A stretch of 64,000 nucleotides of DNA. It comes from a bacterium (GTDB lineage Bacteria > SZUA-182 > DTGQ01). Position numbers and translations under genes: made by a program. How positions within the stretch are numbered: position 1 is the stretch's first letter; each line of letters starts with the position of its first letter. A model generated the notes under the pieces. That model was not told the origin of the DNA. It made no database searches and saw nothing but the letters and a program-made list of their open reading frames with translations. This document shows, in pieces, positions 1-64,000 of the stretch. The stretch lies in the NCBI GenBank assembly GCA_023512255.1, contig JAILZY010000007.1:11226-75225 (forward strand), read 5' to 3'.

Positions 1-1
1 C

Positions 2-295
2 TTCATCGCGGCCACAGTCGGCATTATCCGCATGCCCGACCCTTACAATCGGGCCCATGCAGCCGGCAAAGGAGACAGCCCCGGATTTCTCCTTTCATTA
101 ACCGGTGTGTGGCTCTACTGGCTGACCATAAATCCAGCGGAGAGTTTTAAGATTTTGCTAATTATTCTCTTTATGCTGTTTGCCAATCCGATAGCGGTTC
201 ATGCTATTTTGCGGTTCTGCTATCGGACGGGTGTGCCGTGGGTGAAGGAAACCACAGTGCATCTTTTGAAGGATCAAAGGGAAGAGAAGGATTAG
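2..295 (+). CDS. mnhG: Mrp/Mnh antiporter subunit G (5'-truncated by window edge)
   Basis: The frame is open from the first bases of the window, so the true start lies upstream; an internal ATG at 32 is not the start. The visible protein begins FIATVGIIRMPDPYNRAHA, which is the conserved first-helix/loop signature of the PhaG/MnhG/MbhC family (G-x-x-R-x-P-D-x-Y-x-R-x-H-A). A hydrophobic segment then follows. In Mrp-type cation/proton antiporters this small membrane subunit is needed for complex assembly and transport. It lies 20 bp before the MbhD-like gene, in the standard G-then-D/B order. MnhE and MnhF homologues would be expected just upstream, outside the window. Confidence 0.85.
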   Translation, partial: FIAATVGIIRMPDPYNRAHAAGKGDSPGFLLSLTGVWLYWLTINPAESFKILLIILFMLFANPIAVHAILRFCYRTGVPWVKETTVHLLKDQREEKD

Positions 296-315
296 GGAAA
301 AAGGGAAGATAAGAT

Positions 316-564
316 ATGGACATGGTGATCCTGGCGCATGTAATTATCCTGATATTTTTGGTGGCCACAGCCCTTGCGGCCATCATATCCAGGGACCTTT
401 TGGAGTCGGTTATTATTTACAGTGCCTACAGCTTTACCATTACGGTAACCTACAGCATATTGAGGGTTGTGGATGTAGCCATGACCGAGGCGGCCGTCGG
501 AGCAGGGATTTCCAGCGTCCTGTTTGTAGCCGCTCTCTGCAAAACAAAAAGGAGGGAGGATTAA
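316..564 (+). CDS. MbhD-like (DUF4040) antiporter subunit
   Basis: 82-aa protein of three hydrophobic segments. The motif MTEAAVGAGISSVLFVAAL near the C-terminus is the conserved acidic helix of the DUF4040/MbhD family, which corresponds to part of MrpA/MnhB and resembles NuoJ. Such proteins are membrane subunits of Mrp antiporters and of Mbh/Mbs-type membrane hydrogenase complexes. The ATG at 316 follows a purine-rich stretch. The stop at 562-564 is directly followed by the TTG start of the next gene, so the pair is tightly coupled. Having MbhD and MbhE as separate genes, not fused to MrpA, is the Mbh-like arrangement. Confidence 0.8.
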   Translation: MDMVILAHVIILIFLVATALAAIISRDLLESVIIYSAYSFTITVTYSILRVVDVAMTEAAVGAGISSVLFVAALCKTKRRED

Positions 565-565
565 G

Positions 566-892
566 TTGAAGAAATTTCTCCCGGCTATCCTGTTCACGGT
601 TTTTGCCTTCAGCATGATTATAGTCATCATGGGGTTTAACCCGATTGGAGATCCGCATCTTCCAGGGTATGCAGATTTTGTCTCCTCCCCCATAAGCAAA
701 CATCAGGTGGTTAAGCAGGCCGATTCCATAGCCCTGCACTACAACCGCCATGCCTGCTCGGACACAGGGGCGATGGATATTATTGCGGCCATTATTTTTG
801 ATTACCGGGGGTATGATACCCTGTTTGAAACCACAGTCTTATTCACTGCCCTGATCGGGGTGCTTTCCATTATCGGGGTAAAAGAGAGCTGA
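566..892 (+). CDS. MbhE-like antiporter subunit
   Basis: 108-aa protein that starts at a TTG one base after the previous stop, with a GGAGGGAGGA ribosome site overlapping the upstream gene end. It has an N-terminal membrane helix, a short extracytoplasmic region, and a second helix. The segment VTAI-like IIAAIIFDYRGYDTLFE is the hallmark of the MbhE family, which matches the end of the MrpA C-terminal extension. Its role is a small membrane subunit of an Mrp/Mbh antiporter module. Its stop at 890-892 is followed two bases later by a GTG start candidate of the MnhB homologue, so translation is probably coupled. Confidence 0.8.
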   Translation: MKKFLPAILFTVFAFSMIIVIMGFNPIGDPHLPGYADFVSSPISKHQVVKQADSIALHYNRHACSDTGAMDIIAAIIFDYRGYDTLFETTVLFTALIGVLSIIGVKES

Positions 893-894
893 TT

Positions 895-1443
895 GTGCTA
901 ATGAGCGGCCAAAAGGATAAGAAGGAATCGGAATATTGGTCAGGCATTGTCATTCAACTGGTCAGCCGGATCATGTGTCCGTTCATTATCATGTTTGGAA
1001 TTTACCTGATAACGCACGGGCACCTGACTCCAGGGGGGGGATTTCAGGGCGGAGTGACTATCGCGGCCTCATTCATCCTGTTTGCTCTAGCCTTCAATAA
1101 AAAGGAGGGCCGGCAGATGGTCCCATCATTTTGGTTAAAATGTGGAGCAAGTGGGGGAATACTTATTTATATCGGGGTGGGGTTGGCCGGTATACTCCTT
1201 GGGTATAATTTTCTAGCTAACAAAGTGGCTGGCATCTTCCCTCGCGGCCTGCCGGGTGAGCTTCTTAGCTCAGGCAGCATTTTCTGGATCAATATCGGTG
1301 TTGGCCTGGCTGTGGCCAGTATATTCACTGATTTATTTTTCTCGTTTCTGGAAGAGCGCCCGGATGAAACCTGTCTGAAGACTAAGCAGGAGCTGCCATA
1401 CCGGAGGAGATGGTCGGATGTTGATAGAAACGGTCTTAAGTAG
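895..1443 (+). CDS. mnhB: Mrp/Mnh antiporter subunit B
   Basis: 182-aa membrane protein. The GHLTPGGGFQGGVTIAASFI segment is the diagnostic MnhB/MbhF signature (PF04039), and four hydrophobic helices are visible. The protein forms part of the sodium/proton antiporter membrane domain. The start may be the GTG at 895 or the ATG at 901; the upstream AAAGAGAG is better spaced for the GTG. The hydrophilic C-terminal tail after residue ~160 overlaps the start of the next gene by 26 bp, which implies translational coupling with mnhC. Confidence 0.9.
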   Translation: MLMSGQKDKKESEYWSGIVIQLVSRIMCPFIIMFGIYLITHGHLTPGGGFQGGVTIAASFILFALAFNKKEGRQMVPSFWLKCGASGGILIYIGVGLAGILLGYNFLANKVAGIFPRGLPGELLSSGSIFWINIGVGLAVASIFTDLFFSFLEERPDETCLKTKQELPYRRRWSDVDRNGLK

Positions 1444-1822
1444 AATCGACTACATTGTTACTGTCATTTTGTTTTGTATCGGGCTCTATGCCTTGATTAT
1501 AAAACCCAATTTGATTAAGAAGCTGATCGGGATGAACGTGATTGAAACCTCAGTTTACCTGTTTTTCATCGCTTCGGCAGATGTGCGGCTTGGGCCTGCC
1601 AGTTGGCAGTGGGCAGGGCCGTCGGAAATCGCTGATGCCGCGCAAGCGGCTCGCGTGGCAGCCGGGCAGGTGGCTTTGGTCAATCCGATACCATCGGCCC
1701 TCATCTTAACGGCCATTGTGGTTAGCATCAGTGTTACGGCTATCTCTCTGGCCTTATCTATAAAGATCTATGAACATTACGGCACATTGGATACTCGAAA
1801 GATCATGAGACTCAAAGGGTAG
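1418..1822 (+). CDS. mnhC: Mrp/Mnh antiporter subunit C (NuoK-like)
   Basis: 134-aa protein with three membrane helices of the MnhC/MbhG/NuoK family. LIKKLIGMNVIETSVYLFF contains the conserved G-x-x-x-x-E pattern, and NPIPSALILTAIVVSISVTA is the conserved last helix (N-P-x-x-x-A-L-x-L-T-A-I-V-x-x-x-x-x-T-A). The loop between helices two and three carries about 40 extra, fairly polar residues (ADVRLG to QVALV), which is usual for MnhC but not for NuoK. In Mrp complexes this subunit sits beside the D subunit in the ion path. The ATG at 1418 lies inside the end of mnhB with GGAGGAG just upstream. Confidence 0.9.
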   Translation: MLIETVLSRIDYIVTVILFCIGLYALIIKPNLIKKLIGMNVIETSVYLFFIASADVRLGPASWQWAGPSEIADAAQAARVAAGQVALVNPIPSALILTAIVVSISVTAISLALSIKIYEHYGTLDTRKIMRLKG

Positions 1823-2011
1823 TTATTATTCTTTAAAAATAAAAACATAATCTATAATCCTTGCAGGGCGCGACATCAAGGCTAAGAATGCTGTGCGGCT
1901 CAGAAGGTGGCGGATGATCATGACAGCGATCCTACGGTGGATATCATTAGAGCGCGAAAGATAGCCAGGTATAAGCAACTTGTTGATCTAAAGCTCAAAA
2001 GAGGCAGACTT

Positions 2012-3577
2012 ATGGATTCATCTATTGGCATCGGTGCATCTCATTTACAAATCTTGATACCGGTTATTATGATAGCCAGCGCACTCCTGGTTCCCCTAAT
2101 CTCTAGGGGCAACCCGAGGTATCGCCTCCCGCTGGTCCTTCTGGTTACTGCAGCTGCCTTTCTTGGTTCTGTAGACATCCTGGTAAAGGTTATCCTCTCC
2201 CCTACTGGATATCTCGAATATATGGCCGGGTATCAATGGGGGGGAAAGAGTCTTCTTCGGACAGGCCAGCCGATCGGTATTGTCCTTCGCACGGATCTTC
2301 TCGGAGCCATCCTGCTGCTTTTGATCAACGGCATTGGTTTTCTAGTGACATTGTATTCCTGCAGATCCGCTCACCATGAGGTGCCAGAGGGAAAGCAGCC
2401 CTATTATTATACCCTGCTGCTGCTAATGCTGGCCGGCATGTCTGGGATCGCTATAGCCGGCGATTGCTTCAATTTCTACGTCTTTTTTGAAATTGCTTCT
2501 ATCAGCTCCTATACTCTAGTCTCTATTAGCGGACGACCGGAATCGCTTGAAGCTACGTTCAAATATATTCTTACCGGTGCCTTGAGTTCGATCCTCATTG
2601 TTTTCGGCATCGGGCTTCTGTTCAATGCCACTGGAACACTCAATATGTATTATGCCTCCCAGCAGATTGCTAAAATTGTCAGCTCCCATCCCGAATCGCC
2701 CCTCTTTCCCTACCGATACCTGATTTATGCCTCTCTGGGACTATTCATCATGGGGTTTAGCATCAAGGCTGCCTTTTTCCCCAGCCATGCCTGGTTAGCT
2801 GACGCCCATCCGGCAGCCCCATCTTCGATCAGTGCTCTTTTATCAGGTCTGGTGGTCAAAACAACTGGAATTTTCCTGCTCATTCGCTTCGTATTCACGG
2901 TTTTCGGGATTCATAAAGGCTACCTAGGAGAGGTTCTCTCTGTGCTCTTTTTGATTATCAGCATCATCACCATTATAAGCGGCTCGCTTTTTGCTATAGT
3001 CCAGACTCAATTGAAAAGAATGCTGGCCTACTCAACCATTGCCCAAATGGGCTACATTCTTTTCGGTGTAGCCCTGGTCACTCCATACGGGCTGGCTGGA
3101 TCTATTCTCCATATTGTTAATCATGCCATAGTCAAGAGCTTGATGTTTCTGTGCGCTGGAATAATCCTGCACAAAACAGACATCAGGGATATAACTGATA
3201 TGGGAAGATTGGGATATAGAATGCCGGCCACTATGGCCTGCTTCACCATCGGAGCCTGTTCGCTGGTTGGGGTTCCTCCCATGTGCGGCTTTATGAGCAA
3301 ATGGGTTTTGGCTACTTCAGCTATTCAGGCGGGCATGCCCTATCTGGTTATTATCCTTTTGATCAGCAGCTTGCTGAATGCGGTTTATTATTTCCGGGTA
3401 GTGGCGATCAGCTATTTTGGAAATCCGAAGATAGAGATAGATACCGTCGATGAAGCACCGAAGACAATGTTGGTGCCGGTCTGCATATTAGCCGTATTAG
3501 TCATTATCCTGGGAGTGCTGGTAAAATATCCTTATCATGCTGCCGCGTTGCCCGCGGCTAGGTTGCTGTTAAGGTAA
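2012..3577 (+). CDS. mnhD: Antiporter subunit D no. 1 (NuoN/MnhD-like)
   Basis: 521-aa polytopic protein of the proton_antipo_M family. Key charged residues are present: Glu in FFEIASISSY (TM5), Lys in GFSIKAAFFPSHAW (TM7), Lys in GLVVKTTG (TM8) and Lys in HAIVKSLMFLCAG (TM12). The longest open frame starts at a GTG at 1907, but that adds 35 hydrophilic residues not typical of the family. The ATG at 2012, preceded by GAGGCAG, gives the expected hydrophobic N-terminus, so that start is chosen here. It follows mnhC after an ~190-bp gap. It would carry one of the ion channels of the complex. Confidence 0.88.
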   Translation: MDSSIGIGASHLQILIPVIMIASALLVPLISRGNPRYRLPLVLLVTAAAFLGSVDILVKVILSPTGYLEYMAGYQWGGKSLLRTGQPIGIVLRTDLLGAILLLLINGIGFLVTLYSCRSAHHEVPEGKQPYYYTLLLLMLAGMSGIAIAGDCFNFYVFFEIASISSYTLVSISGRPESLEATFKYILTGALSSILIVFGIGLLFNATGTLNMYYASQQIAKIVSSHPESPLFPYRYLIYASLGLFIMGFSIKAAFFPSHAWLADAHPAAPSSISALLSGLVVKTTGIFLLIRFVFTVFGIHKGYLGEVLSVLFLIISIITIISGSLFAIVQTQLKRMLAYSTIAQMGYILFGVALVTPYGLAGSILHIVNHAIVKSLMFLCAGIILHKTDIRDITDMGRLGYRMPATMACFTIGACSLVGVPPMCGFMSKWVLATSAIQAGMPYLVIILLISSLLNAVYYFRVVAISYFGNPKIEIDTVDEAPKTMLVPVCILAVLVIILGVLVKYPYHAAALPAARLLLR

Positions 3578-3668
3578 TTTGTTTTAAGGCAAATAAAAAG
3601 GTATAAGAGGTGCTCCCCGGCTTTAGTTGAGTATATTTTTCGGACAGCTCGCTAAGGAGAAAACGATT

Positions 3669-5246
3669 ATGATTAAAAGCTATCTTCCTTTATTAGTAGT
3701 TATGTTCCCTCTTATTGCCATGATCTTTCGCCCCTTTGTCCAGAAGCATCGGCTTTATCATTATACGGCTATTGTCAGTGGCGTTACCCTGCTCCTCATT
3801 CTGGCTATGTATCCGGCAATTGTCGACGGGAATATCCTCGATCTGACCCTGGATACGGGGCTGGGATTTAATTTCGTTTTCCGGGCTGATCTGCTTGGTC
3901 TTTTCGTCGGCCTCATCTCGGTAGTGCTATGGACTTTGTCTTCAATTTATAGCATTGAATATATGCGTCACTCTCACGCTCATGCCCGGTTTAACATCTT
4001 CTCTCTCCTTTCTCTCAGCGGAATGATGGGGGTAGTCTTTACTGGAAATCTTTTCACTCTTTATATATTTTTTGAACTTTTAAGTGTGGCCTCGGCTATT
4101 CTTGTCTTCCATGAAGAAACCCCCGAGGCTATGAAAGCAGGCTTTAAGTATCTATTTCTGGGAATCGCCGGAGGACTCGTTCTGCTTTTTTCCATTATCA
4201 TGACCTACTATCTTACCGGAACAGGAGATCTTACCCTAATCGGCCTCGGATTGCAGGGGAGCAAGTGGCTGCCATGGATCTTCTGGGGCTATATCATCGG
4301 CTTCGGGGTCAAGGCCGGCATGTTCCCTCTGCACATCTGGCTTCCTTCAGCTCACCCGGTAGCTCCCTCAGGAGCCAGTGCGCTTCTCTCAGGCGTTATG
4401 ATTAAGGCCGGAGCATATGGAATTTTTAAAACCATCTACCATATCATTGGCTATCAGGACATGGTCAAAAATCACATGGGTCTTATGCTGCCGATGCTGA
4501 TCATCAGCCTCATAACCATCTTTCTTGGGTCAGCCTGCGCCATCACCCAGACGGAGATCAAAAAGATGCTGGCCTACTCCAGTATTTCACAGATCGGCTA
4601 TATCATCATGGGATTTTGCCTCCTGGCCCCGCGGGGCATCGTTGGGGGCATAATGCACATTTTTGCCCATGCCCTGATGAAAGGGACCCTCTTTATGTGC
4701 GCTGGGGCATTTATCTATAAAACAGGTCTGCGCAACCTCGAAGACCTTAAAGGTATTGGAAGGAGAATGCCTTGGGTTACCTTGGCTTTCAGCATCTGCG
4801 CCTTCTCAATGATCGGGCTGCCACCCTTTGTCGGTTTTATCAGTAAGTGGTTCTTAGCCCTGGGAGCGCTGGATATGATGAAAATGGGGAATTACTGGCC
4901 AGGATTTGGAATAATCGCTCTGCTGACCCTGCTGCTCAGCAGTCTACTGAATTTGGTCTACTATGGCCCGGTGGTCATCGGTGCCTGGATGCAGCCAAGA
5001 GTCGAGGCACAGACGCAGGATGATGAGACTGTGGCCAGCGATCATAATGGCGAAGCAAACCATCAGGCTCAGCCGCCTATGGTGGCCTTAGCTGATCAGG
5101 GAGCAAAGGAGCACAATAGTGAAGATCCCAATTGGGTCATGCTGACCCCAATTTTAATTTTGACTATGGCTGTTTTGGTCTTTGGCATCGCGCCAGGGAT
5201 TCCACTTAATATTGCCTGGCAGATCTGCCATATATTTTTCCCCTAA
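3669..5246 (+). CDS. Antiporter subunit D no. 2 (NuoM/MnhD-like)
   Basis: 525-aa polytopic membrane protein with the full antiporter signature: FFELLSVASAILV (TM5 Glu), GFGVKAGMFPLHIWLPSAHP (TM7 Lys), GVMIKAGAYG (TM8 Lys) and HALMKGTLFMCAGA (TM12 Lys). The open frame extends to a TTG at 3627, but the ATG at 3669 has AAGGAGA upstream and begins directly with the first helix. A hydrophilic loop rich in Asp, Glu, Asn and Gln (about residues 450-490) lies before the last helix, which is unusual. It is clearly a paralogue of the genes at 2012 and 8952 and most like the latter, suggesting local duplication within the locus. Confidence 0.88.
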   Translation: MIKSYLPLLVVMFPLIAMIFRPFVQKHRLYHYTAIVSGVTLLLILAMYPAIVDGNILDLTLDTGLGFNFVFRADLLGLFVGLISVVLWTLSSIYSIEYMRHSHAHARFNIFSLLSLSGMMGVVFTGNLFTLYIFFELLSVASAILVFHEETPEAMKAGFKYLFLGIAGGLVLLFSIIMTYYLTGTGDLTLIGLGLQGSKWLPWIFWGYIIGFGVKAGMFPLHIWLPSAHPVAPSGASALLSGVMIKAGAYGIFKTIYHIIGYQDMVKNHMGLMLPMLIISLITIFLGSACAITQTEIKKMLAYSSISQIGYIIMGFCLLAPRGIVGGIMHIFAHALMKGTLFMCAGAFIYKTGLRNLEDLKGIGRRMPWVTLAFSICAFSMIGLPPFVGFISKWFLALGALDMMKMGNYWPGFGIIALLTLLLSSLLNLVYYGPVVIGAWMQPRVEAQTQDDETVASDHNGEANHQAQPPMVALADQGAKEHNSEDPNWVMLTPILILTMAVLVFGIAPGIPLNIAWQICHIFFP

Positions 5247-5272
5247 AAAGCAGGGTGTGGGGAGTGAAGAAG

Positions 5273-5941
5273 ATGAAGTACTGGCTGCGCTTGATCCATT
5301 TTCCCTATAAAGAGCAGGATAAGAGGGGGCGATCGCCGATGCCTGGGCTGACTCAAGTGTTAGGGAAAATACAAGGGAAGCTTTGGATTGTGGCTTTATC
5401 CATGCTGATCCTTCTGGCCGCAGAAGGAGTCTTGTGGTGTTCGTCTCATCATATAATAAAAGAGTCTGGTCATATAAAAGAGTCTGCTCATTCTGAGCTC
5501 ATCACTACCCTCTCTCATAACTCTGATCAGGGAGAAATTAACCATCACTCCACCTCAATTCCTGTTCTATATAAACTGTACTGGATCGGTCTAATCATCA
5601 TGGTGGTCCTAATGGTAGGGTATTTTTTCTTTCTCCATCCAAAGGAGAAATATCAGTTCATCAAGCCGCTAACCATAATTTTCATCTTGTTAGCTCTTTC
5701 CCTCTATCTTATAGAGCAAGGAAGGGTTTTCACTGGATATTTCGACCCCAGCGCGGGGGGCAGATTTGTCTCTGGATATCATGAAAATAACGAGATAGGA
5801 TTTTTACGATTTGTATACAAGCTGACCCTGGGAATGGCTCTCTGGGCGTTTGGGTTTATTACCTACCAGGTTAGGCTAAAAAATAAAAAAAGCGCCATGT
5901 TAGCGGGGGGGACAAAAGTGAGGCAAGGAGAAGGAGAATGA
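5273..5941 (+). CDS. Unrecognised membrane protein in the antiporter locus
   Basis: About 222 aa if started at the ATG at 5273, which has GGGGAG nine bases upstream; GTG codons at 5255 and 5264 are alternatives. No family is recognised. It shows a cytoplasmic basic N-terminus, a helix (LWIVALSMLILLAAEGVLW), a His/Ser/Glu-rich extracytoplasmic loop of about 40 residues, two more helices and a final helix before a basic tail. The His-rich loop could bind metal, but this is inference. Its ATGA overlap with the response regulator (stop at 5939-5941, start at 5938) indicates translational coupling and a shared role with the two-component genes. Confidence 0.75.
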   Translation: MKYWLRLIHFPYKEQDKRGRSPMPGLTQVLGKIQGKLWIVALSMLILLAAEGVLWCSSHHIIKESGHIKESAHSELITTLSHNSDQGEINHHSTSIPVLYKLYWIGLIIMVVLMVGYFFFLHPKEKYQFIKPLTIIFILLALSLYLIEQGRVFTGYFDPSAGGRFVSGYHENNEIGFLRFVYKLTLGMALWAFGFITYQVRLKNKKSAMLAGGTKVRQGEGE

Positions 5942-6948
5942 ATTCCACCGAGCAGACCAAGATTCTAATTGTCGATGATGATCCGGATACGCGGGATATT
6001 ATCAGGTTAAGTTTAAATTCCCGCGCCTACCGCATATCAGAGGCACGAACAGGCGTTGAGGCCTTGGAGAAGGTAAATGCCTATGATCCTGACATTGTGG
6101 TGCTTGATATAATGCTGCCGGAAAAATCAGGCATGGAAGTGTGCAAGGCTATCAAGGAAAGTACTAAAACTGCTCATGTTCCAGTAATCATGTTGACCGC
6201 CAAGCAGACTATCCACGATAAGATAGAGGGGCTGAATATCGGCGCCGATGACTACCTGGTCAAACCCTTTGATCCGCTAGAGCTTGAGGCCAGGATCAAG
6301 GCCTTGCTCCGAAAAATGAGGCGAGACCTCTATGCCAATCCCCTAACCCACCTGCCGGGCAATGTGCCCATCGAGAAGGAAATTCAGCGAGCCATTGATG
6401 AGCAAAGAAGCTTTGCCGCTTTATTTATTGATCTTGATAATTTTAAAGTCTACAACGATAACTATGGTTATGCAGCTGGAAATAGAATTATCAAATTCTG
6501 CGCTCAAACAATCCTGGACAGCGTGAAGCGCTTTGGGAATGCTCAAGACTTTGTCGGCCATATAGGCGGAGATGATTTTGTGGTCCTGACCACGCCGGAT
6601 AAAGCGGATCAGATCTGTCAGGAAATTATCAGGATCTTTGACAGTCTCATCCCGATTCAATACAACGAGGAGGATGTAACCCGAGGCTACCTAATCAGCG
6701 AGGATCGGCGGGGAGAGGTGAAAAAGTTTCCGCTGATGACTATTTCAATTGCGGTCATTACCAATGAAAATAATCAGTTTATCCATCACTTGCAGGTCGC
6801 TGAAAAGGCTGCGGAATTAAAACGGCATATTAAAAAGATCGAGGGCAGCAAATACCAGAAAGACCGACGAAAGAGCCCGACACTGGCCCTCAAAAATGAC
6901 ACGGCTGACCCTTCGCTCTCGGCGCCACCAGCAATGGATGGGCAGTAA
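5938..6948 (+). CDS. Response regulator with GGDEF-type output domain (PleD-like)
   Basis: 336 aa. An N-terminal receiver domain (1-125) has the acidic pocket DDDPD, the phospho-acceptor Asp in VVLDIMLP and the Lys in VKPFDP. A GGDEF-type domain follows (about 130-300), with FIDLDNFKVYNDNYGY and the active loop GGDDF at residues 210-214. The fourth residue of the loop is Asp, not Glu, so cyclase activity is possible but not certain. No RxxD inhibitory site is seen just before it. A Ser/Pro tail ends the protein. The role is likely phosphorylation-dependent cyclic-di-GMP signalling or protein interaction. It is coupled to the upstream membrane protein and followed by a histidine kinase. Confidence 0.88.
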   Translation: MNSTEQTKILIVDDDPDTRDIIRLSLNSRAYRISEARTGVEALEKVNAYDPDIVVLDIMLPEKSGMEVCKAIKESTKTAHVPVIMLTAKQTIHDKIEGLNIGADDYLVKPFDPLELEARIKALLRKMRRDLYANPLTHLPGNVPIEKEIQRAIDEQRSFAALFIDLDNFKVYNDNYGYAAGNRIIKFCAQTILDSVKRFGNAQDFVGHIGGDDFVVLTTPDKADQICQEIIRIFDSLIPIQYNEEDVTRGYLISEDRRGEVKKFPLMTISIAVITNENNQFIHHLQVAEKAAELKRHIKKIEGSKYQKDRRKSPTLALKNDTADPSLSAPPAMDGQ

Positions 6949-7010
6949 GTTGCGTATGGATGGGCAGAGTAGCGTGTTGTTTAGGCCTCCAGCTTATTGC
7001 GGCTGCTTTC

Positions 7011-7090
7011 AGCAGCATGTGGTAGTAGTTTTTTTCTGAAGTGTTTAGTGAGCAGCATGTGGTAGTAGTTTTTTTCTGAAGTGTTTAGTG
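7011..7090 (+). repeat. Two perfect 40-bp tandem copies
   Basis: Positions 7011-7050 and 7051-7090 are identical. The unit begins AGCAGCATGTGGTAGTAG and ends GTGTTTAGTG, and a partial third start (GTAGTTTTTT) follows. It lies just before the histidine kinase start at 7119. The unit is not a CRISPR repeat since there is no spacer. Confidence 0.95.
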
Positions 7091-7118
7091 GTAGTTTTTT
7101 GAGGTATTTTCAGGATTT

Positions 7119-8876
7119 ATGAATCTTTCGATTACTCAGAAGCTGGCGATCGGATTTTTGACCATTGCCTTCTCTACGGCTGCGGTCGGCACCTTGGCTT
7201 ATGTTTCCCTGCTGCGGATCGGCTCTGAGCTTCAGGTGGTTGTGGCCGCGCCTTTAAATACTGCATCGGCCAGGGACAGAGAAATTGTTCAACGAGTCAG
7301 GCGGTTAATTAGGCAATCGGCCCAAGATAAGATCATTCTTTTCGCTGGCATGATCCTGAGCTTTATCATTGCCTGGTGGGGATGGCTATTTTTATCTCGC
7401 CAGGTGGCCGATCCGATTATTTCTTTAACCCAAAAGGCTGATCTGATCAGCCAGCAGAGCGGCAAATTACATGAGACAGTCGCCACCAGCGGCCAGGATG
7501 AGACCAAAAAGCTAGCCAGGGTCTTCAACCAGATGAGCGCCTCCTTGCAGGAGCAGCAGATGGAGATCGAGAGGATTAATCGGGAACTAGAGAGGCGAGA
7601 TCAGCTATTGGGTGAAGCCAATGCCAAACTGGAGCGACTGAATGCCATGAAATCGGATTTTCTGTCAATTCTCTCTCATGAGCTACGCACGCCGCTCACG
7701 GTAATCAAAGGGTATCTGTCGCTAATGAAAAATCAGCGACTTGGGCCAATCAATGAACAACAACTAAAAGGGCTGACCATAGCTGATGAGCGAGCGGATC
7801 ATCTAAATAGCCTGATCAGTGACCTGCTCGATCTGTCCCGGATCGAATTGAATAAGTATGAAATCCGGCAGGAGGTTTGGGATTTGGCCAAAATGGCCGA
7901 GGCTGCTGTCGATTCTATGCGGCCATTATTTGAAAAAAAGGGGCTGCGATTCAAAACCCATATTCCGGCTGAGCTTCCGCTGGTTTATGCGGATAAGCAA
8001 AAAGTTTCTCAGGTGCTCACCAACCTGTTGAGTAATGCTATTAAGTTTACGCCAGCCGGAGGAGAGGTTATCCTAGAAGCACTCCCCAGCGTTGAGGAGC
8101 GAAGCGGTGAAGAGAGCCGGCCAGAAGGCGATGATTTTGTGCAGATTAATGTCAAAGATACTGGAATTGGTCTGGCAGAGGAGGAAATTCAGAAGATTTT
8201 TGATAAGTTTTATCAAGTAGATGACTCGGTAACTCGAGAACATAGCGGCAGCGGTCTTGGGCTTTGCATTGCCAGAAATATCGTCGAGTTACATCATGGC
8301 CGGATGTGGGTCAAGAGCCGAAAAGGAGAGGGAAGCACCTTTTCCTTCACCCTACCCAAAGCTGACTCTAGCTTAATGACTGAGGCGAAGGCCGCGCCCT
8401 CGGCCAAAGAAGGAAAGCCGCTGTTTAGCTTGTCAGCAGCCGACAAGAAGGTCAGCTCAGATAGCCGAAAGAGGCAGGAAAGCGGCGGCGAGGATATGGC
8501 TGAGCGCAGCATTCTGCTTGTGGATAATAATCCTCTCATCCAGCAGTTAATCATAACCTGCCTCAGTGCTTTGCCCTGCAAGATCATAACCGCTAGCGAC
8601 GGGATCGAGGCCCTAGAGAGGGTGTTTCAAACCCCTGTGGATTTAATTGTGCTCGATATCAATCTCCCAAGGCTCAGCGGCTATGATCTGTGCCAGATTA
8701 TCAAAACAAATGAGAAAACCAAACACATTCCAGTTGTCATTCTCTCGGCCTCTGCCCAGCGATCTGAGATCGAACGCGGCTTTCAGATGGGAGCAAATGA
8801 CTATATCACCCACCCCTTCGTACCGGAGGAGGTAGTAAAAAGAATTCACAACTTGATGATAAGCAAGACAGCCTGA
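7119..8876 (+). CDS. Hybrid sensor histidine kinase (HAMP-HisKA-HATPase-REC)
   Basis: 585 aa. Two membrane helices (about 11-34 and 67-87) enclose an extracytoplasmic loop of only ~35 residues, too small for a usual sensor domain. HAMP and coiled-coil regions follow, then the H-box SILSHELRTPLTVIKGY with the phospho-acceptor His at about 187. The ATPase domain has NLLSNAIKF (N), DTGIGL (G1), FDKFYQ (F) and GSGLGL (G2). A C-terminal receiver (about 465-585) has VDNNP in place of the usual DDD cluster, Asp in VLDINLP, and THPF where the conserved Lys-Pro is expected. It probably phosphorylates the adjacent regulator (5938-6948). Its place inside the antiporter locus suggests sensing of ion or energy state. 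Confidence 0.9.
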   Translation: MNLSITQKLAIGFLTIAFSTAAVGTLAYVSLLRIGSELQVVVAAPLNTASARDREIVQRVRRLIRQSAQDKIILFAGMILSFIIAWWGWLFLSRQVADPIISLTQKADLISQQSGKLHETVATSGQDETKKLARVFNQMSASLQEQQMEIERINRELERRDQLLGEANAKLERLNAMKSDFLSILSHELRTPLTVIKGYLSLMKNQRLGPINEQQLKGLTIADERADHLNSLISDLLDLSRIELNKYEIRQEVWDLAKMAEAAVDSMRPLFEKKGLRFKTHIPAELPLVYADKQKVSQVLTNLLSNAIKFTPAGGEVILEALPSVEERSGEESRPEGDDFVQINVKDTGIGLAEEEIQKIFDKFYQVDDSVTREHSGSGLGLCIARNIVELHHGRMWVKSRKGEGSTFSFTLPKADSSLMTEAKAAPSAKEGKPLFSLSAADKKVSSDSRKRQESGGEDMAERSILLVDNNPLIQQLIITCLSALPCKIITASDGIEALERVFQTPVDLIVLDINLPRLSGYDLCQIIKTNEKTKHIPVVILSASAQRSEIERGFQMGANDYITHPFVPEEVVKRIHNLMISKTA

Positions 8877-8912
8877 TGATTAGTAAGACTCTTTAAGAAG
8901 ATAAATGCGAGT

Positions 8913-8961
8913 GAGACCTATGAACCAGAAAATAGATAGCAAGAGAGACCTATGAACCAGA
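8913..8961 (+). repeat. Duplicated start region with 11-codon leader ORF
   Basis: The 17-mer GAGACCTATGAACCAGA occurs at 8913-8929 and again at 8945-8961. The second copy carries the start of the antiporter gene at 8952. The first copy opens an 11-codon frame (8920-8955, MNQKIDSKRDL) whose TGA overlaps the real ATG as ATGA. This is either a fortuitous duplication or a coupling leader. Confidence 0.7.
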
Positions 8962-10466
8962 TTATCAGCTTCCTACCTTTGTTAGCCTTATCCATTCCTC
9001 TGCTCGGAATCATAGTCATCCTTTGGGTCAGCGAGCGATTTCCGCAAAGTGTCAATCTCCTTACCGCGCTCAGCACTCTTCTCACCGCTTTTGCGGTAGC
9101 CACCATGTATCCAACCATCAGAGCCGGTGGGAGCCTTACCAAGAGCTTTGTCCTATTTACGGCTCCTCAGGTGGGATTTATCCCGCTGGTTTTCTCCTTC
9201 AGGGTCGATGCGCTGGGGTTTTTCGTTGGGCTGATCGCGACTGTAGTTTGGATGCTGTCAAGCTTTTTTGCCATTGAATTCATGCGGAAAAAACATGCTC
9301 AGATACGCTATGATATTTTTTCACTTCTTACCCTGATCGGTATGCTCGGGGTTGTCTTTGCCGCAGATTTATTTACCCTGTATGTTTTCTTTGAGCTTTT
9401 AAGTGTTGCCTCCCTGGTGTTGGTAATTCATGAGCAGACTCAGGAGGCCATGCGGGGTGGGGTGATCTACATTTTCATGGGAATCTGCGGAGGTCTTATT
9501 CTCCTTATGTCAATCCTGCTGACCTGTTCCATAAGCGGCTCGACCGATATTGTGGCCGCAGGAGCTGGCCTCAAAGAAAGCAGGCTGCTGCCGCTGATTT
9601 TTTGGGGCTATATTCTTGGCTTTGGAGTCAAGGCTGGCATCTTCCCCCTGCACTTTTGGATGCCTTCGGCCTATCCGCAAACTCCAACCTGCGCCGTAGC
9701 TCTCTCCTCCGGGGTGATGATCAAGGCCGGAGCCTATGGGATCATCAGAACCATCTACAGCATCATCGGTCTTGATGCCCTGCGGGGAAGGTGGCTAGTG
9801 CCTATCCTGCTAGTTGCAGCTCTGGTATCCATTTTTGTTGGCTCTGCAGCCGCCATCAACCAAAAGGATATCAAAAAGCTACTTGGCTACTCCAGTGTAT
9901 CGCAGATCGGCTATATAATCCTTGGTCTGACCCTGCTCTCTCCCCTGGGGCTGACTGCCGGGATTGTCCATATTTTCAATCACGCGATTATTAAAGCTAC
10001 CCTATTTTTGTGCGCTGGTGCGATTTTTCACCAAAGCGGCAAAAGGTATCTTGACGAGCTCAAGGGGATTGGAAAGAGTATGCCCCTGATAACCGCCTGC
10101 TTCACTATGGCCGCTCTGTCAATGATTGGGCTTCCACCCTTCAATGGCTTTATCAGCAAGTGGTTTCTGGCTGCCGGAGCACTGGATGCGGTCAAGATAG
10201 GCTCATATCATCTAGGGGTAGGCATTCTGGCTGTTGGCACTCTTATTGTCAGCAGCTTTATGAACCTGATCTACTACGGCCCGATTGTCTATAACGCCTG
10301 GTTTGGAACCCAAACTTATCCTTCGAAAGATGAGGCGGGGCAAGATCCCAAACCGGTGATGATGATTCCAGTTTTACTGCTGGCCCTTGGAACAGTGATT
10401 TTCGGAATTTTCCCTGGTTTTCCGCTGAGCATTGCCTGGCGGATCAGTCAATTTTATTTCCACTAG
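8952..10466 (+). CDS. Antiporter subunit D no. 3 (NuoM/MnhD-like)
   Basis: 504-aa polytopic protein closely related to the gene at 3669. It has FFELLSVASLVLV (TM5 Glu), GFGVKAGIFPLHFWMPSAYP (TM7 Lys), GVMIKAGAYGIIRTIYSIIG (TM8 Lys), and HAIIKATLFLCAGA (TM12 Lys). Its C-terminus lacks the polar insertion found in the 3669 paralogue. It resumes the antiporter locus after the two-component genes. It is likely an ion-translocating membrane subunit of the same Mrp/Mbh-like complex or of a variant complex. The ATG at 8952 is preceded by GAGAGACC, a weak ribosome site. Confidence 0.88.
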   Translation: MNQIISFLPLLALSIPLLGIIVILWVSERFPQSVNLLTALSTLLTAFAVATMYPTIRAGGSLTKSFVLFTAPQVGFIPLVFSFRVDALGFFVGLIATVVWMLSSFFAIEFMRKKHAQIRYDIFSLLTLIGMLGVVFAADLFTLYVFFELLSVASLVLVIHEQTQEAMRGGVIYIFMGICGGLILLMSILLTCSISGSTDIVAAGAGLKESRLLPLIFWGYILGFGVKAGIFPLHFWMPSAYPQTPTCAVALSSGVMIKAGAYGIIRTIYSIIGLDALRGRWLVPILLVAALVSIFVGSAAAINQKDIKKLLGYSSVSQIGYIILGLTLLSPLGLTAGIVHIFNHAIIKATLFLCAGAIFHQSGKRYLDELKGIGKSMPLITACFTMAALSMIGLPPFNGFISKWFLAAGALDAVKIGSYHLGVGILAVGTLIVSSFMNLIYYGPIVYNAWFGTQTYPSKDEAGQDPKPVMMIPVLLLALGTVIFGIFPGFPLSIAWRISQFYFH

Positions 10467-10530
10467 GCAAAAAGCGCAAGAGTTTATCAGCATCGAAAGA
10501 GTTTTAGCATCGAAAGAAAAGAGTGGTCCC

Positions 10531-13419
10531 ATGAACAAGACAGCAGCAGCAAGAGCAGCATTGGCCGCCTTTGGCCTAATTTTTATATTTTCCCTCTGGA
10601 GCTTTTTCCCTTTTTCTCATCCGACAGCAGTGTCTGAAATTTGGGCATCCTCGACTTCCTCTTTGCTAGAAGAGAGTGCCCACCATGCGGCGAGCGAGGC
10701 TTATCGAAAAATTGACCCTAAAGCATCTATCTTTTCCCCACTGCCGGTAGTGATTATTCTGATTCCTCTGCTTGGCGCCCTGATGCTCCTTTGGCTTTGC
10801 CGCAAGGACAAACAGGGGCAAGGGGGGATCATCGTAACCTTGAGCAGCGGTCTTGCCCTAGCCACATCCTTCCTAATGTATTCGCCAGTCATACAGGGTA
10901 AGTGGACTGCCGCTACTTTTGGGGGAGCAGCAGCTTATCGTCAGGGGATTTTCTATACAATTCCCTTTTTGCCTGCTTTTTCACTCAATCTGACCTTCAG
11001 GGTTGATCCGGCTGCCTTGATGTTAGTCATCTTGAGCTGTCTGGTGTGGTTTTGGGTAGCTATTTTTTCGCAAGGATATTTAGCCATTGAAGGACAAAGG
11101 CTGCGGTATAATGTGGCCAACCTCTGTGCTCTAAGTGCAACTGTGGGGACCTTTTTGGCCGGAGACCTTTTTACCCTGTACATATTCTATGAATTGATCC
11201 TCATTTTTCTCTACCTGATGGTTATTCACCGTGAGGATGAGGAGGCTTTACAGTCGGCCAAAATTTATCTCTACTTTGGGGTATTTTGTGGCCTTTTGCT
11301 ATTGTTTGGGATTTTTCTCTTCTCCTATTTTACTGGTACGGTGGATATTCAGAGTGCAGCCGAAGCCCTTGGCCGGATGAGATATCCAGCCCTCAAGTAT
11401 TGTCTAGCTGCACTCTTTCTGTTAGGATTTGGCGGCAAGGCCGGCATATTTCTTGAGCATATCTGGATGCCATCCTCCTACGGTTCTGCTCCTTGTCTCA
11501 CGGCCGCCCTCTCTTCAGGGATCATGATCGAGGTGGGGGCTTACGGGATATTTCGAACCGTTAACATGATCTTTGCCCCTTCAAGCCACCTGGGGGAAGG
11601 CTCCTCGGCCTGGATAACCTCGGCTCAATTAGGCTATGTGCTAATCTTTGTGGGAATTGTAACTATGCTACTTGGGGCGATCAATGCCCTTTTCTCCACC
11701 CAGGCGCTGCGGCTTTTGGCCTACTCCAGTGTCAGCCAAATGGGCTACATTGTCATGGGCATCGGCTGTGCCGCCTATATGGGAAGCAGCGGGGCCATGG
11801 GGCTTGCGGGTGCGCTATACCACATCATCAACCATGCCCTGTTCAAGGTGGGATTGTTCCTGAGTATCGGTGCGGTCTACTTTCACACCAGAGAGCTTGA
11901 CATTCGAAAGCTTGGTGGATTATGGCGGGATTTGCCGATCGCCAGCCTGACATTTTTGATCAGCGCCTTGGCAATTGCCGGTTTTCCTCCGCTGAACGGT
12001 TTTGCCAGCAAAACCATGCTCCACCATGCCATCCTGGAGGCATATCAGCACTCGGTCCACTTCTCCCCCTCGCATCTGCCTGATTTTTGGCTTCGGATAG
12101 CTGAAATCGTGTTCATTATTACTGCCGGCGGAACATTTGCCTACAATATGAAACTTTTCAGCATGGTCTTTCTGGGATCGAAAAAAGAGGGAGAAAAAAA
12201 GCCTACTTCCTCATCGCCCCTTAGTATGAATATCGCTCTGCTCCTTTTTGCAGCCGGAATTGTGCTTTTGGGATTTTTCCCCAACTGGCTGCTAGAAAAT
12301 TTCATCGGCCCTATGTTGCCCTACTTTGGCTTTGACTCCCACTCTCATGCCTACCATATGATTTATAATCCCAAGGCCGCTAGCTTTTTACGCTCCGCCT
12401 TGCCGCTGTGGTATGATCCTGCTCAACGAAGTCTTCTGGCCAGCAGCCAGGTGATTCACAACCTTTCATCGGGCAGCACCGCCATTTTGCTTGGAGGCCT
12501 GGTTTTCCTTATCTTCCTGGCCTTTGGATTTTCGGAAAAGCAGCTCTCTCCTGCCTGGGCACTGACGACTTACTACCAAAAAGTGTTTTTTGGCTTTCAC
12601 TCTCTGTGCCATCTGATCTACACCACAGTCGTGGCCGCAGCAGAAAAGACCATTTCCGTACTCATGGTCTATCTGTGGATTCCAGAGATCAAATTGGAAT
12701 TGATTGTCCCGAAATCACCTGCACAGGCCAAACATGGAATGTTTCGGGTAATTTCCAAGGTGGACGAGCAGTATGCCCATAGCATAGATCAGACGGTACG
12801 AGCTAAGGGAATGTTTGGCCATATTTCAAAAATAGATCAGATGTATGATCATATTTTTGATAAGGCCAAGGATATTGTAGCTGAAGATGGGATATTTGAC
12901 CGAATTTCTGAGGTTGAGGAGAAATTTTCAACCTCCATTGATCGGGCAGCAGAAAGCCGAGGCCTCTTTAGCCGGGCCACCAAAGCCGATGGCCAATTGA
13001 GCGGGGCGTATGACCAGGTTATCTTCAGCAGATTCTTCTGGGGGATCCTGGCCAGACGTGATGAATTCAAGGCCGGCCTGTGGAAGTATTTCAATCTGAT
13101 CGAGAACTGGTATGACCGAATCGTCGAGCGTACCCTGTTTGATATCCTCGGCTCTGAAGATCTATCTAAAATTCAATTAGCAGGCGAAGACTTTGCCAGC
13201 TCATGGTTTTTGCGTCTTTGCAAAAGGGCAAGCGAAATCCATACCGGAGATATCAGCCACTATATCTCTTGGATCGCTATCGCCTTGACCATTATCATCG
13301 GCACTTTAGTTGGCTTTCTCTACATTAAGACATTCTTTGCCATGATCGTGGCTTTATCAACCATCATCACCTTTTTCGGTGTGCTGGCTGCGGTGATCAC
13401 ATTTTTTTTCAAACGATAG
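10531..13419 (+). CDS. Large antiporter subunit (MrpA/NuoL-like) with repeat-bearing C-terminus
   Basis: About 962 aa from the ATG at 10531; the frame stays open back to 10432 inside the previous gene, but the hydrophobic N-terminal helix begins just after 10531. The core antiporter domain has FYELILIFLYLMV (TM5 Glu), GFGGKAGIFLEHIWMPSSYG (Lys303) and HALFKVGLFLSIGA (TM12 Lys). At the TM8 position the motif is GIMIEVGAYG, with Glu334 where the paralogues have Lys. Beyond the membrane core, residues 736-834 hold four ~24-residue repeats (G-hydrophobic-F-x-x-I-S-K-x-D...). A terminal helix GDISHYISWIAIALTIII resembles the NuoL C-terminal anchor. Probably the largest ion-pumping subunit, bracing the complex by its long amphipathic arm. 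Confidence 0.85.
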   Translation: MNKTAAARAALAAFGLIFIFSLWSFFPFSHPTAVSEIWASSTSSLLEESAHHAASEAYRKIDPKASIFSPLPVVIILIPLLGALMLLWLCRKDKQGQGGIIVTLSSGLALATSFLMYSPVIQGKWTAATFGGAAAYRQGIFYTIPFLPAFSLNLTFRVDPAALMLVILSCLVWFWVAIFSQGYLAIEGQRLRYNVANLCALSATVGTFLAGDLFTLYIFYELILIFLYLMVIHREDEEALQSAKIYLYFGVFCGLLLLFGIFLFSYFTGTVDIQSAAEALGRMRYPALKYCLAALFLLGFGGKAGIFLEHIWMPSSYGSAPCLTAALSSGIMIEVGAYGIFRTVNMIFAPSSHLGEGSSAWITSAQLGYVLIFVGIVTMLLGAINALFSTQALRLLAYSSVSQMGYIVMGIGCAAYMGSSGAMGLAGALYHIINHALFKVGLFLSIGAVYFHTRELDIRKLGGLWRDLPIASLTFLISALAIAGFPPLNGFASKTMLHHAILEAYQHSVHFSPSHLPDFWLRIAEIVFIITAGGTFAYNMKLFSMVFLGSKKEGEKKPTSSSPLSMNIALLLFAAGIVLLGFFPNWLLENFIGPMLPYFGFDSHSHAYHMIYNPKAASFLRSALPLWYDPAQRSLLASSQVIHNLSSGSTAILLGGLVFLIFLAFGFSEKQLSPAWALTTYYQKVFFGFHSLCHLIYTTVVAAAEKTISVLMVYLWIPEIKLELIVPKSPAQAKHGMFRVISKVDEQYAHSIDQTVRAKGMFGHISKIDQMYDHIFDKAKDIVAEDGIFDRISEVEEKFSTSIDRAAESRGLFSRATKADGQLSGAYDQVIFSRFFWGILARRDEFKAGLWKYFNLIENWYDRIVERTLFDILGSEDLSKIQLAGEDFASSWFLRLCKRASEIHTGDISHYISWIAIALTIIIGTLVGFLYIKTFFAMIVALSTIITFFGVLAAVITFFFKR
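12736..13032 (+). repeat. Four ~24-residue protein repeats in the large antiporter subunit
   Basis: Repeats start at GMFRVISKVDEQY, GMFGHISKIDQMY, GIFDRISEVEEKF and GLFSRATKADGQL, spaced 24, 27 and 24 residues. The pattern is G-h-F-x-x-I-S-K-x-D/E-x-x-Y/F-x-x-x-x-D, typical of amphipathic helices. DNA-level identity is low, so the repeats are old or kept by selection at protein level. Confidence 0.8.
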
Positions 13420-13614
13420 GGAAATAAGGCAGATGGTCCCCAGGTAAAAAACAATAGTTGATAAGGTAAATGAGAAACTCCCCTCTATGGTAATCCGGTC
13501 AAGATCGTACTAGGATTGGATATAAATGGGGAGCATCTGGAAATAAGGCAGGTATTTTTTGATTTTTCACAAGGAACTTTTTGCTTTTTACTCTTTTTGA
13601 AGGACTAGAAGTCG

Positions 13615-14586
13615 ATGCAGTCGAAAGAAAAAGAAAATCTTGGTAGGGCATTGCAAATTATTTTGGCGAGGAGCTTTACTTATTTAAGCTTATTGGTTAT
13701 TATAATCTTCATTATCTATTTCGTGAGAAGAAAGCCGTTTCAGGACTCAATTCCGACAGGGGTACGGGACATAGTAGCCATCGTCGATGGCTACTCGGAA
13801 TATAAAGCACATATCCAAGGAGTGCGGGAGGGGCTTTTGTTCAAGGGCATTCACACTATCTTCTATGAGGAATCAAAGCTTGGAGAGATTAAGGAGAATC
13901 CTGTCTATGTCATCGGAACAGAGAAGGTGAAACGGGTTCTTGAAAAGCTGCCCGGACGCACCATCATCGGCTATGCTCAGTTTCAGGAAAAGCCCGCTGA
14001 CAATTATACGGGAGTTTTTTCAGGATTTGACTGGGCCGAGGGCATTAAGTTCTACAGGCGAATTTTACCAGGGCTTAAGAGAGTTGGGGTTGTCTATTCG
14101 GAAACTATCCCTTGGTCCAGAGAACAGTTTGAGGCCCTGCAAAGCTTTGTCAGCAGCCAGCCAGAACTTGAGATAGAGATAACTCCTTTGCCGATCCCTA
14201 AAAACGGCAGAGAACTTCAAGAAAAATTGGATTCTCTTCTCAACACAGTAGATGCCCTCCTGGGGGTTGTTCAGGACAAAAATATTGAGGCCGCCTTGCC
14301 GATCATCATCTCAAGCTGCCTCAATCACAAACGCCCTTTCATAGGCGGAGGAAAGACAGGAGCGCAAATGGGAGCCTTGGCTGCCCTGGAATATGATCAA
14401 AAGCGACTCGGCAGGCAGGTAGCAGACACGATTATTTCTCAGATTATCAGGCAGCATAAAACGCCTGCCCAGATTCCCATTCTTATTCCTCAACCGCAGA
14501 TCTTTATCAATCTTTCTACTTCCTATAAATTGGGCATCCAGCTTCCCAAAGATATTAAAGATCAAGCCGCGGAGAAATACTCCTAG
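13615..14586 (+). CDS. Membrane-anchored ABC-type substrate-binding protein (ABC_sub_bind family)
   Basis: 323 aa. One N-terminal membrane helix (about 17-38, SLLVIIIFIIYFV) anchors a periplasmic domain. The body resembles the PF04392 ABC transporter substrate-binding family: IVAIVDGYSEYKAHIQGVRE at the start, the central GLKRVGVVYSETIPWSREQF, the DALLGVVQDKN segment, and a late GALAALEYDQKRLGRQVAD. Family members bind small organic ligands and are often next to permease and ATPase genes, but none is present here. It may act as a sensor or as a partner of a distant transporter. No hint of the ligand is visible. The stop region is echoed 75 bp downstream (14653). Confidence 0.75.
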   Translation: MQSKEKENLGRALQIILARSFTYLSLLVIIIFIIYFVRRKPFQDSIPTGVRDIVAIVDGYSEYKAHIQGVREGLLFKGIHTIFYEESKLGEIKENPVYVIGTEKVKRVLEKLPGRTIIGYAQFQEKPADNYTGVFSGFDWAEGIKFYRRILPGLKRVGVVYSETIPWSREQFEALQSFVSSQPELEIEITPLPIPKNGRELQEKLDSLLNTVDALLGVVQDKNIEAALPIIISSCLNHKRPFIGGGKTGAQMGALAALEYDQKRLGRQVADTIISQIIRQHKTPAQIPILIPQPQIFINLSTSYKLGIQLPKDIKDQAAEKYS

Positions 14587-14705
14587 GGGGGAAGATATTA
14601 GGCAATTTGGATAAGAGCTCTCTTTAAAAAAACCAAACTTGAAGCACTATAGTACTCCTAGGGGGAGAGAGTAGGAGATGAAGTTCACCATTTTGGGAGA
14701 ATGAA

Positions 14706-17375
14706 ATGCAGAAAGATAGTATCACAACGAGCCAATCTGTGTCTCGAGGCGATAGCAAAGACTCAATCCTAGCTGAAAATATGGCTATTTTGGGTCATAT
14801 GCTAGAGGAGTCCAGGAAAGAGAGAGAAGGGCTTGAGGCCTTGCTGAATCAGATCAGGATGCAGATAGCCAGCCTGTGTGAAAACAGCGAGATGATTCTT
14901 CGGGTGGAAAAGCGAGTCGAGACCTTGCAGTTTTTGTCTCAGTCAACAGAAAAGAAAATTACCGAGGTTCTTCGATTTCGCGACCAAATCGATGAGGTGA
15001 ATCGAAAACTTGACAGTTTTACCACCCTGGCCCTTGAGCTATCTGAAAAATTCGATGAGCTAAGCGGCCAGGTTGATGCCTTTAACCAGGTTAAGGATGG
15101 TGTCAGCCAATGCAAAGCGGCGGTTGAGCAGATAAGCCAAACGGTTCAGGTTTTGCAGACTGAAGCCGCTGATCTGGAAGGGAAAGTGGCTCAAATCTCT
15201 GATCGTAAGATAGATATTGACCTGGCAGTGGAAGAGGCCAATCAGTTTTCCGCCCTGACCAAAAAGCTGCGCAGCGAATTCCAGGGGATAGAGCAGGAGC
15301 GGACAGATGCCCTGTCCAAAATGAAGACCTTTGCCGAGCAGATGGCCAAATACGAATCGCTGGCTTTAGATATGCGGCAGAAGGCTGAAGAGCTAGATCG
15401 AGATCGAAAGCTCTATGAGGCTACCAAGCAAAAGCTAGATAGTCTTAACTCCCTGGCCGAATACATCAAAACCAAAATGAACACCCTATCACAGCAGCGG
15501 CTGATCGTGGAAAAGGCCAATGAGGAAGCTGGACGGCTAAATGTCCTGTTCTGGGATATGGAAGCCAAGATCAACAAATTGGCTGAAGAAAACAAATTGA
15601 TCAAAAAAACCGAGAAAAATATCTGGCGTCTGGAATCCATGTTCAATGAGGCCGAGCTCAAGACCAAGCAGGTTGCCGAGGCCAAGGAATTTCTGACTAC
15701 CGTTACCGAGCGGATCGAAGACCTGCAGAAGCTGTCAGCAGAAATCTCAAACAAAACCAGGGAGTTGAATGAGACGCGGGCAGTCATGAATAACCTGAGC
15801 GGCAGGATCGACTATCTGCATTCTCGGCTTGAGGACGCCGAGCGCAAAGGAGACGAGATCCTTACCCTTCAGACCGATATTCAGCGGGTCAATGAGCAGA
15901 TTCAGCAGGTAAATCAAGAGCTGCAAGACCTGCAAAAGGAATTTGAAGAGGTGCTCGATCAGAAGGAAGTTATTAAAGAGGTGAAGACCCAGTTGCTGGA
16001 GATAGACCTTCTGGCTCATAATTTGCAATCCGAGGCTGAGAAGATTCAAGAGAAGGGAAAACTGATCGAGCGGATCGAAAGCAAAGTGGAGGCTCTGACC
16101 TCTAGCCTCATGGATATTGAGGATCGAATGATTACCTTAGAAACCAAAAGATCGGAGTTAGGACAGCTTGAATCTCAGATCATAGATATCAAAAAATTGG
16201 CCGAAGATCTTTCCAAAACAGAAGATGAGATCATTGAGAGGATCGACTTTATCGAAGATGCCAGGCAGCAGATGGAAAAGCTGATTGCTCTGTCTGGTGA
16301 GCTGAACGAAAAGATGGAGCGGGTGGAACGCCGACAGGCCTTGGTCCAGAATCTGGAAAATCGGATCTTGAGACTTAGCCAGTTAAGTAGCGAGTTAGAA
16401 ACCCGCATCAGGACGGTTCTTCAGAATAAATCTGAAGTTGAAAGGGTTGAGGATGGGCTGAATGCCTTGAAAGTCCTTATCGAGGATATTGAGGTCAGAA
16501 GCAGTGAACTGCAGGCAGACAAAAAACAGATTCAGGAACAGGCTGCACAACTGGCCGAGCTCAAGACCCAGGCTGATGACATCCGGCAGATAATGAATCA
16601 AATTAACCGAAATAAAGATGCGGTTCAGCGAATTCATATTGAAATGGTCGAAAGTGAGAACAAAATCTCTAGCCTCTTTGGAGCCATTGATCACAAAATC
16701 AATGATCTTGAACACTGGCGCAGCCAGGCTCAAGGAATAGCGGAAACTTACCGAGCTCAATTCCGTGATCTCCTGCGGCAGATGGAAGAAGGGGTAGCTC
16801 GGGTTTTAAATGAGATGATTGATATTGACAAGATAGAAAATAAGTTGCAAAATCTCTCTCAACTCCATCGGGATATCGAACGCAAAATCGATGCTCTCTC
16901 GGCTCGCAAATCGGCTCTCTCGGAATTGGAAAGAAAGATCAGCGGTCTTGAAGAGCTATCTCAGGGGATTGACGAGAATCTGGCCAAAATAGCAGGTGGC
17001 AAAGATGTGATCGAAAGAACCAACCGCGATATTCAGGAGGTGCGTCTCCTGGCGCAGGACATTCGAGCCAGAATGCAAAATCTGCTTTCGGAAAGTGAAA
17101 AGGTGGATGAGGTCGGCGCTAGGTTGACAAGTCTTCACGATTTAATTGCTGATACTCACGAGAAGATGGGAGCCATTATGAAGAACATCCAGTTGATCGA
17201 CGAGGCCGACTCAAGGATGAGAAATCTCGATTTGATGGCGGAAGATCTCAAGGTAAAATTGGACACCCTAGCCCAGCAGCAATCTTTGGTTGAGAGTGCC
17301 AATCAGCAGGTCGCTCAGCTGCAATTTTTATTGGGAGAGGCTGAAGTAAAGGCACGAAAATTGCAAGAATCATAA
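14706..17375 (+). CDS. Long coiled-coil protein of unknown function
   Basis: 889 aa, almost entirely Glu/Lys/Gln/Leu-rich heptads with no signal peptide or membrane helix. Recurrent units such as L..L...I..K...L and KIDALSARK, RIEDLQKLS suggest repeated ~40-60-residue coiled-coil blocks. Cysteine is rare (two near residues 50-130). It resembles SMC-like or filament-forming proteins by composition only; no ATPase motif is present, so it is not an SMC. It would be a cytoplasmic structural or scaffold protein. It sits between the binding protein and the deacetylase. The spacing to the next gene (89 bp) leaves co-transcription open. The ATG at 14706 has GGGAGA upstream. Confidence 0.8.
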   Translation: MQKDSITTSQSVSRGDSKDSILAENMAILGHMLEESRKEREGLEALLNQIRMQIASLCENSEMILRVEKRVETLQFLSQSTEKKITEVLRFRDQIDEVNRKLDSFTTLALELSEKFDELSGQVDAFNQVKDGVSQCKAAVEQISQTVQVLQTEAADLEGKVAQISDRKIDIDLAVEEANQFSALTKKLRSEFQGIEQERTDALSKMKTFAEQMAKYESLALDMRQKAEELDRDRKLYEATKQKLDSLNSLAEYIKTKMNTLSQQRLIVEKANEEAGRLNVLFWDMEAKINKLAEENKLIKKTEKNIWRLESMFNEAELKTKQVAEAKEFLTTVTERIEDLQKLSAEISNKTRELNETRAVMNNLSGRIDYLHSRLEDAERKGDEILTLQTDIQRVNEQIQQVNQELQDLQKEFEEVLDQKEVIKEVKTQLLEIDLLAHNLQSEAEKIQEKGKLIERIESKVEALTSSLMDIEDRMITLETKRSELGQLESQIIDIKKLAEDLSKTEDEIIERIDFIEDARQQMEKLIALSGELNEKMERVERRQALVQNLENRILRLSQLSSELETRIRTVLQNKSEVERVEDGLNALKVLIEDIEVRSSELQADKKQIQEQAAQLAELKTQADDIRQIMNQINRNKDAVQRIHIEMVESENKISSLFGAIDHKINDLEHWRSQAQGIAETYRAQFRDLLRQMEEGVARVLNEMIDIDKIENKLQNLSQLHRDIERKIDALSARKSALSELERKISGLEELSQGIDENLAKIAGGKDVIERTNRDIQEVRLLAQDIRARMQNLLSESEKVDEVGARLTSLHDLIADTHEKMGAIMKNIQLIDEADSRMRNLDLMAEDLKVKLDTLAQQQSLVESANQQVAQLQFLLGEAEVKARKLQES

Positions 17376-17463
17376 TTCTATGAATCCTAAGACACATAAT
17401 TTTGTGTCAGTCAGCAGAGTGGATCTTTTTTGGCAATGAGAGTAGAAAGCAAATAACACCTCT

Positions 17464-19044
17464 ATGCACTGCGAAAATCATCCAGAAAGACAAGCAAAGG
17501 CTCGGTGTCAATATTGCTGGAAACCCTTGTGCCTGGATTGTCAAATTAGGGTGAAAGATCAACTATTTTGCAGCAAAAGGTGCCATACCCTCTTCCAGAT
17601 CAAAAACATATGGCTTCGCAGCCAGCAAGCTCTTTTCAGGCACAATCTTTACCTACGGGCCAAGACCGAACACCTCAATCGATATTCAACCTTTATCCTG
17701 ATTATGTTAGTTGTGGCCACTGGCGCAATTTCCCTGTATTCGGCCACGACTGAAGAAAGATATACTCCCTCCTCTCTGGATGGCCATTCTCTGTCCAAAG
17801 AAGCTTCTTCCCCCGCGGCTCTCCCTGCTGTCGGCTCAGCTAAGCCTTTGGGGGCAGACAAGCTCTTGAGTGCAAAGGAGCACAAGTTTTCATCAGCTCA
17901 TCCATCTGTTGGATGGGCAAAGATGGATTTACGGACAGAGCCTGAGCGAAATTCAATTGAAGGCCTTACTGATGCGGAGGAAATATGCTCAAATTTTCAT
18001 ATATATCTTGCGCAAAATCGTGTCAAACAACCTTACTATCTTGTCGATATTTGTGGCAATGCCCCGCCTAACAGTATCATTGCCCTTTACAAAAATGACC
18101 GATTGTGTGATACTGTTCCATGTAAGGGAGAGAGGTTTTTATTCCCACGGATTGGGCTTGAGCGGAACAGGAATATTTTACAGGCCAAATTGATCACTGC
18201 TGATGGAAAGTTGTGCTATTCTAATACTCTGGAGCTGCTGGTCGATAAGGCAAGCTCACAGGTTACGGAAAAAGGGCTCGATATCAAGCGGGGAGATATC
18301 AATATGCCCAGGATTTGCTTGAGTTTTGATAGCGGAGAAAACGCCGATGCCGCGCCGCTCATATTGGATATTTTAAAAGAAAAACAAGTGCGGACAACTA
18401 TTTTTTTGACCGGCGAATTTATTCGCCGAAATCCGAATATCGTCAAAAGAATAGTGGAGGAAGGGCATGAGGTAGGAAATCATACCGATACCCACCCTCA
18501 TCTCACCACTCGGTCTGAGGGAGGACGGCTGGTCAAATGCCTGCCTGGAGTTGATCGAGAATTTCTCCATCGTGAGCTAAAAAAGGCTGAAGAGGCCTTC
18601 TATCATCTGACCGGAAAGCACATGAGTCACTACTGGCGAGCCCCCTATGGAGAAACTAACCTTGAGATTCGCAAATGGGCCGAGGAGCTCGGTTATATCC
18701 ATGTCTCTTGGACTTGCGGACGGGATTGGGGGGATGGGCTAGACAGTCTGGACTGGGTAACGGATCCAAGCTCAGGAAGGTATCATACGGCAGAGCAGAT
18801 CCGCAATCAGATTATCAACTTCGGCCAGGGTACAGAATTCGGAGCCAACGGGGGGATTGTATTAATGCATTTTAGCACCTATCGGCCTCATCAGGACAAG
18901 GTTTATTTACAATTGCCAGAGATTATTGCTGGCTTGCGGGCCAGGGGGTATGAGATCGTACCCATCTCGCAACTTCTGGAAGGAAAAGGGATAGATTCGA
19001 ACAGATGGGCTAAAAAAGGCCGTATCCGTCAGACTGGAAGATGA
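17464..19044 (+). CDS. Zinc-finger, membrane-anchored polysaccharide deacetylase
   Basis: 526 aa. Residues 1-45 form a B-box-like zinc-binding module (MHCENHPERQAKARCQYC, then CLDC and CSKRC). A membrane helix follows at about 77-97, then a Ser/Ala-rich linker. A beta-rich segment (~180-265) precedes a NodB-type deacetylase domain (~280-510). The domain has LSFDSGENADA (catalytic Asp, with Ser where a metal-binding Asp is common), GNHTDTHPHL (His-x3-His metal ligands), WRAPYGE, and a late VLMHFSTYRPHQ. It probably removes acetyl groups from peptidoglycan or an exopolysaccharide in the periplasm. The cytoplasmic zinc module ahead of a membrane helix is an unusual combination. Confidence 0.85.
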   Translation: MHCENHPERQAKARCQYCWKPLCLDCQIRVKDQLFCSKRCHTLFQIKNIWLRSQQALFRHNLYLRAKTEHLNRYSTFILIMLVVATGAISLYSATTEERYTPSSLDGHSLSKEASSPAALPAVGSAKPLGADKLLSAKEHKFSSAHPSVGWAKMDLRTEPERNSIEGLTDAEEICSNFHIYLAQNRVKQPYYLVDICGNAPPNSIIALYKNDRLCDTVPCKGERFLFPRIGLERNRNILQAKLITADGKLCYSNTLELLVDKASSQVTEKGLDIKRGDINMPRICLSFDSGENADAAPLILDILKEKQVRTTIFLTGEFIRRNPNIVKRIVEEGHEVGNHTDTHPHLTTRSEGGRLVKCLPGVDREFLHRELKKAEEAFYHLTGKHMSHYWRAPYGETNLEIRKWAEELGYIHVSWTCGRDWGDGLDSLDWVTDPSSGRYHTAEQIRNQIINFGQGTEFGANGGIVLMHFSTYRPHQDKVYLQLPEIIAGLRARGYEIVPISQLLEGKGIDSNRWAKKGRIRQTGR

Positions 19045-19068
19045 GAGAGTCTCGCAAAGAAAGAAATT

Positions 19069-19159
19069 CGCTCTTATATATTCAGACACCATAAACCCTC
19101 GAAGGGGGGCTTAGCTCTTATTAGGGTTATGTCTCTCAATGGTAGCTAATAAAAGAGCG
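19069..19159 (+). mobile_element. Short inverted-repeat element, family 2, copy 1 (91 bp)
   Basis: It begins CGCTCTTATATATTC and ends TAATAAAAGAGCG, so the ends are inverted (CGCTCTT). It is flanked by a perfect 8-bp direct repeat AAGAAATT (19061-19068 and 19160-19167). The core TTAGCTCTTATTAGGGTTAT is shared with the copies at 43061 and 56203. Confidence 0.85.
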
Positions 19160-19245
19160 AAGAAATTTAACATGAAGGGGCCCAAAAAAGAAATAAAGAA
19201 ATTCAATAGGAGCCTTGCAGTAATTTCAAGGGAAGTGAATAATAA

Positions 19246-19677
19246 ATGCCTGCTGAGGAAGGGATAGTAACCGGGCTTGAGGGACCATATGCCCTGGTCA
19301 AGGTGGTCCGCAGTGCCGGATGTGCGCATTGCCCATCAGCCGCATCCTGTCACCTTGAGTCGGATCAGACCATGATCATCAAAGCACAAAACAGTGTCGG
19401 CGCGAAAGTCGGCCAGCGGGTGCAGCTTTTTGTTGCCCCACGGTCGATTTTGGCTGCATCATTTCTGTTGTATCTCCTACCTTTGGCCGGGCTTATGGTC
19501 GGAGCACTTGTTGGGAAAATGCTCTTTAGCCCTGTGGTAGGTAGTCAATTATCAGAGTTTTTCGCTGCCGGGATAGGTCTTGGGGTAATGATAGCAGTTT
19601 TTGTCGGCCTCAGGCTCTATGATCGCCGTCGGAAGTCAAATAAACGTTTCATGCCGCAGATTATCCAGGTGCTTTAG
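19246..19677 (+). CDS. rseC: RseC/MucC-family protein
   Basis: 143 aa. An N-terminal soluble segment contains the cysteine cluster CAHCPSAASC (C-x2-C-x5-C), typical of the SoxR-reducing/RseC family. Two membrane helices follow (about 66-88 and 100-124), then a basic tail. Family members modulate sigma-E signalling in Proteobacteria or deliver electrons with the Rnf-type reducer of SoxR. No rse or rnf genes are adjacent, so the role here is open. The GxVxxxxGxYAxVxVxRxxxC pattern near the start is preserved. The ATG at 19246 lacks a strong ribosome site (GGGAAGTG lies ~12 bases upstream). Confidence 0.85.
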   Translation: MPAEEGIVTGLEGPYALVKVVRSAGCAHCPSAASCHLESDQTMIIKAQNSVGAKVGQRVQLFVAPRSILAASFLLYLLPLAGLMVGALVGKMLFSPVVGSQLSEFFAAGIGLGVMIAVFVGLRLYDRRRKSNKRFMPQIIQVL

Positions 19678-19860
19678 TCAGGCGGCACAAGGGGGGGAAG
19701 TTTAGGTGCGCTGCATGGGGTCAAGCATAAAAATATTTATTTTTGCAGTAGCGTAAATAAAGAGCCTTGTGCGCGCTGATAAGTCACAAACCCTTGCCTT
19801 AAATCACCCGATTCATAATCACGTATTATCAATCAATCGTTGGCCGAAAGGAGAAAGAGC

Positions 19861-21075
19861 ATGGCTGAAATAAAGAAAATCGGCATTTTGACGAGTGGTG
19901 GTGACTGTGGCGGCCTAAATGCAGTAATCAAAGGCGCCGCCCACATGGCTCATTCCCTGGGGATTGAGTCAGTGATTATTCCGAATGGGTATGCAGGGCT
20001 CTATAACCTGGTGAATTTTGAGCGTCTGGTTACGCTTACGCCAAGTCGCCTGGATCAATTTGAAGCCTATCTTGCTGGATCAGAGGCTGGCCATTCACGG
20101 GTACAAATAAAAAAAATCAAGGATGAGGCCAAGTACGAGAGAATAAAACAGGGGTTGCAGCGCTTTGCTATTGATGCCCTGGTTATCAGTGGCGGAGATG
20201 ATACGGGAAGCGTGATGGTGGACCTATCAAGTAAAGGCATCCCCTGTATCCATGCCCCCAAGACCATGGATCTAGACCTTCAGAGCTATTCGGTAGGTGG
20301 GGATTCGACCATCAACCGGATTAGCCGATTTATTCATGAGCTGAAAACGACGGGCAGAACCCATAATCGGGTAGTAGTAACTGAGGTTTTTGGCCGATAC
20401 GCCGGCCACACGGCCTTCCGGGGCGGAGTGGCCGCGGAGGCTGATGCTATTCTTATTCCAGAGATTCCGGTAGATTTTGACCTTCTCTATGAGCACATGT
20501 TTTCTCGCCTTACCAGGCGGATCATGGAAAGTGATGTTAGAGCTGGAACCTATACCATTGTTGTGGCCGAGGGGCTGACCGATGCTTCAGGCCGGGAAAT
20601 AGTCGATGAGAGCGCCGGAGTCGATGCTTTTGGCCACAAAAAGCTGGCCGGCGCGGCCAAGTATGTCTGCCAAGAGCTGGAAAAAAGGCTTAAGGCTGAC
20701 CCTAGGGTCAGGAAGTTCATGCAGGAGAGCGGCCAGTTCGTGGAGGGAGTTTATGAGATCCCCGAGGTCCGCAGTGTTACCCCAGGACACCTGGTGCGCT
20801 GTGGCGAGTCTTCCGCCTACGATGTCAACTTTGGCAAGGAGGCAGGAGCAGGAGCCGTGCTGCTGCTGAAGAAGGGAATTACCGGAGTGACAATCTGTGG
20901 AGTCAAGGGAAAGAGCATCCTATACCAAAAAACTGAGGACATTATCAAACAGCGACATGTTGACCTTGATATGGTGGCTCTATACGAAGAGATGGGGTTT
21001 TGCTTTGGCCGAAAACCTGGTCGCTACCAAGGCGAAGCGGTAGAGATCTGCGGCCCGATTGATCGAATTTATTAA
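19861..21075 (+). CDS. pfp: 6-phosphofructokinase, probably pyrophosphate-dependent
   Basis: 404 aa from the ATG at 19861 (AAAGGAGAAAGAGC upstream; an earlier TTG at 19840 is less likely). It catalyses phosphorylation of fructose 6-phosphate. TSGGDCGGLNAVIKG is the first phosphate-binding loop. ISGGDDTGSV carries Asp at the position that is Gly in ATP enzymes, and PKTMDLDLQ has Lys where ATP enzymes have Gly; both residues are the known markers of pyrophosphate use. The catalytic Asp of the TxDxD motif is kept, though the usual Asn is Leu. It allows glycolysis/gluconeogenesis in an energy-limited cell. The gene appears monocistronic, with a strong terminator 56 bp downstream. Confidence 0.87.
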   Translation: MAEIKKIGILTSGGDCGGLNAVIKGAAHMAHSLGIESVIIPNGYAGLYNLVNFERLVTLTPSRLDQFEAYLAGSEAGHSRVQIKKIKDEAKYERIKQGLQRFAIDALVISGGDDTGSVMVDLSSKGIPCIHAPKTMDLDLQSYSVGGDSTINRISRFIHELKTTGRTHNRVVVTEVFGRYAGHTAFRGGVAAEADAILIPEIPVDFDLLYEHMFSRLTRRIMESDVRAGTYTIVVAEGLTDASGREIVDESAGVDAFGHKKLAGAAKYVCQELEKRLKADPRVRKFMQESGQFVEGVYEIPEVRSVTPGHLVRCGESSAYDVNFGKEAGAGAVLLLKKGITGVTICGVKGKSILYQKTEDIIKQRHVDLDMVALYEEMGFCFGRKPGRYQGEAVEICGPIDRIY

Positions 21076-21130
21076 CCATCCATATAAAATTTATTAACCC
21101 TCCATTTGAAAAATTTTTGAAAAATTGGAA

Positions 21131-21173
21131 AGCTAAAAGCTGAGTCTTGCAAGACCCAGCTTTTAGCTTTTTT
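21131..21173 (+). terminator. Rho-independent terminator after phosphofructokinase
   Basis: A near-perfect stem of about 18 pairs: AGCTAAAAGCTG and CAGCTTTTAGCT, with an inner GTCTTGCAAGAC hairpin, followed by TTTTTTT. It can act in both directions because A-runs precede it. Confidence 0.9.
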
Positions 21174-21637
21174 TGGCCTTTTTCCTATTCTTATTTCCCC
21201 TCCCCCGGCTGATTTCTCTGAATAAAAATACGCTCATGTCTATCATTCGTGAACGCCGGAATCCTGGTAATTTTACCTTTGGATTACTGCTTTTGCTCAG
21301 AATTACGGCATACAGAATGATGGCATGCTGAAATTACTCGACTTTTCACTAAAAATGGACATGAGAGTAAAAATATCTTTATCCTACCAGATAATACAAA
21401 AAAAACACGATATATAGATAAACTACTTTAATTTAAGATTGTGCGGGCTCATGCGGTAGACTTATACCGCACGATGAATGAATACACACACGATCACGAT
21501 GAATGTAAGGGAGTTTTTCCCCCATTAATAAGAGGAGAAAAGATATAGGCGAGAAGATAAATAGGGACGACAGGGGATCAATCTCTCTATATAAGAGTAT
21601 TCAATGTCTAACATGTCTTTATAAAAGGAGAATAATC
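21174..21637. other. Non-coding stretch upstream of the outer-membrane protein
   Basis: No gene is seen. A short hairpin TGCGGTA...TACCGCA lies at 21452-21471, and the region is AT-rich toward the next gene. It probably holds the promoter of the gene at 21638, but no confident -35/-10 pair was found. Confidence 0.5.
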
Positions 21638-22240
21638 ATGAAAAGGATTTTTAAGATATTGACAGTAGGGATTCTATCTGCGGTGCTGATTGGTGTCTTT
21701 TCCTTACCCGTTTTTGCTCAAGCTCAAGAGGGCCGCAAATTCAAAGTAAACACTCTGATGGAGGTAAATAACGAGAAATTTGATTTTGATGCCGGAGGCG
21801 AAATAAAAAGTACCGGCTATAATGTATTAGGTGGAGTCGGCTTTTTTATGTGGGAGATGTTTGAGGTTGGGCCTGAAATCTCGTTTGGACAGGTTAAAAT
21901 AGAGACCGAAAATGGTGGTCATGATGAGACCAAGCTTACCGACTGGGCTATTGGGGCCAGGATCAATGCGCATTTTAATCCCACCGGCAAGATATGTCCC
22001 TATATCGGGGCCAATCTGGCCTTTGCTAATCGGAAGTATGAATATGAACAGCCCATTCGATATTCAACTGATGATTCCACCTTTCTCTACGGAGCCCAAG
22101 TAGGTGTAGATTACTTTCTGGCTGAGCATATATCTTTCAATCCAGAACTGCGCTATACAATGGGCAAATTTAGCTTTGATGGCCAAGATGCAGACTATAC
22201 CAATATTTCTCTGATGATAGGGTTTGCTTTCCTTATGTAA
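21638..22240 (+). CDS. Outer-membrane beta-barrel protein
   Basis: 200 aa with a typical signal peptide (MKRIFKILTVGILSAVLIG, cleavage after FAQA at about 29). The mature part is built of alternating strands: GYNVLGGVGFFMWEMFEVGP, WAIGARINAHFN, PYIGANLAFANRKYEYE, FLYGAQVGVDYFLAEH and a last strand ending FAFLM. The C-terminal hydrophobic residue fits outer-membrane insertion. It resembles the small OmpA/OmpW-like barrels of PF13505, about eight strands. The function is structural or porin-like and not resolved. AAAAGGAGAATAATC precedes the ATG, a strong ribosome site. The gene stands alone between the terminator and the leftward gene at 22390. Confidence 0.85.
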   Translation: MKRIFKILTVGILSAVLIGVFSLPVFAQAQEGRKFKVNTLMEVNNEKFDFDAGGEIKSTGYNVLGGVGFFMWEMFEVGPEISFGQVKIETENGGHDETKLTDWAIGARINAHFNPTGKICPYIGANLAFANRKYEYEQPIRYSTDDSTFLYGAQVGVDYFLAEHISFNPELRYTMGKFSFDGQDADYTNISLMIGFAFLM

Positions 22241-22341
22241 CCTTAACAGGAAATTAAAGAGAGAAAAGAATCATAGAAAAGCATCATAGGGGGAAGATGC
22301 CGCGCCGGCTTCTTCCTCCCTACCTTTCCAGGAAAGGTAAG

Positions 22342-22412
22342 GTTTTGCCGAGAGTTAGGTCCAGGAGATGATGACTAGTTTTGCCGAGATTAGATCCAGG
22401 AGATGATGACTA
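22342..22412 (-). repeat. 35-36-bp tandem duplication spanning a stop codon
   Basis: Units 22342-22377 and 22378-22412 differ at only a few bases. On the minus strand each unit contains the last codons and stop (TAA) of the gene at 22390-22788, so a ghost of the gene end lies directly behind the gene. Confidence 0.9.
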
Positions 22413-22788
22413 CGCCCAAGACGACCAGAATCAATCCCCAGAGCCGAATTAAGCGGTCAGAGGCTTTATAAAACCACCACTGCAAGAGCTTTCTGGTGCT
22501 GTTAGGCGGAAGAAAGAAGAAGAGAATTCCCTTGATGCAGGCAAGCAGTCCCAGGGAGAAAACTAGCCAAAGCGGCTTCCACACCGATTGGCTCCCCATT
22601 GGCTCATAATTCAGGAGCGAAGCCAAGCAAAGCAAAAATCCTATCAGGAAGGGGATAAAAGCTACGGCCTTGGGATTGCTCTCAGCCATGAGTTTTCTTA
22701 GAGTGGCAGTTGACTTTTCAGTATAAATGATCTGAACTGTGCCAATGATAATCCACACAAAGCTGATAGTATAAAGGACCCATTTCAT
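22390..22788 (-). CDS. Small integral membrane protein, unknown
   Basis: 132 aa with four predicted membrane helices: residues ~3-22, ~43-62, ~72-92 and ~113-131 (LWGLILVVLGVVIISWI at the end). Basic and polar loops lie between them, including TEKSTATLRKLMAESNPK after the first helix. No family is recognised with confidence. It is transcribed leftward, convergent with the outer-membrane protein. A 35-bp duplication repeats the last seven codons and stop behind it. Confidence 0.65.
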   Translation of the reverse strand: MKWVLYTISFVWIIIGTVQIIYTEKSTATLRKLMAESNPKAVAFIPFLIGFLLCLASLLNYEPMGSQSVWKPLWLVFSLGLLACIKGILFFFLPPNSTRKLLQWWFYKASDRLIRLWGLILVVLGVVIISWI

Positions 22789-23231
22789 CGCCTATCTCTC
22801 TCCTTGCAAGGTATTAATTATATAAATTATATTATATACTAATAATTATATTATATATTATTTAATATATATTATATATTATTTTATATTTTATTGTTTA
22901 TTATTGCATATTTTATTGCTTATTACTTAATTGCTTATCTGGTTCTTCGAGGTTAAGAGTTTTCGCGGCTTAAGCAGGAAGTGGCAGCTAGTTTTCCAGT
23001 TTAGTTTTTTTTCATGATTATGTCAATAAAATTATGATTATTTGGCTGAATATAATTTATTTTCCATCTTTTATCTCAAATTGAGAATCTTAGCCTGCCG
23101 AGGCACAAAAGAGATTGACAATCGTGGTAATAATATGATACTTTTGACAAAGGTAAAATTTTTAAGAAAAAGCTGGTTATTTTTTGAGTTTTCATTCAAC
23201 ATCCTGATTTTTTAGTGTGAGGGCAATATTC
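22789..23231. other. AT-rich spacer
   Basis: Positions 22815-22925 are almost pure A/T with repeated TATATTATATATTATT patterns. No gene is seen. The block separates divergent genes at 22390 (leftward) and 23232 (rightward) and probably contains both promoters. Confidence 0.6.
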
Positions 23232-24350
23232 ATGCACAGGAAAACTAAGTATCAAGGCATGATTTTATTTTTCATGTTCGGTTTAGGAGTGTTTTTACTC
23301 TCTGCCCGATCGGCTTCTCAAGCTCAGGATCAGACAGCAGGGTGGGGTGGCAGTGTCATCGAGGTTAAGGCGAAAGATGGGCTTCTATCAGTAAAGCTGG
23401 AGAATGCCGATATAAGGCAGGTTATTCAGGAGATTGCCCGCCAGACAGGGGTAAAGTTTGAAGGCTGGGAAAAGGCGCAAGGACAGGTAACTCAGCAGTT
23501 TGACAATCTTCCCCTCGATGAGGGTCTGCGGAAAATCAGTCAAAGCTTCGTCATGGTCTTAAAAAAGACAGGTGAGGAAGGCAAACCGCTTCGAGTTGAG
23601 AAAGTGATCATTGTTGCTCAGAAGGGAACATCTTCTTCACCCTCAGATCTGCCAAAATCAAAGCCGGACGAGAAGGCTAAAGATCTGGCCGCGCCCTCCC
23701 CTCATCCTTCTTCTCAGCTAGAAAGCCTGCCTGCTCAGCAGCAGGCAATAAGCAGTATTGGGTCGCAGCAGCAGTCTCTGCCCGCGGAAAAGCTCTCATC
23801 TGCCGCTGCTATGCCTTCCGAGGAAAAAGCAGCCCAAGAGCAGCCGCCGCAGGAGAATGCTTTGCTGGAGCAGGACAATAGCCAAGAGAATAAGGGAGAA
23901 AATAAAGCCTCAGAAAAAGCTGGCCCAAAAGTTTTGGCTGATAAATCCAAAATAAATACTTCTACTAAGGTTGGATTAGCGAGAGAAGGCAAGAGTAACA
24001 AAAACAAGAAGAGTTCTTCTGCGGTCAAAACAGCTTCCTCGTCCCCCTCGGATTCCTCCAATGATCGAGTACGCGGGGAGGAATTCTTCAGGCAAAAAAG
24101 ATGGGATAAGGTAGTAATTTATTTTGAAAAATATTTGAAGCAAAATCCGTCAGATCAGCAGATCCAGGAAAAACTAGAAATTGCCAAGCAAAATGCGGAA
24201 CAGGCGATTAATCTATACCGACAGGGAAGGAAGTTTGAAGAGGAGAAAAACTTTGCGGCTGCATATGAAAGTTACAAGAAGGTCTGTGATATCTATCCTG
24301 TTCTCTACGATGCTTGGGAGAGGATGAAGGCTACTGAACGGAAAAAATAA
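23232..24350 (+). CDS. Secreted STN-domain and TPR protein
   Basis: About 372 aa from the ATG at 23232 (an in-frame GTG lies at 23217). It has an N-terminal signal/anchor helix (ILFFMFGLGVFLLSARSASQ). Next comes an STN/secretin-N-like fold (~35-115: VKLENADIRQVIQEIARQTG, then FDNLPLDEGLRKI), as in the start of secretins and TonB-dependent transducers. A low-complexity Ser/Pro/Lys/Gln linker of ~160 residues follows. The C-terminus has two TPR-like helix pairs (GEEFFRQKRWDKVVIYFEK and GRKFEEEKNFAAAYESY). No secretin barrel follows. It probably acts in the periplasm as an assembly or adaptor protein for a pilus/secretion apparatus, which is not in the window. Confidence 0.75.
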   Translation: MHRKTKYQGMILFFMFGLGVFLLSARSASQAQDQTAGWGGSVIEVKAKDGLLSVKLENADIRQVIQEIARQTGVKFEGWEKAQGQVTQQFDNLPLDEGLRKISQSFVMVLKKTGEEGKPLRVEKVIIVAQKGTSSSPSDLPKSKPDEKAKDLAAPSPHPSSQLESLPAQQQAISSIGSQQQSLPAEKLSSAAAMPSEEKAAQEQPPQENALLEQDNSQENKGENKASEKAGPKVLADKSKINTSTKVGLAREGKSNKNKKSSSAVKTASSSPSDSSNDRVRGEEFFRQKRWDKVVIYFEKYLKQNPSDQQIQEKLEIAKQNAEQAINLYRQGRKFEEEKNFAAAYESYKKVCDIYPVLYDAWERMKATERKK

Positions 24351-24380
24351 AACTAGGCTTGGCCGCAAAATTTTAATTAA

Positions 24381-24491
24381 CTACACTTTTGCAGAAATTT
24401 CTTAACGTCTTGAAATCCTTGAAAGTTATCTCTAACAGCAAATCCAGTAAAATCAAGGCTTTCAGAGAAAAAGGGCGAAAGTAAAGTATAG
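24381..24491 (+). mobile_element. Hairpin element family 1, copy A (~111 bp)
   Basis: It starts CTACACTTTTGCAGAAATTT and ends AAAGTAAAGTATAG. It is flanked by the direct repeat AATTAA (24375-24380 and 24492-24497). The two arms are complementary over about 38 bp with mismatches. Confidence 0.85.
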
Positions 24492-24732
24492 AATTAAGTA
24501 ACAAAAAATAAAAGTGGGCTAGCCGTAAGATTTTTATAAGGTGTTTAACTAACTGAAAGATTTACGGATAAGCATCAATTTAACCCTGCAAGAATACATC
24601 ATAAATTAATCCTGCCTCTTTGGAGATATTTGGCTCAAGTTGGGCCATACGATTGGCTTTCAAAATTGTGCTCGAGAGTTGTTTAACCTGGGTGTGTAAG
24701 CTGAGGTTTTCATTAAGGAGAGATAGGACAAT

Positions 24733-25635
24733 ATGGGCGAGGGGAAAATTTTAATTGTTGATGATGACGGTAATACTAGAGCTGCCTATAAAGACCTGTT
24801 CATCGGATGTGGTTTTGAGGCTGCGGTAGCCGAAAATGAAAACCAGGCACTGGAACTGTTGAGGAGCGAAAGTTTTCAAGCCGTACTTTTGGACCTAAGA
24901 GTCTCCAATAATGTATTGCTGCCAATTGCTGAGAGGATGAAAAAAGAATTTCCCAAGGTCTTTATCTCCATGATGCTTATTGATTCTACTCCGGCTTTGA
25001 TGAAAAGAGCGATTAAGGCAGGAATTGATGATTATCAGGTCAAGCCTATCCTGCCGATGCGGCTAATTGATGTAATTCAAAAGGGGATCTTACGCTATAC
25101 CTTAGAGGAGGAAAATTTTCAGTTAAAAAAAATGGTCGCTGAGCTTCAAGAACGACAAAAATGGATCATGCATGACCTTGAAACTGGTGTATTTAATAGC
25201 CAGTATTTTTCTGAGCGACTGGATATGGAAGTCAAGAGAGCTAAACGCCATGAGCATTGGCTCTCCCTGCTGCTTTGCGACATGGCTCGAAGCAGTCAAG
25301 GGGTTGAGGGGAACGAGGAGACTAGTGCCTCTCCTCCTTCTTCCGAGATTTTGGAGTTATTGAAAGTCTTGTCTGGAAACGTTCGGAATGTGGACATTAT
25401 CAGCCGCTACAACACAGGATTTGCCATTATCCTGCCTGAAACCACAACGGAAGGATCCTTTATCCTATGTAATCGACTAAAACGAACCCTGGCCGATACA
25501 TTTGAGGGCAGCGGAAGTAGATCGGACTGTGGTTCTAATCGCCGGCTGAATGTCCGATTTGGTGTAGCTACCTATCCTGTTGACTCGCATCTGCCCAGAA
25601 AGTTAATCAAAATCGCCGAAGATCGGCTGCAATAA
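24733..25635 (+). CDS. Response regulator with degenerate GGDEF domain
   Basis: 300 aa. The receiver domain (1-120) has VDDDGN, Asp in VLLDLRVS and Lys in QVKPILP. After a coiled linker (120-145), a GGDEF-fold domain is visible by its framing motifs (DLETGVFNSQYFSERLDMEVKRAKRH and IILPETTTEGSFILCNRLKR), but the GGDEF loop itself reads YNTGF. Catalysis is therefore very unlikely, and the domain may serve for binding or dimerisation. It sits ahead of the large sigma-54 activator and may receive phosphate from an unlinked kinase. The ATG at 24733 has GGAGAGATAGGA upstream. Confidence 0.85.
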   Translation: MGEGKILIVDDDGNTRAAYKDLFIGCGFEAAVAENENQALELLRSESFQAVLLDLRVSNNVLLPIAERMKKEFPKVFISMMLIDSTPALMKRAIKAGIDDYQVKPILPMRLIDVIQKGILRYTLEEENFQLKKMVAELQERQKWIMHDLETGVFNSQYFSERLDMEVKRAKRHEHWLSLLLCDMARSSQGVEGNEETSASPPSSEILELLKVLSGNVRNVDIISRYNTGFAIILPETTTEGSFILCNRLKRTLADTFEGSGSRSDCGSNRRLNVRFGVATYPVDSHLPRKLIKIAEDRLQ

Positions 25636-25794
25636 TAGGCTTTTCATATTCAGGCACTTTCTGCCCATAATTCTTATTATATTCATATTATATTATTATT
25701 AAACTTAGCACAGGCTAGAAGCTTAATTAAACATTAGCACGGGCTGCTAGCTGCTTGATAAAAAATTCAAGCTTTTCTTCACTCCTCATAGTGT

Positions 25795-28700
25795 ATGAAC
25801 TTACATGACCTTGCAGAAAGGTATATTGCTTCTGGAGAGATTACTTCTTCCGGTATCTATATGCTGCGCTCTGCCTTGAAAAAACTCTCCGAGGCCTACG
25901 GGGTGGAAAATGGAGAGGAGATACTGGAAACCTCTTGCTCCCGCCTTCTGGATCAGCTTGAAGAGCATTTACAAAAACAAGGGAAAACCTCTAAGGTAAT
26001 CAGGGAAAATAGATACTGGATTCGCCGGTTGATTAAATTTGGGATCCAAGCTGGTCTCATATCTGTGGTGGATGGACAAATCAGGCTGCTTCCCCAATCA
26101 ATCCCAGAGCCGAAGCAGGAAGACTCCTCTCCCGCTGAATCTCCTGCCAAACCTGCGCCTCAAGACCTAAATGAGCCGCATACTGCCGAACCTGCGCCTC
26201 AAGACCCAAATGGGCCTGAGCCGCAGGTGTATACTGATCTCAGCCAGGAGAATGATGCTAAGGGCACTGATTTTCAACTGATCAATGATTCTCAAATAAG
26301 GAAAGATGGCACCTCTCATTCAGGGAAAGAAGAAGGTCAAGGTCTATCGGGGGCTGGTTCTAATTTGCCGGAGTCAGAAAGTGTCAAGATTTTTAAAACC
26401 CCTTGGGCCATCAAACTCGTTTTGATCTTGATCGGTATTGTTGTCGTTGGTATGCTGTTTATTGCCGACATTATTCATCGACAGTTTGAAAGCTATGTTT
26501 TTGAACAATTTCAGCAACATCAGCTTGTCATCGCTCAAAGCGTGGCCAATGGGCTCCATGAATTCATGATGGAGATCGAGCGGGAACTTAACTTTCTCAC
26601 CCAATCCCGCTCGATTCAGCTTATGGATCCACGCTGTCAGGCTGAATTAAATAAGATTTATCAAATTAATCAGAAATATTTCCGAAGTCTCAAGCTGATT
26701 GACTCTCGCGGCTTTGTTCGTTTTGGGGTCACAGAAGAGGGAAAGGTTATCGAAAGAGATGCCCCTAGTGGGCTTGAGGTGTATCTGCCTTCTGCTCAAA
26801 AATGGTCAGAGCAGGTTCATACCGTACTGCTTTCCTCTCCATCTTCCAAGGACAGGCTGCTGTTGATGTTTGTTCCGATTACTATTATCTGCCCAATGGT
26901 GAAGAATTTACCGGAGGTTTCAGGTGGAGAGATCCAGGCCAGATTTATTGTGGCCGAAATCGACCTCCTGAAAACCGCTCAAACTTTTCTCCAGCACGTG
27001 AATTCAGGGGATAAAAAGTATGGTCTGCTAATCGACCGGGATGGGAAAATTTTGTATCACCCAAACAATAAATACATAGGGGAAAATTTTTTATCTGATG
27101 ATCCATCTAGTTCATCATCTCGGAGTCGTCAGAAGCAGCAAAACAGCCGGCAGCTAGTGCTGGAAAAAATCCAAAAGGGGCTAGAGGGATTCAGCGAGGA
27201 AAGCTCTCTGGACGATATAAAGCTTATCGGAAGCAACCAGTTGAAATTGTTTGCTTATTCTCCACTCAGGATTCATGAGCAACTCTGGTCAGTAGTGATA
27301 GCCGCCCCTTATGAGGAGATTCATCCGATTAATCGGGTTCATCGCAACATCGCCTTGCTTGTTATTGGCCTCTTTTGTTTGGTCAGTCTGGGAACCTTTA
27401 TTATTTTTAAAGTTAATAAAAAGCGGATAAAGGTTGAAGAGGAGATCAAGCATCTGGAAAAGAAACTTGATATGGAGGATCAGATTCGCAAATCAGAAGA
27501 GCGGTTGCGGGCTATTCTGGAATCTATAGGCAGTGACCGGATCTCTATTTTAAACAAAAATCTGGAGATCATCTGGGCCAATCCAGTAGCTCTTCAAAAA
27601 TATGGACAGGATATCATTGGCCGCAAGTGTTATCAGGTATATAAAAAGATAGACACCCCCTGCACCTTCTGTCCGGTGCAGAAAACTTTCGCTGATGGGA
27701 AAATTTACTCAGCCGAAGAATTTAGTATCGCTGACCAAGATGGTGCCACTGTCCTATATCTTACCAGCACATCTCCCATTCGTGATCGGAATGGGGAAAT
27801 TACTTCAGTCGTTGAAGTCTCAAAGGATATTACCGAGAGGGTGAGACTTCAGGAGGAGATCAAGAGCAGCCGGGATTTACTGGATGCTATATTAAATAAC
27901 ATGAACGATGGGATCCGGGTTATTGATACCAAGTATAATATTCTGTTCATGAATCAGAATTTAATCGATCTGTTCGGAAATCAAATCAGCAAAAAATGCT
28001 ATCGGGTGTTTATGGGAGGTGATGCTCCCTGCAATCCATGCGCTTTGGACAAAATTTTTAAAGAGAATCAAGGGACAATTAATTTTATCAAAGAGGATAA
28101 ACAGAGGCGGCTAATCGAAATTTCCGCTTCTCCCCTGAGCATGGAAGAAGGGAGTCGCTCAATTATCGAGGTGGTCCGCGATATCACGGAAAGGAAGAGA
28201 CTGGAATCACAGCTTATCGAATCAGAGCAGCGGCGGATCAAAGAGCTGAAAGAGCGGTATAGATTTGGTAATATTATCGGCAAAAATCCTAAGATGCAAG
28301 AAATCTATGAGCTTATTCAGGTTGTAGCTCAAAATATGACTACGGTTTTGCTGTTAGGGGAAAGCGGGACAGGGAAAGAGTTAATCGCCAGGGCTATTCA
28401 TTATAATAGCCCTCAAAATGAAAAGCCCTTTGTGGAGGTTTGCTGCTCTGTATTATCTGAAAATCTACTTGAGAGCGAATTATTCGGCCATGTCAAGGGT
28501 GCGTTCACTGGGGCCATACGTGATAAAATAGGCCGATTTGAAATGGCTGATGGTGGGACCATCTTTCTCGATGAGGTTGGTGATATCAGCCCATCTATCC
28601 AGGTTAAGCTGCTTCGGGTTATTCAGGAGCGGGAATTTGTTCCTGTTGGTGGAGAAAAGGTAAAAAAAATAAATGTCAGGATTATCGCGGCAACCAACAA

Positions 28701-29253
28701 AGATCTGAAAAAAGCGGTTGAACGCAAAGAATTTCGGGAAGATCTCTACTATCGTCTCAACGTAATCACCATCCATATCCCACCCTTGCGAGAGCGAATG
28801 GAAGATTTGCCGATCTTGGTTAACCATTTCATTGAAAAGTTCCGGGAAAAGACGAAAAAACCGATTCAATCGATTAGCAATCAGGCCTTGGACCTGTTGT
28901 TCGCTTATTCCTGGCCTGGGAATGTGCGAGAGCTGGAAAACGCTATCGAGCATGCCTTTGTCAAGTGCGAGGGCACAATCATTAGACCGGAAAATCTACC
29001 GCTGGAGCTACAGTACCCACGAAGTAGAGAATATCCCGCTCGCCCCATTGACCAGCAGCCGCTGATGGATGAGTATCCTGACAATAAGCAGGATTTAAGC
29101 TTGAATGACTTTAAAAAAGATCTCCTGCTCAAGGTATTGAAAGATACCGATTGGGACACAGATGAGAGCGCCAGGATTTTGAAAATTAGCCGAGCCACCT
29201 TTTATCGCTGGCTTAAAAAGTACAACATTAGTCGAAATTCTGTATCAAATTGA
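25795..29253 (+). CDS. Membrane sensor sigma-54 transcription activator
   Basis: 1152 aa. Residues ~1-105 look like a helical SAM-like/recombinase core-binding fold. A Pro/Asp/Gln linker follows, then a membrane helix (~205-225), a Cache-like extracytoplasmic sensor (~230-510), and a second helix (~520-540). Two PAS domains each carry a Cys pair ([16 protein letters not shown] and [15 protein letters not shown]). The AAA+ domain (~840-1070) has GESGTGKE, the sigma-54 contact GAFTGA, and GGTIFLDE. The C-terminus is a Fis-type helix-turn-helix ([20 protein letters not shown]). It would couple a periplasmic ligand directly to sigma-54 promoters, fusing sensor and activator. Target genes are not known. 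Confidence 0.9.
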
Positions 29254-29626
29254 GATTTTATTCTATAGCGCTACAAAATCTAATAACTATTTGTAAATAT
29301 AGATATTTTTATCTATACTAAAGTGTCGATCCTAATAATTGTCTCACCGTGATATCTCTTTTTGTCCATAAATTTATTCTAAACCTATCCATAAAATAAC
29401 TGATTTAAATCGAGATGACGGTAAATTACCTTGTAGATTCAAAGGCTCGATCTATAAAATCTCCAATTCCCAAAATTGGCATCAGAAATGCATTTTTTAA
29501 GAAGCGTAAGGATAAGATAAAAAGTAATAACTTAGAAAAGATGTGAAAACAACAGAGAATAAAATTTAATAATAAGGTAAATTTTGGCCATACATGTAGG
29601 GGATACTCTCTAAGATGTATGCCTGG
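29254..29626. other. Gene-free stretch before an orphan terminator
   Basis: About 370 bp with no supported coding frame, AT-rich, ending at a strong terminator. This may be a long 3' untranslated region of the activator or a small RNA. Confidence 0.4.
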
Positions 29627-29669
29627 GGCTATCAGTGCGGTGCTGGGGAGCAACTGATAGCCTTTTTTT
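29627..29669 (+). terminator. Strong intrinsic terminator
   Basis: Stem GGCTATCAGT / ACTGATAGCC (29627-29636 with 29653-29662), an inner TGCT-GGGG-AGCA hairpin, and a T-run at 29663-29669. It stands 374 bp behind the nearest rightward gene. Confidence 0.85.
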
Positions 29670-29694
29670 ATTTACTCTCATCTACTCTTACTCT

Positions 29695-29800
29695 CTACAC
29701 TTTTGCAGAAATCTCTCCATGTCTTAAAATCATTACGAAAGTTATCTTTCCATACCAAACCCAATAAAATCGAGGGTTCTGAGAAAGTGCCAAAGTATAG
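29695..29800 (+). mobile_element. Hairpin element family 1, copy B (106 bp)
   Basis: It starts CTACACTTTTGCAGAAAT and ends CCAAAGTATAG. Flanks TTACTCT (29688-29694) and TTATTCT (29801-29807) match at 6 of 7 positions. This is the most diverged copy. Confidence 0.8.
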
Positions 29801-29953
29801 TTATTCTCCTTTAACGAGAAAGTATTATCCTGCCCCTACCTTGTATTTTGCCCCAAAATCCGATATCATAGTCAACAAATTAAGTTAACAAATTAAATGG
29901 TACGATAAAAAATTTATTCACCAAAAAGCCTCGTCAAAAAGGACGAAAGCAAG

Positions 29954-30343
29954 ATGCAAACTTCTACTATTGTGGTTAGCCTCCGCCAGGTGTTCTCATT
30001 TCTGATCTATGCTGTTTTCTTTATCCTATGGATAGCCTTTCCGGTTTGGTTTGGTATCCGAAGAAGACAGGGATTAATTAATCTCAGAAATCAGAATGAG
30101 CATGGTACGGAAAGAAGAATGGTTGATTATTTAGAGTTAGGCATATTTTTCTTTGCCATCCCATTTACCAGCTTTTTTATTGTCGTTACCGCCAACCTCA
30201 TCCTAAGTCCCTTTATTGCTGAACCGATGGCTAGGCGCGAGACGAGTCTCGAGCTGGCTTCTCTGCTCATGGATGTTGCCCTTATTCTTTATATAATTTT
30301 AGCTGAGCGGAAGATTCACCTAAAGCGGACAATCGGGAAATAA
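29954..30343 (+). CDS. Small membrane protein, unknown
   Basis: 129 aa with three hydrophobic segments: ~13-35 (VFSFLIYAVFFILWIAFPVW), ~59-84 (FFFAIPFTSFFIVVTANLIL) and ~100-118 (ELASLLMDVALILYIIL). Basic loops lie between them. No family is recognised. AAAAGGACGAAAGCAAG precedes the ATG, which supports translation. It lies alone between hairpin elements B and C. A small perfect hairpin (CTGCCGCT/AGCGGCAG, 30361-30388) follows the stop but lacks a T-run. Confidence 0.6.
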   Translation: MQTSTIVVSLRQVFSFLIYAVFFILWIAFPVWFGIRRRQGLINLRNQNEHGTERRMVDYLELGIFFFAIPFTSFFIVVTANLILSPFIAEPMARRETSLELASLLMDVALILYIILAERKIHLKRTIGK

Positions 30344-30543
30344 TAGATGAAAGACAAAATCTGCCGCTGGACAGTCTCAAGCGGCAGTCGCATGAAAATT
30401 CGCTCTTATACCTTTACTCGGCAGTTAAAAGCTCTCCTCTAAGTCTCAAAATTAGACTAATAAGCAAATTAAACACATGACAAAAAGCATCGGTCCTTTG
30501 CCTAGTCGAACTTTTTAATTTTAACATGATAGTTAATAAATAA

Positions 30544-30648
30544 CTATACTTTTGCACTTTTTCTCTGACCCCTTGATTTTAGTGGGTTTGGTATGAAAGA
30601 TAACTTTCAAGAAGTTCAAGGCATGGGGAGAGTTCTGCAAAAGTGTAG
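30544..30648 (-). mobile_element. Hairpin element family 1, copy C (105 bp)
   Basis: Reverse orientation: it begins CTATACTTTTGCACTTTT and ends TCTGCAAAAGTGTAG. A 5-bp AATAA lies on each side (30539-30543 and 30649-30653). Confidence 0.8.
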
Positions 30649-30703
30649 AATAATAGTGAAGTGGGAATAAAAGTGGTAATGGACGCGAATTTCTTTTCTT
30701 GCC

Positions 30704-30778
30704 TGGTGGAGGACAGGGGATTTGAACCCCTGACTTCTGCCATGCGAAGGCAGCGCTCTCCCGCTGAGCTAGTCCCCC
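30704..30778 (-). tRNA. tRNA-Ala (anticodon CGC)
   Basis: Read leftward, the acceptor strand GGGGGAC pairs with GTCCTCC, followed by discriminator A and an encoded CCA (30704-30706). The D arm is GCTC-AGCGGGA-GAGC. The anticodon stem CTGCC/GGCAG holds the loop TTCGCAT (anticodon at 30744-30746). The T arm contains GGTTCAAATC. The G3-U70 pair in the acceptor stem is the classic alanine identity element. Confidence 0.95.
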
Positions 30779-31027
30779 GATCTATTTGAACAATTGATTA
30801 TAATAAACCTCCCCGATTAAAGTCAACTCATAAAATGCATAAAAACCACAAGCTGCTATATTTCATAGCCGTTATTTATAACTGAAGCAAACACTCTCTC
30901 TTTGCTTATCACAGAACCCAAGGGCATAATGTGATATTACCATTGTGAAAAGTATCAAAAAAGAGTATACTCTTCAGCAAATAGCAAGATTCATGATGAG
31001 CCTGTTTGCTGTGAGGGAGCATTGAGG

Positions 31028-32149
31028 ATGAATTCAAAACAAGAGTTTGAAGTTGTGGTCATAGGCGGGGGACCTGCTGGAGCGATAGCTGGCCGATATG
31101 CAGCCTTGCGGGGAGCGAGGGTCCTTTTGCTAGAGCAGAAAAAGAAGATCGGCATTCCTATCCGCTGCGGCGAGTTTTTCCCGACAGCCGAAGAATTAGA
31201 AAAGATTTTTGTGCGCAGCCAATTGGTCCCTGAGCTTTACCATATCCGCGACGATCTTATCGCCCAGCGGATCGAGATCGTCAGGGTGTACTCTCCAAAA
31301 GGCAGCAGCTTTGATATGCCGCTCAAAGGGCATAGTGTATACCGGGATAGGTTTGAGCAACATCTGCTGGAGGAGGCAGCCAAAGCCGGAGTTACGATTC
31401 AAATGGACAGCCGGGTCGATAAGGTTCAAAATGGTGCAGTTTATGCGAAAGGGAGAATTTTTCGCCCCCAGGTCATTATCCTGGCCTGCGGCCCGAACCG
31501 AAACCTGCTCAATCCTCTAGGTATATCCGTTCAGAAAGATATTGCTATCTGTGTCCAGTACCTCATGGAAAATGTCAAGATCGAGCCCAGGGTGGTTGAA
31601 ATGTATTATGGAAATGTCTCGCCGGGGGGATATGCCTGGGTAATCCCCAAGGGAGGGGATCGGGCGAATATTGGGCTTGGGATACGCCGAAGGTTTTACG
31701 ATCAGAATATCTTAAAGCTTCTGGACGAGTTTATTCAAAGTCCCTCTATGATAAATAAGACAGCCTGTGGCCGGAAAATTTCCACTATCGCTGGTCTGGT
31801 GCCGGTCAATGGCCCTGTGCGAAAAACCGTTATCGGAAACATCATCCTGGTCGGTGATGCCGCAGGGCACGTTATGGCTACCAATGGCGGGGGAATCCCT
31901 ACGGCCATGATCTGTGGCCGCATAGCTGGAGAGGTCAGCGCTGATCATGTTCGGCAGGACAGACCTCTTGAGGACTACGAAAAGCAGTGGAAGAGAGAAT
32001 GTGGCCGTGAATTTGCCAATGCTCTTCATACCCGAAAGCGAGCTGATTTTGTTATCTATCGATTGGGCTGGGCAGCGGAAATCTTGATGAGGCTTGTAGG
32101 CCCTAGAGTTATTTCACGGGCTTTGAAATGTGCCTTTGTCGGGCCATAA
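31028..32149 (+). CDS. FAD-dependent geranylgeranyl-reductase-family protein
   Basis: 373 aa from the ATG at 31028 (GGGAG ten bases upstream; an in-frame TTG lies at 31022). The N-terminus is a Rossmann FAD site (VVIGGGPAGAIAGRYAA, then LLLEQKKKIG). PIRCGEFF has the conserved Cys-Gly of the family. The second FAD motif is GNIILVGDAAGHVMATNGGG, followed by an A-x-x-x-G-R-x-A-G-E helix. Family members reduce isoprenoid double bonds in lipids, quinones or chlorophyll side chains. Here it starts a likely operon with a radical SAM protein and a phosphatase, so a role in isoprenoid or membrane lipid modification is plausible but not shown. Confidence 0.85.
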   Translation: MNSKQEFEVVVIGGGPAGAIAGRYAALRGARVLLLEQKKKIGIPIRCGEFFPTAEELEKIFVRSQLVPELYHIRDDLIAQRIEIVRVYSPKGSSFDMPLKGHSVYRDRFEQHLLEEAAKAGVTIQMDSRVDKVQNGAVYAKGRIFRPQVIILACGPNRNLLNPLGISVQKDIAICVQYLMENVKIEPRVVEMYYGNVSPGGYAWVIPKGGDRANIGLGIRRRFYDQNILKLLDEFIQSPSMINKTACGRKISTIAGLVPVNGPVRKTVIGNIILVGDAAGHVMATNGGGIPTAMICGRIAGEVSADHVRQDRPLEDYEKQWKRECGREFANALHTRKRADFVIYRLGWAAEILMRLVGPRVISRALKCAFVGP

Positions 32150-32207
32150 TTTTTGGAAATTCATGGTAAGAAAGTATAATAAATAAAATTAAAAATAAAT
32201 ATAAAAT

Positions 32208-33068
32208 ATGAATGCTATTGACTATATAAATATCTGGTATCGCATTGTGCGGCGAAAACCGATCGGGTTTAGCATCGACCTCACTCATCGCTGTACCCTC
32301 TCTTGTCAGACCTGCTACATGAAATGGTACCAAAATCAGCCGGAAATGTCCACCGAGCAATGGGAAAAGCTGCTCTCTTCTTTTCCGCCAAGCTACCGCT
32401 ACTATGGAGCCTGGACAGGAGGGGAGCCTCTTTTGCGGGCCGAAAGTATTGAGAAATTGATTCACCTGTTTAAATGGAACTGGGTGGCCACAAATGGCAC
32501 TATCCCGCTCCCTACTACCTGGAGGAATGTCTCCTTTCTGGTTTCCATTGATGGCAATCAGGAGATTCATGACCAACAACGGGGGCACTGGGCAGAGATA
32601 GTCAAAAATGTGCGCCCTGACTGTTTTGTCATCTATGATATCACTACTATCAACTGTACAGAGAAGATCTTACGAGAAACTGTAGATTTCTGGCACAAGC
32701 GGTGTCGGGGAATAATCTTCGGTTTCTATACGCCATCGCTCAATGATACCTCAGGGCTGCTCCTAGGGCCGCAGGAGCGCCGAGCCACGGTAGAGATTAT
32801 CAGAAAATTAAAACAAGAACATCCCTATTTCATTGTCAACAGTATAAAACAGCTGGAAAATTGCTGCACTACTCCCTGGAGCCAAAATTGCCCTGCGGGC
32901 AACTGTATTGTCGGATTAACCGCTCAGGGTGAGTTCAAAAATCCATGTGTTATGGGCTCTCAAGTAGATTGCTCAAAATGTGGCTGTGCAGTGCCTCAGT
33001 TTATGTATCTTGTGCAGCGCCTTGATATTCCGGCAATTCTGTCTTCAATTCGGATACTCTCAAAGTAG
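32208..33068 (+). CDS. Radical SAM protein with C-terminal cysteine cluster
   Basis: 286 aa. LTHRCTLSCQTCYMKW holds the CxxxCxxC iron-sulphur motif, followed by WTGGEPLLRAESI (SAM-binding GGEP). Strand motifs such as WVATNGTI and FLVSIDGNQEIHD fit the TIM-barrel. The C-terminus has seven cysteines (CCTTPWSQNCPAGNC, then NPCVM and DCSKCGCA), a SPASM/Twitch-like auxiliary cluster region. It would modify a peptide, lipid or cofactor. The substrate is unknown. It lies 58 bp after the FAD reductase and 6 bp before the phosphatase, so the three are probably co-transcribed. Confidence 0.85.
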   Translation: MNAIDYINIWYRIVRRKPIGFSIDLTHRCTLSCQTCYMKWYQNQPEMSTEQWEKLLSSFPPSYRYYGAWTGGEPLLRAESIEKLIHLFKWNWVATNGTIPLPTTWRNVSFLVSIDGNQEIHDQQRGHWAEIVKNVRPDCFVIYDITTINCTEKILRETVDFWHKRCRGIIFGFYTPSLNDTSGLLLGPQERRATVEIIRKLKQEHPYFIVNSIKQLENCCTTPWSQNCPAGNCIVGLTAQGEFKNPCVMGSQVDCSKCGCAVPQFMYLVQRLDIPAILSSIRILSK

Positions 33069-33074
33069 CTTTCA

Positions 33075-33713
33075 ATGGATAAGACTCCGATCCAGGCCAT
33101 CATCTACGATCTTGATGGAACTTTGATTGATTCACGGCCCGATCTGTACACAGCCACCAATGCCATGCTTAGGCAGTTGGGGCTTGCTCCAAAGGGAGGT
33201 GAGGAGCTCAAAGGCTATATCGGCATGGGGGTGAGGCACTTGGTTAGGCGAGCGATTGGGGATCATGAGCATCTGTATGAGGAAGGTTTCAGGGTCTTTT
33301 GCCATTACTACCACCAGCACTTGACCGATCGCACTTTACTGTACCCGGGAGTGAGTGAAGCGCTTGAGTATTTCAGGCATAAAAAACAATTTGTCCTAAC
33401 CAATAAGCTTGATCGGGAAGCGAAAATGATAGTGCAACAACTGGGCATCGCCTCCTATTTTACTGAGGTCATTGGCGAGCGTGAAGGGATGCCGTTAAAG
33501 CCAGATCCATTCGGGCTACTGGCCATTCTCGACACATACGCTCTTGAGCGGACAGGTACGGTTATGGTTGGAGACAGCGCTATTGATATTGAAACTGGCC
33601 GTAAGGCAGGGGTGATCACGGCCTTTGTAAGCAGTGGATTTGGCCAGCCGGCGGATTTGAGAGCAGATATCACCGTTGACTGCCTGAGTGATCTTAAGAA
33701 TTACTTCGCCTGA
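33075..33713 (+). CDS. gph: Phosphoglycolate-phosphatase-like HAD hydrolase
   Basis: 212 aa. HAD motif I is IYDLDGTLIDS with both catalytic Asp residues. A helical cap follows (residues ~20-80). Motif II is FVLTNK, motif III is KPDPFG, and motif IV is VGDSAIDIETGRKAG. Length and motifs fit phosphoglycolate phosphatase (Gph) or the related beta-phosphoglucomutase group. It would remove phosphate from 2-phosphoglycolate or a similar small molecule. The stop region is tandemly duplicated (33699-33716 and 33717-33734), leaving a ghost TAA behind the TGA. Confidence 0.83.
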   Translation: MDKTPIQAIIYDLDGTLIDSRPDLYTATNAMLRQLGLAPKGGEELKGYIGMGVRHLVRRAIGDHEHLYEEGFRVFCHYYHQHLTDRTLLYPGVSEALEYFRHKKQFVLTNKLDREAKMIVQQLGIASYFTEVIGEREGMPLKPDPFGLLAILDTYALERTGTVMVGDSAIDIETGRKAGVITAFVSSGFGQPADLRADITVDCLSDLKNYFA

Positions 33714-33763
33714 TCTAATTACTTCGCCTAATCTCGGCAACATATAAGGCATATTTTTATCTC

Positions 33764-33869
33764 CTACACTTTTGCAGAAATTTCTTAGCGCCTTGACATC
33801 CTTAGAAAATTACCTCTAATAGCAAATCCAGTAAAATCAAGGCCTTAGAGAAAAAATGCAAAAGCATAG
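33764..33869 (+). mobile_element. Hairpin element family 1, copy D (106 bp)
   Basis: It starts CTACACTTTTGCAGAAATTT and ends AAATGCAAAAGCATAG, so the end repeats read CTAcaCTTTTGCA/CTAtgCTTTTGCA. It is flanked by a perfect TTATCTC duplication (33757-33763 and 33870-33876). It differs from copy E at about four positions. Confidence 0.9.
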
Positions 33870-33876
33870 TTATCTC

Positions 33877-34672
33877 AACTATGTAAAAACACAGCCTAAA
33901 AAGAGCAATAAATGTGCTTTTTAAGCTGTGACTTGCCGTGATATCTAAAACAACCCCTCATCCGATAAATAACCCATCATCCGATCCTCAATGATCGAGT
34001 TTCCGATAGAGAAATTGCAAACCACATCTTGTTGGGAATTATTCTGGAGAGAAGAGAGTAGATTATTGCCCATGCTAAGGTAGCTGGTAGGCAAAGTTTT
34101 TATCTCAGTATGTTTTTTTCTCACTGCGGACATTATCTTTTAAGGATACGGACCCGTGGCTGGACCTACTCCAGTTTATGTGACTTCTTGCGGTGTCTTT
34201 GGCCTCTGGCTCGGATCAAGTTCCTGTTCTTGCTCAGGGAGCGGCTCTTTAGGCGTATTCTTGTGGAATGGTGCATTTTTTGAATGACAGCGACAGCTCT
34301 TTTTCCTATGGGTGTGACTTGTTGAGGCTCAAGTTCGATTCCTTGGCGCGCTCTTTTTGATCCTTTGGTTCACTCTCCCTTTCTCCCGCCACCTTCCGTA
34401 TCCTTATTCTTTTAAGGGATATCCTCTCATAAGAGAATTCAGGCACCTTTCGGTAAAAACAGCATCGAAAAGGTGCCTGGCTCCTTACCATCCCATCACT
34501 ATCTCACCCTTATGTTCCACCACTACTATCTCACCCTTATGTTGTCTCTCCCTAGAGATAGGATCATTTACTCTTTCTAAAAAAACCGATACTTGTTCAT
34601 CAATCGCAAAACCCATATACAAGCAACTTACGACAATCGCAAGACAAGATATAAATTAAATGGAGAAAAGAC
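33877..34672. other. Long spacer without a supported gene
   Basis: About 800 bp. No clear gene is seen. A hairpin AGGCACCTTTCG...CGAAAAGGTGCCT lies at 34441-34478, and a ~29-bp tandem repeat around CTATCTCACCCTTATGTT lies at ~34500-34545. A leftward frame near 34160-34330 encodes a Cys/His-rich then Glu/Pro-rich string that may be a decayed gene. Confidence 0.5.
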
Positions 34673-35575
34673 ATGTACGAGACAATCATTGTGGGGGCTG
34701 GCATTGCTGGTTTGACCGCCAGCATCTATGCTGCCCGAAAGAGGATGAATTTTCTTTGTATTTGCAAGCAATTTGGGGGACAAATCCTGGAAAGCGGAGA
34801 GATTTTGAATTATCCAGGGATTGTCAAAACCAATGGTTTTGAATTTATGGAGACTTTAAGAAAACAGGCCGAATTCAATAAAATCCCCATCCAGGAAGGA
34901 GAGGAGGTCGGACGGATCGAAAAGCGCAAAGGTGGTTTTCTGGTGATTTCAGATCGAGGTGAGTATCATACCAAATCGGTAATCCTGGCCACCGGAGCTC
35001 GGGCGAGAAAGCTCAATGTTCCTGGTGAAAGCCGTCTGGCCAATCGGGGAGTGAGTTATTGCGCTATCTGCGATGGGCCTCTCTTTAGCGGCAAGGATGT
35101 AGCTATTATCGGGGGGGGAAGCTCAGCTCTTGAGGCCGCGGATTACCTGATGCAGATCGCTAGGAAGATCTATATAGTCAATATTGGCTCATCCTTCACG
35201 GCTCATGAATACTTGATTGACCTGATTACCAGCCAGGAGGCGGTGAGGGTCATCCCTGAAGCCAATACCACGGCTATTTTAGGCGAGCAGAGCGTTGAGG
35301 CCATCGAATATGAGCAGTATGGAGAGAAAAAGAGGCTTCCTGTGCAGGGGGTGTTTGTGGAAATTGGGCGAAGTCCTAATACAGAATTTCTGCAAGGGTT
35401 TCTTGAGCTAGATAATCATAATCATATTATCATTGATTGCCATACCCATACTTCAGTCAAAGGGGTCTATGCAGCCGGGGATTGCTCTTCAATCCACGAG
35501 TATCAATACGTCATTGCCGCTGGCCAGGGATGTACCGCCTTACTCAAGGTGGCCAAATATCTGCAGGAAATATGA
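34673..35575 (+). CDS. trxB: Thioredoxin-reductase-like flavoprotein
   Basis: 300 aa. FAD site IIVGAGIAGLTASIYAARK, the redox-active pair CAIC within SYCAICDG (about residues 127-130), an NADPH site VAIIGGGSSALEAADYL, and the second FAD motif GVYAAGDCSS. Domain order and length match bacterial thioredoxin reductase. It would pass electrons from NAD(P)H to thioredoxin or a related dithiol protein. The dinucleotide-binding region after GGGSSALE lacks the usual HRRxxxRA and instead reads VNIGSSF, so the pyridine-nucleotide preference may differ or a ferredoxin-like donor may be used; that is inference. GGAGAAAAGAC precedes the ATG. Confidence 0.87.
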   Translation: MYETIIVGAGIAGLTASIYAARKRMNFLCICKQFGGQILESGEILNYPGIVKTNGFEFMETLRKQAEFNKIPIQEGEEVGRIEKRKGGFLVISDRGEYHTKSVILATGARARKLNVPGESRLANRGVSYCAICDGPLFSGKDVAIIGGGSSALEAADYLMQIARKIYIVNIGSSFTAHEYLIDLITSQEAVRVIPEANTTAILGEQSVEAIEYEQYGEKKRLPVQGVFVEIGRSPNTEFLQGFLELDNHNHIIIDCHTHTSVKGVYAAGDCSSIHEYQYVIAAGQGCTALLKVAKYLQEI

Positions 35576-35934
35576 TTTAAGCAGCGGGAAATATACTCCC
35601 TCATATTTGATAGCGCCACATATTTGCTAATATTGGATAGCCACCACATTCATTCTTTGTCATGCCTGGGCGAAAGCTCAGAATGCAAGAATATTCAGAC
35701 CTTGGCGGGGTTCTCTGCGCTTTTGCTCCGAATGACGATATTTTTGGCTTTGTAAGAGGTTTTTTAACACATATTTGAGCGAAATATACTTTGTGGCCGA
35801 AGAGCGGCGATTTTTTGCTTCGCCCGATCCGATATAATGGTCAAGAGGAAAAAGGGAAGCAGCTCGTTTTTATTCACCCGCATCCTTATATCAAACAATA
35901 CGTTCTCCTCCTTTTAACTTTAAGGAATCACATT
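35576..35934. other. Spacer upstream of the ATP synthase operon
   Basis: No gene is supported. The frame of atpB stays open back to 35791 but this part is not typical of the protein. The operon promoter is probably here; no confident hexamers were recognised. The first part echoes the preceding gene end (GGAAATATG / GGGAAATATAC). Confidence 0.45.
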
Positions 35935-36708
35935 ATGAATGCTCATGAAGAGGGAATTTTAAATATTTTGCTTCATCATATTGGAGATGCGCCGCTAGTA
36001 CACCTTTCTCTCTGGGGAATTGATCTGAGCATTACCAAGCATTTGGTAGCCATGTGGGTAGTTTGCGCTTTCCTGGTGATCGTGCTGTCTATTGCCGCCC
36101 GGCAATTTTCAACCCGCAGCCTGGAGCGGCCTACCAGGCTTATGATCCTAGTGGAGGCATTTGTCAACTTTATTCGAGATGATATTGTCAAGCCGTTTGT
36201 GGGCAATAATTGGCGGCCCTTTTTGCCTTTTTTCTGTACTCAATTTCTGTTTATTCTTTTTTGCAACCTCCTCGGTCTCTTCCCCTTTGGCAAAACAGCC
36301 ACAGCTAATCTGGCGGTTACTATGGCCCTGGCAGTAGTAACCTTTATTTTTACCCAAATTTACGGCATGGCTCGACAGGGAGTAATTCGCTACTGGAAGC
36401 ACCTTTTGCCTGATGGGATGCCGATGGTTTTGTCGCCGATCATCGTTTTAAATGAATTCGTTGGCCTGTTCAGCAAACCCTTTGCTCTGATGATTCGACT
36501 ATTCGCTAACATGCTGGGTGGCCATATTATTTTGATTGTTCTCCTCTATCTGATCATTATGTTTCAACATGCCGCCATTGGACTAGGCTCTGTGCCCATG
36601 GCTGTGGCTGTAGGCTTGCTGGAAGTTCTCGAATGCCTGCTTCAGGCATATATCTTCACTTTCCTATCCGCCATCTATGTAGGTATGGCAGGTAGTGAAG
36701 GACACTAA
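35935..36708 (+). CDS. atpB: F-type ATP synthase subunit a
   Basis: 257 aa from the ATG at 35935 (TAAGGAATCACATT upstream); the longer open frame from 35791 adds a basic stretch without homology. Five to six membrane helices. The critical Arg is in FALMIRLFANMLGGH, facing the c-ring Glu, with PFVGNNWRPFLPFFCTQFLF earlier. It forms the proton half-channels of the membrane rotor. It is the first gene of an eight-gene operon, and no atpI is seen before it. The C-terminus has the usual LLEVLECLLQAYIFTFLSAIY segment. Confidence 0.95.
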   Translation: MNAHEEGILNILLHHIGDAPLVHLSLWGIDLSITKHLVAMWVVCAFLVIVLSIAARQFSTRSLERPTRLMILVEAFVNFIRDDIVKPFVGNNWRPFLPFFCTQFLFILFCNLLGLFPFGKTATANLAVTMALAVVTFIFTQIYGMARQGVIRYWKHLLPDGMPMVLSPIIVLNEFVGLFSKPFALMIRLFANMLGGHIILIVLLYLIIMFQHAAIGLGSVPMAVAVGLLEVLECLLQAYIFTFLSAIYVGMAGSEGH

Positions 36709-36794
36709 GACATTAAGCATCTGACCTCATATGTAATTATTATTCAATTACAGAGAATCATTACAGAAACCGGAAAACCAGTTGAAGGAGGTAA

Positions 36795-37025
<231 letters not shown>

Positions 37026-37083
37026 GTGATCAGAAGCCAAAACCAGCCAAACCAGCTTAAGACTCAAAGAAGGAGAGCTTTTT

Positions 37084-37614
37084 ATGTTATCGATTCTGCA
37101 AGATGGACTGTTGAAGGTAGAACCAGGTCTGTTTATCTGGACCTTGTTGACCTTTGGTCTCCTGGTGGCGGTCCTCTGGAAACTGGTGTGGGGCAAGGTA
37201 CTCGATGGGCTGGATGGCCGAGCGGCAAAAATCAGCAGCGACCTTGAGTATGCCAAGAAGGAGAGAGAAAAGGTGGATTTGCTTTTGGCTAACCGAAAAG
37301 AGACACTCCTCAAGGCAAAGGAAGAGGCTTTGGATATTATCAACAAGAGTAAGGCCTCAGCTATTGAGATTAAAAACAAGATCCTAACCGAAGCCAAGAT
37401 TCAGGCAGAGGCGCTGCTGAAAAAGGCGGAAATGGATATTGAGCAGACCAGAGCCAAGGCCCTGGATGAGTTTAAAAAGGACATTATCGATATCTCTTTT
37501 CAGTTGACCTACCGTTACTTGCAAAGAGATCTTGACGGTCCCAAAGGCTACGAGCTTCTGGAGCGCTACCTGACCGAATACCAGAGAAATTGTTCGCAAT
37601 TTAAACCACATTAG
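37084..37614 (+). CDS. atpF: F-type ATP synthase subunit b
   Basis: 176 aa. One N-terminal membrane helix (about 17-36, IWTLLTFGLLVAVLWKLVWG) followed by a long charged coiled coil (KKEREKVDLLLANRKETLLK, then AEALLKKAEMDIEQTRAKAL). It forms the peripheral stalk that links subunit a to delta and alpha. Only one b gene is present, with no b' homologue, so the stalk is probably a homodimer. GGAGAGCTTTTT precedes the ATG. Confidence 0.93.
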   Translation: MLSILQDGLLKVEPGLFIWTLLTFGLLVAVLWKLVWGKVLDGLDGRAAKISSDLEYAKKEREKVDLLLANRKETLLKAKEEALDIINKSKASAIEIKNKILTEAKIQAEALLKKAEMDIEQTRAKALDEFKKDIIDISFQLTYRYLQRDLDGPKGYELLERYLTEYQRNCSQFKPH

Positions 37615-37730
37615 GCTTTTAACTGCTGTTAGGCATTCACCATGAATATATAGCGATAGCTCAAATGGTGATTATAAGGTAGCCTCAAAAGGGTGAGGAT
37701 AAGGGTAAGGAACGCAAAGAGGCCGGAAAG

Positions 37731-38291
37731 ATGAGAAAAAATAAAATAGCCGCAGCCTACGCTAATGCCATCTTTCATTTTGCCAAGGCTCACGGTTTGG
37801 TAGAGGAAATCGGAGAGCAATTCGGGCAGCTCATTCAGGCGTGGACCGACTATCCACTGCTTAGAAAATTTTTTCTGTCTCAGGCCATAACCAGGGAAGA
37901 AAAAACAGCCAAACTTGAGAGCATTTTTGCCCCATCCCTCCATCCAGCCTTTCGGTCTGTTATCCGGTTTATGATCCGCTGGAATCATATTGGAATTCTT
38001 CCTCTCGTTTATAAAAGCTTCAGCCATCTGCAGGATAGTTATCTTAATATTCATCGGGTAAGGATTATTTCCTCCTTCCCTTTGGATGAGCAGTATTATC
38101 AACGGTTCCAAACCTTGCTGAGTAAAGTTTTTACCCAAAATATCATTCTGACACCAATAGTCGATCCGCAAATCCTCGGTGGCTTTATCATCAATAGCGA
38201 TTCTTTCCATATTGATTGCTCAATCAAGCATGAGCTGGAACTGTTGCGAAAACGCTTTTATCTTCTGTTAAACATGGGGGTGAAAAACTAA
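37731..38291 (+). CDS. atpH: F-type ATP synthase subunit delta
   Basis: 186 aa. [20 protein letters not shown] at the start is the family N-terminus (helical bundle). The C-terminal part has [20 protein letters not shown], the conserved G-G-x-x-I motif that contacts the b dimer. It joins the F1 head to the peripheral stalk. It starts 116 bp after atpF. Its TAA is one base from the atpA ATG, so the two are translationally coupled. The middle part is more diverged than usual. Confidence 0.92.
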
Positions 38292-38292
38292 G

Positions 38293-39834
38293 ATGAAGGT
38301 CAACATGACCGAATTATCTACCATCATCCAGAAGGAGCTTGAAACCTACGAAACCAGGCTTGAAATGGATGAGGTTGGAACCGTCATGGAGGTGGGAGAC
38401 GGGATTGCCCGCATCAGCGGCCTTCGAGATGTCATGGCTGGGGAGATTATCGAGTTTGAGAATGGGACCCAGGGGCTGGCCTTTAACCTTGAGCCGGAAA
38501 CCGTAGGCGCGGTGGTGTTGGGTGATTATCTGCAGATCCGTGAGGGCTGTCTGGTCAAGCGTCTCAAGCGGCTTCTCTCTGTTCCCGTTGGTGATGGGCT
38601 GATTGGACGGGTTATCGACCCTCTGGGAAACCCACTGGATGGTCGCGGCCCTATTCCCTTCAAATATCGGCGAATGGTTGAGCGCCCAGCGCCCGGCATC
38701 GTTGACCGCCAGCCTATTCGCATTCCGCTTCAGACTGGCATCAAGGCCATTGACAGCATGGTTCCTATCGGACGGGGACAGCGGGAGCTGATTATTGGCG
38801 ATCGGAAAACCGGAAAGACAGCTATTGCCCTGGATGCTATTCTAAACCAAAAAGGAAGCGGGGTTATTTGTGTCTATGTAGCTATCGGCCAGAAAACCTC
38901 AACTATTGCCGCCATTGTGGAAAGGCTCCGCAAGCATGATGCTATGGATTATACGGTTGTGGTTTCAGCCAGCGCCAGCACCTTTGCTCCCATGCAATAC
39001 ATAGCCCCCTATGTCGGCTGCACCATTGCCGAGGAATTTATGTATGAGCAGCACAAGGATACCCTGGTGGTCTATGATGATCTATCAAAACAGGCTGATG
39101 CCTACCGACAGATTTCCCTGCTATTGAACCGTCCGCCGGGTCGGGAAGCCTATCCGGGCGATGTTTTCTACTGTCACTCTAGGCTGCTTGAGAGAGCAGG
39201 GAAATTGTCTGACAAGCTTGGCGGAGGCTCTCTCACCGCTCTCCCCATTATCGAAACCCAGGAGGGGGAAGTTTCAGCCTATATCCCCACCAATGTCATT
39301 TCGATTACTGACGGCCAGATCTATCTTTTGCCTAATCTTTTTGCCTCTGGCATCCGTCCGGCTATTGATGTCGGCATCTCGGTGTCTCGGGTTGGAGGCA
39401 ATGCCCAGAGCAAGGCCATGAAAAAAGTGGCCGGCTCCCTGCGCCTTGAAATGGCTCAGTACCGAGAGCTGCTCACCTTCGCCCAGCTTGGTACGGATCT
39501 TGACAAAGCCACCAAGAAACAACTCAATCGGGGAGAAAAACTGGTTGAGGTATTAAAACAGCCTCAGTATATGCCCATGCCGATGGAGGATCAGGTCCTA
39601 ATCCTCTTTGCAGCCACTCGAGGCGGACTGGACAGGGTTCCAAACAACCTGATTTCCACCTTCGAGAAGGAATTTTTAAACTATGTCCACAGTATCTATC
39701 CAGAAATTCCAGCCCTGATTGAGGATACCGGAGATTTGACTGATGAAGAAAAACTAAAAGAAATCTTACAGGAATTTTCTGTCAAGTTTGCCCGGGATCA
39801 CAAGCTAAAATCTCAGGAGGAGGAAGCAGAGTGA
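38293..39834 (+). CDS. atpA: F-type ATP synthase subunit alpha
   Basis: 513 aa. N-terminal beta-barrel, then the nucleotide-binding domain with P-loop GDRKTGKTA (about 169-177; Gln is usual where Lys173 stands). [20 protein letters not shown] and SRLLERAGK are family hallmarks, and [19 protein letters not shown] carries the conserved Arg finger region. It forms the non-catalytic hexamer subunits with beta. Starts are possible at 38293 or, four codons later, at 38305. Length is normal. Confidence 0.97.
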
Positions 39835-40014
39835 TAGGCGCAAAGATCTGACTAAGATGAAATTGAGGAGATAAAGATACAGGTAAAAGTTAACCAATTA
39901 TTACTTTAACCAATTTTAGTACTTTCATATTACTTTCAGCAAACTGGCTATTCTATTTAAGATCACAGGGCCAGCAGCTAGCTACTCTAATCATACATAG
40001 AGAGCGATACGCCA

Positions 40015-40911
40015 ATGCCAAATCTACGGGATATTAGAAAAAGAATCGAGGCCTCCATAAGCATCAGCAAAATCACTATGACCATGGAAAAGATCGCCAC
40101 GGTCCGCATGACCCGCATGATGCAGCGGATGGAATCAGCCAAGGCCTATAACACCATGCTGCTCGATATGGCTGAGGACTTTTTTCTCTCACTCCTAGGG
40201 GAAGATATCAGCCCGGAGCTTGGCAGCATAAGCCGCCGGAAAAACATCAAGACCGCGGGAGTTGTCTTCATTGCTTCCAACCAGGGATTGTGTGCCGGCT
40301 TTAATGTAGCTCTCAATCATGAGCTAGAGAGATTGGAAGAGCGACTGCGGGAGTCGAAGGTCAAGCTGCGCTACTACAGCGCGGGCAAGAAAGCTATCCA
40401 GTATCTAGAGCGCTGCCAGCTGCCGATCGAATACTCTCTGGACAATTTGACCGACCGATTTACCTATGCACAAATTGTAGAGCTGGGCCATAGGCTGATG
40501 CAGGACCTTAATCTTGGCAAAATTGACGATCTGTATCTCGTTTACACCCATTATGTGGCTAGCGCTACCTATCGGGTCGTGGCTGAGCATCTTTCGCCAT
40601 GGGAGGAATTTCTCAAAAGGATCAAAGAGGAAAAGTCAGCGAAGGCTCGTCCCATTCTCTGCCATCCTAACAGTGCAGAGCTTATGGATGCTCTACTGCC
40701 TGAGCTGATTATCAATCGGATCTACAAGGCTCTGCTGGAAAGCATGGTCTGTGAGCAGATCGCCCGGCGGCTAGCTATGAAACAGGCTACGGATGCAGCC
40801 GAGGACAAGATCGAGGAGCTGAGGATCATGTATCACACACTTCGTCAGGCTAAGATTACCAAAGAGGTCAATGAAATGATGGGTACGGTTTTAGCTCTTC
40901 AGCGAGATTAG
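40015..40911 (+). CDS. atpG: F-type ATP synthase subunit gamma
   Basis: 298 aa. N-terminal helix NLRDIRKRIEASISISKITM and C-terminal helix DAAEDKIEELRIMYHTLRQAKIT...NEMMG pair into the central shaft. FIASNQGLCAGFNVAL is a slightly altered form of the family SDRGLCGGFN motif. The C-terminal ends are conserved enough for a functional rotor, but the usual R-Q-A-x-I-T-x-E-I is TLRQAKITKEV. A spacer of 180 bp separates it from atpA, longer than usual, containing repeated TTACTTTAACCAATT units. Confidence 0.92.
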   Translation: MPNLRDIRKRIEASISISKITMTMEKIATVRMTRMMQRMESAKAYNTMLLDMAEDFFLSLLGEDISPELGSISRRKNIKTAGVVFIASNQGLCAGFNVALNHELERLEERLRESKVKLRYYSAGKKAIQYLERCQLPIEYSLDNLTDRFTYAQIVELGHRLMQDLNLGKIDDLYLVYTHYVASATYRVVAEHLSPWEEFLKRIKEEKSAKARPILCHPNSAELMDALLPELIINRIYKALLESMVCEQIARRLAMKQATDAAEDKIEELRIMYHTLRQAKITKEVNEMMGTVLALQRD

Positions 40912-41074
40912 CCTCCGCTAGCTCTTTTTAGGGCCAAGTGGATGATTTTTGAGGGGAATTGCCGTCATCAGTAAGTGGTTCTATCGCTAAGTAAAATCTA
41001 CTTTAACGATAACATCATCTAGGCCAAAACCTTAATAATTGGCCTTTAACTTAAGATTAGCCTTTAATTAGTGA

Positions 41075-42523
<1,449 letters not shown>

Positions 42524-42618
42524 GGATACCAGGAGGATTTTTAATACTTATCTTTGGATATACTTGTCTTTGGATAATAAGAGATTTCAAACCCAGGAGA
42601 AGATGAGGAGAAAAAGTC

Positions 42619-42912
42619 ATGGAAGTAGAGAGCCGCGAACCCTTACAACTCAGAGTCATAACCCCTGATAAGACCATATTTGATCACCAGGTTGACCATG
42701 TAGTCTTGCCAACCTCTGATGGAGAGATCGGCATCTATGCTCACCATGCTCCGCTCATCACCAAGGTTACCAAAGGAACCGTCAGAATCCATCTTATGGA
42801 CAGCCGCCTGCTCAACCTCTCATTCGATTATGGCCTGGCCAGAACCAGGGATAATTTGCTCACCATCCTAATTCACGGCAATGTAAGACTGGCTGAAGAT
42901 AAGGATAATTAA
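42619..42912 (+). CDS. atpC: F-type ATP synthase subunit epsilon, short form
   Basis: 97 aa. The N-terminal beta-sandwich is complete (LQLRVITPDKTIFDHQVDHV, then LPTSDGEIGIYAHHAPLIT). The protein stops at about residue 97, before the two-helix C-terminal domain found in most bacteria (total ~130-140 aa). That domain inhibits ATP hydrolysis in many enzymes, so inhibition by this route should be absent. Short epsilon forms are known in some lineages. It is the last gene of the operon, and a spacer with mobile elements follows. Confidence 0.9.
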   Translation: MEVESREPLQLRVITPDKTIFDHQVDHVVLPTSDGEIGIYAHHAPLITKVTKGTVRIHLMDSRLLNLSFDYGLARTRDNLLTILIHGNVRLAEDKDN

Positions 42913-43060
42913 CCCGGGGAATATAAAAAAGTTGATCTTCCAGACGGGAGTGAAAATCACGAATTAATATCGGCCAGGGGAGGAGAAAAAGTAACCCCCC
43001 TATATAAGTCGACCCTAATTTTGATATATAAGATAAGTTGTTGAAAATATTAAATTTGGA

Positions 43061-43178
43061 TGCTCTTATATATCAGACACCATAAACCCTCAAGGTATAT
43101 CAGAACAACAATAAACCCTCAAAGGAGCTTAGCTCTTATTAGGGTTATGTCTCTCAATGGTAGCTAATAATAAGAGCT
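43061..43178 (+). mobile_element. Short inverted-repeat element, family 2, copy 2 (118 bp)
   Basis: It begins TGCTCTTATATATCAGACAC and ends TAATAATAAGAGCT. Perfect 8-bp flanking repeats AATTTGGA are at 43053-43060 and 43179-43186. It contains an internal ~27-bp duplication of the ATAAACCCTC segment compared with copy 1. Confidence 0.85.
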
Positions 43179-43359
43179 AATTTGGATGCTAATTTTGCTG
43201 AAATCTTGGAGGATAATTTACCAATTTATCGAAATTAAAGCATATTAATTATTCAAGACATTGAAATTATTAATTTTATATTTTCTCTGTAAGTTATTGA
43301 AATTATTAACTAAATATTGAATATAAGATAACTTATTAAAAATATTAATTTTATACAAA

Positions 43360-43620
43360 TTATTTGCTTTTCTGCCCCCTCATTTTTCTGCCCCCATTTT
43401 GATTCGCAAGCGATCCACTTCCTTGCACCAATTTTTTGTAAGAGTTATATAGCTCTTGTTTTTCGATTTTAACAGATTGTTCTATCAAACATAGTTCATG
43501 AATAAACTCAATAACATTGTCATTTTCTTCTTTGTATTTTTTCATTTCAGCAATAACGCTTTCTGGTTCATTGAATCGTTTATTGCTGATTAAGTCTTTG
43601 AGTTCAACAATACATATGGA
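43360..43620 (-). pseudogene. Remnant of a phage/plasmid P4-type primase C-terminus
   Basis: An open frame of 86 codons, bounded upstream by a stop, reads leftward: ELKDLISNKRFNEPESVI, then KYKEENDNVIEFIHELC and KQELYNSYKKL. This matches the pattern at the C-terminus of P4/D5-like primase-helicases (Y-x-x-E-x-x-x-V-x-x-F ... LY-x-x-Y). The rest of the protein and the ATPase motifs are absent, and the end (GSGSLANQNGGRKMRGQ) looks unrelated. It marks a decayed integrated element next to the atp operon. The assignment is by pattern only. Confidence 0.5.
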
Positions 43621-43770
43621 TTACCCTTCTACTATAGCGAGGTTTAAGGGTATCGGCAGGAAGCAGACCAGGGGGGAAATTCCCCTTGAATTTTTGAGGC
43701 TATATTCAATATAATTATGGCAATATGGCTAAACTGAGAACTCCCTGGCTAAGAGCTGAGGTAAACAAAT

Positions 43771-43940
43771 ATGAGAAAGACGACCATTGAACTTACTGAG
43801 GAGCAGTATTTTCCCCTTAAGGAGAAAGCCTTAGATCTTAAGAAGCAAAATCAGAACCTCTCCATTGTGTCCATATCCGGGCCCTAATTGAGAAGAATAG
43901 ACAGAAGTGGATGGAGAGGGAGAAGGAAAAGCGAGGATAA
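43771..43940 (+). pseudogene. Frameshifted ribbon-helix-helix antitoxin-like gene
   Basis: The first frame encodes MRKTTIELTEEQYFPLKEKA then LDLKKQNQNLSIVSI and stops at 43885-43887. Joining to another frame at 43878 restores RALIEKNRQKWMEREKEKRG, ending at 43940. The joined product matches small RHH antitoxins. One lost base at ATATCC (43873-43878; ATAATCC would restore it) explains the break. No toxin gene follows; the methyltransferase starts right after the second part. Confidence 0.65.
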
Positions 43941-43945
43941 CAGTC

Positions 43946-45745
43946 ATGCATAAACTTTCAGAGCAGGAGATCGAAAGGATCGTAAACCTCCTAAGGGAAG
44001 GCAAACACCTACCAGAGGACTACAAGGCGATCCTCTTCGACACCAAGAAGGAATACGAGCTTATCTACGCCGACAAGGAGCGGGAAGAGGACATTCTGGC
44101 GGACACGATGGCCGTGCCTCTACAAAAGGTCAAGACCTTCCGAAACGGACAAGGCGGTAACGGTTGGACGAATATGCTCATTTTCGGCGACAATCTTCAG
44201 GTGCTCAAAACCCTGCTGCAAATGAAGCAAGAAGGGAAGCTCAAGAACGCTGACGGCACGCCAGGGGTGAGGCTGGTTTATATTGATCCGCCGTTTGGAA
44301 CTGGGGATGAGTACATTATAAGCAAAGGAGCATCTGCATACTCCGCTAAAACGATGGGGGCACGGTTTATCGAGTTTTTGCGAAAGCGGCTAATTTTTCT
44401 CCGTGAAACTCTTGCGTATGATGGCAGTATCTATGTGAGGATTGATTATCATTTTGGTCATTATATCAAAGCAATCATGGATGAAGTCTTTGGTCCAGAA
44501 AACTTCCAAAACGAAATTGTGATTAATCGGTTTAAGAGACAGTTATTAAATATTACCCGCTACAACGTGGCAACCGATTCATTGTCTTATTACACATTGT
44601 CTTCCGATGCTGTTTTCAATGAACAATATCGTAAACGCATTTGCTCATTCTGTGGGAGTGAGGCACCACCACAATGGAGAGGCATGAGTTCGCCTGGTTT
44701 AAGAAATCCTCCGGAACGAATCATCTTGGGGAAAAAGTTACTACCGCCACGTGGAAGACACTGGACTTTTACACAGCAAAAAATTAGTCAGATGGAGGCG
44801 GAAGGTCGGATACGAATAAACGACAGTGTACAGTATGTTGACCTCGATGGAAAAAGGATCAAGGGATTACCTGAGTACCTACAGACAGAAGATACTCCTA
44901 TTGATTCAAATTGGACTGATCTTAAGGGTTACGTCTTTGGAGCAAAGTATCCTACAGAAAACCCGGAGGAACTTTTACGGCGAGTTATTTTAGCCTCTTC
45001 CAACCCTGGCGATCTTGTCCTTGACTGTTTTGCTGGCTCAGGCACGACCCTTGCCGTGGCGGAGAAGTTAGGCAGGCGTTGGATTGGAGTAGATTGTGGC
45101 AAACTTGCCATTTACACCATGCAGAAGCGGCTCTTAAACATCGCCGAGAGCAAGGATTGGGAGAATACAAATAAGAAATACGGCAAGCCTCCCAAACCTT
45201 TCACCCTCTACAATGCCGGCCTATATGACTACAAGATGATCAAGGGACTCCCCTGGGAGCAATACAGGGACTTTGCCTTAAAACTCTTTCAGTGTCGGGA
45301 TGAGCGGCATGAGATTTCCAAGACTGAACTGGACGGCTATTTGGGGGCAGACAGCGTCATGGTCTTTAACTATCAGAAGCACAAGGACGCCGTGTTGGAC
45401 AGGGACTTTATTGACGACCTGCATAAAAACCTTGGGTCTAAAATCGGCAGACGCTTCTTTATCATCGCCCCTGCCGCTTCGGTGCAATTTCTTGAGGATT
45501 ATATTGAGAAGGGTAATACAAAATACTTTATCCTCCGCATTCCTTACTCCATTATAGAGGAGATACACAATCGGGGCTTTACTAAGATCAAACAGCCGGT
45601 TAGCGAAATGGATGTCAACGATACAGTGGATGCCGTAGGCTTTGACTTTATTCAGGTGCCGACAGTGGAGTGCCAATACTCCATTAAATACTTTACTGAT
45701 AACACGAAGGGGCAAATGAAGTTAAAAATGCGAATTAAGGGTTGA
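43946..45745 (+). CDS. mod: Type III DNA methyltransferase Mod, 3' end displaced by an insertion
   Basis: About 599 aa from the ATG at 43946 (the frame extends to a GTG at 43907). Motif IV is VYIDPPFGTGDEY (Asp114), and motif I is LDCFAGSGTTLAVAEKLGRR (about residues 360-380). This IV-before-I order is the beta class of N6-adenine methyltransferases used in type III systems. The reading frame ends at 45745 in MRIKG, and a downstream stretch (46258-46476) supplies a typical Mod C-terminus (LSMVMLDYDFDGEVFDLDEV), interrupted by a transposase fragment. Both catalytic motifs are intact; Res-contact or folding functions of the tail may be lost. The res gene follows. Confidence 0.85.
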   Translation: MHKLSEQEIERIVNLLREGKHLPEDYKAILFDTKKEYELIYADKEREEDILADTMAVPLQKVKTFRNGQGGNGWTNMLIFGDNLQVLKTLLQMKQEGKLKNADGTPGVRLVYIDPPFGTGDEYIISKGASAYSAKTMGARFIEFLRKRLIFLRETLAYDGSIYVRIDYHFGHYIKAIMDEVFGPENFQNEIVINRFKRQLLNITRYNVATDSLSYYTLSSDAVFNEQYRKRICSFCGSEAPPQWRGMSSPGLRNPPERIILGKKLLPPRGRHWTFTQQKISQMEAEGRIRINDSVQYVDLDGKRIKGLPEYLQTEDTPIDSNWTDLKGYVFGAKYPTENPEELLRRVILASSNPGDLVLDCFAGSGTTLAVAEKLGRRWIGVDCGKLAIYTMQKRLLNIAESKDWENTNKKYGKPPKPFTLYNAGLYDYKMIKGLPWEQYRDFALKLFQCRDERHEISKTELDGYLGADSVMVFNYQKHKDAVLDRDFIDDLHKNLGSKIGRRFFIIAPAASVQFLEDYIEKGNTKYFILRIPYSIIEEIHNRGFTKIKQPVSEMDVNDTVDAVGFDFIQVPTVECQYSIKYFTDNTKGQMKLKMRIKG

Positions 45746-46257
45746 ATAAATCCATTGTTCTCCTCCGATAAGGGGGTAGATTATTAAACTTGCCACCCCT
45801 ATCGAAAGGAGAGACAATGGATTGGCAAACCCTATTAATCACTGTTTTTGTATATATCAGTGAAAAGTATAAAACCCAGCTTTGGCCTTTTTGCCAAAGG
45901 ATGAGTAACAACAACAATCCCCAATTTAGCGATGAAGAACTGCTCACCATTTTTATTTATGGTGTTATGAAAAAACGTTTCGAGCTTAAAGATATCTACA
46001 ACTACGCCAATAACCACTTGCGGGAATGGTTTCCCAAATTACCTTCCTATGTAGCCTTTGTCCAACGTCTTAATCGGTTCGATAGCCTATTTCCCATGCT
46101 TATTGAACTCATTCTCAATGATTTTTCCGAATCTGACCTCATCCCCCACATCCAGCTTATCGACTCTATGCCCATAATCTTAGCTAAGGCCAAAAGAAGT
46201 GCTAAGGCTAAGGTTGCCAACCAGGTGGCCAATAAAGGATATTGTGCCTCTAAGGAT
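45746..46257 (+). mobile_element. Truncated IS982-like insertion inside mod
   Basis: An open frame from 45826 or 45790 begins MDWQTLLITVFVYISEKYK. It has family-like segments FSDEELLTIFIYGV, LREWFPKLPSYVAFVQRLNR, LIDSMPII (first catalytic Asp) and VANKGYCASKD. It is cut off right after GYCASK, before the last catalytic residues, and joins in frame to the displaced Mod end. The left boundary is near 45736-45790, at the GGGTTGAATAAATCC region. A 3' deletion has removed the other end, so the element cannot transpose on its own. Confidence 0.75.
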
Positions 46258-46476
46258 GGTAATTTAGAAACGCTCTCTATGGTCATGCTGGACTACGACT
46301 TTGACGGCGAGGTCTTTGACCTGGATGAGGTCTTCTACGCTGAGGAATTAAAGAAGAATGGCTACGAGGTGCGCTTTGCCGAGGACAAGGTTAAAGAGCG
46401 GATCATGGTAATCTACATTGATATCTTCGGCAATGAGAAGCGGGAGATAAAGAAGCTCTCTGACTTCAACGGGTAA
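46258..46476 (+). pseudogene. Displaced 3' end of mod, in frame with the transposase fragment
   Basis: The frame continues from the transposase as NLETLSMVMLDYDFDGEVFD, then VFYAEELKKNGYEVRFAEDK and IYIDIFGNEKREIKKLSDFN. This looks like the end of a Mod-type protein (D-G-E-V-F, then Y-I-D-I-F-G-N-E), not like a transposase. The stop at 46474-46476 lies 14 bp before res, the normal mod-res spacing. The fused product (45790-46476) may be made. Confidence 0.7.
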
Positions 46477-46490
46477 AGGAAGAGGTAATC

Positions 46491-48983
46491 ATGCTTGAAC
46501 AACCCTTTCAAAATAAGGACTTAGTCCTTAAGGTGTCCTCCAACTACGACCCGAAGAGGTTTGATCCGAATAAATACGAGGCTTTTTTAGATGCCCTTTG
46601 CGGGGACAGGGAGTATCAGAAAGAGGCCATTCGGGCGACGCTACGCTATTTTTTGGGGGGCGAATACAAAAGCCTCAAGGAACTGGCGGATGAAAACTAT
46701 AACCAAAACCCCAAGCTTCAAGAGAAGTATTCCTCTTTCGAGGATTTTCTTGCGCACCTGCAACTACCGGATAAGCTCTCCTGCTCCCTGGATCATGCGA
46801 CTGCCACAGGCAAAAGTTATGTGATGTATGGCATCGCCCGCATTATGCTTGCTGATGGAGCTATAGATCAGGTTTTGGTCCTGTGTCCTTCTAACACCAT
46901 TGAAGAAGGTTTAACGGAGAAGTTTCGGAGCCTATCCGCTGATAGAACCCTCAAAGACCTTCTGCCTACCGATTCCAAAGTTGCTAATCCCCGGATCATC
47001 AATGCCTCTAACACTATCCAAAAGGGGGACATCTGCATTGAGAACATCCACGCCACCTACAGCAACACCAAGTCGGCCATAGAAGACAGTCTTGTCGGGA
47101 AAGGTGAGCGAACTCTGGTATTGAATGATGAGGCGCATCATTTGATGAGCCCCTCCTCCAATACTGCCCTCAAAAAATGGAAGGAATTTTTACTTGATCC
47201 CAAATACGGCTTCAAATTTATCGTGAATGTTTCGGGCACCTGTTATATTGGGAATGACTATTTCACTGATGTCATTCATCGCTTTTCTTTAAGGGATTCC
47301 ATCGAGAAGAAGTTTATCAAATCTATCCGATATGTGGCGGAGGACTCCTCGGGCAGCGAGGGCGAGAAGTTTCAAAAGATTTACGATAATCATATTGAGA
47401 ATAAGACGGTCAAATATCGCAAGGTTAAACCTATCACCATCCTAGTTACCAAGAACATCGCCGCTTGCAAGCGTCTCACCGATAAACTGATCGATTTCCT
47501 TGCCAAAAAAGAAAATATCAGCAAGGAGCAAGCTGCCAAGAAGGTCTTAATTGTTACCTCTGCCAGCGAACACAAGGACAATATACCTATCCTGCGGAGT
47601 GTGGATGATAAGGACAATCCCATTGAGTGGATTACTTCCGTCAGTATGCTCTCCGAAGGCTGGGATGTGAAAAATGTCTTTCAGATCGTCCCCCATGAAG
47701 AACGGGCGTTCAATTCAAAGCTCCTTATTGCCCAGGTCTTGGGAAGAGGCTTGAGGGTGCCTGAGGTTTACAAGGGCAATCAGCCTGTAGTAACCGTTTT
47801 CAATCATGATAAGTGGTCAAAGAAAATCAAACACCTGGTAGATGAGGTTCTGGAACTTGAGAAGCGCGTATACTCTTATCCTGTTATGAAGAAAGAGGAT
47901 TATAACTTTGACCTTTACAACATTGATTACAAGCGTAACGAGGAGGAGGTTGAATACCCGCAGAAAGACCCCTATGAACTCCTGAAAAATGGTTACATCA
48001 ACTATTCGAGCCAGGCGGAGAAGGTAGAAAAGAACACAATCTATGCCAGGGCAGTCTCCGGCGAGCAGGATATCAAAAAGACGCTGATTGAATTAAAGAT
48101 GTATTCCATTGAAGAAGTAGCGCACGATGTCTTTAACCGTCTTTTTATTTATGATCAAGAGGCAGGAACGAGCTATAGAGAGCAGTTTCCTAAGGACAAG
48201 ATTGCAGAGATAATCAAGACCTCTCTTGAACGCATTAGCGACAAGACTGGCAAGCTGAGCGAGGCGAACCGTAATCAGACCCTAGCAGCATTTAGCGTGA
48301 TTAGAAGAAAGGGAGCAAAGAGCCTACGGCTAAGTATCGAAGACAAGGAACTCATCAAAATAAGCACCAGAAAAATCGGCAAAAACAGCTTAGGTGTAGG
48401 ATCACTTCGGCGTTATAGCACGGTCTTTTACGATGATTATTCCTTAAGCCTGGGGGAGGCGGCGGATAGAAAATTGCTAAAAGAGCTTGAGGAGGATGAG
48501 AGCCTTCCAAAATCTGCCCTGATAAAGGTGGAGAATAAATACAACTTCAAGACGCCTCTCAATTTGGTCCTGGTTTCCTACGAACCTGAACGCAGGTTTA
48601 TCCTGGGGTTGACTGACAAGCAGACAGCCAAGGAAATAGATGCCTGGATTAAGTCCCTCGATGTGGGTTTCTACAGTATCGAATACTCCTGGCGGAAGGG
48701 AGAGCATCCCAAGCAGGGAAGTTTCAATCCTGATTTCTTTATCAAGAAAGGCAATGACATTGTTGTAGTGGAAATTAAAATGGACAACGATGTATCCGAT
48801 GAGAATAGGGCTAAGCTCAGGTATGCAAGGGAGCACTTTGCCAAGGTAAACGAGTTGCAGCAGGAGCAGAAGTATTATTTCAAATTCCTCTCCCCGGGGA
48901 GCTTTGACCTATTTTTCGAGGCGCTCAGGAACGGCGCTTACAAGGACTTCAAATCCGAGCTTGAGAGAAAGTTAGAGGAATAG
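46491..48983 (+). CDS. res: Type III restriction enzyme Res subunit
   Basis: 830 aa. Helicase-like P-loop DHATATGKSYVMYG (about 100-113), DEAH box VLNDEAHHLMS, SAT-like NVSGTCY, and motif VI QVLGRGLRVPE. The C-terminal nuclease is PD-(D/E)xK: FNPDFFIKKGNDIVVVEIK. It cuts DNA in complex with Mod after ATP-driven translocation. The gene is full length, with GGAAGAGG upstream of the ATG at 46491. With an interrupted Mod, the Res subunit could be inactive, or dangerous to the cell if it still associates. Codon use does not stand out strongly by eye. Confidence 0.9.
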   Translation: MLEQPFQNKDLVLKVSSNYDPKRFDPNKYEAFLDALCGDREYQKEAIRATLRYFLGGEYKSLKELADENYNQNPKLQEKYSSFEDFLAHLQLPDKLSCSLDHATATGKSYVMYGIARIMLADGAIDQVLVLCPSNTIEEGLTEKFRSLSADRTLKDLLPTDSKVANPRIINASNTIQKGDICIENIHATYSNTKSAIEDSLVGKGERTLVLNDEAHHLMSPSSNTALKKWKEFLLDPKYGFKFIVNVSGTCYIGNDYFTDVIHRFSLRDSIEKKFIKSIRYVAEDSSGSEGEKFQKIYDNHIENKTVKYRKVKPITILVTKNIAACKRLTDKLIDFLAKKENISKEQAAKKVLIVTSASEHKDNIPILRSVDDKDNPIEWITSVSMLSEGWDVKNVFQIVPHEERAFNSKLLIAQVLGRGLRVPEVYKGNQPVVTVFNHDKWSKKIKHLVDEVLELEKRVYSYPVMKKEDYNFDLYNIDYKRNEEEVEYPQKDPYELLKNGYINYSSQAEKVEKNTIYARAVSGEQDIKKTLIELKMYSIEEVAHDVFNRLFIYDQEAGTSYREQFPKDKIAEIIKTSLERISDKTGKLSEANRNQTLAAFSVIRRKGAKSLRLSIEDKELIKISTRKIGKNSLGVGSLRRYSTVFYDDYSLSLGEAADRKLLKELEEDESLPKSALIKVENKYNFKTPLNLVLVSYEPERRFILGLTDKQTAKEIDAWIKSLDVGFYSIEYSWRKGEHPKQGSFNPDFFIKKGNDIVVVEIKMDNDVSDENRAKLRYAREHFAKVNELQQEQKYYFKFLSPGSFDLFFEALRNGAYKDFKSELERKLEE

Positions 48984-49261
48984 ATAGATTGATGGAAATT
49001 AACCGATGCCCCGACACCGAAGCCTGAATCTAAAGAAGTTTATTGGATTCAATACCTGAGCCTCTGATTGAGGAGTATTTCAAGCAGAAGATTGAAAGGA
49101 TTCTTTTCCCCTCAAAATTTTTGACTACTACCTGCCAGGATGTCGCCAAATCTGCGCCTTTGCTCCTCCAATTAAAGATTAATAAGTGGCCGGAGCCTGC
49201 GTTCAGTCAAGATGGGCGAGGGCAAGGGATCGCTAAGAGCAGCAATGGCTTTAATGGATAA

Positions 49262-49489
49262 AAATCTTCTCATTTTCAAGCTGCTACAGACAGCTTCAGA
49301 AGAAAGGATTGGGCCGAATATGGGCGATGCCAGGCGAAAATGCACCAGGCTATTCAGGACCTGTCAGCAGCCTTAGACAAAAGCGATAAGATGAAGCAGC
49401 AGATCAGCGACCATAATCATAAGAACCCCCAGCCTAAAAATCGCTACTCAGGGAAGGACTTGTCAAACAAGCTGGCCCACAGGCAATGA
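49262..49489 (+). pseudogene. UPF0182-like gene end (remnant)
   Basis: A stop-free frame of about 75 codons ends at TGA 49487-49489. It includes FRRKDWAEYGRCQAKMHQAI then QDLSAALDKSDKMKQQ. The pattern (R-x-x-D-W-A-x-Y-G, then a helix with Leu) matches the C-terminus of large UPF0182 membrane proteins. No start codon or upstream membrane part is present. It marks the right edge of the island. The assignment is by pattern only. Confidence 0.4.
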
Positions 49490-49515
49490 GAAAGATCAGC
49501 CCCCTATTTTTTGCC

Positions 49516-50520
49516 TTATCCGCCGATACTGTTCATGAAGCGATTACACTTTAGGGCTGAGAGTCGGCTTCGGTCAGGCCCTGAGGCTGGTTTGTTTTCA
49601 ATCCCCTTGATGAAAAGCTGCCGCAGCTCATCATCACTGCCCCCTGCCCGCAGGGCTGCTTTGATGTCTATCTCCTGGCTTGAGAAGAGGCAGCTTCTCA
49701 GTTTCCCATCCGCCGTGATCCTGATTCGGTTGCAGGTTGAGCAGAAGTGATTGCTCATCGGACTGATGAACCCGATCTTTCCAGCCGCCCCTCCCTCAAA
49801 TTGAAATAGTTGAGCCGGACCATTTTCTGAGCCTAATGAGGAGTCGCCACAGGTGGCTAAAGGGATGAGGGGGCGGTAGGCAGTAATAATCTCCTTTATC
49901 TGCTGACAGGAGAAAAATTGCCGCTCTTGCCAGAGCTGGCTGTTGCCGAGAGGCATGAATTCGATGAACCGGATGTGAAAAGGATAATTAAGGCTTAATT
50001 TGGCCAGATCCAAAACCTCATCCTCGTTGATCCCCCTTATGACCACCATGTTGATCTTAATGGGAAAAAATCCAATTTCTCTGGCCTTTTGAATCCCTCT
50101 CAAAACCTGGATCAGCCGATCATGGCCAGTGATATCTTGATATTTTTTTCGGTTTAAAGAATCAAGACTAATGTTTATCCTTCGAAGACCTGCCTTATAG
50201 AGATCAGGCGCCATTTGCTCTAGCAACACTCCATTTGTAGTCAGAGAAATATCCCTCACTCCCTCAAGCCGGGCAATCGCCTCTACCAGCTTAGTGACAT
50301 CTTTTCGGACCAGCGGATCTCCCCCAGTGAGACGAACCTTGCTGATTCCGCATCTGACCGCAATCTGAATTAAATGCAGAATTTCCTCATATGAGAGAAT
50401 CTGAGACCTTTCAAGCTGACGGAGTTTTTTAGGCGGCTGGCAGTAGATACACTTGAGGTTGCACTTGTCAGTAATTGACACACGGATGTAGTTGATCTGA
50501 CGCTGATGTAAGTCTAACAT
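49516..50520 (-). CDS. moaA: GTP 3',8-cyclase MoaA (molybdenum cofactor)
   Basis: 334 aa. Radical SAM cluster SITDKCNLKCIYCQPP, then the GGDP motif in VRLTGGDPLVRKD. A C-terminal second cluster is CSTCNRIRITADGKLRSC (C-x2-C-x13-C). The protein ends FMNSIGG, the usual Gly-Gly tail needed for activity. It converts GTP to a cyclised intermediate in the first step of molybdopterin synthesis. AAGGAAAGATT precedes the ATG. It is divergent from the mob-moeA pair, with a 363-bp spacer between them. Confidence 0.95.
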   Translation of the reverse strand: MLDLHQRQINYIRVSITDKCNLKCIYCQPPKKLRQLERSQILSYEEILHLIQIAVRCGISKVRLTGGDPLVRKDVTKLVEAIARLEGVRDISLTTNGVLLEQMAPDLYKAGLRRINISLDSLNRKKYQDITGHDRLIQVLRGIQKAREIGFFPIKINMVVIRGINEDEVLDLAKLSLNYPFHIRFIEFMPLGNSQLWQERQFFSCQQIKEIITAYRPLIPLATCGDSSLGSENGPAQLFQFEGGAAGKIGFISPMSNHFCSTCNRIRITADGKLRSCLFSSQEIDIKAALRAGGSDDELRQLFIKGIENKPASGPDRSRLSALKCNRFMNSIGG

Positions 50521-50883
50521 AATCTTTCCTTGCCAAAATTATGAACTAAAATTACAATATTCTCCTTATTTTTCATAAGGCCGAGCTTGATTAATAGACT
50601 GCGCCCTTGTTACATATCCAGGCAAGATGGGCCGAGATAATCACTAGGCGACCTTATCATTAACGTTATCATTATTAAGTATACCATTTATTAAGTATAC
50701 CATTGGTCTGCCATTTACTTCCACCGAATGAGAGAGTGTTTTTAAATATTTTTATTTTTTTTCTCAAGTGGCTATGGTAAAAAATAATGTCTAGTTGCAC
50801 ACTCTCTTTTAGTTACATGCTCTATTTTTAAAGATATTGGAAAGATACTAGAACTATTTAGAATTTAGAGAAGAGGATATCCC
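50521..50883. other. Divergent promoter region between moaA and mob genes
   Basis: No gene is seen. A 16-bp tandem duplication (ATTAAGTATACCATT) lies at 50674-50705. AT-rich ends on both sides suggest divergent promoters. No riboswitch structure was recognised. Confidence 0.5.
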
Positions 50884-51924
50884 GTGAAAGTAATTGTTAT
50901 TTCAGGCTCAAGTTCTAATGTCGGCAAAACCACCTTGGCCAAAGCAATCTGTGAAACCTTGCCTGGAGCCGTATTTGTCAAAATCGGTACCGGAGCCAGG
51001 AAAGAGACCTCCTCAGATATCCTGTATCCTTTTGGCACATCCTTTCGGGATATAGAGGCAGATCATTCTGGAGCAAGCTTTCTGATAATTGAAAGTAATC
51101 ACATTTTGACTGAACTTGATCCTGATCTTTGTATTTTTCTGGGGGGAAGCCCTGGCCGGGATGAAAAGCCATCCGCTGCTCTGGCTAGGCAAAAGGCCGA
51201 CATTGTCCGCGGCCAGAGGGTGAGTGGAGAAAAAGCCGCCGCTTTGGGCCGCAGACTCAATCTCTGCCTGGATAAAATCCACGAGCTTTGTTTTTTGGCG
51301 GGAGCAAATCCAGAACCTGTCAGTGCCATCATCATGGCCGGCGGATCAAGTTCTAGGATGGGGAGGAACAAGGCTCTCCTCAGCATGGCTGGCAAGACCA
51401 TGATCAGGCATATTTATGATACCTTGAGGCCGCTCTTTGACGAGGTGATTGTTTCGGTATCGAAGAAAGAGCACACCTCACTGATTCCAGAGGCCAATAC
51501 GGTGATTGATCTAAAATCTGGGCAGGGGCCGCTTATGGGGATCTACTCTAGCCTCAAGGCATCTTCCAGCCGGGTGAATTTCATCATCGCCTGCGATATC
51601 CCTACGGTTAACCTGCCCCTTTTAAGAAGGCTTCTATCCTGTTCTTGGCAATATGATATTGCTGTTCCATCATTTAAGCCGGGAGAATACGAGCCGCTTT
51701 TTGCCGTCTACACCAAAAAAGTGGCCGAGGCAGCCAAGACTCTCCTAGATCAGGATAGGAGGAGAATTTGTGAATTATTTTCCATCTGTAACACGAAGGT
51801 TGTGGAAATTGCCAACCACCTCTGGTATGCAAACCTAAATACTCCCTCCGATTATCAGGATTTTATTTCGAAGGAAAAGGATAAGAAGAAAAATAAGGAG
51901 GATGAAGAGCATGATTTATTTTGA
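50884..51924 (+). CDS. mobA: MobB-MobA fusion (molybdopterin guanylyltransferase)
   Basis: 346 aa starting at GTG 50884. The N-terminal domain (~1-140) has the P-loop ISGSSSNVGKTTLA of MobB-type GTPases, but the later part is atypical (IGTGARKETSSD). The C-terminal domain (~148-340) is MobA: IIMAGGSSSRMGRNKALLSM (nucleotide loop) and IIACDIPTVNLPLLRR (Asp-Pro-like metal site). It attaches GMP to molybdopterin. The last codons overlap moeA, and AAGGAGG for moeA lies inside its tail (51895-51901). The very basic KEKDKKKNKEDEEH tail is probably unstructured. Confidence 0.85.
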   Translation: MKVIVISGSSSNVGKTTLAKAICETLPGAVFVKIGTGARKETSSDILYPFGTSFRDIEADHSGASFLIIESNHILTELDPDLCIFLGGSPGRDEKPSAALARQKADIVRGQRVSGEKAAALGRRLNLCLDKIHELCFLAGANPEPVSAIIMAGGSSSRMGRNKALLSMAGKTMIRHIYDTLRPLFDEVIVSVSKKEHTSLIPEANTVIDLKSGQGPLMGIYSSLKASSSRVNFIIACDIPTVNLPLLRRLLSCSWQYDIAVPSFKPGEYEPLFAVYTKKVAEAAKTLLDQDRRRICELFSICNTKVVEIANHLWYANLNTPSDYQDFISKEKDKKKNKEDEEHDLF

Positions 51925-53101
51925 TGAAGCCTTGCAGATCGTATTGTCATCTGCGGTGGTAATAACGGAGAGTGAACACGTTGGCCTGAGCATGACGCTG
52001 GGAAGAATTCTGGCCAGTGATATCATTTCTGATATCGATATTCCACCCTTTGACAAATCAGCCATGGATGGCTATGCTTGTCGGGCGGCTGATCTTGATC
52101 GGCTGTTAAAAGTGATTGAAGTTATACCCGCCGGCTATCGACCCCAGAAGGTAATTGGCCAGGGAGAATGCTCAAAGATTATGACCGGAGCTATGGTTCC
52201 CGAAGGGGCTGACTGCGTGGTTATGGTTGAGCACACGCAGGAAGAGAATGGATTTGTGCGGGTGCTGAAAAAGGGCGGCCCGGCCAATATCTCCCCTAGG
52301 GCTGAAGACCTCAAGCAGGGAGATACAGTTTTGAGCCGGGGAACTATAATAACTCCCGCGGAAATCGCTGTCTTGGCCTCGGTTGGCTGTGATCCGGTGC
52401 CGGTTGTCCGAAGGCCGGTAGTTGGAGTTTTAGCCACCGGCAGTGAGCTGGTTGAGCCCTGTCAGAAACCTACCCCAGTTCAGATCAGAAACAGCAATAG
52501 TTATCAGCTCTGTGCCCAGATTGAGCGAGCAGGCTGTGTGTCTTGCTACTTTGGCATAGCTGAAGATAATCCGCAGATCATTGATCGGATGCTCAAGCAG
52601 GCACTTGCGGAATCCGATGTTGTCCTGCTGTCCGGCGGAGTATCAATGGGAGATTTTGACTTCGTGCCTGAAATCTTACGGCAAAACGGGGTCAGCCTCA
52701 AATTTGAAAAGGTGGCTATAAAGCCTGGCAAGCCGACCGTATTCGGCATTCGCGACGGTAGGCCGGGGGCCAGATATTTTTTTGGTCTGCCAGGCAATCC
52801 TGTTTCAACCTTTGTTTTGTTTGAGGTTCTGGTTAGACCATTTCTTTTCAAATTGATGGGAAGCTCTGATCAGCGGACACGGGTTATGGCCAGACTCAAA
52901 AAAGACCTGAGGCGTAAAAAAACAGATAGGCTAGAGCATATTCCTGTCTTTCTGAATGCTGACGGACTCGTTGATACGATTGACTACCACGGCTCTGCCC
53001 ATATTCACGCCTATACTAGGGCCAACGGAATCATAGTTATACCGCAAGGGGTTGAAGAAATCAAGGCGGATAGCCAAGTTTCGGTACTGTTGATAAATTA
53101 A
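51911..53101 (+). CDS. moeA: Molybdopterin molybdotransferase MoeA
   Basis: 396 aa from the ATG at 51911; AAGGAGG at 51895-51901 is nine bases upstream, whereas an ATG at 51902 touches it and is less likely. DIPPFDKSAMDGYA is the domain-I hallmark. TGAMVPEGADCVVMVE and VGVLATGSELVEP follow, then SGGVSMGDFDFVPE (Mo-binding loop) and a C-terminal domain. It inserts molybdate into adenylated molybdopterin. It overlaps the mobB-mobA fusion, so the two are translated together. Confidence 0.95.
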   Translation: MIYFDEALQIVLSSAVVITESEHVGLSMTLGRILASDIISDIDIPPFDKSAMDGYACRAADLDRLLKVIEVIPAGYRPQKVIGQGECSKIMTGAMVPEGADCVVMVEHTQEENGFVRVLKKGGPANISPRAEDLKQGDTVLSRGTIITPAEIAVLASVGCDPVPVVRRPVVGVLATGSELVEPCQKPTPVQIRNSNSYQLCAQIERAGCVSCYFGIAEDNPQIIDRMLKQALAESDVVLLSGGVSMGDFDFVPEILRQNGVSLKFEKVAIKPGKPTVFGIRDGRPGARYFFGLPGNPVSTFVLFEVLVRPFLFKLMGSSDQRTRVMARLKKDLRRKKTDRLEHIPVFLNADGLVDTIDYHGSAHIHAYTRANGIIVIPQGVEEIKADSQVSVLLIN

Positions 53102-53320
53102 TGGTTCTTTCGCTAATAAAGCGCGCAATTTTGGCGACCACAGGTGGCCGCCCCTGCGAAGTGCCCGACCGTAAAGGCTTATAACTTGACATAATGAGGT
53201 AGCGATAGACAAGAAAAATAATTATCTGGCTAGAAGGTTATAACTCATTATGGTTGGTTGCTGATTTATTGGGTAAATTGGATCTGCTCTCGCACTTGAC
53301 GAGGAAACCAGTTAGCTGCT
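53102..53320 (+). repeat. Dispersed repeat family 3, copy 1
   Basis: TGGTTCTTTCGCTAATAAAG at the left end is repeated at 59440 (TGGTTGTTTCGCTAATAAAG) and in short form near 40975 (GGTTCTATCGCTAA). ACTTGACGAGGAAACCAG at the right end (53291-53313) matches ACTTGGCGAGAAAACCAG near 41083. The ends are conserved while the middle differs, so this may be a mobile or decayed element. Limits are approximate. Confidence 0.45.
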
Positions 53321-53662
53321 ATAAGCTATTAAAAAGCGTAAGAATTAAAAATCTCTCCCGTCTTACTATGCGGATAAATTTTTAGAAGTTTTTGCCTTGT
53401 AATTCAATATATAAATTTGATATAATAAATTCGTTATTTAAATATTTAGGATTTAAATATTTAAGAATCTTGACTATACTTTTCAAAATAAAGCTACTGC
53501 CCCAATAATTCATCGATGATTCATCGAGAAAAACCAAAAAGAGGGGAGGAGTGAATTTTGACTTTCAGGTAGTTTGAATTTATGATGCTCAAACCCTTTT
53601 TGTATAGGTAGTTGTCGATGAGCCCGTAATGAAAAAATAACGACTTATCATTTCTCATCTCA
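53321..53662. other. AT-rich spacer
   Basis: No gene is seen. The region is AT-rich with short stuttered repeats (AAATATTTAGGATTTAAATATTTAAG). Confidence 0.5.
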
Positions 53663-53768
53663 CTATGCTTTTGCACTTTTTCTCCAAGGCCTTGATTTTA
53701 CTAGATTTGCTATTAGAGGTAACTTTCTAAGGATGTCAAGGCGCTAAGAAATTTCTGCAAAAGTGTAG
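53663..53768 (-). mobile_element. Hairpin element family 1, copy E (106 bp)
   Basis: Reverse orientation: it starts CTATGCTTTTGCACTTTT and ends TTCTGCAAAAGTGTAG. It is nearly identical to copy D (about four differences). Flanks ATCTCA (53657-53662 and 53769-53774) are identical. Confidence 0.9.
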
Positions 53769-54102
53769 ATCTCAAAGAATCCAGCTAATTTGAGAGAAAA
53801 ATCTATGATATAGGTTTGATATAGGTTTTATCTATGACTATTATTTTTGTTTAGTCAACAGTTGCTATTTCCCCAAACATGGGAAATATTATTATTCGTT
53901 AAATTAATTAATTTATCTCATTAGCTAATAAAAATTTCTCATTAGCCATATAAAAATTAATACATATAAAAATTAATATAGAGGAGGAAAGCATCTTTGT
54001 AGAGAACAGGAGGGGAGAAGTAAGCTTGACTTTTTTCGTAAGGTTAAATTGTTTTTAAGGTTAAATTTTTATTATCTTTTTAAGGTTTAAGGGGGTTTTT
54101 AC
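53769..54102. other. Leader of the secreted Pro/Thr-rich gene
   Basis: No gene is seen. Repeated AAGGTTAAATT units occur at 54030-54090. AAGGGGG ahead of the ATG at 54103 is a usable ribosome site. Confidence 0.5.
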
Positions 54103-54861
54103 ATGAAAAAGCTATTCAATTTCAAGACAGTAGCCGTAATGTGCAGTTTAGTCATGTTTTTGAGTCTGCTGATTTTCTCCAGTGCGCAGGCTCAGCTGCC
54201 AATGACCAGTTTTAGTCCGATCATGACTATCACTCCTCCTGCTCCGGGGACAACTCCACCAACCACTACACCTACGTTCAGCCCTACAGCCGCCTTGATG
54301 CCGACTCTGCCGACCTTCGGTGGCTTGGGTACGCCAGCCGCGACCTTTATGCCCGTTGTTCCCATTGGCATCCCAAGCGCTCCCAGCTGGTCAACAACAG
54401 GTACTACCCTGATGCCAAGTACGCCAACCCTAGGTGGATTTATCGGCACACCGCCTACCTCACCCTTTGGCGGCTGGCTTGGGGTATCACCCGCCGCCCC
54501 AGGATTGACTGGCTGGTTTGGCAAGGCCGTTATCAGTCCTACCACTGCCCCAACAGGTGCTCTGATGACCTTTACCCCGCCAGCTCCATCTACGCTTGGA
54601 GTTATGCCTTTTCTGCCCTCAACTCCGGTTGGCCTGATGACTGCTTTCTCCACTCCGGCAATTATGCCCTTTAGTCTGGCTGGTTTTGCCGCAGTTATGC
54701 CCATTGTTCCCCCTGCTCCTGCGGTCCCGGTCTTAGCTGCCCCAACAGTGGTTGCCCCAACAGTGGTTGCCCCAACAGCAGTTGCTCCAACAGTGGTTGC
54801 TCCAACAGCAGTTGCTCCAACAGTGGTTGCTCCAACAGTGGTTGCTCCAACAGTTATTTAG
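54103..54861 (+). CDS. Secreted Pro/Thr/Ala-rich low-complexity protein
   Basis: 252 aa. A classic signal peptide (VAVMCSLVMFLSLLIFSSAQ, cleaved after AQA) is followed by a mature part made almost only of Pro, Thr, Ala, Gly, Ser, Val and Met. Cysteine is absent after the signal. The C-terminus has eight 5-residue repeats APTVV/APTAV encoded by 15-bp units (54739-54858). Composition suggests an extended, surface-exposed or matrix protein. No family is recognised. AAGGGGG precedes the ATG. Two strong hairpins follow at 55101 and 55172. A second protein of similar style lies at 56448-57059. Confidence 0.75.
   Translation: MKKLFNFKTVAVMCSLVMFLSLLIFSSAQAQLPMTSFSPIMTITPPAPGTTPPTTTPTFSPTAALMPTLPTFGGLGTPAATFMPVVPIGIPSAPSWSTTGTTLMPSTPTLGGFIGTPPTSPFGGWLGVSPAAPGLTGWFGKAVISPTTAPTGALMTFTPPAPSTLGVMPFLPSTPVGLMTAFSTPAIMPFSLAGFAAVMPIVPPAPAVPVLAAPTVVAPTVVAPTAVAPTVVAPTAVAPTVVAPTVVAPTVI
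54739..54858 (+). repeat. Eight 15-bp repeats coding APT[V/A]V
   Basis: Units such as GCTCCAACAGTGGTT repeat eight times with few changes, and the final unit ends ATT before the stop. The high identity points to recent slippage, so the repeat number may vary between strains. Confidence 0.95.
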
Positions 54862-55100
54862 GATGATTTAGCCTTGCTTTAGGGAAAAAGGTAAGACTTG
54901 GAGGAAAGCCTTATTTGAGATATGGCCTTTAAGGGGATAAAACCTCAAACGGAAGGCGACTGCTCAAGCAGTGAATACAGGTATAGACAGAAGAGGAAGG
55001 AAATGCGCTTTTCATTTTTATAAGTCAAGCTTACCCTTATCCCCTCCTGATATTTCTTAGTCTTTAATGGAAGACTTCTTTAATTTCCTATCCCTTAATT

Positions 55101-55156
55101 GGGGAGCGGCTGCGAGGAAGGGTGAGGATAAAGCCTCACCCTTCCTCGCTCCCCTC
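55101..55156 (+). terminator. Large hairpin, probable terminator
   Basis: A perfect 15-bp inner stem CGAGGAAGGGTGAGG / CCTCACCCTTCCTCG (55113-55127 with 55134-55148) plus an outer GGGGAG/CTCCCC. The following T-run is weak (TCTT), so it may also be an mRNA-stabilising structure of the gene at 54103. Confidence 0.7.
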
Positions 55157-55171
55157 TTGCTTAACTGAAGT

Positions 55172-55211
55172 GAAATGCCTCTTGGTTTTACTTGACCCGA
55201 GGCATTTCTTA
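55172..55211 (+). terminator. Second hairpin with short T-run
   Basis: GAAATGCCTC (55172-55181) pairs with GAGGCATTTC (55199-55208), then TTATAT. It follows the larger hairpin by 15 bp. Confidence 0.65.
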
Positions 55212-55622
55212 TATCTTGCCTGGCCTTATACTTTCCCTAGCTATAATCACCCCTGCAACCCGCAACCCAATACCCTTCTCCCCTATTAGACTTTATCGTA
55301 AATATAACTAATTGAAAATAAATAACTTTTAAAAAACTAAGATTCAAACTAACTCTTTATATACTTTACATATCAATAGGTTACTTAAAACTCAATTTTA
55401 TTGGAAATGAAAATCTATAAATAATAATAAGTTATAAAAATAATTCACTACCGGACACTTTTATCGTCATTCCCGCGAAAGTGTTAATCCATGTATAGTT
55501 GTAGCAACCCTCTAGATTTCTGCCTACGCGGAATAACATGAAATGCCTGCACTTACAGGCACATACAAAACGGAGATAAAATGTGTCCGCTAGTGAGTAA
55601 AAGTGGTTAACATTTTGATATA
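55212..55622. other. AT-rich spacer without a gene
   Basis: Nothing clearly coding is seen. CCGGACACTTTTATCGTCATTCCCGCG-type sequence (55452-) and GTCCGCTAGTGAG near 55585 resemble decayed insertion-sequence ends, but no inverted pair was confirmed. Confidence 0.4.
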
Positions 55623-56235
55623 ATGGTTTTTATTCAAATCTGTGTGCTGGCTTGTTATTCTTATTCCTATTTTGGTTGGGTATCAGCGGAGGCATTATGG
55701 TCGGTGGCAAAGAAGCTTTGTCGATCGATCCAGAGGTTGGCTGCCAAGGAGAAAGAAAGCTATACGGAGAAGATGAAGGAGCTGTATCGTGAGTTGATTG
55801 ACCATGCTCTCAGGCTCGCCAGCCGCTGTGAAGAGACCATAAATGAGGCGAAAAAGCAACTGAAGACAAAGGGCTTGAAGGCGGATTCTGTGCGGATCAG
55901 GTCCCTGATCAGTGAGCTGGAGCAGTGCCTTGCCCTCACTCGCGAAGCATGTCAGGCTGAGCTGATTGCCGCGCTCTTTGATCTGGAGCCTTGCCCTCAC
56001 TCGCGAAGCATGTCATCTTGCTGAGCGCCGAGCGATACTTGAGGAGCACATCCCCAACGATGAGAAGATCTTTAGTCTGTTTGAGCCCCATACCGAGTTG
56101 ATCGATCGAGGCAAGACCCCTTATCTCATTGAGTTTGGTCATCCGATTCTGATCATTCAGGACCGGATAGGATTTATCCTCAAAGCCCAGATTATGGATC
56201 ATACCACTGAGAGACATAACCCTAATAAGAGCTAA
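55623..56235 (+). pseudogene. Decayed ISNCY-like transposase broken by a 61-bp duplication
   Basis: Two frames join: one encodes KMKELYRELIDHALRLASRC and LEQCLALTREAC, the other (from 55988) LALTREACHLAERRAILEEH then NDEKIFSLFEPHTELIDRGK and LIEFGHPILIIQDRIGF. The latter matches the catalytic core of ISNCY/IS1202-type transposases (K-x-F-S-x-F-E-P-H-T). GCCTTGCCCTCACTCGCGAA occurs at 55927 and 55988, so a 61-bp tandem duplication shifted the frame. The 3' part is replaced by a family-2 repeat at 56203. No complete ends remain. Confidence 0.7.
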
Positions 56236-56294
56236 GCCCCTTCGATGGTTTATGGTTGTTCTGATATAGGGTTTATGGTGTCTGATTAAGAGCG
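56203..56294 (-). mobile_element. Short inverted-repeat element, family 2, copy 3 (truncated)
   Basis: Reverse orientation. It matches copies 1 and 2 from ACCACTGAGAGACATAACCC to TCTGATTAAGAGCG. The ~15 bp at the transposase side (TTTATTAGCT and the GCTCTT end) are missing, so the element abuts the transposase remnant directly. Confidence 0.75.
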
Positions 56295-56447
56295 AAAAAA
56301 ATAGATCCTGAGGGAAAGTCTCCTTAAGAGACTTTCCCTCAACGATCGTGGTGTAAAACACCCCTTGGGTGAAGGGAATAAGGGATGAAGTGATGAGGTC
56401 AACAGCAGTGATGGTATTCCTACATTAATTTTCTATCTCCTGTGAGT

Positions 56448-57059
56448 TTAGAATAAAAGCGCAGTAGCGGTCAGAAGCGAGCTCAAAGTTGGCACAGGAG
56501 CTACTGTTGAAGTGGAGAATGTAGGATAGGTGGTTATATATTCCCAATTAGCAGCCGGAACTTCCTGCAAGATCCACCAGGCTGGTGTAGGCGGCAAGAT
56601 AGCATAGGTAGATGGCAAGGTAATGGTTATCGGAAGCCTAGTGATTGAATTTATGAGGATATCCGGCGGCCAGAGGTCAATTCCGGTAAAAGGGTCATAG
56701 TAAGCCATACCCAGCGGAGTATTATATAGCAGCCAGGGATGGCCGAGAGCAAAATGCCAGGTCAGACCAGGTTGAACCGGCAGAACGGTTGATCGAGTAA
56801 GGCTTGTAACCAGCGGCGTAGGCAGGCCAGTGTCAGGGTTAATAGGAGAGAGTGCCGGTGACCACAGAGGCCAAAGAGTGTTATAGGGTGGCAGGGCAAC
56901 CCAGTTTTGGACAGGAGTGGTTGTGGTGATCGTCGGTGCTGTAGTGGTAATGATCGCGGCTGAAGCGGCTTTCAGCCCGATGGTCAGACAAAAAATAAAT
57001 CCAATTAGCATAATAATCATAAATGATAAATAAATGTGTTCCTTGGTATTCATTTTCAT
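56448..57059 (-). CDS. Secreted Thr/Pro-rich protein, unknown
   Basis: 203 aa. A signal peptide (SFMIIMLIGFIFCLTIGLKA, cleavage near AASAA) leads to a mature part with a Thr-run (IITTTAPTITTTTPVQNW) and repeated Pro, Leu and Trp residues: LPPYNTLWPLWSPALSPINP, HPWLLYNTPLGMAYYDPFTG. The last 20 residues are hydrophobic (TLSSLLTATALLF), which may serve as a C-terminal anchor. GAAGGAGAAAAAG precedes the ATG. It resembles the protein at 54103 in style but not in sequence. No family is recognised. Both flank the transposase remnant. Confidence 0.65.
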   Translation of the reverse strand: MKMNTKEHIYLSFMIIMLIGFIFCLTIGLKAASAAIITTTAPTITTTTPVQNWVALPPYNTLWPLWSPALSPINPDTGLPTPLVTSLTRSTVLPVQPGLTWHFALGHPWLLYNTPLGMAYYDPFTGIDLWPPDILINSITRLPITITLPSTYAILPPTPAWWILQEVPAANWEYITTYPTFSTSTVAPVPTLSSLLTATALLF

Positions 57060-57984
57060 CTTTTTCTCCTTCTCGTTAACCTTAAAGTTAAATTCATTAA
57101 GTTAAGTTCATTGCCCTTAAAACTCGAAAAACTGGATAGACTTTGTAGATAATCTTTGTAGCATAGATAAATTTTAAAATTAGTTTTGCCTAAAACCTAC
57201 ACAGTCGATAAGGGTATAAAAGTGTATGTAAGGGTGTATGTAATGTAATAGATAAATAATAAGTTAAATAATATTTAATGATAAAATAAATAAAAATAAA
57301 GGTATAAATTGTAAGTTGTGGAGAAATGGAGAATTCTAATGCTCAGCTTAGTATGCTCAGCTTAGGTAAACAATTAAGGTATGGACAAGAATGCTCATGG
57401 AGAACGTAATAACCATCTACCGTAATAATAATCTATAATACCCTAAATAATAACCATCTATAGACCAACAACTCAAATGACAAAAGAAGACATCCATACT
57501 CCACTATTTATAAAACTGTATTAGAACTACAAAACTGTATCAGAAAACTAGATTAGTCATGACTTTTTGAATATATAAGAAAGCAATTATCATGCCAAGC
57601 GGCAAAATCAAAGAACAGGATTTTATTAATTTTTTATTATTTTTCAAATGGTTAATTAGGCAAGCCCTTATATTTCCTGAAAAATTTTTCCCCTAAGCTC
57701 AGGACAATTTATAAATAAAAGCTAGTCCATAGATTAACAAATTACTAATTTTCTCAATTTAGAGACTGATACATGAGCCAATAATGTTTCTTCTTGAGAC
57801 AAAGTAAAAAAATGAACTTATAAGATAGCCATAACACCGTGAAAAGTAATTTTTACAGTATGAAAGACATTTTTTTAAATCCGTAGCTGACTGCTTAGGA
57901 GCTATTCTTATTATCTCAATTTGAGACAAAATGGAAATCTCCCCACAATCCATCTCTGGGCTGCCCTTGCGGTAGGCTACCCAA
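57060..57984. other. Long AT-rich spacer
   Basis: About 925 bp with no supported gene. It is full of short stuttered duplications, e.g. AAGTTAAATTCATT/AAGTTAAGTTCATT near 57080, ATGCTCAGCTTAG twice at 57340-57365, and AAAACTGTAT twice at 57513-57540. Confidence 0.55.
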
Positions 57985-59100
57985 TCACTTGAGCGAGCCG
58001 TGAAACAAAATCTTGGCCTTTCGGAAGTAATAAAGTATTCGCGATCGGAGTTTTCGATTATAGAGCCGGAACACAGTTACCGGCCGGTTTATTGCCCCCC
58101 AGCGATATTTATACTCCTCCTCCCCTCGAAGGAAATCATATTCCAGAAACCCATCTTCAATAGCCTCCCTAATGGTTTGAGCAAACAGCAGCGTGCCAGG
58201 GTGCAAGAAAGCATATTCAGGCAGAAACCCTGCCTGATAGTACCAAACCTTTTTCCCATAGCGGAAATTCAAAATTATGGCTATAATTTGTTGCTCATTC
58301 TGAATGAGCGAGCAGGAAAGCCAGCCTCTCGATTTAAGTTGTTCTGAAACATCCAGCAAAAATCGGTGAAAGGAAGAAATCCGCAAGGTAGAATCGATCC
58401 CCTTATGCTCCATACGCAGGCTGTTGAGCGTACACAAGGTGTTGATCAGCACAGGAGTTGGAAAAAGATGGTGAGCATTGGACAGATATTTCATTTTGGT
58501 CTGCTGGTCAAATTTTCGCAGCAGAGCCCGCACCTGTTGTCGAAAGTTTCGGCTAAGGCTGGCTAGAAACTGGTTCCAGTCAGAAGGAAGTTTAATATAC
58601 GGACACCTGAAGGTCTCCTCCAATTCAGCCGAATAGAGCCGATTCAGTAAGCGATACAGCCAGTATAGATCTGAGTTTCCCCAGGAGAGGGGGGATAGAA
58701 TCATTCGGTCCCAAAGAGATGAGTGCTCTTTGAGAAATTCTCCTAACCGATGGTACACCTCGGCATCGTATCCTGGGGCAATGATCAGGTCCAAAAATTC
58801 GGAGCAGGCTGGACCATCGCTGCCAAGGAATCTCAAGGTTTTGATCCGTATACCTCCCTTGACCTCTTCCTCAAGAAACAAAGGAGCAATACCGATCAAT
58901 TTTTCCCTTTCCCGAAACAGGATCAAAAACAGCTTTCTGTTTTGCTGATAGTGGATCCACCAGGTGAAAAGCCACTCCCAGGTTAAAAAAATACTGGAAC
59001 TTACTCTTTTTTCTAGGATAGCATCCCACCAAGGCTGCAAATCCTGAAAGGCCCGCTCGGTTTGGACAAGCTCAACAGAGGTCGTCATTCTCTTTCTCAA
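57985..59100 (-). CDS. GNAT-family acyltransferase (CelD/BcsL or FemAB-like)
   Basis: 371 aa starting at TTG 59100 with AAGGAGAGATA ahead of it; an ATG lies at 59088. Segments SSIFLTWEWLFTWWIHYQQN and LRFLGSDGPACSEFLDLIIA at the start, the middle LSRNFRQQVRALLRKF, and YYQAGFLPEYAFLHPGTLLF then EYDFLRGEEEYKYRW at the end are hallmarks of the Acetyltransf_6 (PF13480) family. Members act in exopolysaccharide or cell-wall precursor acylation. The substrate here is unknown. The gene is alone, flanked by long spacers. Confidence 0.85.
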   Translation of the reverse strand: MRKRMTTSVELVQTERAFQDLQPWWDAILEKRVSSSIFLTWEWLFTWWIHYQQNRKLFLILFREREKLIGIAPLFLEEEVKGGIRIKTLRFLGSDGPACSEFLDLIIAPGYDAEVYHRLGEFLKEHSSLWDRMILSPLSWGNSDLYWLYRLLNRLYSAELEETFRCPYIKLPSDWNQFLASLSRNFRQQVRALLRKFDQQTKMKYLSNAHHLFPTPVLINTLCTLNSLRMEHKGIDSTLRISSFHRFLLDVSEQLKSRGWLSCSLIQNEQQIIAIILNFRYGKKVWYYQAGFLPEYAFLHPGTLLFAQTIREAIEDGFLEYDFLRGEEEYKYRWGAINRPVTVFRLYNRKLRSRILYYFRKAKILFHGSLK

Positions 59101-59170
59101 TATCTCTCCTTATCCTGCCTGTCTATCTTCCTGCTTGATGTCTGTTTCCTTTCATCAGCCTGTGGCGCCG

Positions 59171-59213
59171 AGATGAAAGTTAGCAGAAACCAAGATGAAA
59201 GTTAGCAGAAACT
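59171..59213 (+). repeat. Tandem 22-bp duplication upstream of the acyltransferase
   Basis: GATGAAAGTTAGCAGAAAC occurs at 59172-59190 and 59194-59212. It is one of many short stuttered duplications in spacers of this window. Confidence 0.9.
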
Positions 59214-59411
59214 ATAGGGTTGTCTTGTCTTTCTATCGACCGATTCTCACCTTATCTCTTACCCTGGCCTAAAACAAAAGCAATGGCTTTGGTTAGCCAT
59301 GTGAGATCATGGCCGCAATGGCGCTAAGAATCTACTCTTTGGAGAGTTAGCCGATGATGGGAGAACCAAGAGAGAGGATTTGCCAACTATGGATTTAATA
59401 TCGCACCGGAT

Positions 59412-59550
59412 TAATTATTAGTGGTTGTTTTAATTATTAGTGGTTGTTTCGCTAATAAAGTGCCTAATTTTGGCAGACACAAGGGCAGCCCCTACCATTG
59501 ATTGGGTAATTAGATATGCACTCGTATAGTGTTTCAAGTTTGGTTTTTCC
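59412..59550 (+). repeat. 19-bp tandem duplication and family-3 dispersed repeat, copy 2
   Basis: TAATTATTAGTGGTTGTTT occurs twice (59412-59430 and 59431-59449). It runs into GTTTCGCTAATAAAGTGCCT, related to the sequence at 53105. TTGATTGGGTAATTAGAT near 59498 also matches ATTTATTGGGTAAATTGGAT near 53267. Confidence 0.55.
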
Positions 59551-59687
59551 AGGTATGATTTTTGATTAGCTATTTTGGCGAAAATTTATAGTTTATTTCG
59601 ATATTGTGTTCAGTTTACCATAAAAATATGTTTATTGACGTGATCATCAATATTCATGCCAATCAAAACCTAACTTGAACGAGTATA
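59520..59687. repeat. Imperfect inverted-repeat pair bounding ~165 bp
   Basis: The left arm ACTCGTATAGTGTTTCAAGT...GGTTTT (59520-59547) and right arm AAAACCTAACTTGAACGAGT (59665-59684) are complementary apart from an 8-nt insertion in the left arm. The region between is AT-rich. It could be a small decayed mobile element. Confidence 0.4.
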
Positions 59688-59743
59688 CTTAGATAACTTA
59701 GCAAGAGAAGCAACTTAGAGAAGCAAATTAGCGATAGACTCAA

Positions 59744-60532
59744 TTAGACATCAATCATTGCCCCGACCTGGTGCTGGCTGGCGATACTCAGGGCTACATT
59801 CAGGTTCTTCAGATCGCCTCTCTCCTGCAAGGCCTGGGCGGCTGTCTGATAGGCCAGGGCGACATGATTATTCTTTTCACTCAGGTGGGCGAGGATGACG
59901 GTTTTCAGCTCTTCGTGGAGCACATCTCGAAGGAGAGACTGTGAACTCTCATTGGATAAGTGCCCAAATCCCCCCCTGATTCTTTGCTTGAGCCACCAGG
60001 GATATGGACCGCTAAGGAGCATTTCAGGATCATGGTTTGATTCCAGAATCAGGGCGTGGCAGGCTCTGAGCATTTGGCGGACAAGGGTTGTCGGCCTGCC
60101 AAGATCAGTGGCAATACCTAATTTGCGGTTTTTCATATACAGACAGAAACTTACCGGATCAGCCGCATCGTGCGGTACGGAGAAAGGTTCAATCAGGAGG
60201 TCGTGAAGCTGAAAGCCGCGATCGGGGTCAAAAATTTCCAATCTAGGCACTTTGCCTAGCTGAATCTTGGCTGCCTCAAAGGTTGCCGTATTCAAATAGA
60301 GGGGAAGTTTATACCGGCGGGCTAAAACCCCGGCCGAGCGAAGGTGGTCGATATGCTCGTGAGAAATCAGAATAGCGCACAGCTCATCGGGACGTGTAGC
60401 TACCATTGCCAGCCGACTGACAATCTCGCCCGTGCTCAAACCAGCATCGATCAAGATTTTGGCCTCCTTCGAGCACACCAGAATCGAGTTGCCAGCGCTG
60501 CCACTTCCTAACACACAGACCCGAAAGCTCAT
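59744..60532 (-). CDS. MBL-fold metallohydrolase (WalJ/YycJ-like)
   Basis: 262 aa. The metal motif ISHEHIDHLRSAG (H-x-E/H-x-D-H) follows the start SFRVCVLGSGSAGNSILVCS, typical of the YycJ group. Later ligands are SVPHDAADP (His) and IATDLGRPT (Asp), plus LESNHDPEMLLSG and a final AHLSEKNNH. Family members act in cell-wall or DNA/RNA metabolism; the exact activity is unknown. A plausible ribosome site, GAGAGGGG, precedes the ATG. It reads leftward and lies 242 bp downstream of dut. Confidence 0.85.
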   Translation of the reverse strand: MSFRVCVLGSGSAGNSILVCSKEAKILIDAGLSTGEIVSRLAMVATRPDELCAILISHEHIDHLRSAGVLARRYKLPLYLNTATFEAAKIQLGKVPRLEIFDPDRGFQLHDLLIEPFSVPHDAADPVSFCLYMKNRKLGIATDLGRPTTLVRQMLRACHALILESNHDPEMLLSGPYPWWLKQRIRGGFGHLSNESSQSLLRDVLHEELKTVILAHLSEKNNHVALAYQTAAQALQERGDLKNLNVALSIASQHQVGAMIDV

Positions 60533-60689
60533 TCCCCTCTCTTTCCTTAAAGATAAATAATAGAAAAATATAATAATATCTTGAAATATAACTTTAAAGT
60601 AAATAAAAAGGATGAAACATAAAATAAAGTGTAATCGCTGGAACAGTAAAGAGGGAATGCCGCTGACTAAAAGCGGTACAATATCCCCT

Positions 60690-60789
60690 ACCTGATGACG
60701 AAGCTTATATCCCGCTATCTAAACACTTGCCACTAAACTTGCAACCAGCAAGTAGCCGTACCTGATGACGAAGCCTACACCCCACTATG
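60690..60789 (-). repeat. Repeat of the dut gene end
   Basis: ACCTGATGACGAAGC and the next 15 bp occur at 60690-60719 and 60760-60789. The second copy spans the dut stop (TAG, 60775-60777), and the first carries the equivalent TAA 70 bp further on. Confidence 0.85.
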
Positions 60790-61257
60790 TCCAAATCCGC
60801 CATCTGATCTTTGCGTTGGCGGCAAATCTTCAACTACTTTGAAACAGCCTGCATAAACCCGATGAATGACCATCTGGGCAATGCGGTCTCCCCGCTTGAT
60901 CAGGAAAGGCTCTTTGCCGTGATTAACTACAATGATTTTGACTTCGCCCCGATAATCCGCGTCTATGGTCCCTGGAGTGTTCATCAGGCTGATGCCATAG
61001 CGCAGAGCCAAGCCGCTGCGTGGCCTGATCTGAGCTTCGTATCCAGCAGGAATGGCTATGGAGAATCCGGTCGGGATAGCCGCCCAGTCTCCAGGTAAAA
61101 TAACTACCGGCTCACTGACCGCAGCCACCACATCCATCCCAGCAGCTAGCTCGCTCATGTAGGCAGGCAGAGGGAGATCCTCACAGCCTGCCATTTTTTT
61201 GATCTTGATTTCTACTCTATTGTCGAGGGGAGCTTCTTGAGTCGATATTTGGGTCAT
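60775..61257 (-). CDS. dut: dUTP pyrophosphatase (trimeric)
   Basis: 160 aa. Motifs in order: AAGMDVVA (usually GAD-L), IRPRSGLALRYG, NTPGTIDADYRGEVKIIVVN (catalytic Asp and Tyr), GDRIAQMVIH and the C-terminal RSDGGFGHSG. It hydrolyses dUTP to dUMP and pyrophosphate to keep uracil out of DNA. The substitution D to M in motif 1 is a minor variation in the DVV sequence. Its ATG overlaps the pnp stop as ATGA (61254-61257), so it is translationally coupled to pnp, an unusual arrangement that ties it to the rpsO-pnp unit. Confidence 0.93.
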   Translation of the reverse strand: MTQISTQEAPLDNRVEIKIKKMAGCEDLPLPAYMSELAAGMDVVAAVSEPVVILPGDWAAIPTGFSIAIPAGYEAQIRPRSGLALRYGISLMNTPGTIDADYRGEVKIIVVNHGKEPFLIKRGDRIAQMVIHRVYAGCFKVVEDLPPTQRSDGGFGHSGV

Positions 61258-63380
61258 CGCCGTACCCCGTAGGTTCGCTCTTCTTTCTCTCTGCGCTCTT
61301 CGGGTTTTTCTAATAGGGCCTTGTGGCTCAGCTTGACTTTGCCCTGCTTGTCAATCTCGATAACCTTAACCTCGATTTCATCTCCTTCCTTCAGGGCATC
61401 CTCAACTCTTCTGAGCCGATGCTGAGAAATCTGAGAGATATGCAAAAGACCGTCCGTGCCCGGAATAATTTCCACAAAGGCGCCGAACTCAACGATCCGC
61501 TTGACCTTTCCCGTATAAATTTTGCCGACTTCGGGCTCCTCTACCAGGTTCTGGATAAGCTGAATGGCTTTTTTGGCCGAGGCCTCATCACTTGAGGCGA
61601 TAATGACCTTACCATCATCTTCGATATCAATCTTGACGCCAGTCTGATCAATAATGCCGCGAATTGTTTTACCACCAGGACCAATCACTGTTCCAACTTT
61701 GTCACTTTTGATCTGAATCGAAAAAATTCTAGGCGCATAGGAGGAGATATTCTCCCGTGGAGAAGAAATAGCTTGAACCATCAGATCGAGAATGTGCATC
61801 CGCCCTTCTTTGGCTTGGGCTAGGGCCCTATCCAGAATCTCTTCACTGATGCCTTTGATCTTGACATCCATCTGGAAGGCGGTTATTCCCTTTCTGGTTC
61901 CAGCCACCTTGAAATCCATATCTCCATTATGGTCTTCCAGGCCGATGATATCGCTCAGGATAGCCACCTTATCTCCTTCTTTAACCAGCCCCATGGCAAT
62001 TCCGGCTACCGGAGCCTTGATAGGTACACCGGCATCCATCAGCGCAAGCGTTCCGCCGCAGACCGAGGCCATAGAAGAAGAGCCGTTCGACTCCAAAATG
62101 TCTGAGACGATACGGATGGTATAGGGGAATTCCTCAGGAGTTGGTAGAACAGCTTTCAATGCCCGCTCTGCCAGTAATCCATGACCTATCTCACGGCGGC
62201 CAGGAGAGCGCAGCACACCAACTTCTCCAACGCTAAAAGGAGGAAAATTGTAATGAAGCATGAATGACTTTGAGGATTCTCCCTCCAGCTCATCCATGCG
62301 CTGCTCATCTTCAGTAGTTCCCAAGGTTACAATAGCCAGGGATTGAGTTTCTCCCCGGGTAAAGAGGGCCGATCCATGAGTGCGGGGAAGCACGGAAACC
62401 CGACAGTCAATCGGACGGATTTCATCTAGCTTCCGACCATCAGCTCTGATCCCTTCCTCAAGGATTAATCGGCGAAGCTCTTCCTTTTCCAGAGATTCCA
62501 GAATAGCATTGATCTGTTTTTCACGATTTTCATCCTCCTGGCCAAAAGTGCTTATGGCCTCATCGTGGATCTGATTTAATCCACGCTGCCGATCCATTTT
62601 CCCTGGAATAAGAATAGCTTTTTTAATTTTTTCTTGAAAAGCCCCCCTGATTTGGCTTGCAAGTTCCTCATCGAGGATTTCTGGTGGAACTTCTATCTTT
62701 TGTTTTGGCACCTGCCTCTGCAATTCCTCCTGCAGATCAATTAGTGGGAGCATGGATCGATGAGCAAAGGAGATCGCCTCTTTCATAGTCTCTTCTGAAA
62801 TCTCGCTTGCCTGTCCTTCCACCATCACTACGGCATCCCGCGTTCCAGCGACCACAAGATTCAATCGGCTTTTGTCAAGTTCCTTGTTAGTCGGATTAAT
62901 AACTAGCTCATCATTAATCAGACCAATTCGTACTGCCGCCACCGGCTGCATGAAAGGAATATCCGAGATTATCAGGCTGGCCGAAGCTCCAATAATTGAT
63001 AAAATATCGGGATCGTTTTCAAGGTCCGCTGATAAGACCATAGCGATAATCTGCACTTCATTTCGAAATCCCGATGGGAATAGCGGCCGAAGTGGCCGAT
63101 CAATCAGACGGGAGGTTAAAACTTCCTTTTCTGTGGGCCGGCCCTCCCGCTTATAAAACCCGCCCGGAATTCTTCCTGCTGCATAAGACTTTTCCAGGTA
63201 ATTAACCGTCAGAGGGAAAAAATCTACTCCCTCACGCGGCTTGGCTTCGCAGACTGCGGTAACGAGAACCACTGTCTCTCCATATTGAACAGTAACGGCC
63301 CCATTCGCCTGCTTGGCCATTAGTCCTGTTGAAATAGTAAAAGTCCTTTTTGCAAACTCAAGTTGTAAAGATTTAATCAT
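61254..63380 (-). CDS. pnp: Polyribonucleotide nucleotidyltransferase (PNPase)
   Basis: 708 aa from the ATG at 63380 (GGAGG lies eleven bases upstream); an ATG at 63398 overlaps that site and is less likely. Two RNase PH domains: the first with AAGRIPGGFYKREGRP, the second with PRTHGSALFTRGETQSLAIV and LLHYNFPPFSVGEVG-like MLHYNFPPFSVGEVG. KH domain SDKVGTVIGPGGKTIRGI and S1 domain GAFVEIIPGTDGLLHISQIS follow. It degrades RNA from the 3' end using phosphate. It is downstream of rpsO and overlaps dut. Confidence 0.97.
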   Translation of the reverse strand: MIKSLQLEFAKRTFTISTGLMAKQANGAVTVQYGETVVLVTAVCEAKPREGVDFFPLTVNYLEKSYAAGRIPGGFYKREGRPTEKEVLTSRLIDRPLRPLFPSGFRNEVQIIAMVLSADLENDPDILSIIGASASLIISDIPFMQPVAAVRIGLINDELVINPTNKELDKSRLNLVVAGTRDAVVMVEGQASEISEETMKEAISFAHRSMLPLIDLQEELQRQVPKQKIEVPPEILDEELASQIRGAFQEKIKKAILIPGKMDRQRGLNQIHDEAISTFGQEDENREKQINAILESLEKEELRRLILEEGIRADGRKLDEIRPIDCRVSVLPRTHGSALFTRGETQSLAIVTLGTTEDEQRMDELEGESSKSFMLHYNFPPFSVGEVGVLRSPGRREIGHGLLAERALKAVLPTPEEFPYTIRIVSDILESNGSSSMASVCGGTLALMDAGVPIKAPVAGIAMGLVKEGDKVAILSDIIGLEDHNGDMDFKVAGTRKGITAFQMDVKIKGISEEILDRALAQAKEGRMHILDLMVQAISSPRENISSYAPRIFSIQIKSDKVGTVIGPGGKTIRGIIDQTGVKIDIEDDGKVIIASSDEASAKKAIQLIQNLVEEPEVGKIYTGKVKRIVEFGAFVEIIPGTDGLLHISQISQHRLRRVEDALKEGDEIEVKVIEIDKQGKVKLSHKALLEKPEERREKEERTYGVRR

Positions 63381-63506
63381 GATAAGGTAAGCCTCCAACT
63401 TTCCGCAATCTTCTAATCCGCTTGGCTCTCATGGACAGTGAGTCTCTTAGAGGGAGATTTAGGGAGAAGATTTCTATTATAAAAATCACGTAATTCGCAA
63501 AATCGT

Positions 63507-63776
63507 CTATTTTCTGATGCCGAGCCGGCTAATAAGTTCTCGATAGCGATCCTCATCGCTGCTTTTTAGGTAATTCAGTAACCTTCTCCTCTGTCCAACC
63601 ATTTTGAGCAATCCCCGCCGAGAGTGGTGATCTCCCTTGTGGATTTTAAAATGTTCCGTCAGATAACTGATTCTCTCGCTCAAGATAGCAATCTGCACCT
63701 CTGGAGAACCCGTATCTTTCTCATGTTTTCGAAACGAACTGATAATTTCTTGCTTTTTCTCTTTAGTAAGTGGCAT
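63507..63776 (-). CDS. rpsO: 30S ribosomal protein S15
   Basis: 89 aa from the ATG at 63776, matching the usual length; a GTG at 63782 is in frame, but GGGAGG precedes the ATG by six bases. [20 protein letters not shown] and [20 protein letters not shown] are the family signatures; [20 protein letters not shown] ends the protein. It binds 16S rRNA early in 30S assembly. It heads the rpsO-pnp-dut unit, an arrangement common in bacteria for the first two. Confidence 0.97.
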
Positions 63777-63878
63777 GTTCACCCTCCCGCGCCTTTTATA
63801 ATGAGCAGTCAGAGATTTGATTGAATTATGATGAATAAACGATTTTTGTCTAGCTTGCTATACTAAATACAAAGCTAT

Positions 63879-63907
63879 ATGTTAGCACAAGAAAAAGCTA
63901 TTGTAAA
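63879..63907 (-). promoter_or_regulatory. Probable sigma-70 promoter of rpsO
   Basis: Read leftward: -35 TTTACA (63907-63902, 5 of 6 to TTGACA), a 17-bp spacer and -10 TAACAT (63884-63879, 4 of 6 to TATAAT). Transcription would start near 63872, about 95 bp before the rpsO ATG. No competing site was clearly better. Confidence 0.5.
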
Positions 63908-64000
63908 GGATACTGTTTCATCCACAGATGTTCCCCATGTTGAAAAAATAATGTTGAAAATATAAAGGGGAGGAGAGAAAATAAAGAGAGAAGAAAGTTA

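Follow-up and report, generated by a model that had tools for sequence, protein, structure and literature searches.

A family of short hairpin elements with the features of MITEs, probably mobilized in trans by an IS701-like insertion sequence

The 64,000-nucleotide stretch of bacterial DNA analyzed here (the window) carries five copies of a short hairpin element, designated A to E. They are listed below with their target-site duplications (TSDs), along with the members of a second repeat family present in the same stretch.

24381..24491, + strand: copy A, 111 bp, with a degenerate right end and a weak hairpin; TSD AATTAA, 6 bp (left 24375..24380, right 24492-24497)
29695..29800, + strand: copy B, 106 bp, CTATAC right-end subfamily; TSD 7 bp with one mismatch (TTACTCT 29688..29694; TTATTCT 29801-29807)
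30544..30648, - strand: copy C, 105 bp, CTATAC right-end subfamily, adjoining tRNA-Ala (30704-30778); TSD AATAA, 5 bp (30539..30543 and 30649-30653)
33764..33869, + strand: copy D, 106 bp, CTATGC right-end subfamily, with a strong hairpin; TSD TTATCTC, 7 bp (33757..33763 and 33870-33876)
53663..53768, - strand: copy E, 106 bp, 96% identical to copy D; TSD ATCTCA, 6 bp (53657..53662 and 53769-53774)
19069-19162, 43061-43180, and ~56200-56297: second MITE-like family (also at L034, L058, and other loci)

An initial annotation had placed and oriented the five copies correctly, and they align as one family carrying the ends that it described. The direct repeats of 5–7 bp at their flanks read exactly as it gave them, and copies D and E are as close to identical as it proposed. 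All five copies lie in spacers, either between open reading frames (ORFs) or beside the tRNA gene, and the claim that they have no coding capacity is borne out. The terminal inverted repeat (TIR) pattern CTAYRCTTTTGCA is present at both element ends. When two or fewer mismatches are allowed, this pattern occurs 15 times in the window compared with 6.0 expected, a count that is reached in none of 100 shuffles.

The window comes from a draft genome (the source genome) with 172 contigs and a total length of 3.83 Mb, across which the initial annotation proposed that copies be counted. A search of this genome with a covariance model based on 31 copies yields 104 matches at a cut-off of E ≤ 0.01, which indicates a family of ~100 copies. 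The same search gave no matches in genomes G001 (same genus), G002 and G003 (same family), or G004 (same order). Genome-wide, CTAYRCTTTTGCA is found 194 times at ≤1 mismatch, versus six times for a reversed control pattern. Copies occur in both orientations, and the 40 with complete flanks are 100–121 bp long, with a length of exactly 105 bp in 29 of them. At least two subfamilies can be distinguished by their right ends, which are either CTATGC or CTATAC. When the TIR pattern plus part of the left arm was used as the query, there was no match in viral contigs and one lone end in a Clostridiales draft genome (L064), near which no second end was found.

Many members of the family differ very little from each other. 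The 41 aligned copies represent only 35 distinct sequences, the top pairs are 99–100% identical, and copies that are identical in sequence sit at different genomic sites. Near-identical copies at different sites, together with the absence of the family from four relatives, agree with the earlier suggestion of recent movement. Judged by identity, the D/E subfamily appears to be young. Many contigs start or stop within a copy of the element, a pattern that repeats sharing long identical stretches would be expected to produce, and the family accounts for many of the breaks in the draft assembly.

G001, the genome from the same genus, has conserved the gene order on both sides of copies C and D and lacks the elements. 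The corresponding spacers are heavily changed, and no clean orthologous empty site was found there for either copy. The spacer corresponding to copy D holds ~1.6 kb of other DNA, and the one corresponding to copy C holds a TIR-like remnant, CTTTACTTTTGCA, with the rest of the element missing. Because of this remnant, the insertion at C could be an old one.

Target-site duplications were surveyed in 40 distinct copies that have both ends and complete flanks. Exact duplications of 6–8 bp flank 24 of these copies (6 bp, n = 10; 7 bp, n = 8; 8 bp, n = 6), compared with ~0.2 expected from random or mismatched pairing of flanks. Several of the other 16 copies have a 7- or 8-bp duplication with one mismatch. 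The target sites are AT-rich. A search for empty sites, as had also been proposed, was successful in the source genome. The copy at C131:128-232 sits inside another genomic repeat, and its flanks, once the element and one 8-bp duplication are removed, give an 88-column alignment to an element-free copy of this repeat at window position ~59414-59502. The alignment crosses the insertion point, and the pair therefore represents one paralogous empty site.

The initial annotation had also considered a REP/hairpin family that acts on RNA. The elements would then be REP/BIME-type or other extragenic palindromes that function as terminators or mRNA stabilizers and that, if mobile, are moved by a Y1 transposase. 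REP elements are shorter, lack target duplications, and rely on Y1 transposases. Both they and the present family are extragenic, palindromic, and multicopy, and 38 of 40 copies examined here are not spanned by an ORF of at least 100 aa. However, the present family has TSDs, which Y1/REP elements do not make, and a DDE-type partner (described below). The claim of a long hairpin in each copy proved to be true in part: Copies C, D, and E fold better than shuffled sequences (z of −3.4 to −4.9), whereas the fold is weak for copies B (−2.4 and −1.7) and A (−1.6 and 0.0). In the consensus fold of 31 copies, compensatory change is seen at one of 18 pairs and the covariation term is 0.17 kcal/mol. The 24 copies located between co-directional neighbors are split evenly between the two orientations (12 along, 12 against), and an Rfam search of the window returned tRNA only, with no match for the hairpin element. 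The near absence of covariation, the lack of orientation bias, the Rfam result, and the presence of TSDs favor inverted DNA ends over an RNA under selection. We consider an RNA-acting palindrome to be highly improbable, and we infer that hairpin potential is a by-product of the long inverted arms, not a function.

Several copies are located only 4–60 bp away from ORFs, and there are precedents for the co-option of MITEs (reviewed in PMC10969869). These facts would fit a scenario in which the family originated as a MITE and some copies were later recruited as promoters, terminators, or attenuators of neighboring genes. Such recruitment seems unlikely, however, given that there is no sign of purifying selection on either structure or orientation.

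A candidate for the mobilizing element can be found at the ends of contigs in the source genome. Terminal parts of a larger insertion sequence (IS) lie at 12 contig ends, and this IS has the 18-bp terminus of the MITE, CTATACTTTTGCACTTTT. Seven contigs end in the left IS end (CTATACTTTTGCACTTTTGGTATGGAGC...) and five end in the right IS end (CTATACTTTTGCACTTTTGAGCGACTAA...). Each group is identical over 75–77 bases, after which the contig ends, and the two groups have CTATACTTTTGCACTTTTG in common. A reading frame, MGKKIEWHTLLRE, is opened by the left IS end, and one is closed by the right IS end with YWTHLTHPMLLLKTGN. The 12 ends look like those of a multicopy IS whose body has been collapsed and is missing from the bin. 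Among the 35 possible left-right combinations, four share an exact 6-bp flank (TTATTT, ATTAGT, AAATTA, and TTCATA), compared with ~0.16 expected at the background rate of the MITE survey, and each matched right end pairs with a single left end.

The larger IS is thus a partner in the same genome that shares the TIR of the MITE; its coding capacity is presumed, as the body is unassembled. The two terminal pieces of the IS gene, 25 and 16 residues long, gave no match in Pfam. The TIR and IS-end patterns have no match in viral contigs, and the left IS end has none in plasmids. Since the MITE and the larger IS have only their terminal 18 bases in common and differ in their interiors, a simple internal deletion in this IS would not yield the MITE. 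As other candidate partners, the DDE_Tnp_1 transposases of the source genome were rejected, as they lack this TIR.

When 386 genomes were searched for CTMTACTTTTGCACTTTT, only the source genome and G004 proved to have many copies; a few are present in G106, G373, and G095. One interval of 1,559 bp in G106 (G106:C62:1614-3172) is a complete element bounded by two TIRs that face each other. An ORF in this element has matches to NF049999 (NCBIfam, IS701 family transposase; 1.8e-35) and to DDE_5 (Pfam; 8.8e-11). The ORF is interrupted by a frameshift, and no target duplication is visible at the flanks of the element. In two other genomes (G002:C194 and G095:C45), the contig edge cuts off an NF049999-like gene, and the TIR is positioned just past the C-terminal end of that gene. 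The search for a transposase with matching ends that the initial annotation recommended therefore leads to an IS701-like DDE enzyme, with one-sided evidence in G002 and G095. In three genomes besides the source genome, sequence comparison in this way ties the TIR to predicted IS701-like transposase genes, whose NF049999 scores all fall under the curated cut-off of the family. The source genome has only partial NF049999 matches, which are at other places and lack this TIR.

The form of the ends was compared with that of related elements. TIRs identified de novo around other NF049999-related transposases (CTCGACTTTATCC, CTCGACTTTGTAC, CTAAACTATTGTA, and CTATACTTTTGCA) have the form C...ACTTT or ACT, and the elements with readable flanks have duplications of 5–8 bp. 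The published consensus for IS701 ends is ---YACT-Y--YR (De Palmenaer et al. 2008; PMC2266710). Both CTATACTTTTGCA and CTACACTTTTGCA agree with this consensus at seven of seven defined positions; the CTATGC right ends of the D/E subfamily depart from it at position 5. The canonical duplication of the IS701 family is 4 bp (PMC2266710), compared with 6–8 bp for this MITE family, and for this reason we refer to the mobilizer as IS701-like and not as canonical IS701. The Geobacillus IS701 elements ISGka1 and ISGka2 likewise have variable, AT-rich duplications, in their case of 4–9 bp (PMC8024623).

Mobilization by a different IS family, such as IS1634 or IS4 (ISPepr1 subgroup), would require that the likeness to IS701-type ends be a product of convergence. 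IS1634 ends start with C and its duplications are AT-rich and 5–6 bp long, duplications of 7–8 bp are made by ISPepr1 (PMC2266710), and the body of the source-genome IS is missing from the assembly. Nevertheless, three independent genomes tie this very TIR to NF049999/IS701-like transposases, and the related de novo elements exhibit the same TIR form along with duplications of 5–8 bp. The involvement of another IS family is therefore judged to be quite improbable.

We favor the explanation that the elements are a MITE family mobilized in trans by an IS with the same 18-bp terminus, which is probably IS701-like, and assign this reading a probability of about 0.88. The MITE identity first proposed from the window gains from the TIRs, the TSDs of 24 of 40 copies, the 104 model matches, the lack of coding capacity, the near-identical copies, the absence from relatives, and the existence of a partner with the same TIR. 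The ~105-bp elements would be non-autonomous DNA transposons that consist of ends only and have no gene. Their termini, CTACACTTTTGCAGAAA... and either CTATACTTTTGCACTTTT... or CTATGC..., would be bound and cut in trans by a DDE transposase, which the larger IS of the same cell bearing the same 18-bp terminus would supply. A staggered cut made during integration into AT-rich spacer DNA would produce the 6–8-bp TSD. The transposase most probably belongs to the IS701-like group (Pfam DDE_5, NCBIfam NF049999), and we infer that the missing body of the source-genome IS is also IS701-like. Several points stand against this explanation. The IS body was not recovered from the source genome, and the TSD length differs from the canonical 4 bp of IS701 (PMC2266710). 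In addition, the MITE interior differs from the IS ends, the G106 copy has no visible TSD, and the same-genus genome offers no clean orthologous empty site.

Short elements with the same ends are also present in other genomes. G004 carries elements of 117–118 bp with ends CTCTACTTTTGCACTTTT and interiors that are unrelated to the source-genome family. It has 79 TIR matches at ≤1 mismatch (loci L106, L099, L103, and L087), and 6–7-bp duplications are present in four of the six copies with complete flanks. In G095, an interval of 191 bp is bounded by CTATACTTTCGCAGAAA and CTATACTTTCGCACTTTTT, and its ends are asymmetric in the same manner as those of the source-genome family. These sequences suggest that short elements arose more than once around the same ends. 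A broader proposal, which we regard as evenly balanced, is that the TIR type of the IS701-like branch has repeatedly spawned MITE families whose interiors are unrelated, each in a different bacterial lineage (105 bp in the source genome, 117 bp in G004, and possibly 191 bp in G095). If so, they would be the first MITEs to be assigned to the IS701 group, with variable TSDs of 6–8 bp.

Bacterial MITEs with known parent IS elements include MITEAba12 (PMC6382973), MITEPye1 with IS1182 (PMC11578231), and Chunjie and others (PMC10969869). The present family resembles these in being short and noncoding, in having target duplications and TIRs shared with an IS, and in its location mostly in spacers, but its sequence and parent are different. 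MITEPye1 is present in one to three copies per chromosome (PMC11578231), whereas the family described here has ~100. Its likeness to the NF049999 branch of the IS701 family lies in the end consensus, in the NF049999/DDE_5 transposases adjoining the TIR in three genomes, and in the variable AT-rich duplications. In contrast to these IS elements, the MITE encodes nothing, and its duplications are not of the canonical length.

This MITE family is new; the kind of element is well known, and general understanding of MITE-type elements is unchanged by it. The open-licence literature searched yielded no MITE that had been assigned to the IS701 group, which is not proof of absence or of novelty. Within that literature, the present findings extend MITEs to the IS701-like transposase group, and they name a probable mobilizer for a repeat family that is abundant in an uncultured bacterium. 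The 105- and 117-bp elements, with the same ends and unrelated interiors, are natural short substrates with which the end-base requirements of IS701-like transposases could be tested.

Other repeats and features were observed along with this family. The second MITE-like family has ends TCGCTCTTATATATCAGACACC and TCGCTCTTATTTATTAGCTACC, is ~90–140 bp long, and is represented by 20 distinct ends in the loci examined; at L034 and L058 it is inserted within copies of the hairpin family. A third spacer repeat, TTATTAGTGGTTNTTTCGCTAATAAAGTGC..., is present in the window at 53097-53142 and 59436-59481 and also at L009, and is the target of one copy of the hairpin family. At L036 (G000:C3:27562 onward), a truncated right element end, CTATACTTTTGCACTTTTTCTCCGA, may now serve as a gene leader, since an ATG and an open reading frame follow it directly. 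A 252-aa ORF at window position 54103-54861 has no Pfam match and ends in a tandem repeat with a unit of 15 bp (5 aa) at 54708-54869. Finally, a spacer at window position 7011-7090 contains a perfect 40-bp tandem duplication.

Follow-up and report, generated by a model that had tools for sequence, protein, structure and literature searches.

The window, a stretch of 64,000 nucleotides, carries on its forward strand a mod gene, a fragment of an insertion sequence and a res gene in close succession. The mod reading frame initiates at GTG43907 or ATG43946 and terminates at a stop codon at 45743-45745. Native Mod sequence, with a Pfam N6_N4_Mtase match (E 6.7e-36), occupies positions 43946 to 45726 and extends to about residue 593. 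It abuts a 531-bp stretch (45727-46257) that is the left part of an element of the IS982 type, and the closing letters of the mod frame (MRIKG plus the TGA stop, 45728-45745) lie inside the left repeat of that element. A second reading frame (45817-46476), initiating at ATG45817 with AGGAG upstream or alternatively at TTG45790, encodes 147 amino acids of transposase followed by 72 amino acids that run to the Mod C-terminus; the displaced tail of Mod takes up positions 46258 to 46476. The res gene (46491-48983) begins 14 bp beyond the end of this frame. It encodes a full-length protein of 830 amino acids, 88% identical over its whole length to the Res protein of an intact relative, L032.

The locus is a broken member of the type III restriction-modification family. 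The first Mod piece runs from the N-terminus through motif IV (DPPF), the target recognition domain (TRD) and motif I (FAGSGTT) into the C-terminal domain, most of which it keeps, and is 50-74% identical to its longest Mod relatives. Sequence and the Pfam PF01555 match show the order typical of a beta-class Mod, with DPPY/F preceding FxGxG and the TRD between; the motif does not discriminate between m4C and m6A specificity, since m4C type III Mods likewise carry DPPY/F (PMC8259958). In PADLOC the protein matched MTase_III at 1.6e-56, with one MTase_II model scoring higher (7.6e-64). The adjacent Res has SF2 helicase motifs and a PD-(D/E)XK motif (Walker A, DEAH and a PD-ExK-like sequence being visible in the alignment), a PF04851 (ResIII) match at E 4.5e-15 and a weak PADLOC REase_III match; no solved relative of Res was found by sequence at E 0.001. 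A beta-class amino-methyltransferase with motif IV before motif I, next to an SF2 helicase-nuclease Res, is also the arrangement of EcoP15I-type systems (Mod2Res1; PDB 4zcf). Unlike in those systems, Mod is not contained in one complete chain here: its C-terminal domain is severed, about 25 residues are lost, the C-terminus lies on another reading frame and the fold match covers the methyltransferase core only. No backup copy of Mod was found elsewhere in the genome, where the other matches listed were weak and partial (33-34% identity).

A search of the genome collection for relatives returned 25 loci. In five of them (L030, L031, L032, L033 and L035) a single reading frame of about 650-700 amino acids spans both Mod pieces. 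The 71-amino-acid tail (46261-46473) is 84-90% identical to the Mod C-termini of L028, L029, L031, L032 and L033, and in the last three it forms part of one uninterrupted Mod chain; in L032 it corresponds to residues 575-645, at 90% identity. Identity is lower in L030 (57%) and L035 (49%). Annotated plasmid systems of Curtobacterium, Mucilaginibacter and L. fermentum have the same mod-res order, the same Mod C-terminus and a Res that is 40-50% identical over its full length; unlike the gene in the window, their mod genes are uninterrupted. Since the tail is present in the intact relatives and in the plasmid systems, it is the true C-terminus of Mod, displaced. Among the relatives aligned, no intact Mod ended at the position equivalent to 45745, and none of those searched showed a comparable split.

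The element begins at 45727 with AATGCGAATTAAGGG, as does the copy in a genome of the same genus (G001), to which it is 90% identical over 45727-46255. Its left edge is formed by the repeat AATGCGAATTAAGGGTT. In a genome of the same family, G003, this repeat is found at either end of MITEs of about 125 bp (L063/L066 and L068/L069), which identifies it as a terminal inverted repeat. At the right boundary, a copy on another contig of the same genome (C84) reads AAGGAT followed by ATCTACTATTACGG, whereas the window reads AAGGAT followed by GGTAATTTAG, which is mod sequence; the other copies of the element diverge after AAGGAT, so none of them encodes a normal transposase with this C-terminus. A second, right-hand terminal repeat was looked for near the remnant and found to be absent, as is the right part of the element. 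Thus, of the two terminal repeats and target duplication of a complete insertion sequence, the left repeat alone is present, as would be expected of a truncated remnant; the element is classed as IS982-type and not as a complete insertion sequence. The NCBIfam IS982 transposase model NF033520 gave E 1e-16 and 61.3 bits, below its 130-bit cut-off, the match covering profile positions 1-108 of 243 only. The three copies found in the source genome are all truncated or degraded, and no complete copy was found there or in the same genus. The G001 copy (L054, contig C87) also lacks the transposase end and continues without a change of frame into a host reading frame, which has a signal-peptide-like start.

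These boundaries bear on the sequence-only reading, which had proposed a type III mod gene split by a truncated IS982-like element, with the catalytic motifs kept in the first part and a transposase fragment continuing in frame into a Mod-type C-terminus 14 bp before res. All of this is borne out: the relatives hold both pieces in one chain, the remnant of the element lies between them, motifs IV and I are both on the first piece, and the second frame is open to 46476 with a tail that matches the relatives and lies at the distance from res that had been given. Mod had also been taken to end at 45745 with the transposase following. The stop codon is indeed there; however, the element starts already at 45727, so the mod frame ends inside it and the last five codons and the stop are letters of the element. 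One expectation failed outright, namely that excising 45746-46257 would restore a single protein. Joining 45745 to 46258 retains the TGA, and excising the element from its true start (45727-46257) produces AAG GTA ATT TAG and so meets a TAG. The reason is twofold: alignment to L032 and L031 places about 25 codons (L032 residues ~549 to 574) in neither piece of the window, and the reading frames differ (43946+3n for Mod, 46258+3n for the tail). The conclusion that this is one gene, now split, was nevertheless right.

The neighboring genes are damaged as well. A 56-amino-acid reading frame lies directly upstream of mod, intact, in L032, L028 and L031; in the window the corresponding stretch (43771-43937) is a remnant that is frameshifted near 43875 and matches the L032 frame by tblastn in two pieces in different frames. 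In L032, res is followed by a gene with a 179-amino-acid frame; in the window, broken remains of it lie beyond res (48990-49095), and these too match by tblastn as two short pieces that do not share a frame. Judged against the few relatives that show which genes an intact cassette contains, the cassette thus looks broken at both ends; single-base lesions at the locus could be sequencing errors.

Structure predictions for the intact L032 Mod help to locate the lesion within the protein. The model of the whole protein (mean pLDDT 65) found its best matches among type III Mods, 6k0w (Z 21.1, rmsd 4.9, 265 residues aligned), 4zcf (Z 20.0, 3.9, 243) and 7dsu (Z 19.8, 6.3, 281), which cover the N-terminal and methyltransferase parts only. 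When the C-terminal region was modeled on its own (mean pLDDT 72, with blocks averaging 76-91 over most of residues 161-270 of this model and 56 near 191-200), a terminal beta-sandwich was predicted at L032 Mod residues 531-640. According to this model, strand 1 of the sandwich remains on the first piece, strand 2 (L032 553-562) is deleted and the remainder is on the tail. The N-terminal domain, the catalytic core and the TRD are spared. A fold search with the sandwich returned middling Ig/FN3-like matches only (Z 6.7 at most) and no link to the EcoP15I C-terminal domain (CTD). The damaged domain corresponds by position, rather than by any fold match, to the domain through which EcoP15I ModA contacts Res; in that enzyme the CTD of ModB is solvent exposed and dimerization proceeds through the N-terminal and methyltransferase domains (PMC4490356). 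By this analogy, recruitment of Res may have been lost and methylation possibly retained.

Taken together, the locus is very probably a decaying, restriction-negative type III system. The ancestral cassette would have consisted of mod and res, preceded by a small gene. In the simplest history, an element of the IS982 type landed in mod close to the 3' end of the gene, and a later deletion would have taken the right part of the element together with some 25 neighboring mod codons, by chance placing the Mod tail in the reading frame of the transposase and leaving a Mod short of its last ~100 residues. An in-frame fusion is the outcome of one junction in three and selection is not needed to account for it; most likely, the apparent fusion protein is an accidental by-product and no new machine. 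Against decay, Res, the first Mod piece and the fusion frame are all open, and branch counts gave no excess of amino-acid changes (N) in the first Mod piece or in the tail; therefore, either the lesion is recent or parts of the locus are still constrained. For res, the branch leading to the window counts 33 N/26 S versus 17 N/38 S on the L032 branch (Fisher p 0.0085), which weakly suggests relaxed selection on the gene; it does no more than suggest it since the count is not clearly different from that of the L031 branch (34 N/39 S).

The sequence-only reading had pointed to the risk of an intact Res beside a crippled Mod. This is sound in principle, in that phage P1 mod mutants with an r+m- phenotype destroy the host chromosome, Mod also serving to stabilize Res (PMC3874151). 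For the same reason, a persistent r+m- state is unlikely for a locus carried on the chromosome of a living cell, and the risk does not seem to apply here. The remaining states are r-m- and r-m+, with r+m+ through reassembly much less likely. The r-m+ state, a functional variant of the decay reading with the same anatomy, is a possibility to which a minor share of probability can be given: the truncated Mod would dimerize, bind and methylate its motif without recruiting Res. Its N-terminal domain, methyltransferase motifs and TRD are intact, and the branch counts show no relaxation of the first piece; furthermore, the domains used for EcoP15I dimerization are those that remain, one of the two CTDs of that enzyme being exposed (PMC4490356), and Mod generally methylates alone (PMC8259958). 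On the other hand, the cut falls inside the predicted C-terminal fold and may destabilize the protein, and in some type III systems Mod requires Res for methylation (PMC8259958).

An assembly chimera joining a copy of the element to mod is highly improbable. The genome is indeed in 172 contigs; however, the other copies in the assembly are ~94% and 86% identical to the remnant and thus offer no long exact overlap. With no near-identical copy in the assembly, the junction is unlikely to be an artefact; moreover, the left edge is the true terminus of the element, and mod sequence flanks it on both sides in order. Scarcely credible is a working split methyltransferase, which had been offered as the alternative to inactivity and in which the first Mod piece and the transposase-tail chain would reassemble to restrict and modify: both frames are open, the start codon at 45817 has a good ribosome-binding site and the tail is conserved at 90%, but one predicted beta strand and some 25 residues occur in neither chain, 147 amino acids of transposase are fused to the tail, both ends of the cassette are damaged and relatives with such a split were not found. 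A two-chain Mod whose transposase-derived N-terminal extension carries the tail, acts in trans and controls Res is equally hard to credit.

R-M pseudogenes are common, with R-M genes lost by frameshift, deletion or insertion (PMC5797395, PMC9465063), and an IS-disrupted one is of an ordinary kind; the locus differs from such cases in that the residual element is in frame with the severed tail. Searches of open-licence papers for type III mod genes disrupted by transposons and for fusions involving IS982 listed no title on a transposase-Mod fusion. The locus provides a clean example of R-M decay, with a full-length and potentially dangerous Res beside a broken Mod. Should the truncated Mod still methylate, it would be a single Mod protein in which modification has been naturally uncoupled from restriction.

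Lesions of other kinds occur in close relatives. The mod genes of L009 (619-2544) and L029 (4965-7100) are broken by single in-frame stops and that of L028 (797-2855) by a change of frame. It seems that Mod is often inactivated in this group, or else these three lesions are assembly errors. Gene content next to mod varies too: L031 has an HNH-endonuclease gene between mod and res (7069-8715), L028 has a reading frame that shares the start of that gene (2833-4479), and in L009, the relative from G046, a different gene of 233 amino acids (2558-3259) follows mod in place of res.
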